Of a DNA stretch of 64,000 bases, positions 1-64,000 are shown in pieces. The stretch lies in the NCBI GenBank assembly GCA_963969365.1, contig OZ017763.1, positions 1,116,001-1,180,000 of the forward strand. The letters are read 5' to 3'. This DNA is from Asterochloris sp. CNOR1 (Eukaryota > Chlorophyta > Trebouxiophyceae > Trebouxiales > Trebouxiaceae). A model generated the notes under the pieces. That model did not search any database. It saw only the letters and a program-made list of their open reading frames with translations, and was not told where the DNA came from. Positions within the stretch are counted from its first letter, which is position 1. Every line of letters starts with the position of its first letter. Both the position numbers and the translations under genes were made by a program.

Positions 1-3000
1 TGCGCATGGGCAGCAGCAGCAATCATCACAGATGATGGCTGGGGCCTTGCATCATGCAAGATGTCGTTGTGGCTGCTCCTGATGGCTGATGGCAGCTTGG
101 CAGGGTCCACCCACCTGGCTCCTGCTGCGGTGCAGACCCGGTTGGCGGCGGGCGGCCCTCCTGGGCAGCCCTTTCGGCCTCCTGAACCTCGGCCTCTTTC
201 GCCTCAGCCTCAGTGATGGCGCGCTGGTATGCGCGCGACACCTTGCCCACCCTGCACAACACTGATGCCGATCTGCCCCAACTTGTCTCAGGTCTCCTGG
301 GTCACACCACTTGCATCGGCTGTTGTCACCAGACTAGACAGCAAGCTCCCTGCCAAGCCGAAAGGTGGGCCTGAGTTTCCTGCAACTTCTGACAGCAACA
401 CCTCTCTGGATGGCCACGTCACCTCTTAGTCCACTTGGCAGCAGCAATCCTGGCGTCCTCCGCACCGGCAATGTCCCCGCGCTGCTCGCACTGATCTGCC
501 TCGCGGGCTGCCTTGTTGGCCTGCTGGTTGGCCAGCTTAGCCTCCTCCAGCCGCTTAGCAGCAGCCTCCCGTGCTCGCCTGCAGTTGTCAGCAGCCACCT
601 CCACGAGAGCTGCTGCAGAAACGAGCTAGCTGCAACGACGTACAAAAGTTGCAAAGTGCAGTCCAGCTTGGGGTCACCTTGGCGGTTGTCATACCTGAAC
701 CCCTGTCAAGTACCAAACCTGAGTAAATGCTGCAGCCCGTTTCATTAGACAGTGAGGCATCGGTGCATCAGCCCCTGCTATGTCAATGTGACAATATTAT
801 GCATATGACATGCTGCAGGCAGCATTTGGAAAGTACTTAGCTGCCCACCTTGCCACCCTGGAAGCCTTACTAGCCTTCTGATGCCATCTGGCGGCCGTGG
901 CGCTCTTTGAAGCAGCTCCTGCCTCTTGTTGCACTGGCGGTGGTTGCTGGTCGGCTGATTCATCATAGGGCTCCACCTGCAGCGGTTGCACAAATGGAGT
1001 CCAGCACTACCACCATTGCCAGTGGCAGCCACAATTCTGTGGCCTTCCTCAGCCCATTTGCCCACTGTTGTGACAGCTGCACAGGTGCTGTCACCCTCGC
1101 ATAACAGTTGTCACATGTCAAGTTTTGCAAAACCCTTTGCCTGCAAGGGACAAGTGTCCTCCAACCCTGACTGCCCATGTGCTTTTCACCTGGAAGTCAT
1201 CCTCTGCAGTCTGATGAGTGGCAGATGCCCCGCTGGTGGCCCCACTGGTGGCTGCCGAGGTGGCCCCTGCTGGCTTGTTCATCCTGCTAGGCCCAGCATG
1301 GCTGTGATAACCCATAGCCAGCCTTCCCGCAGGCGACATCACCTATACCGCACAGCAGACATCAGCCAGCAACAGTTGCCTGGTCAAGAGTGCGCCTTAG
1401 TCGCTGAAAGCATGACTGTGTCAAGGACGCATTGTTGCTTGTCCTAGGCAGCTTGAGAACAGGCAGGCAGCCCTGCAGGAAGCAGCAGGGGTGCAGTGTA
1501 CTGGGTCCTTGACTCAGCGAGCAAAGTCAGGACAAGCAGGGCAAAGTGTAGCAGCAGCTGACAAGCTAGGCTGCGTCTCACCTCAACAGCAAAGTGCGCT
1601 CGGGGGCTGCCAGGCACAGCTACCCTAAGGTCACCCCTACCACTTCGGCTGGGTGCTAGTGTAGCTTGGGAGCCATCAGTGCCTGTCCGTGCCCCTGCTG
1701 CGTCTGTGCTGGCTGTCCCACGTGGGCTGAGCCACTCTGGGACTGTGTATGGCCCCTTGCTGCCTGCAGCAGGGCAGCTGGAATTATCCTGGGCCTGGAT
1801 GGCCCACATCTTGGTCATGCAAAAGTACCCTTCTGCAGAGCAATAGCTGCGCCACATGAGCTCTGATGCCCCCTGTCACACATGGGTCATGCGCAAGGTG
1901 CGCTTGATCAGAGAACATTGTATAGCAGACAATGTCAGCATTTTTGTCAGCATCAAGTATGGCCCAACACCTGGGCTGCTGGTTACTCGGGGGCTGCCTG
2001 CTAGTCCATCCGCCTCTGCTGCTTCTGCCTCCTTAGCAGCCGCCTCAGCATTGAGTTTCTCTGCCAGCTTGCTTGCCTGCAGGAACAACGCCAGCTGTGC
2101 TCAGGAAGCCAAAGAGGTCTGCTGCCAATGAATATACAGCTAGTGCAAGCAGATGCCGAGGACATGATGTTCATCTAACAAGCTGCTGGCAGAGTGTTTT
2201 TTGGCCGACAGGTCATGTGTTGACACAGCTCTGACATTGTGCATCTGCAGCTGGCAAATGCACAGGACAAGAACATGCAGTACATCCTGCAGTGTAGATG
2301 CCAAAAATGTATGAGCACAGTTCACAAAGTGAGTTGAAAGACACAGCAAGGAGGTGTTCCACGTCTAGCAAATGGTAGCCGACACAACACCTTGCAGGCC
2401 ACGCCAGACGCAGGCTTCAATCAATGCAGCAAAGCTACCTCCCCTCTTTGGCGCAGATCAGATGAGCTGTGCCAGTCACCTTGGCAGCCCGGGCACGCCA
2501 CTTGTCAGATGTGCTGCTGGCCTCCCCAGCTGCAGCTGTGTTGCCCTGCTTTGCAAGGCGGACGGCTTCATCCTCAGCCATAGCTGCCTGCAGCATTCAT
2601 CAAGTGCCCATGATAATCTTCAAGAATCTCTGATATGAGTTGGGTCCATGCTGCAAATGTCTGGCTTGTCGTTCTTTGTACAAAGCCATCCCAGAGAGAA
2701 CCCTGGTGAAAATGTGCAGCACTCAACAGCCCTGCCAGGGAACCAGCGTTTCAAGCAAGGCAGAAATGCTGCAGGCGGCCAACACATGTCCCAACAAACC
2801 TCACCTGTTGCAAGGCATCCTCCACTTCTACAGCCCTGGACCTGGCCTCTGCCCTGAGCTTGTCAGCCTTCCTGCGAGCCCTGACGGCTTTCTTGCGGAG
2901 CCGCTCATGCTCTGGCACCTCTGTGCTGGCACGGGGTGAGAAGTTGAGATTGCGGCGTGCAAACTCCTCCTTGACCTGGCAGCAGCAAGCCAATGGTGCA

Positions 3001-6000
3001 GAACGAAGCTGTCACAGGTACAGGGTGAGGTCCAGCAGCAGCGCTATCACAGGTACAGGCCTTGACTCACAGCAGCACAAAACGGCCGCATCGACACTAC
3101 GAGCATTGTTGGTGCTGAATCAGCTGTTGCTGAGCATCAGGCATCACGTTGCGCACCAGCTGCACTTGTTCAGCAGCTTCTGCAGCTTCTGCAGCCTTGG
3201 CATCTCCGTCGCTGCGAGCAACCTCCTCGTGCCTGCACACAACAGCAGACATCATCACAATTGCGGCATGAGAGCCTTTGCAGGGGCAGTTGTTGTCATG
3301 TTGCTGGGCTAGGTGCATCAAGGGCAGATGTTACTGTGTGACTTAGGACAAGCAGTCATTGATCTCACTTGCGGGCCTTGGCAGCTCGCTTGCTCCAGCC
3401 GGATGCAGCAGCCTGCGCCTCCTCTGCTAAACTGTCAAGTCCAGCATCAATCAAGGAGTCAGCCTCCTTGGTGGCATGTACAGCCTGCATGCAGGCGGCA
3501 TAGAAAGCTGGCATGAGTGGAAGGGGACACAACAAGGTTGTCTATTGAACGGCTGGCTTATGGCCCTTAGCTGCCCCACATCTGTGTCCATCTTGAAAGC
3601 AGTCTATAGCAAGTAATACCATCTATGCATTGCACCTGGGCATCAGCCTCCTCGGCTTCCAAGGCCTTGCCATCTGCGCTGGCATAGGCAGCGTCAGCAT
3701 GACGCTTGGCTCTCATTGATCGCCTCGCCCATTTGGCATATACCTCCTCCAGAGCGGCAGGTGCCTGCAGCCCAGAATGTGATTGCAGACCTTATGGCTG
3801 GAAGCCACCATATGCAGTGCAATTCACGTCCGTCTGCCACATAGACCCTTGGACCTAGCCGAACCCTGTTGCAGGGACAATGCTACATGTGTGTCCCTGC
3901 GTTCTGGATGCTCATTTCTGCAATGCATTCTAGCAGCAAGCAGGCATACAAGGGAGCATCTGAGCCATGTCCAGCCACAACATTGAGACAAAAAGTGCAC
4001 TCACCATCTCTGACAGTGCCTCAGTGGTTAGAGTGGCACGTCGCAAAGCCCTTCCTGGCGTGCGCGGGGATGTTGTGCGGGTGTCATCCTCTGTGAACCT
4101 GCAGAACCACAGCAAATGCTGCAACTTTTGCTTGCCAACTACCGAAAACAGCTGGCAAAGCTAACTGGGTATGCCAACATGCTGCCTTGTGGTGCTGGCC
4201 TGCAACAGGTGCCCACCCTAGAGAACAATGTTGCCTCAGCTCCATTCTTGTTTGACAGCTGCCCTTGCAACGCCTGGTATGTAAGCCTCACGCCATGAGC
4301 AACAGCTACTTGATGTTGAGACAGGAAGAAGATAGCCATGCAGGCTCGCCATATGGCGCCAGCTGCAGCTCACTTGTAGCTGTGCGGACAGCCTTACAGG
4401 GCGCACAGATTGCTCAAGTGGCTGACACTCTGATCTGCATTACATATGCCTGAAACCCATGCTGGCTGAGATTGGCACACACCTCCAAGCACAGGTTGAG
4501 ACAGATGGTATCATACCTAACAGTGTGCATGGAATCCTCCTGGCCTTCCTCGCCCAAGTCCCCCAGATCCAACGTGGTCTCAGTGGTTCCCCTAGTCTTC
4601 TGTGTGGTTTCCACTTGGACAGTGATGTCCAGGCGTGGCACCTTGCCTGCCTGATGAGACCCACCCTTTAGGGGCAACTCAGGTGTTGGCCGCGCAGCAG
4701 CTGCTGCACGCGCCACACGGCGCCACTGCTGGGCGGCTGCCACCAGGAGGACAGCCTACACAGGGCGCAGTGGCCAGGCTCAGCACAGATGTGCCAGATC
4801 CACTCATTGAACCAGCTTGACAGATCGGCACGCTTTAGCATTGGACACATGCAACAAATAGTTGGTGCATCTGCAGCGTGTGTGCATCCTTGCCAGTACA
4901 TAATGCTGAGCAACATGGTCTATCTCACAGCTTGCCAGGGTGTGCACTCACTCGTTTAAATGCCAGCCGCGCACGCGTGGCCCTCTCAGTGGGTGAAGTC
5001 AGCTGCCAAGCCACACGTGCACATGCCAGAGCAGAGGCATGTTGTTGCACCAGCTGCAGCCTCAGCTCCAGAAGGCTGTCAGCAGCAGTTGCAACCTCAT
5101 GCTGCAAGCTTGTTGTCGTGGAGTCCTGCAGTGCTGCGTCGCGGGTGTCGCCTGCCTTCCTGTGGGCTGCTGCCTGCTGCTGACTGGCCGCCAGCTGCGC
5201 CTGCAACTTCTGCAGGTTCAAGCCAGCTTGCATGACCTGCAATCAAGACAAACGCAGCTCAATCTGATAGTCCCTGGGTTCCCTCTACACCGCTTGTTGT
5301 GGCTGTGTGGCTGTGATCTGCCAGGCTGAGGCACCTTGCATGCTTGAGGTGTACAGGATAAGAGAACGGCTCTGACAGTGGTGACACCTTTTACAGAACT
5401 GCTGTCTTTCCAAGACAAAATGGCTCACATTCCATTGCAGAATCTCAGCAGCTTCTGACTGCTGCTGAACAGCTGCCCACAGCTTAAGGCGTTCCTCAGC
5501 ACCACTGCCTGCCAGCTGGTCTGCCGCTGCCTCCACAGCTGCCTGGGAGCTGGTCAGCGCCCTTGAAGCTGCGTCAGCCTGCACTCGGCAACATCATGTG
5601 CAATTCAGCGTGGGCAAGACAGCCACCACCGTAGAGCATCTGCTGGCTGGCAGGCACTCCACTGAGTGTACCAGGACTGGTGCTTTGTCATCCTTCTCCC
5701 TGCGCGTTTAACGGCAGGCAGTACGATGGCCGAACTCCTCTGCACTCACTTCTCCTGCCTCAGGGTGCTTGCTGAAAGTCCAGTCCTGCTGAGTGCCAAG
5801 GCAGCAATAGCTGCCCAAGTGCACTACGGACGCCGATGGCTTGCCTGACCGGCTGATTCCCATGGGGGTCTCGGCTGCCTGAAGCTGACCAAGCAGACCT
5901 GTTGTGGGGGCCCATGCCCTCACCATAGGATGCTGCTTCAACAGGGCGCAGCCTTGCAAGGCTGCAGTGGAGTCCCAAGCAGACCTGCTGGGAACGCTCG

Positions 6001-9000
6001 TGGCTCTCCAGCACCCGTGCAGTGGCCTCCACCTCCCCCAGATCCAGCTGCTGATCCCCTGTGGCTTGCTTGGTGGCAGCCATCTCTGCTGCCGCCCTGG
6101 CCTCTGCTGCCGCCCGCTTCAGCGCAGCGTGCTCCCGCTGCAGCTCAGCCAGATGCCGCTGCAGTGGCAGCACAGCTTGGTAGTGGACCTGCAGCCGAAA
6201 CAGTACAGCATCAGGGGCATTGGCTATCATGAGCAAGCACAAGGGACACAAGCCTGCTAACAGGGGAACTTTATGGCAGCTCACAGCAGTCTGAGCCCTT
6301 CAGGGTCACTGACCCAGTTAAAGCAAAAGGTATGTTGCATTGCCACTGTCAGGTAGGAGAAACATAGGTCTATGGTGCCATCACCTGCTGCAGCTCGTTT
6401 TGATGAAGAGCGTCCTCTTGGGCCTGCCAAGTATTGGCATCTGCCACAAGAGCACGCTCTTCCACCTTTGCATCGATATCAGCCCCTCTGCCAGCATCAG
6501 CCACAGCTGCTGCCCAAGCAGCCCCAGACCGTGCGGCTTTAGCCTTGCTGGTGCCTGCAGCCTCTTGGAGCAGGGGCTGGGCAGCTGCTAGCTGGCACTG
6601 CTGCTCAGCAGTGCAGCCCGCCGTCTGGAAGCTGCGGCCTGCCTGGTGCAAGCTGTTGGCATGGTGCTGGAGCTGCAGGCAGGGCAGGTGAACTCTGAGC
6701 TCTCTCTCTGCAATGCTTGCACGCTGTCCTGCAAGTTTGCTGCTTTAGCAGTCTCATTGTTGAGCAGGTGCATCACGGCGCAAAAAGATCTGGGCTGGCC
6801 AAAGGAGGACAGATAACACTGTCTCTGCACATATCAGCAGCCCTGCCGCACCCATTACTCCCACATCAGTGAGCCGTCGAGCTGACTCAAAAAGGCTGTG
6901 GAGATCTGCAGGGCATGCGGTGTCAGAGGGTAGCGCACCAGCTGAGCACTCCTCAGCGCGGCCTCGGCCTGGTGGCTCAGGGCTGCAGCCTCCGCACCAG
7001 CGACATCTGCCTCTTGCATAGCCTGCCTGCCCTGCTCACGAGCTATCCGAGCAGCTGCGCGGTGCGACAGGGCATCTTGAGCCTGCCCTGCAGCCTCTAA
7101 CTGCTCTGCCAGCTCGGCCTGGGCAGAACCACTGCATCATTGAGAGCAGCTTTACTTTTACAGGTCAGAGTTATTGGCCAAGAGATTGCCCAACATCAGA
7201 ATACAGGATCTGCAGTCAGCATAGCTGATAGGGCAGGCTGGCACATTCAGAGGGGCCATGCACCTGGCATTGTGGTTGGCCGACTCCTTCTGCCTGCTGC
7301 TGCTGAGCGCGGTGGCCCCTGCAGCCGACTCTAGAGCCTGGGAGGCCTCCTGACGAGCTGCTGCTGATTGCAGCATGGCCTTGACAGCAGCCTGCAGCAG
7401 CAGGTAAGGAGGTCAAGTTGCTTACCTGGAACTCTTGCTCTTCAGTTTGCCGGGCTATCTGGAGGATGCTGCACTTTGGACAGGCACGCTGTCACAGAGA
7501 ACTGCAGCTGCAGCGGGCGATGAGGTAGGGAGAGCCCAGCATGTGCCATGACCCGCCTCACTTCAACACTGACCTGCATGATGCTGTTGGCCTGCCTGTG
7601 GCACTGGGCTGCCTGCTCCAGGTAGACAAGCTTCTGGGCGGAGGCAGCCTTTCCAGAGGCGACAGCTGCCCGCTCCTCAAGCAGCTGTGCCTGTATGGCC
7701 TGGGGCACATCCAGCTGCTGGGCTGCATCCGCAAACAGCTCTGCCTCTGCCTCAGCCATCGCCGCCAGCTCTGTCAGCCTGCACTTGGACACCAGTGATT
7801 GCCCAAGGTGTGCCGGGGGGAACTACTCAGCTTTTAAGCTGCATGTGCAAACATTTGTACAGCAGCCGTGCTCTGCCTTGACTGCTGCTGTTGCTCAAGT
7901 AGTACTAGCCATGGCTGCCAGCTCTATCAGCCTCCACACAGGCACCCCACACCATGCTTGCTGTAGTCGTGCTGAGACACAGTGTGAATCTTGGTTGAGA
8001 ACATGCTGTGAAGCATCAATGCTAGCTTTTTGCTTCATTGCCTCTGTGCCAGCCAGCCGCCTGCAGGGCTCTGGGCACTGCCACCTCACTCATGCACATC
8101 TTGTACTCCTTGTGCTGGCGCAACCACTTACATCAAGCTGATCTGACGAAGCTGGAATGCTGCTACCTCACTTGTCAGCCTGCTGGGCATGCATCTTTCC
8201 CTCAGTTGAGCGGGCACCGCGACACAGCCCCTGCTCGCTATGTATACTACTGAGGAGCTGACATGCTTGCAAGCCGTGATCCTGATGACTGCCCAGCACA
8301 TGCTTTGCAACCATGATCAAACTATCTTAAACCCTCACTTGTCAGACTGCTGGGCTTGCATCTCTGCCGCCCGGCGCTCCTGCCCTGCCTGCGCCGTCAG
8401 GCTCATGGCCTGCTCGTGGAATCGAGAGGCTGCCTTGCTGTCCCCAGCCTCTTTGGCTAGAGCACCTCGCCTACTGGCAGACTCCCCATCGCTTCTGAAG
8501 TGCTCAGCAGCTGCTGCAGCCGTCGAGGCAGTCTCAAGAGCTGCTGCCAGCTCCACACGCAGCCTAGTTGCCCGCACTGCACATTCAGCTGCTTGCGCAA
8601 GCTGCTCTGCCTGTGCCTGCATCACCAGTTAGAAATGATCCAGTGTAGCTGCAGCAGCCTCATTACGCGTGCAGCACAGCCAGCAGCCCTGGCCTGGCTG
8701 CTTGCCTGCGCCTGAAACTTTGCACGTGTTTGCACTTGGGTGTAAGCGGCCCCCTTCTGCCAGGTGCTTTGACAGCTATCTGCCGCAGACTTGCAGTAGC
8801 ACAAGTACAAATGCCTTCCTGCACTGAGCCACCCAGATGCAAGCTGACTGTGCTGTCTGCTTGATGCAGCAGCCTGACCTGGGCTGCCTCCGATGTGGTG
8901 CTACTGACTGCAGCTTTCTGAAACCCATCTGCAGCTGCATTGCACAGGTTGAAGGCCTTGGCAGCCTGCTGCATGTCTGCCTGGCAGGCCTCTGCAGCCT

Positions 9001-12000
9001 GACGCAGCTTGGCAACCACAGCCTCAGCAGCGGTGAGGGCAGCCCTAGCCTCCACACCCTGCTGCTTGGCTTGTGTGGCTGTCGCAGATGCTGCTAGAGC
9101 CTCCCTTACATCCCCTGCAGCGCATGGAACACTGAGTGAAGCTATCATGGCACGAATCACTCAGGCCCTGATGATTAAAGCACTGTGGTTCACATGACAG
9201 ACCACAAAGGGCCCTCTTGCACAGGGAGGCAGGCCTCAAGACGTGTCATGGCTGCAGGTTGGCTGGCTTGCATTGGGCTGCCACACAATCAATGACACTG
9301 CCGCGCCACCCAGCAGCTGACCTGCAGTCTCCAGGGCGCGGGCTTTCTTCTGGGCCTCTGCGGCTGTCTGGGCGGCGTTGGCAGCTGCTGTGCTCTTTTG
9401 TTTGGCATTGGCTGTGGCTTCCTTCAAGGAGGTCAAGGCTGCATGTGCAAGCTCTTGCAGCTGAGCCAGCTGCTGCCGTGCAGCCTCAGCCTACAAGGCT
9501 AGCATGTTGGAGTCAGCTGCAGTGGCAAGCCAGCTGCTGCCGGGCAGCCTCAGCATGCAGGGCAGTATGCAGGATGTGAAAGGTGATGACACACACCTTC
9601 TCAAGCTGAATTACAATACCCTTATAAGCAGACAGCTGAGATTCTGCTGCCCTCAGGGTCGCCTCGTGCCCAGACATGTCCACTACACCATGTTGCTCAT
9701 GGACCTGCATACAACACTCTGCACGTCAAGGTGTTGCTTCTGGGTCTCAAGCAGCGATCAAACATCGTGATGGTGCAGGTCAGGACGCAGGGAGGGAAAG
9801 ACTTGCACACAGCTGGCGAAATGGAAGGGTCAGCGCAAGCATGCAGAAGCTGATAAAAATCTCACAAGGCAGGGTCTGTGCAGTGTTCAGAACATCATCA
9901 CAGCGGACCAGGGAATGCAGTCTTGCCTCTGCAGCCACATAAAGCTGCTCAGATGCCAGCCTGACTGCTTTGCTGGCAGCTGCAGTCTCTTGCTTGGCCT
10001 CCTGCAGGCGCTGCATGCTAATGGCAGCCTGTGCATCACGCTCTGCCACCGCAGATGCAGCGTCTGCAGCTCTCCCCCGCCTGCTTGCCTCCTGCTGCAG
10101 CTGCCTGGCAGTGGACCACAGCTCCTCTGTGCGAGCATGGGCCTGCAGCATCCAGAGAGGACTGTCAGATGACAGAGTACAATGAGTTTGCAGCTGCAGC
10201 TGCCTAGCAACAGATTGGGGCTTCTCCGCACAGGCATGAGCCTACAGCAGCCAGAACAGCATACTCTCAACTCATGCTGCACCCTGAATGGCGCAGTCGT
10301 TCTTCCAGCATCCTGTGACTCATTGAAATAAACAAACAGTCTTGAAAGCAGTGCAAGCCTGATGCACCAAATTTTGTGACAGGGCACAACTTCACCTGCA
10401 AAGCTGAAGCCTGCATCGAGGCCAAGGAGCCACTGGGTAAGGTATCTCTGCCCGTGTCAGACCGGACAGACTGTCGCAGCACAGACTGGTCTGCATTCCT
10501 GGCCCTAGCTGCTGCCAGGGAAGCCTCAGCAGCCTTGGTGTTGGCCAGTCTGTCTGCTGCTCCAAACTCTCTCTGGGCAGCAGAAGCAGTCTGGCGCGAC
10601 CTGCACAACCACAATACATGTATTGGGACATGTTTGTAACTTGGGCACCTCATGTGGTGCATGTCATGCTGATTCTGAACGGGGAGCATGTTTGCTGCAA
10701 GTGCTACAAGACTTCACCTCAGCTGCTTGCGGGTTGCTCTAAGCCACTAAGACAGAGCCACGTGTCCAGGCTGCCAACACTGCCAATCTAAGCAGCTCTG
10801 CCTCATGATGAACATGTCTGTTTTGCAGGACACCTCAGCTGCTGAAGGTGCACGTGTGCAAGGTGCTGGCAGCCCTTGAGAATGAGTTCAAGTGGGCCAA
10901 GCATTGTTTTGCACAGGAACCTCAGCTGATTCTCTGAACGCTCCAGACCCTGGACATGTTGCGCTTGCGCCATGTAAAATCACTGTGCTTTGCTCCACAA
11001 GTGCACAGTGTGTGCGCTCTGTGCGGCTGATCACCTGTGCAGCTTACTGGCAGCCTCAGAAGAGGTCAGCATGGCCTCTATCGAGGCCTGCAGCCATGCC
11101 ATCTCGTCCTCAGCACGCTGAGCCTGCTGCGCTGCCCGCTCTGCAGCTGAGGACTTGGCTGCAGCCTCAACCTCAGCCCTCAGAGCGTCCTCAGCTGCTT
11201 GCTGGGAGTGCCGGTGCAGCTCCTCTGCCGCTGCTGCCAGAGCTATGGCATCCTGCAGGCATAAGCAAGGGATGTGGGTGACAATAATGTATACAGATCA
11301 GATGGAGTTGTCTGACATGCCACACAGCATCGAGGCGCCCGCATGCATTGGCAGGTCACATCATAAAGAGGAGGAGTAGACTTTTGCCCGACGACATATG
11401 CTGCAGCATACAAATCTCTGGAACAATGTAGCCATGGCCTGGTGGACCCCAAGTGGCCGAGGGGCAAAGCCCTCGTCAATGTAAGCACTGCCCTCCACTT
11501 ACTTCACCCCTCCAGCTGAGGCTGCTTGAGTGAGCCTGTGATAGCTGAAGCATTGAGATATAGGCCTGGCACATGGACCGACAGCTGCTGACCTCAGTGC
11601 GCCCCTCCAGCTGGAGCTGCTGCACTTGGTCTGTGGCAGCTCTGGCTTCATGCTGTGCCTGGGCAGCCTGGGCTATCTTGGCCTGGGCGGCCGCCTTAGC
11701 CTGCAGACATGGAGGCCTCCCCCTGATGAGCTGCAGTCACCAAGCACCAGAGCAGCAAACAGCCTGAGTCGCCCTTGCATGTGGCCAGGCTGGGAGGCAA
11801 AGCTTCTCCAGGTGCTGGTCGGCAGGTGATGTGCACTTCCTGTGGGGTAGAGAGGCACTCACTTGCAGGCAGGGGCGCAGGATAAGCCGCCTCTGCCACC
11901 GCCCACAGAAGCTGGCTTGGGCAAGCAGACAGGCTGAAGGGTGACACGGTTGGCAGCACAAGCCCACCTCATCAGTGCAGCAAGCATACCGGGTACTTGT

Positions 12001-15000
12001 GTGTGTGAACGTGTTGCTGCACTCACCTCCTCTGCATCCTGCAGGGCTGTGACAGCCTGCTTGCGCCAGCGCGAGGCTGCTGCGGCAACTGTGGAGGCCT
12101 CCAGGACGGAGCTCCGGGCTTGCTCGCGCCTGCACCCAGATTCAACCTTCCAGCCAAGAGCATCATCAGCCAGATGGGTTATCCATGACCTTTCAGACAT
12201 CCAATCGGTCATGAAGTATTAAGAAGACGCGTCCTGACTTTGATTTTGGATTATGATGTCATTGTGCAATAAGATTGAGCAGGAATGTGCATGATCTGCA
12301 TGTACCTGCCTGAGTGGTGCTGTGAGTCTTGTGCTTGGGTGCTTGAGTACATGACTACTTGCTGTGATTGACCACATCTTACCGCTTGGCTTCCTGAGCC
12401 GCAGCTGCTGCAGCTGCCTCGGCCTCTGCCCTCCTGGCTGCTTCCTCAGCAGCCCTGGCTTGAGCCTCTGCGGCCGCTGCCGCAGCTGCAGCCGCCTCAG
12501 AGCGGCGAAGTTCTGCAGCCACTGCAGCCTCGTCTGCTGACAGGGAGCCAGAGTTGCGCTGAACCTCCACCTCTAGCTCTGCAAGCTGCTGCTCTGCCTG
12601 CGCCTGTTGTGCCTGCAAATTGATATTTGAAAGTCAGTCACTCTGGGCCAGCTGAGGGAGCAATGAGGGTGCCAAGTCCTGCTACAAGCTGCCCGACTCA
12701 ACCAAGAGTGCCTGCAAGATGCTCTAAAGTGGCGTAACCTGTGCTAGCTACTGCTGTGGCTGAGCCTGCTGTTCTGCTCATGCACCAAGCGTGCCAGTTC
12801 TGCAAGCTGCTGAGCTGGCCACTGCTGTGGCTGAGCCGGATGCGCCACGACATGCACCAGAACGCATGGCCGCCTACCCAGCTGAGCATCCTGGCAAGTT
12901 GCTGCTTCGCCTGTGTAGGACAAGACGCTGGGAGTATGGTCTGCCTCATGTAGCTTGCAGCTGCAGATCGCAGTAAGCTGATGGCACGCATACTCAGGGG
13001 CAGCAATCAGGAAGTGAGTACAGGCCAACCTGCAGCGTCTTGGCCTCTGCTTCAGCAGAAGCCCTGTCTGACGTCTTGGCAACTGCTTCCGCTTCAGCGG
13101 CCCTTTCAGCTGCCTCTGCCTTGGCCAACTCCGCTGCCTGGCGAGCATCGGCCGTCTGATTGCCCCAGTGCCTACACAGGCGCACTTCAACACACTGAAT
13201 CAGTCAGCGCTGGCTCAACAGAGATTGGCTGATACCCCCTGCGCCTGGGTGAGTGCTGCGCATCACCCTGCAGAGACTCCCAGGCAACAAGGGGCCGTGC
13301 AGTAGCATCTACTGTCACGATGCTGTGGCAGCTTCCACTCTACCTGGGGCCTCACTTCAGCAGCCAGGACAGCAAGACTGCAATACATGGTATTCCTGCA
13401 ATGCACAGTGCTGGTGTGCAGGCTGCCAGCTTTAAGATCGCAACGCTAGGTTGTGGTACTGCATTGATACACCATCAAGCAGACAGCAGATGCCTTCTCA
13501 GCAGCACCAGGGCCCAGCCTCCCCCGGCAGCTGAAGCCTTCCAGCAGCAGGCTTGGAAGCATTCAGCACACAGTGGAGGGGCACCCCCGCGGCACCAGTG
13601 CAGAGCTCCCACCTGACAGCCGATGCCACCCCAGCAGCCTGTTGCAGACCCTGCCTTGCTTTCTGCAGCCTATCTGCCCCCAGCTGTGAGCGGGCTGCTG
13701 CGCTGGCTGCCTTCTCAGCTAGAGCAGCCTTGCTGGCAGCTGTCTCTCTGGCAGACTGAACTTCCTGATGCACCAACTGCTGCCGCTTGTGCCACCTGTG
13801 CGGCAGCAGACCAGGTTTGCCGCTGTGGCTTTGCCAGATGCATGAGGACTGCTATATGCACAGCCACCCGCTGATCTTCCACCACAACAAACAAGGCATC
13901 TGCATGATGCTCTATGCCAGCAAGGTGCATTGGTCAAACGCCAGACACATTGTGCATTTTGTGCAGATTGAAGGTTTCTATACTGCCCACTGCACCAATA
14001 CAAATGTGGCCCAGGCCGGGAGGGTGACTCTGATTGCGCTATGAAGCTGGAGAGGTGCAGCAGGGAGGAACACACGCACTGGTTGGCAGCTGCAGCTGCG
14101 ATCATCGCTTCCTGGCCCCTGCCAGCGGCCTCCAGCTCACGGGCATGCTTCTCAGCATTGGCCACCTGCTGCTCAGCTTCCTCCAGCTCAGCACCCTTCA
14201 GCTTGGCTACCTGCAGAGCCTGCTGCGCCTCCTGCTGGATCTGGTCAGCCTGCACAGGTTGCACACAGCTGCGTCAAGGCCTGATGGCTTGACTGCCACT
14301 GTGCCTTTTGCCAAGTGAGCTACCACCACACAACTTGCCAAACAAAACAATCAGCAAGCATGAGCTTGGCTGCCTTCAGCACCTTGCCACACCCCCTGTT
14401 GGCTTGAACCAGCCCAAGAAGGCACGCACAACCACAGTCAACATGTCGCTGCCCTCTGGCTGTCTGCTGAGCCTCCTGCTGCATCTTCTTGGCATGCAGA
14501 AGCATGCCACACTGCGGGTCAGAACAGGCAGCGCTCTCGATGTTGGCTGACTGCAGCGCCTGCAGTGACTTGCGGTGATTCTTGATGGAAGGCTTGGCGC
14601 CACCTGCAGATTTTGCGGACCCAGGGCAGCACCAAATGCGCAGATTGCGTTGCCATTTCAGGAACCAACATTCTCTGCGCGGTCTGGCCGAGTAAGCAGA
14701 ACCAGCATGCCATTGGACAACCTGCAGGACCAGGACGACACTCACTACCTTCCTTGAATTAGACTATAAGTGCAAGTGCTGGCATGCCTGCCAGTGTGGC
14801 AGCAGGTGGTGCAGCTAATGCCAGTTGCACACCTTGCGCTGCCATTTCCGAGCGGCTGACGCAGCAGAGGCCACATGGTTGACGTGGCCTGATGCGTCCC
14901 TGAGCAGCTCTGCCTCAACCTGGGCGGCATGTGCCAGCTGCTGCACGTCCCTGGCCTCCTGGTGCTTCTGCTGAGCCAGGCTCTGGGCAGCAGCAGCCTT

Positions 15001-18000
15001 CTGGGAAGCATCCTGCACAGCAGGCACCAACACTGTGGGATGACTGTTGGGCACGTGGGCCCTGAGGACTCGAAACAGCGCGGGCTCTGAGCAGCTGCAG
15101 CATTTTGAGGCGTTTTTCATTGGTGGGCAGCGCTTGTTTGAGAGGTAAACTGAAGCTGAGGCAGCTCTGAGGGTGCACAGCGAGTGCTGTCCATACAGGG
15201 GCCAGCAGCAGCATCTGGCAAGCAACCTGAATGGAGATGAGGACGCCATCACTGGGTGCCATTCTCGAGGCACATGCAGCAAGCCTTCAAGCAGCAGACA
15301 GATCCAAGCAGTGCGAGGAAGGGCCAACCACTCTTGTGAAACTCAGCCCTGAAGACCTTGGCCTTGGCCACAAGCAAGCACCTGTGACATACACTTAGGT
15401 TCAAGCAGCATCAGAGGGTGAATGCTCACCTCAGAGAGTTTCCTGAGCACCTCTGCCATGGACATCTTGGCCTTGGCTGCAGCGCTGTCGCCCCGTGCCT
15501 GAAGCGCTGCAGCATCTGCGGATGCCCTCTGCGCCTTGGCTGCTGACTCTGCAGCTTCCTTCTGCTGTACCAGCACAGCTGCATCTGCCTGCACCATAGT
15601 CATACACTTTGATAAGACTGGAGCTGTCCACTGCTGACACCTATGTGTGAGGTCAGCTTTTCCAAACATTGCTTGTTGCTGACAGGCAAGGCCAAGCGCG
15701 ATTTAGAACAGATTGCAGCCAGCTGCACATGTCAATGCAGTTGACAGTTGTGTCAATGTGCTGACCTGCTCAGCCTGCTGCCTTGCCAGGTCCACCTGCT
15801 GCAGCAGAGCCTTGGCTTCTGCAGCTGCAATCTCAGCCTCTGCCAGCTGGCGACTAGCCTCCTCCTGATGCTTGGCCAACTCCTGAGCATTGGTCACCTG
15901 TCAGCAGCACAACACTATTGATGCAGATGTGTCAACCTTTGCACTGTGGCAGACATCTTGGCCTCTGCCAGGTGCTCGACCACCTTTTGAGAGAGGTTCA
16001 TTGGTCAGCAGCTGAGCACTCTCGACTGCCATGAGTAACACCCGATGCCGCTGGTTGCTGCGCTGCTGCTGCCTTCAATACTGGACATGGTGCCATCACT
16101 CGATCAGCGTGTCTGCATGATGTTGAGCAGCATGCAGAGAACCAGACTATGGCTGTGTGCATGGCCAGCATGCAGCCCCTCAACAACACAGCTTGGCGGA
16201 AGGCAGGGCTGAGGAAGTTATGAGCGTGAACAAGGGTTATTGGTGCTGATGTCATCAGCACCAGCAAAAGCGCAAGCAGCCCAGAGATCCTCATTTGCTG
16301 TCAGCCATGGGGACTGCAGGAGGCAATTTTGATCTGCATCGCCATGCCTTCACACCTGGCGACTGATGCTGCCCAAGCCCTCGAGGCCCACAGGTGAGAG
16401 AGACCTGTCTCGAGGGGTCAGGGTGCCACGCGCCGGCCCGGTCACATGGCTCAGGTCTAGAGCTGCCGCCGTGGAGGCCCGGGCCAGCCTGCTGCTAGCC
16501 CGCCGTGAGGTTTCAGGTGAGGGCAGGAGCGACGCAGCTCGCGGCTTGGAAGCCTGGACCTGCTCCTGGACAGCTGAGGCCGTGATCTGGGCTGCTTCGG
16601 TGGCAGGCGAGGATGGGATTGAGGGCAGCGCCAGAGGGGCTGGAGCTGGGTGACGGGGGCTGGCCCTTGGGCTCTTGGGGGTGGTCATGCCGCTGTGCGA
16701 GGCTCTGCGGGAGGCAGACTCCTCAGCCGCACTTGTCGCAAGCTCCAGCTGCAGCATTGCGCATCAGGCTCAACAACCCTGGTTCACAGATGCTGATGCA
16801 ACTTGATGCTGCTGATTGAATGCAGCAGCTGCCTGTTGGTGGAATGCAGCAGCTGCCTGTTGGCTTCAGGAGCACTTAGCTACAGGCTTTGGGGGGTGCA
16901 TTGCATGCTGCAGCAACTCAGGACAAGCCTGAAAGAGCCATCTGGTCTGGACATGTTAAGCTGCACTTTGCTACTATTGAGCTCTTGAGCAGGGGTTCAA
17001 AGAGACCCACCTGCTTGTCGATATCATCTGTGAGACTCTTGCCCTTTTGCAGGATCCGTCTGAACTTAGCAGCTGCTGTGAGGACAGTTGCTGTAGCCTT
17101 GACCTGTATTGCAGCAGCCTTGTGCCTCTCTGCAGCCTCAGCAGCGGCAGCAGCTGCCTTCTCTGCCTCATCCGCTGCCCTCTGCCGGTTCTCGGCAGCC
17201 ATACTCTTCCTGCGCGTACCGCACGCCACCTGAGCAGTCTACTTGGTGACTTGGGAATGCTATGTACGCAGCATCATGTGCCATTCTGCGACGCTACCCA
17301 GAGCAAGGCGACAGCTTGCATTGCAACCCAAGTAGGCCCAAGACATACTGATCTGCCAGCGCAAGTTGAAGCGCTGCAGCCTGGCATGTTGCACCTGCAA
17401 TGATCTGCTAATGAGGGGATGTCCCAACCCAACAATGTGGGAGACGCGCAGCATGTGCATAGTCTGGTAACCGCAGGCCAGCTCAGTGATGCTGGAGGCT
17501 GCATGGTGCTGATTGGCAGGCACCTGCTGTGCTCTGCCAATGCAGAGGATGCCTTGCGCTCCAAAGCACGGGCAAGTGCAGTGACCTCCTGGGCCTCACT
17601 GTGCTTGCCCTGCTGCCTGAGGCGCTCAGCCCTCTGCTCAGTGGCTTTTGCCTGCAGAGCATCCGCGAGTGTCAATCACTGCTTGCAGTTGCAGTGCGTG
17701 CCCAGCTGCTCAAGGTATTGAGCATCAATCTATTGACGGAATCTGCAGGCAGAGTCATCCTTCAATTTGCGCGCTGTCAGGAGGTGCTGTGGTTTACCCC
17801 TCTCCCCAAGAATCTCAGCCTGTTGTACTTTAGCACATGCATGCAAGCACACCTGCAGCAAGAGCACTGTCCTGCTGGGGTTGACTACTGCCCTGGAAGA
17901 AACTATCTGGTTCCGGATGCTGCTAAGGGGCCCTGATGGGCTGGGGCACATGCATACCACTCTTGCCATGGGCCTGCGGGGCCCAACGCTGTGCAGCAGG

Positions 18001-21000
18001 TAGATTGCAAGAGGGCACACAGGGTACCTGTGGGACAGTCTCTGGATCTGCAGAGTACTGGGTTGTGAAATAATCGCTCTCTGTGAAGCTTGCTCTGTGA
18101 CATAGCTCACAACACAGTATCGACCTTACCTCAGCCTTTGCCTGCATGGCAGCAATGTTGACTGCAGCAGCCTCTGCCTGCAGCATCTTGATGGCGACTG
18201 TTGCAGCTGCAGCATCGTGGCGGTGCAGCTTAGACTCTGCTGATGCCATCAAAGCCTTCTGCAGCAGCAGCGCAGACTGCTGCACCTGGGCAGCATCTGC
18301 CTCAGCTTGGTGCGCCTCCCCCTCTGCCACTTGCATCTGCAGCCAGCAGCTGGCCATTGGAGGCAGGCTTGGGCAAGCTGACATGGAAATTGATCGCACC
18401 CTCAGATGATGCAGTACGCAGCCTGCTGTGGGCTGCCCGTGCAACTTGCGTCTGCACTTGCAGTAGGCATGCTCACAAGCTGGCAGGGCACTTACAGAAG
18501 ACGGTCTGGTCATGAAGGCAAGCGTGCCTTTTGCTGCTCTCATTGCAAGCTGCAGCCAGGCACGACAGCCCCTGGCAAACACTATAACGTCGACTTGTAT
18601 GCTGCAGGAGGGAGATGTCAACCTTGAGGTTCAGGTCCCTACACCTGCTGATAACAGCAGCTGCGCAAGACATACGCCACTGCTGTTGACCCATGCGTCA
18701 GCTACCCACAGCTAATGGCAATAGCTACCAACCAGACATAAGCAAGCAAATTTGGGAAGCATAGTCTGGATGTTTCCAGATGAATGAGAGACATGCCTCC
18801 GTAGCCTTTGCGGCAGCAGCATTTGTTGCAGCATCCTCAGAAGCTGCGACGTGTGCTGCATGGTCCCGGACTTGGTCTGCTGACTGCTGGGCAGCTGCAG
18901 CCTCATTCACATGTTTGGCAGCCTTCAACCTGCATATCGTGAAGCCATTAGCACCTGGGCTTGTTTGCGAGAATCAGCTGATGATGCTAGCAAACATAGC
19001 ATTGGGCCCTCCCAGCTGCACAGAGAGCACCACCACCTACAGACAATGGCTGCCTTACTTGCAGCTTGCTGTCTTGTTAGCCAAAGCTGCAATATGCATC
19101 TGGGAAAAGGCATCCAGCAGGGCGCATCATGTGATTCCGGCTGCGCAGGAGACTGGCACACCATGGCGTAAGGTGTCCACCAGACGACATGAGCCCACAC
19201 GTAAGCAGCCTGCTGTCTACGTCCTAATTTACTTTGGCAAACAAGGCCCACTGTCCTGTGCATGCTGATTTTGACAGCAGGCAGGCCAATGTAGAATCAT
19301 CTCACCGAAATACATGAGCCTCAAGGTCAGCAGCCTGCTGCTCCAGCTCATGCAGCTGCTTACGGCAGATCTCAGCTGCCGCCATCTTCTCGTCGCACTC
19401 AGCAGACGCTGCAGCAGCGCGCCCCATAGCCACCTGTGCTCTTGACTGGGCCTGCAACAGGGCACAACAGCAGGCAAGCCTATCAACAGGCAAGCCTATG
19501 GCATCTTCAGCCTGCTGGAGACTGAGGATGCATGGGCATGTACAGGGTTTACAGGAAGCAGGCTCATCGTATGCAAGCCTGCTGGCTCCTGCGCTTGTCA
19601 CACTTGCAACATGAAGCTGCCTGTGGGGATAGGACTTGACCTCATTCCACCAGCACAAGTACAGGTGCCACGAGGCCCTATGTTGCTATGCTTGCCAGCT
19701 CATAGGCGTGCACGCTGCTCAGGAACTCGTCCAGCATGGCAGCATCTGCTGCGGCCTGTTCAGCTGTCTGTGCCAGGGCCGCTGCCTGAGCCTGCTTCTG
19801 GGCAGCTGCAATGTGGGCAGTTGTTGCGCGCTGCATAATGGCCTGCAGCACAGCACACTGCCTCAAGCCAGCAGCACTATATTGTCATCCAGGTCGAGAT
19901 GGCATGGAGCGCAAGCTGCATGAGGCGTCGCATAGCCACTCCTCTGACAGTTTATTGGCACAGCCCCAGCAGCATGTGCAGATACATGGAGAACTTGGCA
20001 GCCAGATCATGGCAGTTGCCAGCAGGCAGTGTGTGGAGAGGCAAGGCCACCACTACACGCAAAGACTGAACTACAGCAACTGACTCAGGCTACATGCACC
20101 CTGACCCCTGATTTCTAATCCTAACCTCCAGCTTGTCCTGCAGCGCAACTGCAGCAGCATCTGCCTCAACAGCTGCTGCCTCACGCCCCTCATCGCTCAG
20201 CTGCTGTGCCTCTTTACGCAGCTGGGTGACCTCCTGCTGCATCTGATTCACGTGGGCCGTCAGGCTCTGGGCAGGCTGCATCGCTGCTGCGGCTGCCTCT
20301 GCAGCTGCCTTGGCATGCTGGCTGTGCTGAGCTGCAGCTGCGGCAGCTGCAGAACTCTGGCGGAGGGCCTTTAACCTCTCAAGGTGCCTGCATTATTGGT
20401 CAAGTTCAGCTGCTCCAAGAAAATCACCTTCTGTGTCAGGATAGTTCGCTGCCACATGCTCCGTGCAACAGCTTGGATTACAAGCCTCATGGTCAACAGC
20501 AGCTTGAGCCCACCTGGACGCAACAGCCACATCTGGTACCAGAGTCACTGCCCAGTCCTGGTGCTGCTGCAGGGCTTCCAGCCACTTCAGGCGGGTCATC
20601 ACCATTGCCTTTGCCGGGCTGCTGGTTAGCCTGGCAAGCTCTGCTCGAAGGACAGCGCACTGCTGCAGGTGCATTGCACGCATCTGCACACCAAAAGAGA
20701 CCCTTCTCCCTATGAAGGCAGCAGCAAGAATAATACAAGCAAGCAGGGCATGCTGTCCACATGCAAGCCGAGCTTAGGTTTGCAACAGGCCAGAAATGTT
20801 ATGTTCAGCCCGCCAGGTTGGGTCATGCACACAGGTAATGCTGCACAAGCATGACTTGCAATAATGTCAAGTAACAGGCAGTGACTTACCTCCTCAGCCT
20901 GAGCTGTCAGCTCGCCATGAGCAGCCTCCGTCTGTGCTTGCTGCTGACGCTGCTCCAACTCCTTTGCGCGGGCAGCATTTGCCGCAAGCTGCTTCTGAGC

Positions 21001-24000
21001 CTGCAGACAAACCTCACAGGTCAACGATGCTGATCACTCAGCATGAGAAGGCTGGCAGCAGTGACAGCACTTGCCCTATTGCAACGAATTCAAGCTTTGC
21101 AAAGACAGGGTGCAGCCTTGCTTGGGAGGTGGAGGGGCCCTACAGGAGGAAGCTCGCTACAGGCGAAGGCAGTAGGGAGCAGGTACTGCATGAGGCTTGC
21201 AGCTGCTGACATCTTTGATGTTGGGGGCATACCGTCTCTGCCTTGGCTACCAGCAGCTCCAGCTGCCCAGGCTGAGACCTGTCCGCCGCAGCCACAGCAG
21301 CATCTGCATTGTTTGCAGCTGTGACATGAACAGAAGTCACAGACTGCAGCTGCTGCTGCTGCCTTGCCAACGCGGACGCCTTGCGCTTGGCCTGGGAAGC
21401 CAGCCGCGCTGCTGCACTGGCTGCCAACATCTGCTGCTGCATTGCCTGCGCATGCAGTTAAGCACATCAGCACATGGACGCACAGCGCTGACCTCAAGCA
21501 TGCCGGCACCGGTAGGCACAGCTTAGTCCTCTGGGTTGGCTCCAAATTGAATCCATGCAGCAGTTTGCCTGTCCCCAGGCGCCTCGTATGTATACAACCA
21601 CATGCGTGAAGCCGCATGTGATAAAGGAAACAGTACAAAAGAAGAGAATGATTGCTGAGTGACTGCCTGCCCACTTGTCTCTGGGCAGTGCTAGATGTGA
21701 ATCTGTCCCTTCCTCAACCCAAGGCTCACCTGCATGCGGTCAGCAGCCTCCTGCGCTTGCTCCTGGGCCTGCCGGGCCTGCTGGACCCTCTCAGCATGCT
21801 CCATCGCCTGCTCTCGTGCCTTGGCTGCGTCCTTTGCATTGGTGGCAGCCTGTAACAGAGCAGAATCTCTGCAGCATAGAGAGACTCTGAGATGGGCTGC
21901 CGGCGATACCATGACATATCATGCAGGGCTACTTCAGATTAGCTTTTTGGGTCCCTCTGCATATCAGTTGCTGGTGCAGCAGGACCAGCATGTGCTTAGA
22001 TTCGTACAGCAATCAGGTGGCCACAGCAATCTGGTGCTGCAGGATACAGCCAGCTGTACCTGCCGCCGCCACCTGTTGGCTGAAGCTGCCAGAGCAGCAG
22101 CCTCTTGTACCTTGCCCTCCGCCTGGAGCCCCGTCATGGTTGCATCAAGCTGCTCTGCCTGCACGGTGAGACATGCGCTTGTCCTTGCAATGAAGCAGAC
22201 GCAGACCTCCACAAGCAACAACTGCAGCAAGCAGGCAGGAAGATCAGCGCAGTCCTGGTCAATCAATGGGCCCTGCAAGTCTTGAGATCCAGACAGTGAC
22301 TGGGAGGTCGGCACTACCGCATCGGGCAAGGCAGATTGGAGGAAGTGGGCAGTGAGATGCCCTGGTGTACTCTGCACTGGCTCACCAGCTCAGTTCAGGC
22401 AGCCTCAGCGACTTGGCAAGCTGCAACAGACACTCACGCAGGGATGCCCTGGGCAGGCACCAGAAGTCTCAGGCTGCTCAGCAGCAAGCTTCGACCAGCC
22501 TCATGGGGGCTGCAGCACATGTCTGTACCTGCTCAGCAGCAGAGGCCCAGGCAGCCTCATGAGACTTGGCAGCTGCCTCAGCAGCCTGGAGAGCACGCAC
22601 AGCAGCAGCAGCCTCAGCCTGCCCTTCATCAGCAGCCACAACAAGGGCAGCTGCCTCCCTGCAGGTACATGAACACATCTCAGAGGCAGCTCTGAGCCTG
22701 AAGCCCAAACCCAACGCTCCTCAAGCTATCACCGATGTGATTGCTGACATAACACAGGTTTGTGCAGGAGGCAGTCTCGTCAGCAACCATGAGAAGAGCA
22801 GCCACGTCTTTGCAGACACATGGACACCTCTGACGGGGCTGCCTTGGACCTGATGCACAAGCTCCTTGTTCAACGAGCTGTCCCTGGAAGACCGCATACA
22901 GGCTTGTGCCGGCGCTCTCATCACCCTTCACAACAAAATCGACAGCCTTCCTGCATTCCTGTGGGCACATCTGCAAATGGACTTATGCAAGACTTCAGGC
23001 ATTGTCAATGTAGATTCATAATCCACTAGCATGCCCAGTGCACATACAGCTGTGGTATGCAGCCCATTCTCAGGTTCAGCCAGTTTGGCCTGAGAAGGCA
23101 CTTTGCATATTGTGCTGCCCTCATCAAGCTGCCCATAGCTTGGGCTGCAATCTCTTGCAGGCCGTTCACCTCAGCTGGCGTGCCAGGGCCTCTGCCTCAT
23201 CCGCAGCCCCAGCAGCTTCCCTTTCCAGACAGGCTGCCTTAGCAAGGGCCTGCATGGGTCCAACGCCAAGCGTCATTCCCTGGTCAAAGAGCAATATACT
23301 GGCAGGTGTCACATCAGCAGCTGCTCATCTTCCAGTCCACTTGCTATCGGCAGATAATGTCCACAGCTGCCAGGCTACACAGCCCACTGCTGCGCTGCAG
23401 CAAGCGGATCACAGAAAGCAGCAGGGACTTCCTGCAGTATCCCCCCTTTTGCTTCCCCTCCCCGCCTGAGCATGCGCCTACTGCATGACCTGTCATCCAC
23501 AGCAAGCACTACACAGCCTGCCTGCCCTCACCTGTTGCTGCAGTGCGGCGTCAGCAGCAGCCCTGTGCACAGCTTGTGCAGCCAGGGCCGCCTGCTGTTG
23601 GAGCTCCTGCGCGTCATTGGCTGCAGCCTCAGCAGCTGCCATGTCCCCAGCAGCCTCATAGTTGTGGCAACGGTGGGCTGCTGCCTCGGCCTTGGCTGCC
23701 AGACAATCAGCCTCCTGCCGCTTGGCCTCCCTCAGGGTTTCTGCCTACAGTGAAGGCATGTTGTCACAATCTGGTTCTGAGAGGCTCGCTCATGTGTCAC
23801 ATATAGGGCCTCACTTTTTGCGGCTGCAGTGGGTTGCTGCCTTGGCCGCCCTGTCAGCGAAGGCCTTGAGGCTTTGAGCCTTTACAGAGCAGATCTGCTC
23901 CTTGTCAATGCAATCCTTAGGGCCAGGCTGGCTAACAAAGATGTTGTAGACGAAGGCAACATGCATACACACTGCACAGAAGGAGAGTGAGCTGCAACAC

Positions 24001-27000
24001 ACCTGGTGAGCCTTGGCAGCAGCTTCCTGCGTCTTCAGGTGCCACTGCCGGGCATCTGCCCTGATCCTGATGGCAGCATGCACCTGCGCCTGCCGCTGCT
24101 GGGCCAGCTGCACATTCTGCTGCAGCAACGAGGCCTTGTCAGCCTGCTGTGCCGCTGCCAGCTTGGTGGCATGGGCGTCCTGCTGGGCAGCCTCTGCCTG
24201 TGCTGCTGCCAGGGCTGCAGCCTCTGCCAGCCTGCACTCAAGTAGTGTCCCTCCATGAGAGAGAGATGAGCAGTGCTGTGCGCTGCAACATAAGGGTGGC
24301 TAAGCTACCTCAACGTCTGTGTATCATCAAGCACAACTCAGCCGATCTGGAGATTGGAGCTGCTCAACATCTCAGCCAGGCCGTGCAATTGCATGACAAA
24401 TCCCAGATCGGCTGGTGCTTTGGAGTCAATTGCTTTGGGAGCTTGCATGCTCCTCTGGCACTGCTGAGGGGGACATTGGTTGCAAAGTGCCACCTGTTGG
24501 CCCGCTCAGCCAGGGCAGCAGCAGTCTCTGCATCACCACGGTGCCTGGTCTGAGCCTCCTTGGCTTTGGCTGCCTCAGCCTGTGAGCGTGTAGCTGCATC
24601 AGCAGCTGAGGCTGCCCTGCGTGCAGCTTGCTGCGCCTCTTCCCCTGCCTACAGGCCAGCAGCATACCCAGTGAGTGCCAACAACAAGCTCTAGGCGTGC
24701 AGCAAGCCCTGCCTTCAGTTCACTGCAAGAGGCAAAAGTCACCGGCCTGTGTTGCCTTTTGTGCACAGAACACAAGCAGTCAGCAGCAAACAGATTCCCC
24801 CGCACAGTGGCTGCTGCCTATCTGATCCAGCACCAGCCCCATTGGTTCTGCAGCAGGCATGCCCAGTTGCACAGCGCCTTTCTCAACATTGTCTTCGCGC
24901 CTTCCTGAAGGCTTTCTCTTGTCTGCCAAACCCCAGACACCAACGGCAGGCATTCAAGCGCCTGCACAGTGCCTTCTGACCCCACGCCACGAGTGCCTGT
25001 GCCGGCCAGACCCCAAACACTAGCTGTGAATGGTTGCAGAGCGCCCCGCGCACAGCACTGCAGACCTTAACATCAGCTGCAGGCGTGCTCAGTACCTGCA
25101 CAGCGCCTTGCTCAGCCCGCTCTAACTGCTCCTGGAGCTCTGAGGCCAGGTTGAGATCCTTCTGGCCCTCCTTCAGCCACTGGGCATGGCCCTGGGCCAG
25201 TGCAGCCTCAGCACCAAGCGCCTGCAGGATATAACCCCATTTGAATTCTGTTGATCCACCCTCCAATAGATCACAGCTGCTGTCTGATTCGACGCTGCTA
25301 TGCCATGCAGCGAGGAATCTGCTTCACAGCACGCATGACATAAATACTTGCAGTTCCCTGCTGTTAAACATTAGCCTTGCTCATAGTTTACTGAAGTCCG
25401 CCTCTGACTACATCAGCATCAACCTTTACATTCGTCAACTCCATGCTTGAAGGTGTGTTCCCACTCCAATCACACCCACATGAAGAAAAAGCAAGATGGT
25501 TTGCTGGAAGGCATGCACGATGAGGGTGCACAGCGCAGCTCGATGCCGGAGGGCAGCCATAACGCACCTCGGCAGCACCCTGCTGCTCCTCTGCAGCCTG
25601 CACAGCCTGCTCAGCCTCCACAGTGGCCTCAGTGGCAGCCTGCTCCAATGCCTGTGCCTCAGCAGCGCATGCAGCTGCGCCCTCAGCATCCCCTGTCTCA
25701 TGCAAGGCTGCCAGGCGCTGCTGCATCGCCTCAGACTGTCTTGTTGCAGCCTCAGCAGCGCGCTGCAGCTTGCCAGCCTGCAGCGCAAGCGGTTGCTCGG
25801 TGATTGGAAGCCCTTGATGCCCATGCGACCTTCCTATACTAAAGCTGAAGGATTTATGCAGTGAATTGGGCTTGTTTGGGTCTGGGGAGCCACTTGAGTA
25901 GCCAGACATGTCGTGATGCATCAAGCGGCCAGATACAGCAGTTGCAGTCAAGGCATTGGCCCCCCACACCTCCTGAACTGAATGCCGAGCAGCTTGGTCA
26001 AGCTGGGCATGCTCCTGCTGCAGCTGCTGAGCCTCCATGGCAGCAGCTGCAGCCTCGCGTTGCTGCCTGACGACCAGCTCCAGCCGCTCTGCAGACTGGT
26101 GGGCAGCCTCAGCAGAGGCCGTGGCTGTGTCTATGTCGGCAGCAGCAGCGTCAGCAGCCTCCTGTGCAGCCTCTGCTTCCTTGGCTGCATCCGCAGCTTG
26201 TCGCTGCCACCTGCAGGGCCAGGGCTGTGTGCTGTTGAGCTCAGGTGGCACTGATTGCGCATTACAAGAGCTTCTGCAGGAACATGCCAAAGATCTGCTG
26301 TTCTGAGGTCACTCCAAGCATGCAGAGAAGACGGATGTGGCACCAAGAAGAGAGGGTGCACTGCTGCCTGCTGGCGGGTCCTGACATGCAGCTGCAGGGC
26401 AGCTTGAGAGGGACTGCCCGCCACAAAGCATGCTCTAAAGGCTGACACAATAGTGCTCCTGCAGGATGCTGACCTGTCAGCTTGCACAGCAGCAGCGGCC
26501 GCATCTGCTAGGCGGCCCTGTGCCTCCATCTGCTGCAGCTGGCGCTCTGCAGCAGCTGCCTGCTCAGCTGCGTTTTCTGCTGCTGCAGCCTTGTCTCTGG
26601 CCAGGGCCTCCCGCTGCTCAGCCTGCACAGACCCAAGTCCTGCGCAGCAGTGTGCTGGACACAGGGCGTCCTTAATGCAGTGCATTTGACGGCCATTGTG
26701 TGCAGACACACTTGATGGTGATGGTCGGCGCAGGTCACAGAGCACATTGTGGTGTCCCAATGCTTGCAGACACAAGGCCATGTTTAGCCAAGCAGCAGCG
26801 CAGCTTTCAGCCAAAGCACCCTGCTGCCTTGATTAATTCAGGACAGCTTGTCGACCAGTTGCCTGACATCTGGCAGCCTGTGTGGCTGTGCTCATCCCTC
26901 TCACCAGCCTGCGGGCATCTGCAGCGCGCTTCTGCCAGGCGGCAGCTGAGCTCTTGACCTCGCCAGCACGCTGCAGCTGCTGGATCATGCTGCTCAGCTG

Positions 27001-30000
27001 CTGGACGTGGCGGTCTTGCTCCTCTGCAGTGCGGCTTGCAGCTTCAGCTTGCGCCTGAAGCCGCTCAGCAGACCTCTGCGCAGCTGTTGCCTCCGCAGAG
27101 GCCTCTGCAGCGTGCTCTTGCTGCCTGCGCAGGGCAACAAGCGCCACATCAAGCTGTGCAGTCCTGTTGTAAATCAGTGTGTAGCCGCTGTGGTCCACCT
27201 GCATGCCGTCCAGCAATACACTCTGCATGTGGCTGCCTGCTGCACACAACTTTGCCAGCCACGCAGCTTGCTGGGGTGGCTTACTGCAGCTCAAGCGAAG
27301 CAGAGTGCTGACCAGTGTCCAAGATGCATTGCCACATCAATGTCTGTTGAGCTCAGAGTGCCTGGCACTTTCCAAGGTGTCAGCTCTTATACTTGTACCT
27401 GTCTGCCAGTGTCCTGATGCGCATGGCCTCCACAGCCTGCCCCAGCTGCTGCATTTTTTGTGCCTCAGCTCGCAGCCTGTTAGCCTCCTCTGCAGCCTGC
27501 ATGGCTTCCCTCTGCTCCCGCTGCATGCTAGCTGCAGCTGCCTGTGCAGCAGCCGCTGCCCCAGCAGCATTGGCCTTGGCCTGCTTCAGCTCCTCAGCTG
27601 CTGCAACAGCCTCCTGTGCCTGCTCCCTACACATGTGAAGTGAGAATGCTAAGCCCAAGGGGAAGGCAGCACAGGGGGTTCATTGCGCGAACTTGACAGC
27701 TTCCTGGGACAGGCCATGTTCCATGGCAGGGACAGGGCAGGACACCTGAAGACAGGTCCCATGCTCAGTCGTGAAGCTGCCATTCACTGCTGATCCATCA
27801 GCAGCTGCTGCTTACTGCTGTGGCTTGGGCCAATCAACAAGCAGGGATGGGCTGCTGCAAGGGACGCAAGAGGCGACTGAGTCCACACAATGCAGCTGGC
27901 GCTCACTGTATTGCCCTTGGCTGCTGCTGCTCCTGCTGAGACCTGGCAGCAGTGCCATGGCACGCAGCAGCCAGGTGGCAACGCACTGTGCATTCCACTC
28001 ACTGTGCCTCTTCTAGCAGCTGCTGCTCCCGCTGAGCCTGGGCAGCAGTGCGCTTCACATCCTCAGCAGCTGCCACACAGCTGGCCAGCTGCGCTTGTGC
28101 ATGCTTGGCCTCCAAAGCAGCCTGCACACCACATGTCAGGATTGCGCAATGTTCAAAGGCGAGTGAAACATGCTGTGCAACAGCGCAGGGCAGGCTTGGC
28201 AATGTATGACATCACCAAAGAGTGCGTGTTTGTACGCTAAGCAGTACAGGGAGGCTAGCACATCTGAGGTGCAGATACTGCCAGAGTATGCCAGCAAGCA
28301 TTGCTGTTGGCAGGGCACAATCCATCAAGCAGATACTGCCAGAGCATGCCAGCAAGCATTGCTGTTGGGGAGGGCACAATCCATCAAGCTGCAGTTTGAT
28401 GGCGCCCAATCAGGCCGCACCTTGCTGGCCTCTCGTTGCCGCTCTGCTGCCTCAGCAGCCGCCTCAGCAGCAGCCCTGAAGGAGCCTGCCTCTTCCATGT
28501 GTTTGGCCTGGTCTGAAGCCTGTAGTTTCAAGCAGTGACAGTTGCCAGATTTAATGCATGATAGGCCAGATGTGGCACCTCCTGACATGCTCTAGGCAGG
28601 CAAATGCTGGCCTGGTCAAGAGACATCTGCTGGAGAGCTTCCCCTTGATCTGCTGAGTGCTCATGCGTCCCAGGCCCCCTTCCCACCTGCTTTGCAGAGA
28701 TGTCAGCCTGCTGGGCTGCAGCCTGTGCCTCTCCCAGGTAAGCCTGCGCATGCTTGACCTGCTGCTGGGCCTCTAACAGCTTCCTTTGCCACTGCTGCAC
28801 GAGGGCCGCTGTCGCATTGCTGGGCTGCTTGGCTGCAGCCCTTCCGGCCAGCAGCCATCTCGGCTGGTGCGACTGGGCACCAGGCGCTGATGCTGCTGAT
28901 GGTAAAGCCTGATGTCCTTTGGACAACGCGGACAGGCCCTGCAGAGGATAGAGCCCCAATGCATCGGCCGAAGAGCAGTTGAAAAATTGTAGATCCACCT
29001 GAGTCGAATCCGTCGACGGGTGTGTGAAACATCTGAAGCAATCAGCCAGCAATATCCACCTGAAGTAGCAGGCCCTTGTTTGGTTGACTCTGCTTCTGGT
29101 CCTGACCTCTTGGGTCTGACCTGGAAGCATCTGCCAGCGGGTCAATGGCTGCACTTTGCGCCCCGTCAGCTAAAGCCCCGACATCCTTGAGTGCCTGCTG
29201 TGCAAATAGAGTCTGGGATGGGTCAGCGCACCACTAGCAAGCCTGCTCAGCAACGTGTGGTTGGGTGTAGCCTTGCCCTAGATGGCTGCACCTAAGCTGG
29301 AGACCCTGATAATGTGCAGGCCTGCTGGGTATTTCAGATGCACATCCCCTGGCAACAGAAGTTGGCTGCCATTGGCAGGCTGCCATGGGTCATTCTCTGC
29401 TCACCTGAGCACTGTGTTGCTCAGATGTCTGCAGCTGTACCTGCTGCCTCTCAGGCCAGGCAGGCTGCTGAGGGACAGGCCTGGGCGTGACACTTGAGCG
29501 CGCCCCTTGCTGCCAGGCCTGGCTACCGGGCGTGAGGACCTGCAGCTGCTGACGCATCTCCTGCAGCCTGCACCATCAGAAATCACAACTGACCTGGATG
29601 GTGTGTCAGAACTTGAGCAAGCTGCTGCAGGCCTGGCTGTGCACCTGAACAAGAACTGAAACAGCACGCACCTGTCAGCCTCCTCCTGGGCCCGCCTGAT
29701 GCTGCTGCCGCTGGCCTCGGCCTCCAGGCGCTGGGCCTGCTTGACAGCCATGGCCTGGCTGGCCTTCTTGACGCCCTGGAAGAAGCGGCGCGTGTCTGGC
29801 GAGAACGGTCCTGCTGCAGCAACAGGTAGGGAACAAGTGGTCCTGACTGCCATGCATAGCTGTATTACAGGTGCTGAAGGGACAAGGAGTTTCCGGCAAC
29901 ACAAGCCTTGCAGCAGCAGCGTGCTGTGAGCGTTGTCAGTGATGTCAAGTGCGGCCCTGCAAGACATGCCATGTGCGTTTGGCAAGAAGGACCCTGCAGC

Positions 30001-33000
30001 AGCACACCCCTGGCCCTGTGACTTTGGCACAGCCTTGTGGACGAGGGCCATGAGCGCCATGCAGGGCTGGAGGTATGCCTTGTAGATGATGCACTGCCTG
30101 CTGGTGCCAGAAGCCCCGTGACAGCAGCACGTGCCTGTCAGGGGCAGTCTCTGCTTGCCATGCAGGAGCTTCCACACAAGGGCAAGTAACCACTGGCGGC
30201 CTGCTGCAAGAGGTGGGTGTCCAGTGAAAAGGGCCCTGCAGCAGCAGAGATAGCATGTCTTCATCGCGGCCTGGCAGCCGCAGCACATCTTGTCAGAGAG
30301 GTCCTCTGCCGTGCAGCAAAGATGCCATTGCTTTCCTTCACAGACTGCAAGCCATGCAAAACCTTGCCGTTTTCGTCCCACTACAAAGGGGCATTTACTC
30401 CTTGAAACATCTGCACCTGTGCTGTGAGAGTGATCAGAGGCTGACGACGATGCATGCTCCAGCACTTCACCCAGGGACTTCGGTGGGCCTGCTCCAGGTG
30501 CATCTGCCTCCTGCTGCAGCTGCTGAGCAGCCTCTGACGGTGCTGCAGCCTGCTCGCACTCCCCCTCCAGCCGCAGAGCATCAGCATGGGCCTGTGCGGC
30601 AGCTGCGACGGCCTGCGGGGAATCCTGTGTCCCCCCGGCTGGGCGTCGGGGGCTTGACGCAGCACTCTGCCTGCACAGCAAGACAAGAGCATTGCAGGCT
30701 TGCACGCCTTCACACCAGAGTGGCATCTACAGCAGCTGCCAAGAATTACTCTGCCTGCACAGGCTGTGTGGACATACAGGGCGTCAACTTGGCTTTTGTA
30801 TCAGCTCCCGTAGCTTGTGGGGGAGCTGTCTGCCCGTGGCAGACGCAAGGGCTTGGCGACTGCCCTGCCTGCACATGAATCCTAGCCTAGGCTAGTCAAG
30901 AGCAGATTGAAGGCAAACTCTGCTGAGCATGGTGCTGTCATCTCAGCCTTGTGCAGCGCAATTCGGCGCAGGATCGCCTCGCTGAGTTTGCCCCCCTCAT
31001 CTGGCTCGTTTAGGAGTGGTAGGGGGTTTGCATGATGACATACTACTGCTTTTAACTGAATCAGTGGAAGGCTCCCAGCTTGCCTAGCATGGGTTGTGGG
31101 GGACTGCTCCGCCTGTTGCATGATGTGCTCAGACCGCAGACTCCTGGCAGGGCTTGCCACCACTTCGTCCACCAGTGCATCCACATCACCCTGCAGAGGA
31201 CATTACACCGAAGCTGCAGTAATCAATGCTGCAGCACACAGATGTCATGCTTTTTTACGAGCTGGAAGCCAAATGCTCCACCTGTGCATGCACATCTCCT
31301 TGTGCAATACAGGCAAAATGGCTATCAGCCACAGACCTGCATGTGATTTGCATGGTTGAGATCTGCCATATGTACACATGTGTGGGCGACTGTTACTGCT
31401 AGCCATGACCACAGCAAGCTTGCTGATGCCGCTCTGTCAGCCTTGCTTGTTGCTTTGCCTCTGTGTGGAACCAGATCTCAACAGAAGCCTGGCGTGACAG
31501 CATTGGCGCGGGCACACAGTCCCAGGACATGCAGCCCCAGAGGCCTGCTCGGGCAGCAAACAGGCTTGCAAAACCAAAACTTTGTTGAGTGTTCATTGAT
31601 CTGGTCCAGCTCAGGCTCACCGAGAGACTGGTGATAACATCAAAGGCCTGTTGCAGCAGCTCGTTCCTCTCGATGGCAGCGTTCAACATCTGCTCCTCAT
31701 AGCTCCAGCTCAGCTGCTCAGGCCCGTCAGCCTCACTTACAACTGCAACGGCAGCCCTCCTAAAAGTCTTGGCTGCAGAGGCGTGGCTGACAACAGCTGA
31801 GCTCTCCCTGGTGTGCCAGGGCTGCGCCACAGAAGCGGCGTTGTGCAGGCCTCCAGTCCAGGGGCTGCCGCTGTCGATGCCAAAGTGCAATGCCCTGATT
31901 GGACTTCCAGGGGTAGACGGGCCTGCAGGCATTCAGTCATGTGGCAGCTCAAGCAAGGCCCTGTCTGACGGCTTCCAACACCAATGTCAGAGTGCAGAGC
32001 TCTGATGGGGCTCTGGGGTGGGGGCGGCCTGCAGGCCTTGCATAGAGTTGGCACTCATTGAGGCAGCGCCGCGCAGGGCTTCTGTCTAGGGTCTGCTGCT
32101 GATGAAGCGTAGGGGCTGGCAGAGGCGCAGGGCCCTGCATCCGCCATGGCCACGGCACCACAGTGCAGGGCTCCTCTCCAAGGGCTGTTACCACAGAGGC
32201 CAAAGTGCAGCGCCTGGAGACGGCTGACTGAGATGTCAAGCCTGCGGGAAGGTGTGTGTGTGTGTCTGTCCTATGACCTGCTGCCAGGCTGAGCCCTATG
32301 CCCTGTTTGATGAGCTGCTGCAGTGTTTTCTCGTCCAGAGCCTCTGTCTGCTGCCAGTCTGAGCAGTCTCAAACGCTCCTCTGATGTAGCTGTGCCAGCG
32401 GCACTCCCTCGTGGCTGCAGCTTTACTGCTGCACTCCCATGTCATGCCTGAGCCCCATGGCAGGGGACCAGCCTCAGCTGTTCAACGGATGCCCTCACCT
32501 GCTGCTAGCTTGGGGGACTTGCTGGAGCTCCTCTGATCCAGCTCATCCAGCAGCACGCCTTCGTCTGACTGCAGATTCGTGATGACATCCAGCGCCCTTC
32601 GCAGCAGGTTGTTGCGGTGGACGGACTCCTGGTACAGCTGGTGCCCGACCTCTGCATCAGGCAGGAACTGAGGAGAGTAGAAAGCTGCTTGTTTCTCTTT
32701 CTCACGAGCTGTCAGGCTGCAGCCTGACAGACTCCTGGTGTAGCTGGCGACTGAAGGCTGCAGCACACACCAAAAGCAAGGCTCTTGAAGACAGCCCAGC
32801 CCCTTCGTGGCATGGTGTCATGATGGCAACATTCCAAGTGCAGCCCAGCCTTTGCCAGCAATGACAGAAGGAGCAGCAGTGAAGTGCTGGCCGATCTTTT
32901 CTCTCTGAATGACAGCGCTGTTGCCCAACCCGTACAGTGCGGTGGGATGCTATTGAGGGCATCAGAGCTGAGCCCCACCCTCTGCAGCCAACAAAAGCAC

Positions 33001-33350
33001 AGACATGCAGCAGACAGCTGCTGTGGGACTTCTGCAGCAAGCAGGGCAGCAGATGCCTTGATCAACATATCATCATGATGCCTGTCTGTGCAAATCAGAA
33101 GCTCAGTGACAGGGACCACTTGAAGGAGGTGTGCCTGAGGGCATCCAGACACACCTTTCGCATGCCATGCAGGCTAGGTAGCCCTGAACTGCTTACCTGA
33201 GATGTCAGGGCTGCTGTCCCTGTCTGACAGGGCAGCACGAGCTACAGATGGAGCGTTGGGCGCATCCCTGGCAGCTAGTTTCTGCTCCAGCAGCTGCATG
33301 CCAGCATGCTGTTTGCCAGCACCAGGAGGGGCACTCCCAGGGTGCAGCAT
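1..33350 (-). CDS. Giant Ala-rich helical-repeat / coiled-coil protein, multi-exon, 3' end beyond window
   Basis: Spliced gene read right to left. The start ATG is at 33348-33350, with an in-frame TGA six bases upstream of it. About 69 exons are placed, mean about 180 bp, together about 12.6 kb or 4,200 residues; the gene continues past position 1. After a Ser/Pro-rich N-terminus almost every exon encodes one to three amphipathic helices rich in Ala, Glu, Gln, Lys and Arg. Many share a loose pattern in which a Gly-Asp or similar turn is followed by two Ala and then helix, for example QARGDSAAAKAK, LHETGDAEGAAACA, QRGDIAGAEDA, HRGDAETAAALA and AKEAGDSKAASR. Most neighbouring exons join in phase; a few junctions in the left half are unresolved. 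No catalytic motif is visible. The composition suggests a long rod-like scaffold. It is not recognisably spectrin, myosin or rootletin by eye. Function unknown; the divergent EFCAB10-like neighbour hints at a ciliary or cytoskeletal setting. Confidence 0.85.
115..4755 (-). CDS. Giant gene, exons 58-69 visible in window
   Basis: Exons: 4481-4755, 4005-4098, 3636-3764, 3369-3484, about 3101-3232, 2805-2975, 2480-2587, 1987-2076, 1190-1283, 849-976, 423-612, 115-251. The first two form a non-coiled insertion rich in Thr and acidic residues (TTETTLDLGDLGEEGQ, then TEDDTRTTSPRTPGRAL) that joins in phase if the 4481 edge is used. The next exons return to helix but are more basic (KWARRSMRAKRHAD; SGWSKRAAKARK), and 2805-2975 has RLRKKAVRARRKADKLRA. 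The repeat signature persists in 423-612 (QRGDIAGAEDARIAA) and 2480-2587 (KQGNTAAAGEAS). The C-terminus is not in the window. Introns grow to about 700 bp at this end (1284-1986). Confidence 0.7.
4952..8616 (-). CDS. Giant gene, exons 50-57 (coiled-coil block)
   Basis: Exons: 8340-8616, 7574-7778, 7264-7391, about 6939-7118, 6385-6672, about 5985-6188, 5429-5578, 4952-5236. Exon 8340-8616 carries the signature AKEAGDSKAASRFHEQA. Exon 7574-7778 has a GTCAGT donor, and 5985-6188 an even weaker GTCTGC that may be wrong. Exon 6939-7118 is not visible as a simple ORF; it encodes helix with EGQ/GRQAMQEADVAGAEAAA-like content, and its donor (GTGCGC) is tentative. Introns contain degraded copies of exon ends at about 7905-7945 (start of 7574-7778) and 8168-8196 (end of 8340-8616). 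Confidence 0.66.
8168..8196. repeat. Intronic copy of the 3' end and donor of giant-gene exon 8340-8616
   Basis: CTCACTTGTCAGCCTGCTGG and the nine bases after it match 8335-8363 with two mismatches. The exon's donor is included in the copy. Confidence 0.65.
8879..13171 (-). CDS. Giant gene, exons 40-49 (coiled-coil block)
   Basis: Exons: 13030-13171, 12383-12612, 12027-12129, 11593-11700, 11048-11252, 10396-10600, about 9911-10142, 9597-9704, 9322-9490, 8879-9114. Exon 12383-12612 contains an Ala tract interrupted by Glu/Arg, giving a near-continuous helix. Exons 8879, 9322 and 11593 all end in GTCAG-type donors. The left edge of 9911-10142 is uncertain (GTCCGC), and the junction between 11048 and 10396 is not in phase with these edges. 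Between 9490 and 9597 the intron holds a degraded copy of the start of exon 9322-9490. The long intron 10600-11048 shows no further convincing exon. Confidence 0.66.
9503..9560. repeat. Intronic copy of the start of giant-gene exon 9322-9490
   Basis: AGCCAGCTGCTGCCGGGCAG followed by CCTCAGC repeats AGCCAGCTGCTGCCGTGCAG followed by CCTCAGC of the exon, one mismatch in 27, with a second acceptor-like end. Confidence 0.7.
13613..18929 (-). CDS. Giant gene, exons 29-39, including a Ser/Pro-rich linker exon
   Basis: Exons: about 18793-18929, 18130-18336, 17524-17651, 17011-17229, 16356-16748, 15766-15897, 15430-15588, 14833-15012, about 14444-14721, 14080-14249, 13613-13795. The 393-bp exon 16356-16748 breaks the coiled coil. 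It encodes a Ser/Pro/Arg-rich segment with TTPKSPRASPRH and TPRDRSLSPVG, sites of the proline-directed kinase type (S/T-P-x-K/R). Exon 14444-14721 is also atypical, Trp/Cys/Lys-rich (ECWFLKWQRN), and its donor is weak. The others are coiled coil with signatures such as QARGDSAAAKAKMSM and RQQGKHSEAQEVTA. The junctions after 18793 and after 17524 do not match in phase with the edges given, so a small exon may be missing or an edge may be wrong. Confidence 0.68.
19306..23744 (-). CDS. Giant gene, exons 18-28 (coiled-coil block)
   Basis: Exons: 23532-23744, 23170-23249, 22529-22658, 22060-22158, 21730-21849, 21233-21445, 20890-21000, 20514-20683, 20126-20387, 19714-19842, 19306-19451. All of these join in phase. 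Each is almost pure helix-forming sequence. Repeat-like signatures include YEAAGDMAAAEAAANDA in 23532-23744 and LQAEGKVQEAAALA in 22060-22158. Exon 20126-20387 contains an Ala run preceding QMQQEVTQLRKEAQQLSD, a good heptad stretch. Several of these exons (20126, 20890, 23170, 23532) are absent or truncated among simple open frames and were found by their splice sites. The intron right of 22529-22658 contains two degraded copies of that exon's start. Confidence 0.78.
22745..22965. repeat. Two intronic copies of the start of giant-gene exon 22529-22658
   Basis: Minus-strand translations are alignable: exon CREAAALVVAADEGQAEA, copy 1 CKDVAALLMVADETASC (about 22760-22822) and copy 2 CRKAVDFVVKGDESAG (about 22890-22960). 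The parent is the functional exon because only it has a full open frame with a donor. Confidence 0.65.
24003..28519 (-). CDS. Giant gene, exons 9-17 (coiled-coil block)
   Basis: Exons: 28421-28519, 28003-28121, 27399-27626, 26905-27163, 26474-26622, 25568-26210, 25096-25221, 24494-24648, 24003-24231. Every junction here joins in phase. The 643-bp exon 25568-26210 is the longest of the gene. It has two helical stretches flanking a Ser/His/Pro-rich hinge (YSSGSPDPNKPNSLHKSF) and ends with the repeat signature LHETGDAEGAAACA. Exons 26474-26622 and 24494-24648 each carry a clear copy of the signature (EAQGRLADAAAAA and HRGDAETAAALA). The donor of 26474 is GTCAGC, one of the unusual C+3 donors. 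The introns also hold a 58-bp tandem duplication (28271-28387) and a decayed copy of exon 28003-28121 at about 27905-27960. Confidence 0.8.
28271..28387. repeat. 58-bp tandem duplication in an intron
   Basis: Two near-identical units begin GCAGATACTGCCAGAG at 28271 and 28329, and each contains AGCAAGCATTGCTGTTGG and ACAATCCATCAA. Only one substitution and a short indel separate them, so this duplication is young. It lies immediately left of exon-free sequence in the intron between 28519 and 28687 relative to the gene's other exons, i.e. in the intron left of exon 28421-28519. Confidence 0.85.
28687..33350 (-). CDS. Giant gene, exons 1-8 (N-terminal region)
   Basis: Exons: 33197-33350, 32499-32708, 31621-31922, 30919-31190, 30417-30670, 29672-29813, 29405-29567, 28687-28938. 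All seven junctions join in phase. Exon 1 encodes about 51 residues from MLHPGSAPPGAGKQH. Exons 2 and 3 each carry a related helical module, HRNNLLRRALDVITNL and ERNELLQQAFDVITSL, separated by a linker containing TPGSPIRALHFG. Exon 5 is acidic and Ser-rich. Exon 6 begins with a short globular-looking stretch (RRFFQGVKKASQAMAVKQ) before typical coiled coil starts. Exon 7 is Gln- and Pro-rich. Three of the introns carry degraded copies of the 5' end of the following exon. The exon 4 donor (GTTTGC) is weak and was chosen because it restores phase. Confidence 0.78.
29974..30250. repeat. Two intronic copies of the acceptor and start of giant-gene exon 29672-29813
   Basis: The parent (about 29788-29825) reads tctggcgagaacggtcctg, then ctgcagcaac. 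Copies at 29974-30006 and 30215-30250 keep the G-A-rich stretch followed by GGACCCTGCAGCAGCA or GGGCCCTGCAGCAGCA. Both retain a usable CTGCAG acceptor. Confidence 0.55.
31965..32235. repeat. Two intronic degraded copies of the start of giant-gene exon 31621-31922
   Basis: In minus-strand translation the exon start reads SPIRALHFGIDSGSP. Copies in the upstream intron read SPIRALHSDIGVGS (about 31970-32040) and RRCTLASVVTALGEE in a shifted frame (about 32165-32230). The spacing between units is irregular. Confidence 0.55.
32252..32265. repeat. (GT)7 microsatellite
   Basis: A short perfect GT run in the intron between exons 31621-31922 and 32499-32708 of the giant gene. Confidence 0.9.
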
Positions 33351-33585
33351 GGGTCCTCAGGGCCCGCTTTCAGGATTTACAGCCAGCTCTGGCTCTTAAG
33401 ATGCAGAATAAACGCCCTACATGTCCAGGCCGTCATCCGGTCACAACAGGTAGATCTTTCCCAGCTGACTGACTGCAGCAGGGAGGGGCATCGGCCCGTT
33501 GTGAGTGCTTGCGCGCCCTGAGAGGCAAAGAAATTGACCAGCAGTTTGACCAGACCTGTGCAATTGCTGCTCGTCGCCCCACTGC
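33351..33585. promoter_or_regulatory. Shared divergent upstream region (putative bidirectional promoter)
   Basis: Only 235 bp separate the start codon of the giant minus-strand gene (33350) from the start codon of the plus-strand EFCAB10-like gene (33586). Both 5' UTRs and core promoters must overlap here, unless upstream non-coding exons exist. I see no convincing TATA box or CCAAT element. The placement is inferred from the two gene starts and not from a recognised motif. Confidence 0.5.
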
Positions 33586-34550
33586 ATGACTCCTGACCCG
33601 AAGCAAGAGGCCGATGCATACATGCAGAAGCACCAGCTCGGGCACCTGTTCGAGGTGGGAGCTCTGCTGCCTGGCGGTGCCCCTTGTGAGGCAACCTTGT
33701 AACAGATAGCACCTGGCTGCAGGCAATGACAGTTGCACTCCTCTCACAAAAGCCAGCTGACCCCCGCAACTTCCTGGCTGACTACCTGTCCAAACAGCAG
33801 GCAAGAGAATCCCTCCTGCTGCCCGGTACTTCAAGCTCAATTTCAGCATGCACTGTGGCACGAACTTTGCTGTAGCAACCCCATGCCTGATGTAGGATAC
33901 CGGCCCAGAGCCAGTGCTCAGCAGGGACGAGCTTGGTGCCATGTTCAGGCTGTTTGATGTGACCACCAAGGGCTCAGTGACCGTTGAGCAGGCCAATGCG
34001 GTGCGTGAAGCAATGACCCCTTTGTAGTGTGCCACACAGGCCGCAACAGTGCCCTCACAGATACCGGGGCGCCTCAAAGCCAGACAGTAGCCTCAGGTGG
34101 CAAGATAGCGCAAGATGAAAACAGCTGCAGTCACTGGAGGACAGCTGCGGTCTGGTGGTGCTGTGCACACCCACTTGCTCCAGCCCTCAGCCCAGCTTGG
34201 CACTGCATGGCCAGCACTCATCAAGCTGCCCAGCACCCTTGAGTACACCTTGCAAGGGCTGCAGAGATGTGCCTGCCTCTGAATGCAGGGACTCAAGACC
34301 CTGTTGGGACAGGAAGCAGACCTGCGCAAGATCGAGCCCAACCTCTATCTGAATGAGAAGCTGCGTCGTGAGGTGTGTGGCTTTCAGTTCTGCACCTCTG
34401 CAGCAATCGGCTGTTGCACAAAGTGCAACATGGCAGCACTGCCTCTTAATCACATCACGACGCCACTGCTGTTCCCTGGTGCTGCAGAAATTCATTGACT
34501 ACATGCAGCAGGCGATGCAGACCACCCCCAAAGCAACTGCGGCACAGTGA
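33586..34550 (+). CDS. EFCAB10-like small protein (RIIa/DPY30-like helix plus degenerate EF-hand)
   Basis: Complete gene. Exons 33586-33654, 33723-33825, 33915-34000, 34289-34372 and 34488-34550 (stop TGA 34548-34550) join in phase to 135 codons, 134 residues. Start chosen at MTPDPKQEADAYMQKHQ, because homologues begin with a similar helix shortly before a two-helix RIIa-like unit. Residues about 24-50 read LLSQKPADPRNFLADYLSKQ, the Pro-rich, FLA-YL signature of RIIa/DPY30-type dimerisation helices. Residues about 60-85 (ELGAMFRLFDVTTKGSVTV) resemble an EF-hand F-helix and loop but lack most Ca-binding side chains. GLKTLLGQ follows, as expected for EFCAB10. The length is close to animal EFCAB10. 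Members are associated with cilia and sperm flagella in animals; the molecular role is poorly known. It is divergent from the giant gene and convergent with the SET gene (268 bp between stops). Confidence 0.8.
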
Positions 34551-34818
34551 TCCCTGGGACTCAGCCTCATGATGGAGACACCGCTGATAGGAGTGCTCTT
34601 CAGTGGCATCTCAAAGATGTCCTCTTGCTTTCAAGAACATGCATTGCTAGGCATCTCATGAGTGATCACAATCAAAAGTTTGCTGTTCGCGTGGAAACTT
34701 TGTGTTGTGACCCATCGGCAAGACAGACTGCAGCCATTCAGCCATCAAAGTACAGAAGATCTCCCTGCTGGCAGCATGCCCAGACAGGCCGGAGGTGTAC
34801 ACAAATAGGTAAGCCAAA
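34551..34818. other. Convergent intergenic spacer
   Basis: The spacer lies between the stop codons of the EFCAB10-like gene and the SET gene. It must hold both 3' UTRs. I see no coding exon, repeat or clear TGTAA-type algal polyadenylation signal in it. Confidence 0.5.
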
Positions 34819-37800
34819 TCAGGTATTGAGGCCAGCATCAGGACTGTCTGACGGTAGCCTGCTGACAATGTCCTTCAGCAGGTCAGCAATGTTGTGATGC
34901 TCGGTCTGCAACAGAAAGTAAGTGCAAGCTCCGCCTTGAGGCTGATGGTAAAATTTGCCAAGCCAGGATTCAGGGTACAGCAAGCTCTCATGGCCATGAT
35001 CAAGACTGGTCAGGCCTGGTAGCATTTATTCAAGACAGCATGTCTGCAGGCAGCTTAGATGCGGCCCAGCCTGAGCATAATGATTATCCCAGCTGTGTGC
35101 TGACAGGGAACTTCACAGATATAGGCAGCCCACTGCGGGGCTCCTCTTCAAGAGTCTCGGCAAGGCAGATGTTTACCTGGTCACTCAGCGCTATGAGCTG
35201 CAGCTGATGAGCAGTAGCAGGCTCTCCGTCTGCACTGCCAGGCTCTGGATTCTCTGGGCGACCAGCAGCAGCAGACACGCCTGAAGCAGGGTGCTCAGCG
35301 GACGTCAGGTGGGCAGCTATTGTCTCAGCCTGCGCCTGTCGCGCAATGAAGCCAGCTGGATTGTGCACCAGGCTTTTGGGAGCAGCCCCTGCCTCGTACA
35401 CCTCCTCATGATCTGACTGCCCTGCCTCTTGCATCCTCTTGAGAGTGAGCTCACCATCTGACTGGTCAGCAGCAGACTGAGCAGCGTTGACAGCTTGTTG
35501 CTGTTGCTGCTCAGGAGGAGACTCCTCCTGCTGCGTGTGCTGGACATGCGCAGCAGCTGCAGCCCTCGCCTGCTGCTGCTCCTGCTGCTGCTCCTGCCTC
35601 TGCACAGCCTCCCTGCCTGCAGCTGCCACCTCCTGCTGCTGCTGTTGAGCAAGCCTGGCAAGAGCAGCCTGCAGCTGCTGCTCAGAGGCTCGGAGCTGCT
35701 CTTGCTGCTCAATCAGGAGCCTGTTCTTATGCTGGGAGTCTTTCCTCAGAAGCTCGGTCTCTTCCTTGAGCATCTCATTCTGCTTCCTCAACACCTGCAC
35801 AGCACACAAAGCACACAAAGACTTGATTGCGTGGAGGCACTGAAAGTCAGCTCCTGCTAGCTCTTGGGTCCCTGTCACCAGCTCTGGCCACCACTAGACT
35901 AGCAGGGCAGTCACTGCAAGCCTGTGCCAGCTCTGCTGTGGCAGGCTGGAGAAGGACCCACTGCAACACAGGTCATTGATGAGCAGAGAGGCTTGCAGGT
36001 TGAAGACCACTACTGTGGGCGCTGATCGCCGGTGCTGCTTTCAGCAGACTCTGTCACATGGGTAAGGGCTCTAGCGTGTTCATGGGCCAAGAGCCTGTAC
36101 AGGCTGGGTCTCCAGCTGACAGATCTTGTGGTATAGATGCGCAGATTTGGCGTGCGGCACCGTCTGTCAGCACATTCTGTGAAGTCGAGGACAGCTGCGC
36201 AGCCAGGCTTAGTGGCGAGAAGCATTGTAAGTTTGTCTTGGCTCTGCAATGGCAGGCGGGGAGGGGCACCTCTGCTTCTGAGGCATTGATTACAGCCCAC
36301 CTGCAGCGTGGCTGCTGTGCGCACGTCTGGTCATCTGCAGGCTGCCAGCAGCCCCCAGCCTGCAAGTGCTGAGGCAGCTACCCCGCCCACACGCAGCATG
36401 CTTGCTGTGGGTGACACTGCTCGCGGTGCAGCCACTGGTGGCTTACAGCAGTACCCATGTTTTGTGAGCACTGAGGAGGCCTCAGCTCGCTTGCAGCAAG
36501 GCCAGCACACGGTTCAGCGACAGCTCACCTTGCAGTCAGCAGTCAGCCAAGTCGGCCGTGAACACAGCATGATGTTATGGCCTTCTGAGCACTTGTATTG
36601 AGGGGCACTTGGGGCCTCACCAGCATGGTGCCACAGCGCAGTTGCTCAGCAGCCATGTGGCTGAAGAATGCGGAGTCGTTCCCATAGCTCCACAGCAGTT
36701 CCTCATCCACGCTTATGTCACAAGCGGTGAAGAACATCAGATAGGGGTAGCCTGTGGTGAGGTTGATCACCTGGTAGACATGGCGGCAGATCACTAACAC
36801 AACACAAGCTGCAAAGATATGCTTCCAACATTTTGCTGGCTCGTAACTTCACATGTACAGTACACTGTAAGGGCTTGGGCAGCTACGAGAGCCCGGAGTG
36901 TCAGATGTTCCATACCCATGAGGCATGACTGCTGTAATCACTCAACGACAGTCACAAGAGAGTCATGGGATGCAACCACAACTATAGCAGGCTGGAAGCA
37001 AGAATACAGCCGGCTGCCAGGGCACTGCAGCAATGTGCTGCACCACCTGCCCGCACAGGTCAGCTCACCTCCAGCGCCACCAGGTTTGGCTTCTTAGTTG
37101 TGTTGTAGGGGCTGTTGGCACGCCGCATGGGCCCACCAACCAAGCAAGCGTCCACCACCAATTGCTGGGAGGACCCAAGAATCTTGCCTGCACGGAACGC
37201 ATGCACAGCTGGAACAGGTCTGCTTGCAGCATCGAGGCATGGGTGGTGCACCTTGCCAGCTGTGCTCCTCTGCGCAGCCAAGCAGCTTGCTGGCAGAGCA
37301 TGCACGCCCGGCTGAGCAGGTTGTTGTATGCAAGGCAAGCATGCGCAGCCAGACACCTGATCTTCAGCGCAACTATTCAGTGTTGCGCCCTGGGCCACAG
37401 CGCGGGATGCATTGCAAGCACCAGTCCTGCAGCACACAGCACACAACAACGAGCAAGGCTGGGTACCCACCTGCAGTGCAGCAGTGCAGTCACGCCACCC
37501 TCAGATACTCCTCAACTTGACCTGTCACTAGAGGGTCTGCCCAACATTTGAAGGCCGCTCAGTGTGCTACAACGGTGCAGCAAAGGTCCTTACTGGCGAG
37601 GTCCTGGCAGCTGTTCGCCCAGATGGCAGGCGCCATGCTCTGCTGCATCCTGTCCAGGTCACAGCTGCTGGAATGTGGCACCAGCCTACCTGTGAGCTCC
37701 AGGTCCTTGTACTTGTCCAGAATGAAGCCCCCAACACCTTGCCTGTAGAGAGGTGTCATGGTGTCCACATCACTACTCTTTCTTAGGATGCCGCTGTAGC

Positions 37801-40800
37801 TGCCAAGGCACTCAGATGCCTTCAGGGCCTGCAGCAGCAGCATACAGGGATCGGAGCCCTGCTGCAGGAACATCGATTGCTGCTCTGGTGCAGCATGTCG
37901 CTGTAGCTGCCTAGGCACTCAGGTCAAGATTGCAACTCAGAAGCATCACATGGCAACTAATGAGATGGCATAGGGGGATACCATTGGCAGCACTAGATTG
38001 CTGCCAGCATGCACCACACCACCACTGATGATGGCTGCAAACCGGCAGCCTCTGAAAAAGCAGTGTGGACACTAGTTGCATGTTCGCACCTTTCTTGCAT
38101 ACACCCCAAACTCTTTGCTGCGGCCCTGTATTCCACCAAGCGTCCTGGCGGGGTGCCCTGCAGGGACCTCCCTCACCTGCACGCCAATGAGCTGTCTGAG
38201 CTGCATTATGGGTGCAGGTATTTGACTGGAAGAGACAAGTCTGGCTGCCGTCATTGCATCTGCATGATCCACGATGTGCAGAACAAAGCATGTGTCCTCA
38301 CACCCTGACTGCATGAGTGACACCAGCTAAAGGCAGCGCCCCTCACAGCAAGCAGATCAGTCGAGGTGCAAGAAAGCTCAGAGCATGCATGGCGACTGCC
38401 AAGTTCTGCAGGACTGCAAGCTGGGCGGACCTTGCCAGTCAGCCATGGACCCCAACAAGGCAGTGCGCAAGCAATGCAGGCAAGCATGGAGTCATTCAGG
38501 TCATCAAACCAGCAGCGCGCAGTGGCAGCTCCTCACCTCAGCCATCTCATCGAACTGGTCCTTGCGCTTCCTGCTGTTGAGGGAAACATGACGAAGGACA
38601 GAACTCTCCAGTATGCCAGGAGTGGCATAACTTTTGCCAAATGTCTCAGGATACTCAGCGCGCAGTGCCCCAACAGCAGCTTCATCCCACGCAAGTGCCC
38701 CTTTGCTGCCCTTTTCCAGTCCAGCCTGCAACACAAAGGTGATCAATAGTGTTGTTGAAAAAGGTCAATGCTGCGGTGAGTGCCTGTAAGAGCGCATGGA
38801 GCCCATCTGCTGGTTACTCTCAACAACCTCACAGTGAGTTGGCTCCTTGCTGCAACACATGCGACTGCAGCCCTCTGGAGTCAGCTGGTATGCTTCATGC
38901 CATCACATGCTGCTCTGGCGTGGTCAAAGCAGATACGGCCAGCTGGCAGAATGCCTTTGCTGAAGCCGCAAGCCAACACGTCGCTGATGGATCAGGCAGC
39001 ACCAAACGCTTTGTCAGGCATCCCAGCAAGAGCTCACCGTGCGTTCCACTGCCAGGCGCTTCAGTGCAGGCAGCAGTTCAATGGCGTCCTTGGAGACGGC
39101 ATGTTCCCAGAGCTGCCTGCGCAATGGACAGGCGAGGGTGTCAACAGGTGAGGCGACAGGCTTGGCGTGTGTAGCAGGAGTGTGGCCTGGACAACTGGCT
39201 CCATAGTTGAATGGCCTGCCTGTTGCTGATGTGGAGCAGCGCAATATGCCAATGCAGAACATGCCCATGCAGCAGCCAGCACATCCAGAGTGAGCACAGC
39301 ATGCCTTGGCAGGCTGCAGCAGCCAGCACAACATCAGACAAAGAGCACGCCCTGGTAGGGCTGCCGGCAGGCTGCAGCAGCTGGCACAACTCGCAAAGTG
39401 AGCTGTGACTTACTCTGGCTCAGCTATCAGGCCCTCCTCCGTCACATTCAGAGGCAGGTCTACGCCGGTCAAGCTCTCTTTGATCTCCTCAGGGCTGGCC
39501 TCGACTGAAGGGTATGGCACCAGCACAGCAGCCTGCACCGCGATCAGGGCCTTCATGTCTGCGTCTGCCTTCAATCGAGCTCTCTCCTCCGCCTCGGCCT
39601 GCTGCTGAATCCACTCATGCTGGAGCTGCAGTTTAGCCTGCTCCTTAGCTGCACGTGTGGCCCGTGCCTTGTCAGCAGGACTCTGAGCAGTGTGACCCTG
39701 CTGCTGCGCCAGCCCTGTACAGTAATGGACATCTGACAAATTTGTAGCAACAGGTCTGAATGCTGCTTGAGGAGCATGTTGCTTGGGGCTGGCTTGACAG
39801 TGCTATTTCCCAGGCTATTAGAGATTTGATCCACAGCGTAGTGCAGTACACAATGGGGCCAGATTCAAGGCACACCTCGCAGGTACCAAAGGCCAGGCAA
39901 AGCTTACCGATGTCCTGAACAAGGCAGTGTATGCACTTGAGGCCGCACATAGCAGTGAGCATAGCCTGCCAGCACTCAGCCCGTTGCAGCTTGCTGGCAC
40001 CCAGTGTCATGTACAACCTGCAGCCACTCATATGCCCTGCCGGCCAACCTCAGCTGAACTGAAGACTGAACACACTGGGAAGCCCACCTGAGGAGCTAGC
40101 TGCTGCAGGCTGCTCTGCCCTGCCTCCTGTGATGCGAGCACGCTTGAACAGTGCTGTCTTGCGCGCCGTTGCTCTCAGCGGCGACCTTCTGCCATGGGCT
40201 GAGCCATCCGAGTCCCCTGAGCGAGCAACTGCCGCAGCAGCAGGCTCAGCAAAGGTTGCTGCGGCAGGCGTTGCAGCCTCTGCAGCAGCAGCCTGGGCTG
40301 CAGCAGTCAACCCTGCTGCTGCCCCATCCAGGTGGGCCAGGCTTCTGGCAGCCTCTGCAGCACAGGCAAGACTGGCATGGCCCTGGCAGCTGGGACATGC
40401 AGGAAGAACCTTGGCAGCTGCCGGGACATGCAGGCAGCTTGTGTCGTGTGCCTGCAGCACTGCGCCGCCTGTCGCTGCCGCAGCTGATCAGCTTGGCAGT
40501 GACTCAGCAAGACAGCTGGCATGCAAACATGATGGACCGCTTGTGCGATTAGCTTTGGCAGATCTCCCACCACTTCAGAATCAGGATTTCGCCAGCCTAT
40601 CTGGCCAGCCCATCTGGCCAGCCCACACGAACTCACACCACAGAAACAAAGACTCCTGCACTCCCATGCCGACTGTTGCGTGAAAAGGAGCCAGATGGGA
40701 AGAGCAGCGGCATTGCAGACCCCAATGCGATCGTAGTCCATACCTTTTGCACTCATGCACCTGGCATATGGATCTGCTCGATGTTTGCACCATCGCATCA

Positions 40801-43800
40801 CATCAAATGCGCACATACGCTGGCAGCACTTGACTGGTATTGCAATGGGAGTGGGAGTGCCCTCCAGAAGGGTTGCCCACAGGGACAGGCACCGCGCTGG
40901 CAGACCACACCGGACGTGCTATGGCAGCAGGAAAAGAAATGTGCCACAGCAACCTCCATAGAAACCCTGTTGTGTGCATGAGGAGCTGGCTCCTCACCTT
41001 CAGCAGCTGCCTGAGGTTGAGCCCACGCACAAGCTTGAGATCTGCGCTTAAGAGTTACACACCTGAGTCTGCATTGTCCTCTTTGAGCAGCCTCCTGCGA
41101 ACATGCAGCCTGGCCTCCATAGGAGCCTGCTGCACCTCAGCTGCAGGAGCCTTGCGCTTCAGTGCTGGCGTGGGGGCAAGTGTGGAAGCTGCCTCGTGAG
41201 ACTCTGATACTGCATTTGGTGCTGAGGGCAAGCTCCGAAATGGAATTGTATCCGCACCTGAAGGCATGACCTGCAGGCAATCATAGCCATTGCTTATATG
41301 GCTAAGTCTTCCAGACGTAGTTGCAGCCTGCACATCAGCAGGACCAACTGTGAAGCTGTCCTGAGCCTGCAAAGTGATCCTGCAAGCCAGCCAACCATCA
41401 GTCAGGGCTCCACATCCGTCTACAAGCGCACCTCACACAGTTGGCAGCATTGCAATGCCTGGAATGCCATGCATGAACAATTTCATGAGTATCATTTGTC
41501 CCAAGCACACATCTCTGGCGGCTGCAGCTGGGCAGAACAGCTGCAGCAACTCCATCGAGATGTCATTGACATACATGGCATTGCTGCAGGCAGAGCAGGG
41601 CCAGGCATCACGGGAGCCGGCTGCTGAAGCAGTGTGGCATCCCAAGCCTCTGTCATGCTTGTGTTCCCAGCTGACCCAACCCCAAAAGCAGCAGATTGGT
41701 TGTGCCACAGAGCTGTTCATGACTGCCTGCCAGCTGCTCACCTTCTTCACCAAGCGCTTGCCGACAGCGACCAGAGCGGCAGGTTGGACGTTCTCCCTGG
41801 GGGCCTCAGTTGCAGTATCACCAGCACCCTCAGCAGCAGAGGAGGGTGCTGCCTCTGCTTGGGCAACCTGGCTGGCAGCAGGCCCTGCCACTACAGCGGG
41901 CTCTGCCACTGCAGCGGGCTCTGTGGTGGCAGACTTCACAGGCTTCACGGAGCTGGCAGGCTGAGGCATGCTGTCTGTGGCCTCTATAGCCTGCCCAGGT
42001 GGCTGCAGGAGGCCGGGGCCGGCGACTGCGTCCTCCAGTGCCGCGTCTGCAGGAGTGCTGGTGACCTGCCTGTCCAGCTGTGGCAGCTCAGTGCTGGGGC
42101 TGGCAGCCGAACACTGCCGTGCTGCGTCTGCGTCTGGCCCTGCAGCACTGGCGCTGCTGCTGCTGCTGACAGCCGTCAAGTCAATGATCTCAGCAGCAGC
42201 AAGTAACTCTGGACCACAAGGCTGCTGCTGCCCAGCAGGCCTCCTCTTTGCCCCTCCTGCAAAAACGAAGAGCAGTTCAGGTGTTGGGGCCTAGACGCTA
42301 CATCATTGCAAAGCTTGACAGCGTTTTGCCAGCTCAGAAACTTCAGGGCTACCATGCCATTGTGTGGCACTAACAGCAGCAGTTTCTGGTTGCTGCCTCC
42401 CATGTTGCATCTCGGAGCACAGAGGCTGCCTGTACAGCAACATGCAAGCTGCAGCACCAGTGCTCTTGAAAAGCACACAAGTGTCCTTTCAGGCAGGGCA
42501 TCACCTGAGTCTGAGACGGACTCTGGCTGCTGGTGCGCCCCCTGGCCACCAGCCCCAGCTCCGCCTGAGGCACTGCAGCCTGCCCCTACCTCACCGCCCA
42601 GTTGCTGTGCAGCTTTGCCAAGACCTGCTGCATGGGCAGGCATCTGCAGGCTGCTGGTGGCTTCCTCACAGCCCACAGCCCCAGAGGCGGCCCCAGGCAA
42701 AGCGCAGCTGTCTTGGCTGTGAGCAGTGAGAAATATGTCCAGCTGATGGCGACTGCCAGAGGCCGCGCTGCAGCCGGCAGAGGGGGCGCAGGTGTCAGGT
42801 GGGGTGTGGAAGTGCTCCATCACGGTGTGCTGAGCGCCTGTGGGCGTCCCGGGCTCGGAGGCACCAGACGGCTTCCCGTGAAGCCCAGGTTGCGCCCTGC
42901 CTGGCAGGCCGGCGGCAGCCTTTGCCTGTGCAGGACTGCCGTGTCCCGCACTGCCTTCCTGCTCAGCTTGGCTCTGGTCCACCCCTTCAGGCCACTCATG
43001 GCCAGGCAGGCTGGCAGCAGGCTCCGCCTGCGCCAGGCTGTGGGTTCCAGCATAGGCGCCCGGTTTAGCTGGACTCTGAGTAGTGGCCTGACCAGGCAGG
43101 GGAGCGCCAGTCTGTGGGCATGATGTCTGCCTGGGAGTGAACGAGCCAGCCCGGTTATCCCTGGTGCGCGGCCGCTTTGGGTGGCGCACCGCCCCTGCAG
43201 CCTCCGGTGCAGCACGCTTGCTGCTGGCTCCAAGTGATGGCAGGGCTGCCCTGGGCTCAGACTGAGCCCTACCTGCACCACCCTTGGGCTGCACCTCAGC
43301 TTCACCACAAGCAGCAGCCTCTGGCTGCGAGCCAGATTTTCGCCGAGCAGTGACTATGCCACCAGTCTGGGCACGGCGGCAATGCCTCTCAGATCTAAGC
43401 TGTACTGATCCTTCAGGCTCTGGATCGAGCCTGCCACCAGCCGGTGCAACATCCTTCCATGTGCCGCGCTGCCTGGTTCTGTGTTGGCCACTTGCAGCCT
43501 GCCGGCTGCTTGACTGTGCCTTAAAGCCCACTACATCAGTCCAGCAGATCTGATGCAGGGCAAAGTCAATCTTCACATCCTGCAGTCAAGCCAGTCAAAC
43601 CAGTCAGTCCCAACCTATCTGTTGAACCAGGATGCCCTGGGGAGATAAACTTTGTTGCCTGACATTGTTGACTCCTGCTTTGTCAGATAGGCATCCGCAA
43701 GGGGGGACACAAGTAACGCTGTGACACCAGATGAGGCAGGCCCCTAAGGGAGGCAGGTGTTCCTGTGTGGGCTGCATTATGATGCAGTGCCTGGTGCACA

Positions 43801-45057
43801 GGCAAGGGTAAGCAGGAACGACATGCCCTGCCCTTCATACAAGCTGTTAAAGCCTCCAAGCAAGGCAGCTTGATCCAACAGGAGTGATCCAGCAGGAGTG
43901 AGAAAGTGACTCACAATGCAGGCCCTCTTGATGCTGGGTCTTGTCTGAGGGGACATAAGGAGGGAGAGAAACTCACCTTATGCCTTTTGATGTCCTTCTC
44001 TGCTGGGCCCTCCCTCTTGCTGACCAGCTGACCACAGCCCACGTTTCTCTCCCCAATCCTCAGCGTGGCTGTTTTCTTGGCTGGATCATAGGAGCTCGGC
44101 AGGATCCAGCCCAGCTTGAACGGTGTTTTGCTGCAGTCTCGCCACCTGCAGCACCAGACGGGCTGATTCTGCTGCAGTCAGGCGGCCTGACTCAGCCAAT
44201 TGTCAACTGCAGTGACAGCCTGAGAGTTGATTGAACCTGAATGGCTGACCCTTCTCCAGCAAAAGGGCTGCACTGCAGCCTTGGTGCAGACAAGCAGGGA
44301 CCAGCTCACCACAGATACAGAGACCCTATGACGCTGTCTTGTGCGCCCTGTTCGATCACCCGCTGGCGCTCCCCAGTCTGCCACTGCTGCCAGGGCACCA
44401 GACCTATGTCCTCCTTGACCTGCACTTTGGCCGGTGGTTGCCCAGATTCTGCAGGGGCAGGGAAAGCTGATGAGGCAACACGGCTTACACAAAAAGCAAT
44501 GAGATGCAATCCCAGGCTCAAGCAGAAGTGTCGATTCGGGTACACACCCACAAAAGAAGCAGAGGCAACTGGCAGCAAGACCATGTGAGGCAGTCCTCAA
44601 AAGCAATAACAGCTGCTCCAGTCAAGGCATCCCCAAGACAGCCCTCCAAGACTTGAAATGTTCTGCGCATACACTGCTGCAGCAGCCTGAAGTGGTATAT
44701 AGGCCCCTCACCTTGCCCATGACTCAGGAACTGTTTGTAGCTAAGGAGGCAGCCACCCTCCGCCTGTGTTGCGAGTGGCTTTTTCTTGCACTCAGCACAC
44801 AGGCAGCGAAAACTGGGGCAGTGCCCACGCCAGACCTCCCCTGCAGCAAGAGGTTGTAATGTCCAGGCCCTGGCTGGCAGGTATGGCTGCAGGTTTCCAG
44901 TGAACAAGGTTGATCAGCGAGGGGCTGTGTTCTCTTCTTTCTTTACCATGTCTGACACCACATATGACCTTGGCCACCAGCTCTTGTGTCCAGCAGGGCC
45001 CATCTGGGAGCTTGAACTTTTGCATCTCAGTCTGGGGGTTCTTGTGCCTCGAGCAAC
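34819..45057 (-). CDS. SET-domain protein with N-terminal Cys-rich module and C-terminal Gln-rich coiled coil
   Basis: Exons, 5' to 3': 44947-45057, 44712-44840, 44310-44448, 43977-44130, 42505-43579, 41742-42256, 41063-41366, 40088-40354, 39908-40036, 39414-39714, 39038-39116, 38537-38725, 38090-38308, 37690-37828, 37069-37187, 36621-36770, 35177-35794, 34819-34905 (stop 34819-34821). All join in phase, about 1,570 codons. The SET domain spans 38090-36621: N-flank RSKEFGVYARK, LGSYSGIL, then LVVDACLVGGPMRRANS, and YLMFFTACDISVDEELLWSYG. The usual R-F-I-N-H-S-C stretch is replaced by RRANSPYN, so methyltransferase activity is uncertain. The N-part has CPSFRCLCAEC followed by a downstream Cys and FLSH, resembling the small Cys-rich repressor-binding module of plant PHD proteins (tentative). 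The middle is disordered with basic nuclear-signal-like KRPRTRDNR and KRKAPAAE. The last 618-bp exon is coiled coil with Gln runs. The true start codon is not fixed; 45025 or further upstream are options. Confidence 0.75.
37889..37924. repeat. Intronic copy of part of SET exon 37690-37828
   Basis: CGCTGTAGCTGCCTAGGCACTCAG, found in two stretches, repeats the exon sequence at about 37793-37816 with one inserted base. It lies in the upstream intron. Confidence 0.55.
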
Positions 45058-46070
45058 CTGCTTGAGGCTACTTCCGTGCCGAGCTTGTGTCGATGAGGTC
45101 GCTACCTGTTGCTGCTCATCTCAAATGTACCGACCATGCTGCGTTTACAAATCAAACCCTTGCGCCAGGAGTCCATACAGCATGAAAGATCTGGAGAGGT
45201 TTCGTTGTGTCTGGGCGACAGAGGAGCACATAACAGAAGGCATGATTGGTCTGTAGGTCATACTATCACACACCCTACCACTAGACCTATGGGTGGCCCA
45301 AGAGTTTCTTGGGGGTTTCTCGAAGTAACTTCCAGAGGCATGCACTTCTGGCAAGCCAACATCCCAGACAAAAGAGAAAGACTGAGTCACAGAGCTTGTA
45401 AGCAGGTACCGGCGCTCTCGATGCAGGCCTTCAGGCGCTTGTGCGCAATGGATGCCAATGCCAAGACTCAGCCACCTGTAGAGGACTGACAGCCGGTGCT
45501 GCACAGCCTGGCAGAGCTTGACTTGGAGGGACTACAGGGCCTCTCAGTGCTGTGCAGATGACTGCTAGTATTTGAATGCAACGCTGTATATCATCAGCTT
45601 CCTGGAAAGTCAGGAGCAGGCGCCCTGCCGCTGTGCGCTGCCTGCAGCCTGCTTTGTGGGATGTCTTCCTGTCAATCGGCAATGCACTCCTGCACAATTA
45701 CCCCTTAGTCATCAGTGCTGCCTGGTAGGACGCTGTGGCCTGGGGCCGCACCCACTGCAAGCAGGTGATTAAGATTACACCAGTGTCCAGACCTCTGCAG
45801 GCAGCTGGCTGTGGGTATAAAGTATTCAGATGCTCAAAGCCCGCGCCATGGTCAGCATTGCTTCTTTGAGGCCCTGCGCCTGGCGGCTGCATTGGCCTTG
45901 ACACTGCTGACTGCGCTGCTGCTATGCCTTGCAAGCCACGGTTGTGTTACTGTGAGTCCGCGCTGCCCTAGGCAAGCAGGTGACACACAGAGAGCACAAC
46001 ATTTAATAACCACCTCCACCAAGCGACAAAACAGTGTGCTATGCTGAGTACATACATGCATGTTACAGCT
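45058..46070. other. Region without a confident gene (possible 5' exons of the SET gene)
   Basis: No exon here is secure. On the minus strand a short frame near 45110-45137 starts MVGTFEMSSN and could be a first exon if an unusual acceptor is used. A further stretch near 45540-45625 (FQEADDIQRCIQILAVIC) looks mildly coding. A TTACA (TGTAA on the minus strand) at 46063-46067 just downstream of the next gene's stop fits the green-algal polyadenylation motif, though it is very close to the stop. Confidence 0.35.
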
Positions 46071-47690
46071 TCAAAGAAAGTGCACATACATGCTGTAGCG
46101 CCATTTTTCATGAGCTGCAGGTTGAGCACTGGATGAGGGACTATTATGTTTGCCTCGAGGAATGAAGATGCGACCAACCCGACGGACATCTGAGTTGGCT
46201 ACTTGACAGCATTTCCCCAGCAGCCAGGCAACCACAGAAAGTCTAATTCCCAGCTGGACAATGCCTATGCCAAGTTTGTGCTTGCTCTTTATCTCTCCTA
46301 TGTCAACATATGCAAATTTGCCCCTCGTGACATCCAGTGTTCCTCTGCAATCTAATTCCAGCTCGTCAGGTGGCATCAAACCTTCGCTGATGACATCGTC
46401 CAACTTTGTGATGGAGTCGCTGGCTTTGATGTAGGGGTCACCATCCATGGTGCGAGCTGCACTTACGAGGGCAATGATGCCAGGCCCATCACAGTTCTCC
46501 ATCCATTATACCTGTAAACTAATCAAGAGATGACTCATTTGGCTAATAGTCTGCAATGTAAGTGCTGCCCGGACTGATGGCTGAGGTGCACCTGCAGCAC
46601 TAGTTCACAGCATGAGGAGATGCTACTCAACAGACTGCAAGCAGGAGGTAGCAGATGTTGAGCTCCTGCAGGCTTGAGGCAGCTTTCAGGAGGCAGGGAA
46701 TCTGGAACGGGACCAGGGAACAATTGCAGCATCCAGGTCTTGTGAGAGACGCTGTGTAGGCTGATTGTCAAAGCGCTGGCAGGCTCAAAGCTCCTTAAGA
46801 GCGCAAGGGCCACTGCAGATGTGCAGCAAGCCTTGTGGCAGCATGCGCAGTGCGGCAACAGCGTGCGAGGCTGGCCCATCAGAGCATGCTGTCACAGGGG
46901 GCTGCAGGCTGATGCTCCTGCTTGCTGCCATGGGTGCCTGCTCTGGGATTGCCAAGTTGGCGTTTGGCCACAGGACAGCTGCTTATGCATCCTGCAAACC
47001 GGCGTGGTGCAGCATACGCAAGGATACATTGAGATCCTTACCTTGTCCTCTTTGTCCGCTTTCAGGTATTCCTGCATTCTGCTCAGGGCTTTGGAAAGCG
47101 ACTCGTTGGTGAGCGTACCAATGAACTTCTCCAGTGCGGTTGTGTCGAGGATTGATTGCCTCAGCCTCAGCCTCATCCACCACCCATGTGGCTTCAGGCG
47201 GCAGACCACTTCTTACAAGAAGCTCGTACAACCTGACCAGGAGCTGCTCAATTTCCCGTCCTTGAAACAAGGCCTGCATGAAATTCTGGCAAATTTTACT
47301 GACTCACAGGTCATGCTGGACATGGCCCACCAGGTCTGCAGTAGTCCCTTCGAGGTAAAAAAGTAGGTACTGAATCGCACAGGTCATGCCGATACGGCCT
47401 ACCTGGGTGGCAGGGCTGATGAAAGCTAATGCACCAGCGGCCTTGTTGGCCCTCCTGTCAAACGTCTCCTCTGGAAACATGTGGCAGAGGTCGACAATGG
47501 ACCTGGCCAGCAGCTGTTTTGAGTAGCGCCCTCCAAACTGGCGAGAGATGGCATCTTGCAGCTGTCTCTCAACTATGTCGCCACAGTCACGCTGCAGTCC
47601 CTGCAGCCCGTGTTCCAACTTGTGGTCCAACTGTTGGACCTTGTGGTCCAACTGAAGGATGGCTTGCAAGATAGCATCTGAGCTGTTCAT
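46071..47690 (-). CDS. Putative PD-(D/E)XK nuclease-fold protein
   Basis: Start ATG 47688-47690 gives MNSSDAILQAILQLDHKVQQ, an N-terminal coiled coil, then an alpha-helical domain with RYSKQLLARSIVDLCHMFPE. Proposed exons: about 47308-47690, about 47043-47163 and 46071 to about 46493. The first intron (from the GTGAGT at 47307) and the third exon's acceptor are chosen to keep frame and are not ideal. The last exon carries ELELDCRGTLDV, then YVDIGEIKSKHK, then GIVQLGIRLSVVAWLLG. The spacing is Asp, about 19 residues, Glu-x-Lys, followed by a Gln in the next helix, as in PD-(D/E)XK nuclease folds. The presumed role is DNA cleavage or binding; no specific family is recognised. It could be a domesticated or decaying mobile-element protein. 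Confidence 0.5.
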
Positions 47691-48050
47691 TGCAGCAGGC
47701 TCACGGGATGTCAGCACCTCGTCAGCAAAGTATTAAGTTTAAGGGAATGAGGGCCTAAGCATTAGGTCAACAACCCTAGCGCGCCAAAGTGCTTTGGATC
47801 CACCTTCATGCAGCACTACCCAGGTGCCATCCGCTGAGTACAGCAGCTGCATCAACCATGTTGTCAGCCTGGGGCTGGCTGGGGACCACATAGCACAACT
47901 GCATGGCAGCTGCTCCTCAGACAGCCCCCCTTCCCTCCAGAGCGGCCATTGATCAAGCCTGCCGACACCTTCCTGGAGTGGTGGATGATCTTCAGCCAGT
48001 GCCGGTCTCTGCTCCTGGTGTGCACAGTGTAGAGATTTTAGGCCAGCAGA
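47691..48050. other. Intergenic region between divergent ORFs
   Basis: This region lies between the start of the nuclease-like gene (minus) and the first ATG of the recombinase-like plus-strand ORF. I see no convincing coding exon, repeat or named promoter motif. Confidence 0.4.
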
Positions 48051-49615
48051 ATGGAGCAGCCAGTCCCAGACGCAGCAGTTGGCTTGGCAGCAGCCATGCC
48101 TAACACTCCTGAGGAGGCAGCCCGTATCCTACGGTTCACCCAGCTCATTAGTGCCCGTCTTGCTGCGGCTAAGCCACAAAGCACAGTCCAGGCTGAATAA
48201 TCAGCTGCCAAGTTCTGGAAGGTAGGCGCTGCATGGCCTTTACACCTGTTCTTATGGCGCCCTTGACGCTTCCAGGGCCATGTCACTCACACACACGCGG
48301 TCTTGCAGAGATACTGTGAGCAGGAGGCGCATCGGTTCCCCGCTGGCGACCTCGTGTCTCAGACCAAGATTCTTGAGTTCTCAGTGTGGCTTGTAGATGA
48401 GGCAGTGCAACAGAATGGTGCTCGCTACTCGTTCAGCAGTGTGGGGTGAGAGGCCCTTCGCTTGCTGTGTCTGAGCTGCGCTCATGTCCTGCCCTCCCCA
48501 CCTTTTTTCTGGTGCATGCAGTGATTACCTATGCCACCCAGTGAAGTCCGCAGAGAGCAGTACTCACAGGGCCGCATCACCTCAGATGTACCTGCACCCC
48601 TGGAGATCCAGGGAGTTAGGGACTTGCTCCGTGCACGTGGCAGGGAGATGCAGGCTGAGAACTTCAATGCGCAAGTGGCAGCTCAGGTGGGTATTGGCCT
48701 GGTCGAGCGTCTTGTGCAAACAGTATGATGGCGTGTCTGACCCCAGCTTGTTGCTTGCATTAGCAGGTGGACGGACAGCCTGATCTGCAGCTCATCTGGC
48801 ACTCTTTCATGTCCAACATCAGCTCAAGTCATGTTGATGTCCATTGCACACCACTTGCCAGCCTGCTAGCCAGCGCCATTTATGGTCTTGCCCCTGCTAC
48901 CTTCAATCGCCTGATGGGGTCACCAACAGGCACTTGCCTTCAGAGACACACAGCACCGCATGTCTGCAGCCACAGAGTGCCGGGCGCAAGGGTGCCTGTG
49001 GACTCCCCAGCCCGGCCTGACAGGAGAACCAGACTGCCATCGCCTGACCTGGCAACTAACAGTATGTTGACATGCTGCCGCAGGCCCATCTGCAGCATGC
49101 AGAGCAGGGTTTTGTGGTCTACATGGCCGTGACAGAGTGTGAGGGCACTGTGAAGCAGGCTGATGAACTGCACTGGAGCAAGCAGCTTCTTCAGCACCAG
49201 TGGGACCTCAATGATAAGAGGGAGGTGAGCCCATGCTGATCCTGCCTCGACTCATCCAAACCTGCAGCTAGGGCACATTGTGTTTTGGAGGAGCTCAGTG
49301 GCTGCTGCCCCTGAGCGTCCCTGCAGAGATTCTGCAATGTGAATTGAACAGCTATCAGAACCCCGTGCATGTGGCTTGCACAGCACAGTTTGTGCTGTTG
49401 ACGCCAGTTGGCCAAGTTGCTGTTGCAACCGCAGAGGTCAAGAATCAGGGGGAGGATCTGAGGGCTGCAAGTGAAAAATGTATCAGTGTCAGAAACAAGG
49501 CAGCCAGCTGGAAGGCACGGGCTGAGGGGGCAGAGCAAACAATGAAAGAGCTGAAGGCCATGCCCGAGTGGCATGAATGTAAGCACCTGCACCCATCTGT
49601 GCTGCCTGAACCTTG
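48051..49615 (+). pseudogene. Decayed recombinase-like ORF series (possible relic of a tyrosine-recombinase element)
   Basis: Plus-strand segments with a coding look: 48051-48221 (MEQPVPDAAVGLAAAMPN, then ARILRFTQLISARLAAAK and AAKFWK), 48309-48448 (YCEQEAHRFPAGDL, then LEFSVWLVDEAVQQNGA), about 48521-48688 (APLEIQGVRDLLRARG), about 48768-48900, 49084-49226 (QGFVVYMAVTECEGTVKQ) and about 49326-49580, a coiled coil. The first two resemble the SAM-like core-binding domain that precedes the catalytic domain in phage-integrase-type recombinases, but no R-H-R-Y catalytic set is visible. An in-frame TAA lies at 48198-48200. The third segment is in a different frame from the phase expected after 48448, and the last junction is also out of phase. 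The best reading is a degraded gene; a real gene with missed introns is possible. Confidence 0.35.
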
Positions 49616-50551
49616 ACTTGCTGAAGTGTACAGTAGAGAAGCCTCCCCACACACTGTCAACTCCATGCTCAATGGCCATGGGCAGCGATTCAAGTGCATC
49701 ACTATGTTGATCAGACCGGCGTCAACTTGTTGGGAAAAACATGATATTGAAGTGCATGTGAAGGCAGGCATTCCTGAGTGTGAGCTCAGGACACCACAGG
49801 ACAGAAAAGCTGCCGGTGGGTCACATTCCAGTCAGCTGATTGGCCTATCATGATTCCGTGCTACCTGGTCACGCCATTGCAGCATGACAGCTGCCACCAT
49901 GTCTGGTGAAACCATGCATTTTTTAGTGCCTGTGCAGCACTTGGGCGGCGCAAACGATGGAGGTACAGAAGCTGTCAGAGGAGATCTGCTGCGACTGGAT
50001 GCTGCATTTCTATGGGCTTGATGCAGTGCTCTACATCCTGTGCCTGCAGGGGCCAAGCATGAGATGTTGCCGAGTAGATGAGAGGCAGCATGCTGTGAAC
50101 ACAGAGCGCCAGCGCTTCACAGGTGCCAGCATGCCTCAGCCAGGCTGATATATGCATACAGAGAATTGCATGGTCCAGGAAATCCTCGGCCCAGGCTGCA
50201 GACAGCTGGCTTGGATGCTTGCAGTAACTGAGGCCATGACTGTGCACTGGGAGGCTCAACCTGCTTAACTTAAGTTCGTGGGGTGCCTTCCGTCGCGCCT
50301 GCAGGGCTGCATTCTGTCAGTTGTGCATGTGTGCCTACCTGGTAGCGGGCCCATCATCAGGTGACACAGAGCATGATGTCTGCCACCCCCAGCAGACACG
50401 CACAGCGTGCAGCCAGTGAGTCTTGACAGACTGAATGCAGCCTGAATTGTCCTGCGGTGGACGCAGGTGCAATCTGATGCTGAGCAGCACCACCACGCAA
50501 GTTGACATTGTATCTTGACCTGGAACTCTGACATGAGCTGGTACAAAGCTG
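49616..50551. other. Region with no confident gene
   Basis: Short open frames occur on both strands. The best plus-strand stretch, around 49957-50050 (SEEICCDWMLHFYGLDAV), has a plausible acceptor but no consistent continuation. I do not call a gene here. Confidence 0.35.
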
Positions 50552-53500
50552 TTACAGTACTTTAAGGCAGGTGATGACATTCGGCCCACAGAACAATAAA
50601 AACATCAGGTCAAAGCCAACATCATGCAAGCCTGGTAACGGGGTTCTCCATATCAACTGCTGTGGGGGGCCAGTTTGCGGGTTGTGCTGCAGCATCTGTA
50701 GACTGCCGCCTGACCTGCAGACTTATGGCATCCACGTTGCGGTGATGCTGCCTGTACATGTGTCTCTCAGCGCGCTGACAGAGGCAGCACAGGTTCTCGT
50801 GAGCGAGCATCTCCAGAAAATGCCACCAGTGGCTGTGGTGCTCTGGCTGGCAATCCAGATGGTGCCTGCAGACAGCCAAGAAAGAGATATATGTCCATGA
50901 TCTGTACATCAGACTTGGGCTGTGGTGCGTCCTGATGCAGGCTTGCATGTCAAACTTATGGGGCGCTCACCTGTGGTGCAGCACCTGCAGCGCTGCAGCT
51001 GTGCTAGCCAGGATGTAGCCTGTCAAAAGCACTGCTGCGCCACTGCCAACCGCAGTGAAGATCCCAGGCATCCTGCGCATGAGACATCACACGTCACCAG
51101 GACAACAGATGCCACGACAGGCCCCACTATAGTGCAGCAAATACAGAGACATCCTGCTTTCACTGACAGCATTGATGAATAGACCAGCATTTGTCTCGAG
51201 CGGCAGCAGCATTGAGGTAGAAACAGCACAGGCACGCATCAGTAGGAGCATAGCATGTGCAGCAGCAGCAGCACGATCAATATTTGTCTGGCAAGCTCAC
51301 GGCCCTGCCAAAATCCAGATTGTGATTGGGAGGCCCGCAAAGGTGCAGAGCAGGCCCAGCAGCATGAAGAAAGTAGGCAGGGAGAAGGCGTATCTGATGA
51401 AGGTGTGCTCTGCAGGCAGCGCACAAAGGGACAACTCAGGAGCAGACAGGCCCACATTGCATGACTGGTGCCAGCCTGTTCAGCAGGCAGGGGGCGCACA
51501 CTGGCAGCTGGCCTGGCAGCAGGACGGCTGCAGCGCGCCAGCTGGTAGCAGCGCATGCAGCACTGCTACATGTGACAAAGTGCAGGAGCACCTGTGCTTA
51601 CAGGCTGCTGTGCATCAGCTGCGGTCAGCGTATACAGTACTGAAGCATTGGACTCAGTGCGGGAGCAACTGTACAGGATCAGGTGCCCCTGTGGCTGTGC
51701 AGCAGCGACACTGCTTGAGTACATGGCAGCTGTCAGGCACACAAAATGCAGCGTAGCAGCGCAAGCAGCTTCAGCTTGTAGCACCTGAGATCTCCAGCAT
51801 GGCGCTGTCAGAGATGGCCATCAGAAAAGACAACAGCACCACGCTGAGGGCAGTGGCCACCTGCACAGAGGAGCTCCCATGAGCCACTGGGCCCACGCGA
51901 CTCAGCTGGCCAATACAGACAGTGGCGGCTGCTCAGGGGAAGGAGTGAGGCCCCCTCAGTGGACAGCAGGTGGCCTTTACAGTGTACGCAGGCACTCCTC
52001 ACCTGACTGATACCACGCATTGCACTGACAAGTGTGTTCTCAGCAGGACACCCATATCGGCTGCCCTGGCAGGAAAGAGGCAGTCCTGTTGCCTGCCCAA
52101 CAAAGCAGCAGTATGCCTTTGCTGAACAGAAGGGGCGGCGCCCATCACAGCGAATGGCGGCCACAGAAGGAGGTGGTCCAACCCCAAGTGCCACCAGCCC
52201 ATGCATTAGATGCCCGGTTTCCTCACATGTTGAAGTGAGCCCAGCACCCACCCACCAGCGAGAACACTGTGGCGGCTACCCACAGAGAGAAGTGGGCGCT
52301 CCTCAGGTGCCAGCAAATCGCCTCCCTCAAGTGCAGGCGGGCCAGTGCTATGTCCTTTGGGTTGCATTCATGCAGGACCTCAGGGGCCTCAAACAGGGGT
52401 ACAGTGCCCACCAGGGCCAGCAGTGTGCCCTGCAGCAGAGGGTGGCACAGGCACTCTGGAACAGTGACCAAAGGCACACAGAGGAGAGATAGGGCAGAAC
52501 AGCTGCCAGCAGGGTCCATCCATCACAGCACCTAGTCAAGTATGTAAGACAGAGAAACTGTGCATCAGATCATCCATTGGCATGTACGCTTCTGAAGATG
52601 CTGCTATAACCTGGACCACGATCAATGCAACAGTAGTGATAGCAGGCACAATGCCAGCTGCAAAGGTGAGGGCAGTGTCAAGCAGATGTGACCAGACAAC
52701 AACTAAAGCCGCAGCAGTTGTGTCCCGTGCCAGCACGTGTTGTGTCTCAGGCCACTTGGCAGCAGGCTGCTGGCAGGAGCAAACAAGATGCACCAGCCAG
52801 GGCTGTGTGGCATGCAAGTCTGGCTGTTCTGACGGGTCATCAGGTAAGTCAGGCAGCAGGTCGTCTGTTGAGCGGCCTCACCAAAAGGATGTAGCTCTCC
52901 CAAAGATTCGTGACTGCATCCCTGCAGGTAGCAGGGCAGCGCTGCTCACCAACAATCAAGAAGCTCAAGCACTTCTGGTGCCTGCTGGTCCTGCATAGTG
53001 GCTAGCAAAGCTGCTCTCCAGACATGACTGTCGTGGCACAGCAATGCCAGAAGGAGGTACAGGCAGGGAGCACACCTGAAAGCCTTGGGGTCCATGGCAT
53101 AGTTGGCCCTCATGTAGTCAAAGAGGTGAGACCCTGAGATGAAGATGCTCAAGGGAGCAACCCAGAAGGCAGCGCACGCCTTGTCAATGCCATGACGTGC
53201 TCTCCCGAGCTTGTGCCCTGCAGCAGCATGTCATGATGGTCGCAGTCTGGCAGCGAAGCAAGCAGGAGCTCTGCAGCACTGTTTTTGGACATTTATCAGC
53301 CAGGAGCATGGTTCCTGGACACAGCAGCCCATGCGCATGTCTCTCAAACAGATTCCAGGTGAGGAGGGCATCCTTGAGTGCTACTTTGGGATTGTGCAGA
53401 TTCACCTGAGCTGTCGCTGACCCTGCCAGCATCATGGTTGGCCGCCATCTGGGTCTGCATGGCACTGGGGCTTCACCTGCGCCTTACGTTGCTCCCCTGC

Positions 53501-53626
53501 AGCTGCATCTGCACCAGAGGAAGATGCATTCTGCAGAGATGCTGAGATGCTTAGCAAATATGAGGAGGCCCACAAGGCAAGTTGACTGTGCGCGTTGACC
53601 TGGACTGAACATGAGCAGTGTATCAT
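50552..53626 (-). CDS. Polytopic membrane protein, 472 residues, family not recognised
   Basis: Complete gene. Exons 53477-53626, 53406-53454, 52950-53217, 52882-52921, 52611-52802, 52256-52429, 51785-51860, 51301-51409, 50971-51072, 50715-50865 and 50552-50659 join in phase throughout and total 1,419 nt (473 codons with stop TAA at 50552-50554). Start ATG 53624-53626. Eight or more hydrophobic segments are visible, including AFWVAPLSIFISGSHLF, LYLLLALLC, VVWSHLLDTALTFAAG, VPAITTVALIVV, WVAATVFSLVATALSVVL, LPTFFMLLGLLCTFAGL and GSGAAVLLTGYILAST. A His-rich loop (HHLDCQPEHHSHWWHF) follows the last clear helix and is followed by CCLC, a possible metal-binding patch. The middle faintly resembles the TMEM184/DUF300 solute-transporter group (DYMRANYAMDPKAF; DAVTNLWESYILL), but I would not assign it. 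One donor is GTCAGG (50714). It lies 169 bp downstream of the ARM-SAM gene on the same strand. Confidence 0.75.
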
Positions 53627-53795
53627 TCAGCAAATTCAGAGGGTAGTTGGGCAAGACCAGGTGTCATTGTCAGTTCACTAATGAGCAATGTGTTGCGCAT
53701 CATGCATGAGCTCCAGTCATTGAATGAATGTCAAGCGTCGGGCAGGTGCAGAAGGCGGGAGCACATTTCAAGTCTGTATGGCACTGAATAGTTAC

Positions 53796-56700
53796 TTAAC
53801 CCCCATTGACAGAGGCATCAATGGACTTGGCAGGGCTGGTGAGCCCCGAGTGAACAGGACTGGGTAAGCCTGATCTGGGGATGCTGATGGCTCCAGCCCC
53901 ATTTTCCATCAATGCCAGAGTGCTCATGAGCCACTTGTAGCACCGAATGAACTGGTCTGTGGTGATGATGGCAAAGTTGTCAGTCCTGAGGGCAGTCTGG
54001 AAGCCAGCTTGTACATGGCTGATCTGCTCAGCTGTGCGCCCGGAGGACTTCAGCCAGTTCTACAGGCAGGGAAGAGGGCTCTTTCGCAGTTGGCAGAGGA
54101 CCAACAAAAGGGCTCATGCATAGAAATCAGCCAGCCTTTGAGGGAGGCATGCCAGCAGGGGTGCTGAGCATCCTGAGGCCTGGGACAGATCTGCAAGCAT
54201 ACACAGACAGAGACTAAGAGTGACAGAGGTTAAAGAGATGTGGGTGCACAGAGTAGTCTGGATCCAAGGTTGTAGGAGCTGACGTGCTTGGCTCTTTGGC
54301 CCAAGAACCCTGAGTCGCTTCTGCAGGCCCATGCCTGAGCCAATGTACTCTGACAGACCATCTGGATCTGTGCATCAGGGCCTTCAATCGCGTGCAATCA
54401 AATCGCTGCGGCAGGCGAGCTCACAGCTCTGACATGCAAAGCAGATGCGAGCAGTAACGGAAGTGGGAGACTGGCGTTGCTGCAAGGGTCTGTGTTGTCA
54501 GCAATCCCGTCAGGCCAGGATAGCAGGTAAGCAGCGCTGCTGGGGTGCAGCTGCGCCGTTTATCATCCCTGACACATTGTTGAACAGGCAATGGGCATTG
54601 AGACTATGAGTGGGAGACTTCAGAACAGGGGAGCAAACATTCTGCAGCTCCACCATGTCACCACTGAGGCTAGCAGGCTATCTTGCTTGCAGCCGGACCA
54701 CGGTCACTTTTGTCCGGGCTTGCCTGCAGCTCATCTGCAGCTCCAGGTGCTATTGCACTGCAGCCTGACCACTGGCATGCAGACATGGCAGTAGCTCACC
54801 TGCAGTTCAACCACTGTAAGCACGCCCTTGCCTGGGTGGTTCATCATGGAGCTGAACAGCTGGAAGGCAGAGCGCACCAGAAGGATCTTCTTGGCCTGCA
54901 GCAGTTTGCAAGCTCAGCTCCACAGAGCAGCAGTTCACAAGCTCAGCAGCTCACAGGTTGTTGGTATCTTCAGCAGACACTTGGCACTGCATGAGCCGCT
55001 GGGGCGACTTGGCCAACACTACATTATCTCACAGGGACTTGGGCAGACTAACCTTAACTCAAAGGTGATTCAGCATTGCTGTCCCTGGCAATGCAGAGCC
55101 CACTGCCTGCTATAAGCAGGGCAGCATACCCTTCCCTGCCCTCTGGCTGCTGCTGTGGACCACAATCATGGGTACGATGGATTGTATTGAGGCAGAGGCG
55201 TGTGGCCACTTGCCTGTAGCCGGGACAGGCCCAGGTCTTCCCTGATCTCCTCATCTGAGAGCTCCAGCAGCTCTCCACCATTGACCCCATTGCTCTGCAG
55301 GCTGCTGGTATCCTGCAGCCCCAAGTCTTGGAGCAGCTGGCACACCTGATGCACAGAAAACCTGCAGAAGGCATTGAGGGGGAGCCATTGAGCACTCACC
55401 TGTGTGCCTGGAAAGGAGCACATGCTTCTTTCAAGGCATGTCAACCCAGCATCGTACGGCCGCCATATGCACTTATCATCAGCGCCTCCCATCACCTCGT
55501 ATGCTGAAGCGCAGCATCTGCCTCACTGGACAGTGCAGGCACCCCCAGACAGCACACATCTGCTCCTGGTCGGCCACTGCGGGCATGGTCATGGCAGTGC
55601 AACCCTCTGCTGTGCTAACAAGTATTGCGTAGGGCAATCAGATTATGAGGCGGCAGAAGCAAACATTGCTGAACACACTCCAAGCAGCAAGCATCCCAGG
55701 CAGCACCAGCGGCAACTGCTGCAGCCCTCCCTCTGACAAAACAATGCAGACATTATCAGTGTTCTGCGGCCCAAGGCGGAAAGGCCTCACTGTGTAAGGG
55801 GCAGCTGCTCTGGCTGGCCTGCAGCAGCCTGCTGCTCCATCTGTACCTCCTGGGTGGCCTGCTCTGCTGTGAGACATGTCAGCGCATGGGCATGACGGGA
55901 GTCAGCATATCTGCAGAATTATTGTTTCTGAATTTTGCTGTGGCCGGGTGTGGCAGCAGATTGATTTGCGTGATAGCAGGTCCAAAGTGCAGGTGGGTTT
56001 GTGGTCAACCATTTGACGCAGGACGGGTGCCTTCGAGACTCTTTGCAGGGGTTGTGGATGGTGGATGAAGCCAGTGGTCGCGTGCTAGCCCTGCGAAGAG
56101 GCTGCAATGTGCCACTCAAAGCACAAGTCATTAGAACATAACCCCCTCCCAAGAAATATTACCTGAAGGCATCTAGAATAGCATTGCGCTCCACGTTGCT
56201 GACTTGCAGCCGTTTTATTGCCTCGTCAGCCGCGAGCAAGACCTGAAGGCAAGCAGAGAGCACACTGCACAAGCAGGCCCGATTTTTTGGTATTGACATC
56301 ATTGCCCGCCACAGTAAGAAGGTCTTGGCAGTCTCAAGCAGGCAGGTGCTCTGCACCAGCTTCAAGCCTGGCGTTGGGGCACCTCAAATGCACAAGACTA
56401 GCTAGCTGCCCCAGTCAGCTGCACATCTGGCTTTGTTATTTCCATTTCCAGCATGCTTGCCGGGCCTGCAGACTTGGAGCTGCCGAGAGTTGTTGCCAAC
56501 ACCATCCCAGGCCATGGACGGTGAGCTTCCCCTCCTGCTCGCTGGGCCAATCATCAGGAGCTGCCAAATCAAGCCAGGGCATTACTCCCAGCCAGATAAT
56601 GCAATGGCAATAGACTGCTAGCTGCCCCACCTGCTCGCTGGGCCTGTCCATCATGAGCTTCATGAGGGGAGGCACCCCGCCTGCCAGCCTGATGCCTGTT

Positions 56701-59700
56701 CTATTGCTATCATCTACAGCTAGGTTTGCCCTGCAGGGCATGACAGACATGAATCATGCAAGTAATCAGACTTTCTGGTGTCCTCTGTACACAAGCGTGA
56801 GTGGACAGCGCCTTTTGACATGCTGCAGCTCTGGGCCCAAGGGGCACTGGCAGCCTCAGTGGGAGCACAAATTTTGCAAACAGATTCAGCCAGGGCTTAG
56901 ACACAGCCTGCAGTCTGCAGGCAGCCTTGAGCCTTCAGTTGCAGCTTAGTGTCATCATCGTGCCTTTGCATCCAGGTGCTAGGTTCACTGCAGCCCAATA
57001 GGGACTCACAGTGTTTTGGCTGCTATCTCGGTGATGCGTGAGGTGGAGCCCTGGTCTAGAAGCTCCACCAGGCGCTGAATGGCGCCTGCCTCCCTAATGG
57101 CGGTGAAGTAGGACTCTGCAAGGCAGGCACAATAAAGTCTAGGAACATTTGTAGTGATGGCTTGTACCTACGGCGGCAGTGTAGACACCTGCAGGGTAGC
57201 AGGCAATGGGCAACAACTTGCCCTCAGAGTCCAGCATTCAACACAAAAACAGCCCTTGTGAGGCCCAGGCACAGGACAGGTGTGCTGCTGCACTTGCATG
57301 AGGCACCCATGATGCAGGCCTCAGCCTGACTCATGCAGCATGGCTGCTTGAGTTCAGACAGCAGGAGCTGAGCCCAGCTCACACTGAACAAGCTGCTCAG
57401 CATTGCAGCTGCCTTCAGCCGATGACCCTGCTCAGCTTGAGGCACTGACACAGCGCATCTTCATCATCCTGCCCCACCAGGATCCGCCTACCTGATGTGG
57501 ATAGATGGCAGCCACTACTCCAGCAGTGCGATGTCGCCAACCATCTGCACAGTCATCAACCTCCCAGAACCCAGCCACATACATGTGTCACCCAAGACAG
57601 CAATGGCTTTGCCCGCAAGCACGACACCCTGCTCCCCTCACCTCATAACCCAGACACTCACCTGATGTGGAAAGATTGCCAAGCACTGCAGCGGCCCGCT
57701 CAAGCAGCACCATGTCGCTGGTCAGTCTCACATCCATCAGCCTGACTAGGCTGGGTAGGCTGGAGCTGCTGCTGGTCAGGGCCAATTTGTTGCTCTCATT
57801 CCCGCTGGTCAGGATACGCAGACAGTCCACAGCGCGGGCCATGGGATCTGCAGGCACCTGCAGCAGGCGACCAACCGTTTGAGCTGATGCTGCAACCTAT
57901 ACTTTGGTGGGGCTTGCAGCAAAGTGCCTGCTGCCTCTTCCAGGAACAGAGGAGTCCATTGCAGCAAAGCCATGGGGTCCCAGGCAGGCGCCAGGCACCT
58001 GTGCAGCAGGCAATGACCGTCACTGAACAACTCGTCCTGGCTGTGTGCTCACCCCCGGCTGCATGAGCCGTGCCAGAAGGGGAAACGCCCATGCCTCTCT
58101 GACAGCCGCCTTGTTGGCTTCATTGCTGACGGCAATGGCCTTGAGCGCATCTGTGGCGGCCGCTGTCAGGGCGTCGTAGGGCAGAGGCTCCAGCATCTTC
58201 ACCAGCACAGGGATGGCATACTGTTCCCTGCATTCAGCAAATTGATGGGTGTCAAGTTCAGATGCTGTCAACAGACAGTGCTGCAGCATGTTGGTCAGAA
58301 CGGCATGCCCCTGAAATATGATGATGCTCTCTGCAGGGCAGTGGATGCAGTTCAAGCATTTAGTGGGGCCACTGAGAGGCTCTTGGCATTCAATTAATGC
58401 CTTCAGAGAAGAGATGCTGCCTTGTTGTGCCCTGCATCATTTGGCTTGCTGAGGACTTGAAGCCTCTTGGCATGCTCAACAGCAGTGCTGGGGTTGGTGG
58501 CAGCCATGCTGTTGAGCATGTCAGATCAGAAGGCGGGAGCCCTTTGGCTTGCAGCACTGTCCCTTGCAGCTCGCTGACATGCGCTGACTGTATGATGCAA
58601 GCAGCACCTCACACAGCTTTGCAGCCCAATGCCAGGTGCGGCACCTGTCTCACCCAGCAGCACCACCAAATGCGGGGACCAACAGTCTCTAACGCAGCTG
58701 TACAATGCCATCAATGCTATCCTCACCTGACATAATCCTGATTCATCTCGTTGTTGATGGCCAGCGCCCCTATAGCCAGCAGGCAGGCCTCCTTTGTGGG
58801 CTTGTTCCCCGTCCCCAGCAGCTGCAGCATGGCCTTCAGGGCCCCGCTGTCCCGAATTTTGTCTTTGCCAACGTCGCTGCGAGCCATGTGCCCCAGAAGG
58901 GACGCCGTCAGCTTCTGCGCCTCCTGCAGGCCGGCACGCCCTCCATCAACTTCTTTGCTTGCCCTCGCCATGTGGTTGCGATGTCTGCTTGCGCCTCCTG
59001 GTGGTGCTGCACAGCTTGTGCCTCACAAAGAGAGATGGTGAACTGTTGCAACGACTGCAGGTATACATGCTCCTGGTCGAGGCCCCTCCACATTGGGGCC
59101 CATCATGCACCCTAGAAAGGAGGCCATGAGCTGCTGTGCCACCTGCAGGCACGCACCGCTGTTAATGATGAGTTTCAACTGCGTATCCCTGCACCGTTGC
59201 AAGCTCTGGTTCCCCAGCAGGGACACTGTCAGATGCTACACCGCCACACACTGTGCAGCATGTGTCAGTGCCACTCTGTACCCTGGCCACTTTTGAGTGC
59301 CGTCTATAACACATGCTATGTATGTATCACACTCCCAGCTGCTGCTGCCCCTGCAGCCCAATGGGTCTTGCTTCGACATTAGGGTCAGCCTGCAGCTCCA
59401 GCAGTTTGGGCATCTCATCAGCACGTCAGTGTCTGCAGCAAAAGTTCAGTGCTGGCCACCAGCAACGCTATCCAAAAGCCCTGCCCCAAGATGCATTGGG
59501 CAGCCTTGCAGCTCCAGCAGCTCCCCTGTCGGCAGCACCTTCAGCACCCTGCAATCGACTGCACCTGCGGCTTTCAGAGGCAGGAACCACAACCCAGTGG
59601 CCACCAACACTGCTCACCTGGTCCTCCCGCAGCTCCAGCAGTTTGGGGCAGCTGGACAGCGCTCCCGTCTGCAGCATCTGGACGCTGCTGGCCTCGTCCA

Positions 59701-61391
59701 GTGCCAGGGCTTGCAGGGCATGTAGCACACAGTGGAGCAGGTCCTGGTGGAGCTCCTTGCCGTGTCTCAGGAGGCTCGAAAAAGACGTGATTCCACCAGC
59801 CTCCCTGCAGGCAGGCACCATCACTGTTTCATATACAGGGCGGTACATATCTGTGAAGGCTCAAGCAACCTGGACCCTGACATGATTCTTGCAGCCACAT
59901 GGCAGCAGTATGATTTCATACCCGGCGGGATAGGCCCAGTGAAGGCTCAAGCAGGCTACAAAAGGATGTAATGCCCCAGCTTCCCTGCAGGCAGTGCATG
60001 GAGCAGCCCCTTGTCATGCATAAGCAGGCCCACTGCCTCCCACCTCCCTGCAGGCAATTAACAGCATCAAGACACACAGCGCAGTGTGATGACAGAAGTG
60101 GAGGCTCAAGCAGGCTTGGAAAGAACGTGATCCCACCAGCCTGCCTGCAGGCAGTTGACAGCGTCACAATATGCAGAAAGGGCGGTGCAGCAGTAGTGAG
60201 TGGAGGCTCAAACAGGCCTGAAAAGGATCCCGGCAGCCGGAAAGCATGACTATAACACACAGGGGCAGTGCAATACTGGAGAGCTAAGGTTCAAGCGCCA
60301 TTAGCAAAAGTGTTGTTCTTCCTCCTTGTGGACAACCAGGCCTGTCAGTGTGAACTGCCAGGAGAACCACAAGGTGCCCAGGCACCCAAGCAGATGCGCA
60401 CATGCTTGCAAAAAAGTGTTGAGCAGCCCAAGTGCTCCTGAGCTTTGCTGCATTCCGTAGACAGCACATAGGCAAATTGCCTGAAGAGCCCGCAACAGAC
60501 CTGAGCAGCACCTGGATGGGCCCTATGCCTGCCAGCAGACATGGAGCCTGGACAGCACTGTTAGCAGAGCGGTCCAGGCACCGACACGCTCCCCGTGCTA
60601 CAGCAAGCTGGAACAACCATGGTTTGCCATTTCATCTGACCAGCACCTGGAGATGCTGCCTGACAGCACCACAATTGCCCTGGCTGCACTCAGCATGACC
60701 TGCTTGGCAGCATTGTCAAGGACTCCGTCCAAACCTCTATGGAAAAACAGAGAAAATCGTGCATAGCCAACTCACCTGATCAGCATCCGATTTGGGGCGC
60801 TGCCTGCCAGCACTGATATTGCCCTGGCTGCACTCAGCGTGAGCTGCTTGGCAGGGCTGTCCAGCAGCCCCACCAGCCCGGGAATAGCCCCACTCTCCCC
60901 AAATGCTAAGCTGTACTCCTCGCTCTGCAGGCTCAATGCCCTGCACAGCATGCTTCATGTTTGAGTCGGGTACTCTGCTGACAGGCTGGGGCACCTATGC
61001 AGGACATGTTGCCTCTGCATGGTGGACCAAGTCATTCAACATGCCATGGGCCTGCAGATGCCTGCAATGCTCTGCAGGGCACGAGCTCTGCTGAGCGCAC
61101 TGGCCACTGTGCTGAGACGTGGCGCTTGAGGGGCCTCCTAGCAGTTGCGAGGGGCAACATCAGCAATGTAGCTAAACTGAGCACAGCACAAAGGGCTTGC
61201 TCTGAGGATATATTCAGAGCTGCAGTTGCAATGATGCACGCAGAGGGTGACTGGCAAGATCAAAATTGCACAAAACCATTCTGTAGACAGTGACCTCCTT
61301 ACTTTATCTGCTCTGCAGTAATTTCTTGCTCAGCCTCATCGCCTGAGCGCAGTTGCCGCAGCAACTGCGCCACAATGTCTTCGTCAATCAT
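53796..61391 (-). CDS. Armadillo-repeat protein with C-terminal SAM domain, 642 residues
   Basis: Complete gene. Exons 61303-61391, 60776-60922, 59618-59804, 58727-58923, 58053-58227, 57662-57857, 57010-57115, 56631-56730, 56163-56242, 55791-55866, 55214-55345, 54800-54895, 54284-54367 and 53796-54059 join in phase and total 1,929 nt. Start MIDEDIVAQLLRQLRSG. Armadillo repeats fill about residues 30-430. They show the G-A/G-hxxLVxLL and N-E/S-N-K pattern, e.g. ESGAIPGLVGLLDS, IREAGAIQRLVELLDQG, VSNEANKAAVREA, TSGNESNKLAL and LAGGVPPLMKLMMD. Residues about 452-515 form a SAM domain: VCQLLQDLGLQ, ELLELSDEEIREDLGL and AKKILLVRSAF (helix 5). The tail has a degenerate EF-hand-like stretch and ends in a Ser/Pro-rich segment. 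The SAM exon 55214-55345 uses a GC donor (GCAAGT). The 55791-55866 frame is set by phase only. ARM-SAM order recalls SARM1, but no TIR domain is present. Likely a protein-protein scaffold. Confidence 0.82.
56520..56600. repeat. Intronic copy of the end of ARM exon 56631-56730
   Basis: CCTGCTCGCTGGGCC at about 56535 repeats CCTGCTCGCTGGGCCTG at about 56631, which is the exon's 3' end with its donor. The similarity then fades into CATCA/GAGCTTC-like pieces. Confidence 0.5.
59085..59158. repeat. Intronic copy of the start of ARM exon 58727-58923
   Basis: Minus-strand translation of the copy reads VAQQLMASFLGCMMGPNV, against EAQKLTASLLGHMARSDV at the exon start. The acceptor-like CTGCAG is conserved in the copy. 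Confidence 0.7.
59853..60233. repeat. Intronic degraded copies of the start of exon 59618-59804
   Basis: Diverged copies of 59765-59814 (exon start plus its acceptor) lie in the upstream intron at 59939-59994 and 60099-60154, with shorter pieces at 59853-59875 and 60200-60233. In minus-strand translation the exon start reads EAGGITSFSSLL. Two copies read QAGGITFFPSLLEPP and GSWGITSFCSLLEPS, each again preceded by a TGCAG-type acceptor. Confidence 0.75.
60657..60722. repeat. Intronic copy of the middle of ARM exon 60776-60922
   Basis: The stretch closely matches 60798-60865: both contain GCCCTGGCTGCACTCAGC and a following TGCTTGGCAG. The copy lies downstream of the exon in transcript terms and has lost the reading frame. 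Confidence 0.7.
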
Positions 61392-62162
61392 AAAGTGACT
61401 GCAGATGGGCAGCCTGAGCACTCCTGAGAAGGTGCTAGCCCAGAAGAGGGGTTACAGTGATCTGACAAGTCTTGAGAAGGCAAGTGAGGCTGGATGCGCA
61501 CTGCCTTTCTATCTGTATCATGGTCCAGATTTCTGCTACCACTGCTGGCCTCTCTGCAGCCTCTGTAGTTGCCCTGCACCACTACTCCACCATCACAGAT
61601 GCAATGAGTAGAGAGTACACCACAATGGAACCATGCCAGTCCATTTATCCAATGCAGAAGTGATCACTGATGGCCATTCCCCTGGCAGGCAGCATGTGCC
61701 TAGCGGACAGCCGCAGGACAGCTTAAACATTGTAACCTGCACAGACCTGGTTGCCTGTACCATACTGCTGAAGGGCATCTGGCCCTCAGCAGCCTTCAAT
61801 GAAAGCTGTATGCTCCCTTTCAGAGCACATATACCCAAAGCTATCAGCAAAAGAATAGCAGGCACCATGCTCGCAGCCTGCACACTTCTTGCGATTTGTG
61901 GTGATTTTCATCAGCATGACAGAGCAGCAGCTACTGTTTTCATCGCATGGCCCATGCCACATTTCTACTCCTGACCTTGTGCCTGCTCCATGTTTTCGCT
62001 GCAAGTTTGCATTGGAATCAATACCACAGGCGCCATGCAGGCAGATCTCTACAATCCATATGGATTCACACTGGTGCTTATGGTTGTACAAGTTAAGATC
62101 AGTAGCTTTCGGTCAGAATTGCCCTCAAGATTGGGCTGGTCTCATCTCAGGGCCAGGAATGA
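61392..62162. other. Intergenic region upstream of the ARM-SAM gene
   Basis: This region holds the 5' region of the ARM-SAM gene and the 3' UTR of the next minus-strand gene. The minus-strand frame is open for about 15 codons upstream of the chosen ATG, so an upstream start or 5' exon remains possible. No other coding exon is convincing. Confidence 0.4.
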
Positions 62163-63783
62163 TCAAGCGAGGGGGTCAGTGTCAACGTCTGGGCTGCACA
62201 GACGCTTGCAGCCCTTGAAAGGTAGAGGCATGCCACTGGAGGGCTGCTTGCGCTTGATGCCCCCTGGCACCCCCTGCTTGGCTGCAGCAGAGTATTTGCT
62301 GTGCCCAGCCCTGCCTCTTGGCTTGCATCCCGCCGCACTGCAGCAGCCTGCGGGCTGTCGACAGGGCCTTTGCCGCTCTGGGAAGATGCACCATCCGTCA
62401 AAGCTCTTAAGTTGTTGGAAGCTGCCTAGCGGCCACATGATGCCTTTGCCCAGCGCCTTTTGCTCCAGCAACCATCCCATGAAAGGCGTGCCATCCTTCA
62501 GCGCCCACTTGCCACCTGCATGGGTTTCATGATGCTTGTGAAGCTATCAGCGTGTTAATAGGTGATGAAAGCATTGCTTGGCCCAGTTCGTCACAGCAAC
62601 ATCAGCACTGACAGGTCTGCTCAGCAGCTCAGCAAGCCGCATAATTCAGCAGCTCAAGCCTGGATGCAGGACAGTCAAGCACAAGAAACAAGCACAAGAA
62701 ACTCACTCCCATCTGGGTGCTCGAAGGACGCCAGCGCCTCCGCCGCCGCAACCTGCCTCCCCATGATGGAGGCCATCAGGGCTGCAGCAGGGGCCGGCCT
62801 GTCTGTGCTGGGCATGAGGAGACAACAGACAAACAATAATGCAACCACCACTTTGCAGCCTGTTGGTCAGTTGGCCATCTGCTAGGCATTATTGAAGGGG
62901 ATCTCTGGGATCTGGGAAGCATGATGGCGTATTCGCCGGCGGTGGAAGAGGGGCGCCACGCGCTTGGAGGGGACCCGTGGCGCTCTGGTGGGGTGACAAG
63001 GGCTTCTGCCTGGCAGCACTTCAGCCTCAAAGGCTGGTGCCCAGCAGGGCGCAGTCTCAAGAACCGGTGCATGACTGCATCTCAGTCTCAGACGTTGGCA
63101 CCTGGCACAGCCTCAGGTCTTACCAGCCACCAGGCGCCACACAGTGGCGTCCCTCTTCTGGCACCTCAGCACCAGGTCAAAGTGTTCCCTGAATGCCAGC
63201 CTGCCAAATGCAAGGAGCCCAGGGCGTGTGTTGCTGTTCTCCATGGAGATCTTTTCTGCCTTGCGGCTGCCCTTTTTGCCGGTAGCTGCAACATTCACGA
63301 CCAGCATTCAGAGCAGGAACTGGTAGCAACTCCTGCGCAATCTTGCACGGCAGGCCAGCAGAACAGCTCGGCCTCTGACTGTACATCCTGCTGATGTTCC
63401 ACCAGGTAAGAGCAGCCTCTGTGGGCTTCAGACTCCATAGATGCTGTAGAGCCTGCTTTGCAGAAGCATGGGCGCATCAGCCGGTCCATCTGACCATTCT
63501 GCTCAACCATAGCAGGTGTGCTGAGCAGCCTTGCACAGCGGTCATCAGACAAGTCAACAGCAGATACAACGAAGTGCCGGCATCCGACACGAGGACGGTA
63601 CTTGAGGTCAGGTCTTGCGTCAAGCTTGGCCCATCAAGCCGTGCTGGGCACAAGCTCACTTGGCATGAGGGACTGAGGCGGCAGCGCCACTGCCAACTTG
63701 ATGAGCTCCCGCAACACCTTCTGGGGAACAGCGCTGTGCAGCGGTGCCAGAGTCCAGTCCCAGCTGTCAAAGGACTCAGGTGC
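62163..63783 (-). CDS. Unrecognised gene, C-terminal exons (5' end beyond or near right edge)
   Basis: Exons 63660-63783, 63124-63285, 62707-62781 and 62163-62515 (stop TGA 62163-62165) join in phase. Reading 5' to 3': SFDSWDWTLAPLHSAVPQKV with a helix of hydrophobic residues, a Lys-rich patch TGKKGSRKAEK, RPGLLAFGRLAFREHFDL, then MASIMGRQVAAAEALASF, a short GKWALKDGTPFMGWLLEQ segment, and a basic Cys/Gly/Lys-rich tail (GCKPRGRAG; GGIKRKQP). The tail could serve nuclear localisation or nucleic-acid binding. No known domain is recognised. The intron 62782-63123 is unusually CpG-rich with open frames on both strands, but no exon there fits the phase. More 5' exons should lie right of 63783; none is clear in the last 217 bp. 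Confidence 0.6.
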
Positions 63784-64000
63784 CTGAGAAAGGGCAGATT
63801 GCCATCCTCTCAAGTGACCTGATGTGTGACGCGCAGACAACTGGCAATGCCTGGCGCTGCGCAGCGCCAAGTGCAGCTGAATGCAGCCACTTGCGCCTGA
63901 TGCTGTGGGGCACAGGGGCAACAAAGGAAGTGCAGCAGGAAGCCACAGCAAGTGTGCCTGCAGGCGCTGATGTATGAAATGCAGTTGAGTGGTGATGTGG

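Follow-up and report, generated by a model that had tools for sequence, protein, structure and literature searches.

Partial copies of exon edges in the introns of Asterochloris sp. CNOR1, a probable trace of intron lengthening by local duplication

Segments within genes are reportedly often duplicated, as in the internal gene duplication described by Gao and Lynch in 2009. Tandem duplications at splice junctions have been discussed, on the basis of few cases, as giving rise to new introns (PMC2891723, PMC3443670, PMC4974935). In the potato RdRp gene, a tandem duplication crosses the boundary between intron and exon (Ma, Lan and Niu 2016, PMC4974935). The AGGT tandem genomic duplication model of intron gain (PMC3443670, which references Hellsten et al. 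2011) predicts that the distance between the copies, the lag, equals the intron length, and that the donor flank matches the acceptor flank of the same intron. Lehmann et al. (2010, PMC2891723) proposed that seven novel Drosophila introns are duplicated exonic sequence, and remarked that no conservation around these introns supports the idea. For the stwintrons of Lipomyces, a functional donor is proposed to have been duplicated within an existing intron, with 4-7 nt giving rise to nested introns (PMC7138796).

In this study, we analyzed 244 kb of the Asterochloris sp. CNOR1 genome, made up of one stretch of 64,000 nt (the window) and 18 loci from 18 contigs, with genes and exons predicted by a self-trained gene finder.

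Exon edges and their copies

Exons with a coding score of at least 12 and a length of at least 45 provided 228 acceptors and 225 donors. After removal of edges too near a locus end, 221 exon starts and 221 exon ends were left for testing. The query consisted of the 50 exon bases adjoining the predicted splice site, excluding the splice motif, and the target was 310 bp of intron-side flank, starting 20 bp and ending 330 bp away from the junction, irrespective of whether the sequence there was called intron. A copy, here termed an echo, was called at a score of at least 48. Flanks of other edges (shuffled), reversed queries and wrong-side flanks served as controls.

Echoes are present at about one in nine tested exon edges (about 11%), almost always on the outer side. 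The preliminary description of the window had named intron-to-neighbor similarity no higher than that of random pairs as the outcome that would speak against echoes. The comparison puts neighbors far above shuffled flanks: echoes accompany 26/221 exon starts (Mann-Whitney p 3.4e-10) and 25/221 exon ends (p 1.5e-5), against 0.1% each. Reversed queries gave no echoes in this test, and the wrong side gave two for the 221 starts (downstream flank) and none for the 221 ends (upstream flank). The effect persists with the window left out, as the 18 other loci contribute 17/149 starts and 17/149 ends (shuffled 0.1% and 0.0%); the window by itself has 9/72 starts and 8/72 ends at the same threshold (flanks of other edges 0.8% and 0.1%).

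Local alignments lead to the same picture. When 162 entropy-filtered ungapped pairs were relocated at random, the excess at any junction was modest (90 versus 68.2, SD 6.0), and pairs with both copies at a junction numbered 33 versus 11.5 (SD 3.0). Polarity-aware tests took the place of this one, since some echoes had themselves been predicted as exons. With exon-exon pairs dropped from both the ungapped and the gapped junction-coverage analysis, the coverage peak at junctions is polarized (13.8% versus 0.7% for starts, 9.5% versus 0.0% for ends), and the ratio of coverage at the exon edge to that in deep intron is 4.7 and 2.8 ungapped, and 3.5 and 2.4 gapped.

The window features described here all lie on the reverse strand. 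Echoes touching confident exons number 27, of which 25 fall in a predicted coiled-coil gene (1-33299; 115 predicted exons, cut by the window start) and two in a predicted ARM-repeat gene (50270-64000; Pfam PF00514, E 1.3e-18). The product of the first is a low-complexity coiled coil. The preliminary description had reported echoes at many sites in three genes; the many sites are real, but confident-exon echoes are confined to two predicted genes, and the third (34738-47690) has repeats only beside weaker exon calls.

Acceptor echoes of the coiled-coil gene include 7754-7946 (exon start 7754-7793, junction 7778, copy 7907-7946, lag 153, 80% identity), 10094-10255 (exon start 10094-10156, junction 10142, copy 10193-10255, lag 99, 71%) and 32620-32765 (exon start 32620-32659, junction 32651, copy 32726-32765, lag 106, 75%). 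At 9434-9574, the ungapped match between exon start 9464-9499 (junction 9490) and copy 9528-9563 has 89% identity at lag 64, and the gapped alignment over the whole extent has 81%. One exon start (12577-12610, junction 12612; region 12577-12842) has two copies, 12739-12772 and 12810-12842, and around junction 22658 (region 22626-22973) ungapped copies 22626-22680 and 22777-22831 at lag 151 correspond to a gapped alignment at lag 141 and 64% identity. Donor echoes are found at 8166-8368 (exon end and donor 8333-8368, junction 8338, copy 8166-8201, lag 167, 89%), at 11498-11641 (exon end 11593-11641, junction 11592, copy 11498-11546, lag 95, 71%) and at 27780-28051, where exon end and donor 27998-28051 (junction 28002) are copied at 27902-27955 (lag 96) and 27780-27812. 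A repeat search also recovers the pairs 8166/8333, 9464/9528, 10094/10193, 11498/11593 and 27902/27998, the last with the extra copy at 27780. The near-identical case at 28271-28387, previously taken for a copied exon end, is a 58-bp tandem repeat of two copies (28271-28389) that lies within an intron and echoes no exon.

Splice motifs, coding status and decay

For the properties of the copies we used 69 junction-covering alignments, with the single best echo kept per junction. As in the potato gene, the duplicated unit crosses the intron-exon boundary, with a median extent of 14 bp of intron and 44 bp of exon. The splice motif is copied along: the acceptor AG is intact in 26/41 echoes and the donor GT in 16/27 (one further donor echo of the 28 could not be mapped at the dinucleotide), so that the earlier statement that copies usually include the splice site holds moderately. 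The retention rates of 0.63 and 0.59, compared with 0.58 for exon dinucleotides, show no sign of selection for keeping or destroying the splice sites of echoes.

Judged from their sequence, the echoes look non-coding. Mismatches are spread nearly evenly over codon positions, although the third-position share (0.39, versus 0.42 in far exon-exon pairs) is a weak separator by itself. In-frame stops occur in 7/61 echoes versus 1/102 far exon-exon pairs, and transitions make up 243/467 changes in echoes versus 246/842. Stops and codon positions make it unlikely that echoes are coding as a rule. In the 26/69 echoes alignable over at least 20 columns on both sides, mismatch is 0.291 on the intron side and 0.209 on the exon side, as expected if constraint acts on the exon copy alone.

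Protein homology confirms an exon of RPN11 that is echoed at both ends. At its donor side, homologues have no inserted residues, and the gene finder adds a segment in the intron 3' of the exon that is absent from homologues. A search for stray eukaryotic relatives of RPN11 in viral contigs confirmed none. For an AMP-binding gene, matches to solved structures leave the region of the one echo examined in this way uncovered.

Origin of the copies

Together, our data suggest, with a probability of about two in three, that echoes stem from direct, tandem-type duplication across one splice site, after which the intron is longer and the spare junction decays. Short direct duplications, with lags mostly of 50-300 bp, would arise widely across the genome, and be tandem at birth where young cases are readable. 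A duplication over one splice site would be neutral for the protein if the spliceosome retains the copy joined to the remaining exon, the site kept in use being the acceptor that comes last or the donor that comes first. A spare junction would then be left in the intron, made up either of the intron's end and the exon's start or of the exon's end and the intron's start. This spare would be non-coding and decay without visible constraint. Existing introns would be lengthened, and none created. Because the exon preserves the partner copy, the junction echo would remain recognizable for longer than a duplication confined to the intron. Protein neutrality is probable, with homology at one RPN11 exon in its support, and the exon's splice site would be used rather than the echo's.

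The preliminary description had also favored duplication of a segment spanning a splice site, and this is still the best reading, given direct-only copies, the expected polarity, the included splice motif and the adjacency of several young copies. Local repeats at lags of 51-300 are direct in 145 cases and inverted in 2, and the direct-repeat excess depends on lag, with lag modulo 3 roughly even. The density of local duplications drops as the exon fraction rises (rho -0.69). A forward simulation of the neutral rule yields the observed polarity. Adjacent young units are found in the loci L009 (6918-7157), L014 (545-748), L004 (7127-7253) and L010 (1148-1339), and in the window at 28271-28389. 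That the process is ongoing, as previously suggested, has weak support, since 7 of 172 local alignments reach an identity of at least 0.90 and 116 lie at 0.65-0.80. Introns adjoining echoes are slightly longer (median 192 versus 166), which is no evidence, because an echo needs room.

Several findings count against this model. The adjacent predicted intron contains the whole echo in just 31/69 cases, and in 36/69 the lag is greater than the length of the predicted intron, a result of weak exon calls in between. Against tandem birth, which we presume for the older, spaced copies as well, speak a spacer of at least 25 bp in 50/69 junction echoes (less than 25 bp in 19/69) and intronic flanks that, in the 49 testable spaced echoes, have no similarity above chance (mean z -0.03); in simulated tandem echoes, spacers of this kind occur in 20-23% and the flank z is 1.1-2.7. 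At 80-90% identity, only 3/29 exon-containing pairs are adjacent, versus 98/164 and 59/127 simulated, and even at identities of at least 0.90, 4/7 alignments are spaced. Uniform tandem duplication in simulation also under-predicts exon-edge echoes, with an edge-to-deep-intron coverage of about 0.5-0.7.

The same observations would be accounted for by copying tied to splice junctions or transcription, which would place a short direct copy about 80-260 bp outward, non-adjacent from birth. The junction peak above the uniform simulation, the spacers with their dissimilar flanks, the extents of the copies and the RPN11 exon with both ends copied all fit. However, several young cases are plain adjacent tandem units, and we know of no mechanism by which copies at junctions would be direct only and spaced. 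Exon edges do not stand out by spacing either, because purely intronic pairs at 80-90% identity are mostly spaced too (12/16). We regard this explanation as unlikely. If true, it would mean that introns are seeded with decaying pseudo-junctions several times above uniform tandem duplication, and that they grow from their ends, with a steady supply of decoy or alternative splice sites.

It is quite improbable that echoes arose by tandem exon duplication, as repeated or alternative exons that either still work or were lost recently. Some pairs link two exons, with 5/69 junction echoes falling within a confident exon, and two cases in the ARM-repeat gene may be coding repeats. The acceptor echo at 58885-59156 (exon start 58885-58937, junction 58923, copy 59104-59156, lag 219, 77%) was classed exon-exon in one analysis, and both of its copies may be coding; the direct copies 60655-60731 and 60799-60875 (region 60655-60875, lag 144, 79%) are possibly a repeated coding exon and no echo. 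Duplication of a whole exon with both splice sites, however, predicts copies on either side and no polarity, whereas the copies are partial (exon part median 44 bp) and one-sided (outer 26/221 and 25/221, wrong side 2/221 and 0/221), and 7/61 contain stops.

Intron gain by boundary or AGGT-type tandem duplication would have the junction copies bound a new intron, with or without a mini-exon between them. The preliminary description had linked the echoes to intron gain, which our data do not bear out; we consider it very unlikely. A boundary-crossing case is known from potato (PMC4974935), and the gene finder places weak exons at or beside 32/69 echoes. An in-register scan of 796 introns gave a small excess, with nine at a score of at least 20 (3.8 expected) and five at 22 or more (0.2 expected). 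Each of the six introns listed at 21 or more, however, adjoins a weakly called exon, which for five of them is a predicted exon of 0-15 bp located within an echo. The lag and the predicted intron length agree to within 5 bp in 1/69 echoes, which speaks against the AGGT mechanism, and the RPN11 homologues have no inserted residues at the donor side.

Chance resemblance between Ala/Gln-rich coiled-coil exons and CAG/TGCAG-rich introns may underlie some low-identity alignments in the low-complexity coiled-coil gene, and 102 far-lag exon-exon matches exist, but as a general cause it is refuted by the shuffled, reversed and wrong-side controls, the lag dependence, the scarcity of inverted copies, the transition excess and the effect outside the window. 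Templated insertion of the polymerase-theta type gives direct and inverted copies, and is ruled out by the 145 direct versus 2 inverted repeats. Introner elements are similar intron copies dispersed genome-wide; the single echo region searched across the genome, with common words skipped, matched itself alone.

Growing introns and the known systems

A readable, polarized trace at about one in nine exon edges points to growth of existing introns and to a supply of spare splice sites. It thereby becomes possible to measure, within one genome, how intron length evolves and how alternative splice sites are born, as echoes lend themselves to counting, to dating by their divergence and to RNA-seq checks of whether they are used. 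They are also a warning for gene finders, judging by the weak exons called beside them and by the extra segment given to RPN11. Among the best-matching papers in the largely open-access literature covered, no abstract announced genome-wide, polarized exon-edge echoes.

Frequent duplication within genes is common to our findings and to the internal gene duplication of Gao and Lynch; what is measured here is polarized, partial exon-edge copies that decay in introns. The Lipomyces stwintrons share the donor duplication within an existing intron, but the Asterochloris copies are tens of bp long and include exon sequence (PMC7138796). Duplicated exon borders and proto-splice sites are also features of the novel Drosophila introns, whereas here the copies are directly visible, beside existing junctions (PMC2891723). 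The AGGT model has in common short tandem-type duplication within genes and splice signals on the copies, but not the relation between lag and intron length (PMC3443670). The potato RdRp gene is similar in its tandem-type duplication across an intron-exon boundary, 3' splice signals included (PMC4974935). That report, however, concerns one case, where a new intron was detected, while in Asterochloris about 11% of tested edges have partial copies, at both exon ends and with no sign of intron gain.

Local copies in the sampled genome

The genome (56.4 Mb in 21 contigs), probably that of a green-lineage alga, was sampled as the window (C18 1116001-1180000) plus eighteen 10-kb stretches (L003 to L020, from contigs C1-C18, each from position 500001), 244 kb altogether. 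G+C is about 57%. Gene models came from a small self-training gene finder run on the sequence alone, which learned the splice consensus CAG/GTGAGT ... CTGCAG/G and predicted 854 introns with a median of 137 bp. Because it over-splits and merges genes, only exons with a coding score of at least 12 and a length of at least 45 supplied edges for the analysis (228 acceptors, 225 donors). Checked by homology, four of five predicted proteins from the other loci have Pfam matches (WDR19, AMP-binding, Plus-3, amino-acid transporter). For the window, Pfam's cut-offs are passed by ARM repeats and by a Dpy-30 motif, and EFCAB10, SET and DUF3560 matches fall below them. The weak SET-domain match (E 5.8e-4) lies in a long predicted gene with Ala/Gln-rich stretches (34738-47690, minus strand), the EFCAB10 match in a small gene with a Dpy-30/RIIa-type motif (33586-34550, plus strand). 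The WDR19/IFT144 homologue (L010 2739-10000, plus strand) suggests that the organism has retained a flagellated stage.

This genome has an excess of local copies. Direct ungapped matches with a score of at least 18 number 145 at lags of 51-300 (0.58 per lag), against two inverted ones; the direct rate at lags of 2001-4000 is 0.011 per lag, uncorrected for the fewer positions that 10-kb loci offer at long lags. Densities per position show the same fall, from 4.38 at lags of 51-100 to 0.13 at 2001-4000 in the window, and from 3.69 to 0.03 in the other loci. A gapped aligner found 159 alignments at lags of 40-400 and 9 in an equally wide band (3000-3360). At a score of at least 60, local duplications range from 0 to 12 per 10 kb across the 18 loci and are over-dispersed (dispersion index 2.1): L003 and L015 have none, L008 has two, and L017 and L020 have 10 and 12. 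Their density drops as the exon fraction rises (rho -0.69, p 0.0014; 18 loci) and does not correlate with intron count (rho 0.13, p 0.61; 18 loci). L015 has long exons and a lower G+C (0.523). At L012 4110-4556 and at L014 1982-2348 and 3245-3721, diverged direct repeats form irregular arrays of several copies within called-intron sequence; these look like collapsed nested tandem duplications. CpG is strongly depleted in the window and L003-L020 (observed/expected 0.31-0.45), which may cause the richness in CAG, CTG and TGCA and would fit heavy DNA methylation.

Exon echoes and their decay

The preliminary description held that introns carry decayed copies, or echoes, of adjacent exon ends; this is borne out, more strongly than reading the sequence alone could show. 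When 50-bp exon-only queries were compared with the 310 bp of intron-side flank, matches scoring at least 48 were found for 26 of 221 acceptor and 25 of 221 donor edges (9/72 and 8/72 in the window alone), versus 0.1% with shuffled flanks. Reversed queries gave no match at that score, and flanks on the wrong side of the exon gave 2/221 acceptor and 0/221 donor edges. Echo coverage is highest at the junction and has fallen back to baseline about 60 bp inside the exon. Among 15-bp exon bins, the gapped detector covers 17.2% of the first and 12.0% of the last ones, compared with 1.0% and 0.0% in the wrong direction. Its 41 acceptor and 28 donor junction echoes come from 16 of the 19 loci, with a median lag of 132 (quartiles 101 and 261) and median aligned parts of 44 bp exon and 14 bp intron; at 16 junctions there are two echoes, and 10 of 218 testable exons are flanked by an echo on each side. 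According to the gene models, 31 of the 69 lie wholly inside the adjacent predicted intron, 32 coincide with or adjoin weak exon calls, five lie inside confident exons and one is separated from its junction by a confident exon.

The predicted RPN11 gene of L010 (minus strand; best structure match PDB 8amz, from spinach, E 8.5e-99) has an exon, GRAGVPMEV...KQVG, with echoes of both ends: its start, together with an acceptor, recurs 261 bp upstream (2676-2725, 80%), and its end, together with a donor, recurs 291 bp downstream (1984-2026, 84%). The solved homologue runs from the donor end of this exon straight into RPEMVVGWYH, and therefore the intervening sequence, echo included, lies outside the RPN11 protein; the gene finder had inserted a false segment there. 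The acceptor side, where the upstream exon carries no homology identification, is less secure.

The echoes appear to be true homologues that are decaying under neither coding nor splice-site constraint. Exon-echo mismatches are spread across the codon positions (0.204, 0.190 and 0.257), and 243 of 467 changes are transitions (246 of 842 in far exon-exon pairs). Since the third-position share of mismatches (0.39) is not below that of far pairs (0.42), the non-coding reading leans mainly on the in-frame stops in 7 of 61 echoes. Splice dinucleotides are intact in 26 of 41 (AG) and 16 of 27 (GT) echoes, similar to other exon dinucleotides (0.58). Of the 69 echoes, 26 can be aligned over at least 20 columns on both sides, and in these mismatch is higher on the intron side (0.291) than on the exon side (0.209), as expected if only the exon copy is under constraint.

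Origin of the copies

The echoes had been attributed to tandem duplication across splice sites and, further, to intron gain. The first part is supported, the second is not: the direct-only orientation of the copies points to tandem-type duplication, and adjacent duplicated units occur at L009 6918-7157 (119 bp, 88%), L014 545-748 (68 bp, repeated), L013 6184-6987 (81%), L004 7127-7253, L010 1148-1339 and window 28271-28389. Signatures of intron gain are absent or accounted for by micro-exon calls. A duplication spanning one splice junction would leave the mRNA unaltered if the last acceptor or the first donor were used, and a forward simulation built on this rule shows the same polarity.

Simple tandem duplication does not, however, account for everything. 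Spacers of at least 25 bp separate the copies in 50 of 69 junction echoes, against 20-23% of simulated tandem echoes, and in the 49 testable echoes the similarity of intronic flanks is at chance level, whereas simulated ones keep a residue. Exon-containing pairs at 80-90% identity are adjacent in 3 of 29 cases (98/164 and 59/127 simulated). Identities of at least 0.90 occur in 7 of 172 alignments, four of these spaced, and 116 fall at 0.65-0.80. Taken relative to deep introns, coverage at exon edges amounts to 4.7 and 2.8 (ungapped) or 3.5 and 2.4 (gapped), and to about 0.5-0.7 in simulations. Three things could each contribute to the misfit: an earlier burst combined with rapid turnover of introns, original units that were shorter, or junction-focused copying in which copies would be deposited outward and spaced from birth. 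Twelve of 16 purely intronic pairs at 80-90% identity are spaced as well, so spacing is no peculiarity of exon edges.

Relation to known duplications

Among the open-paper matches listed, none reports polarised junction echoes genome-wide. Related cases have been described: the AGGT duplication model and the activation of latent splice sites are treated in a review (PMC3443670), possible duplicated donors a few bases long are described for Lipomyces stwintrons (PMC7138796), seven duplication introns have been proposed in Drosophila (Lehmann et al., 2010, PMC2891723), and in potato one duplication runs across an intron-exon boundary (Ma et al., 2016, PMC4974935).
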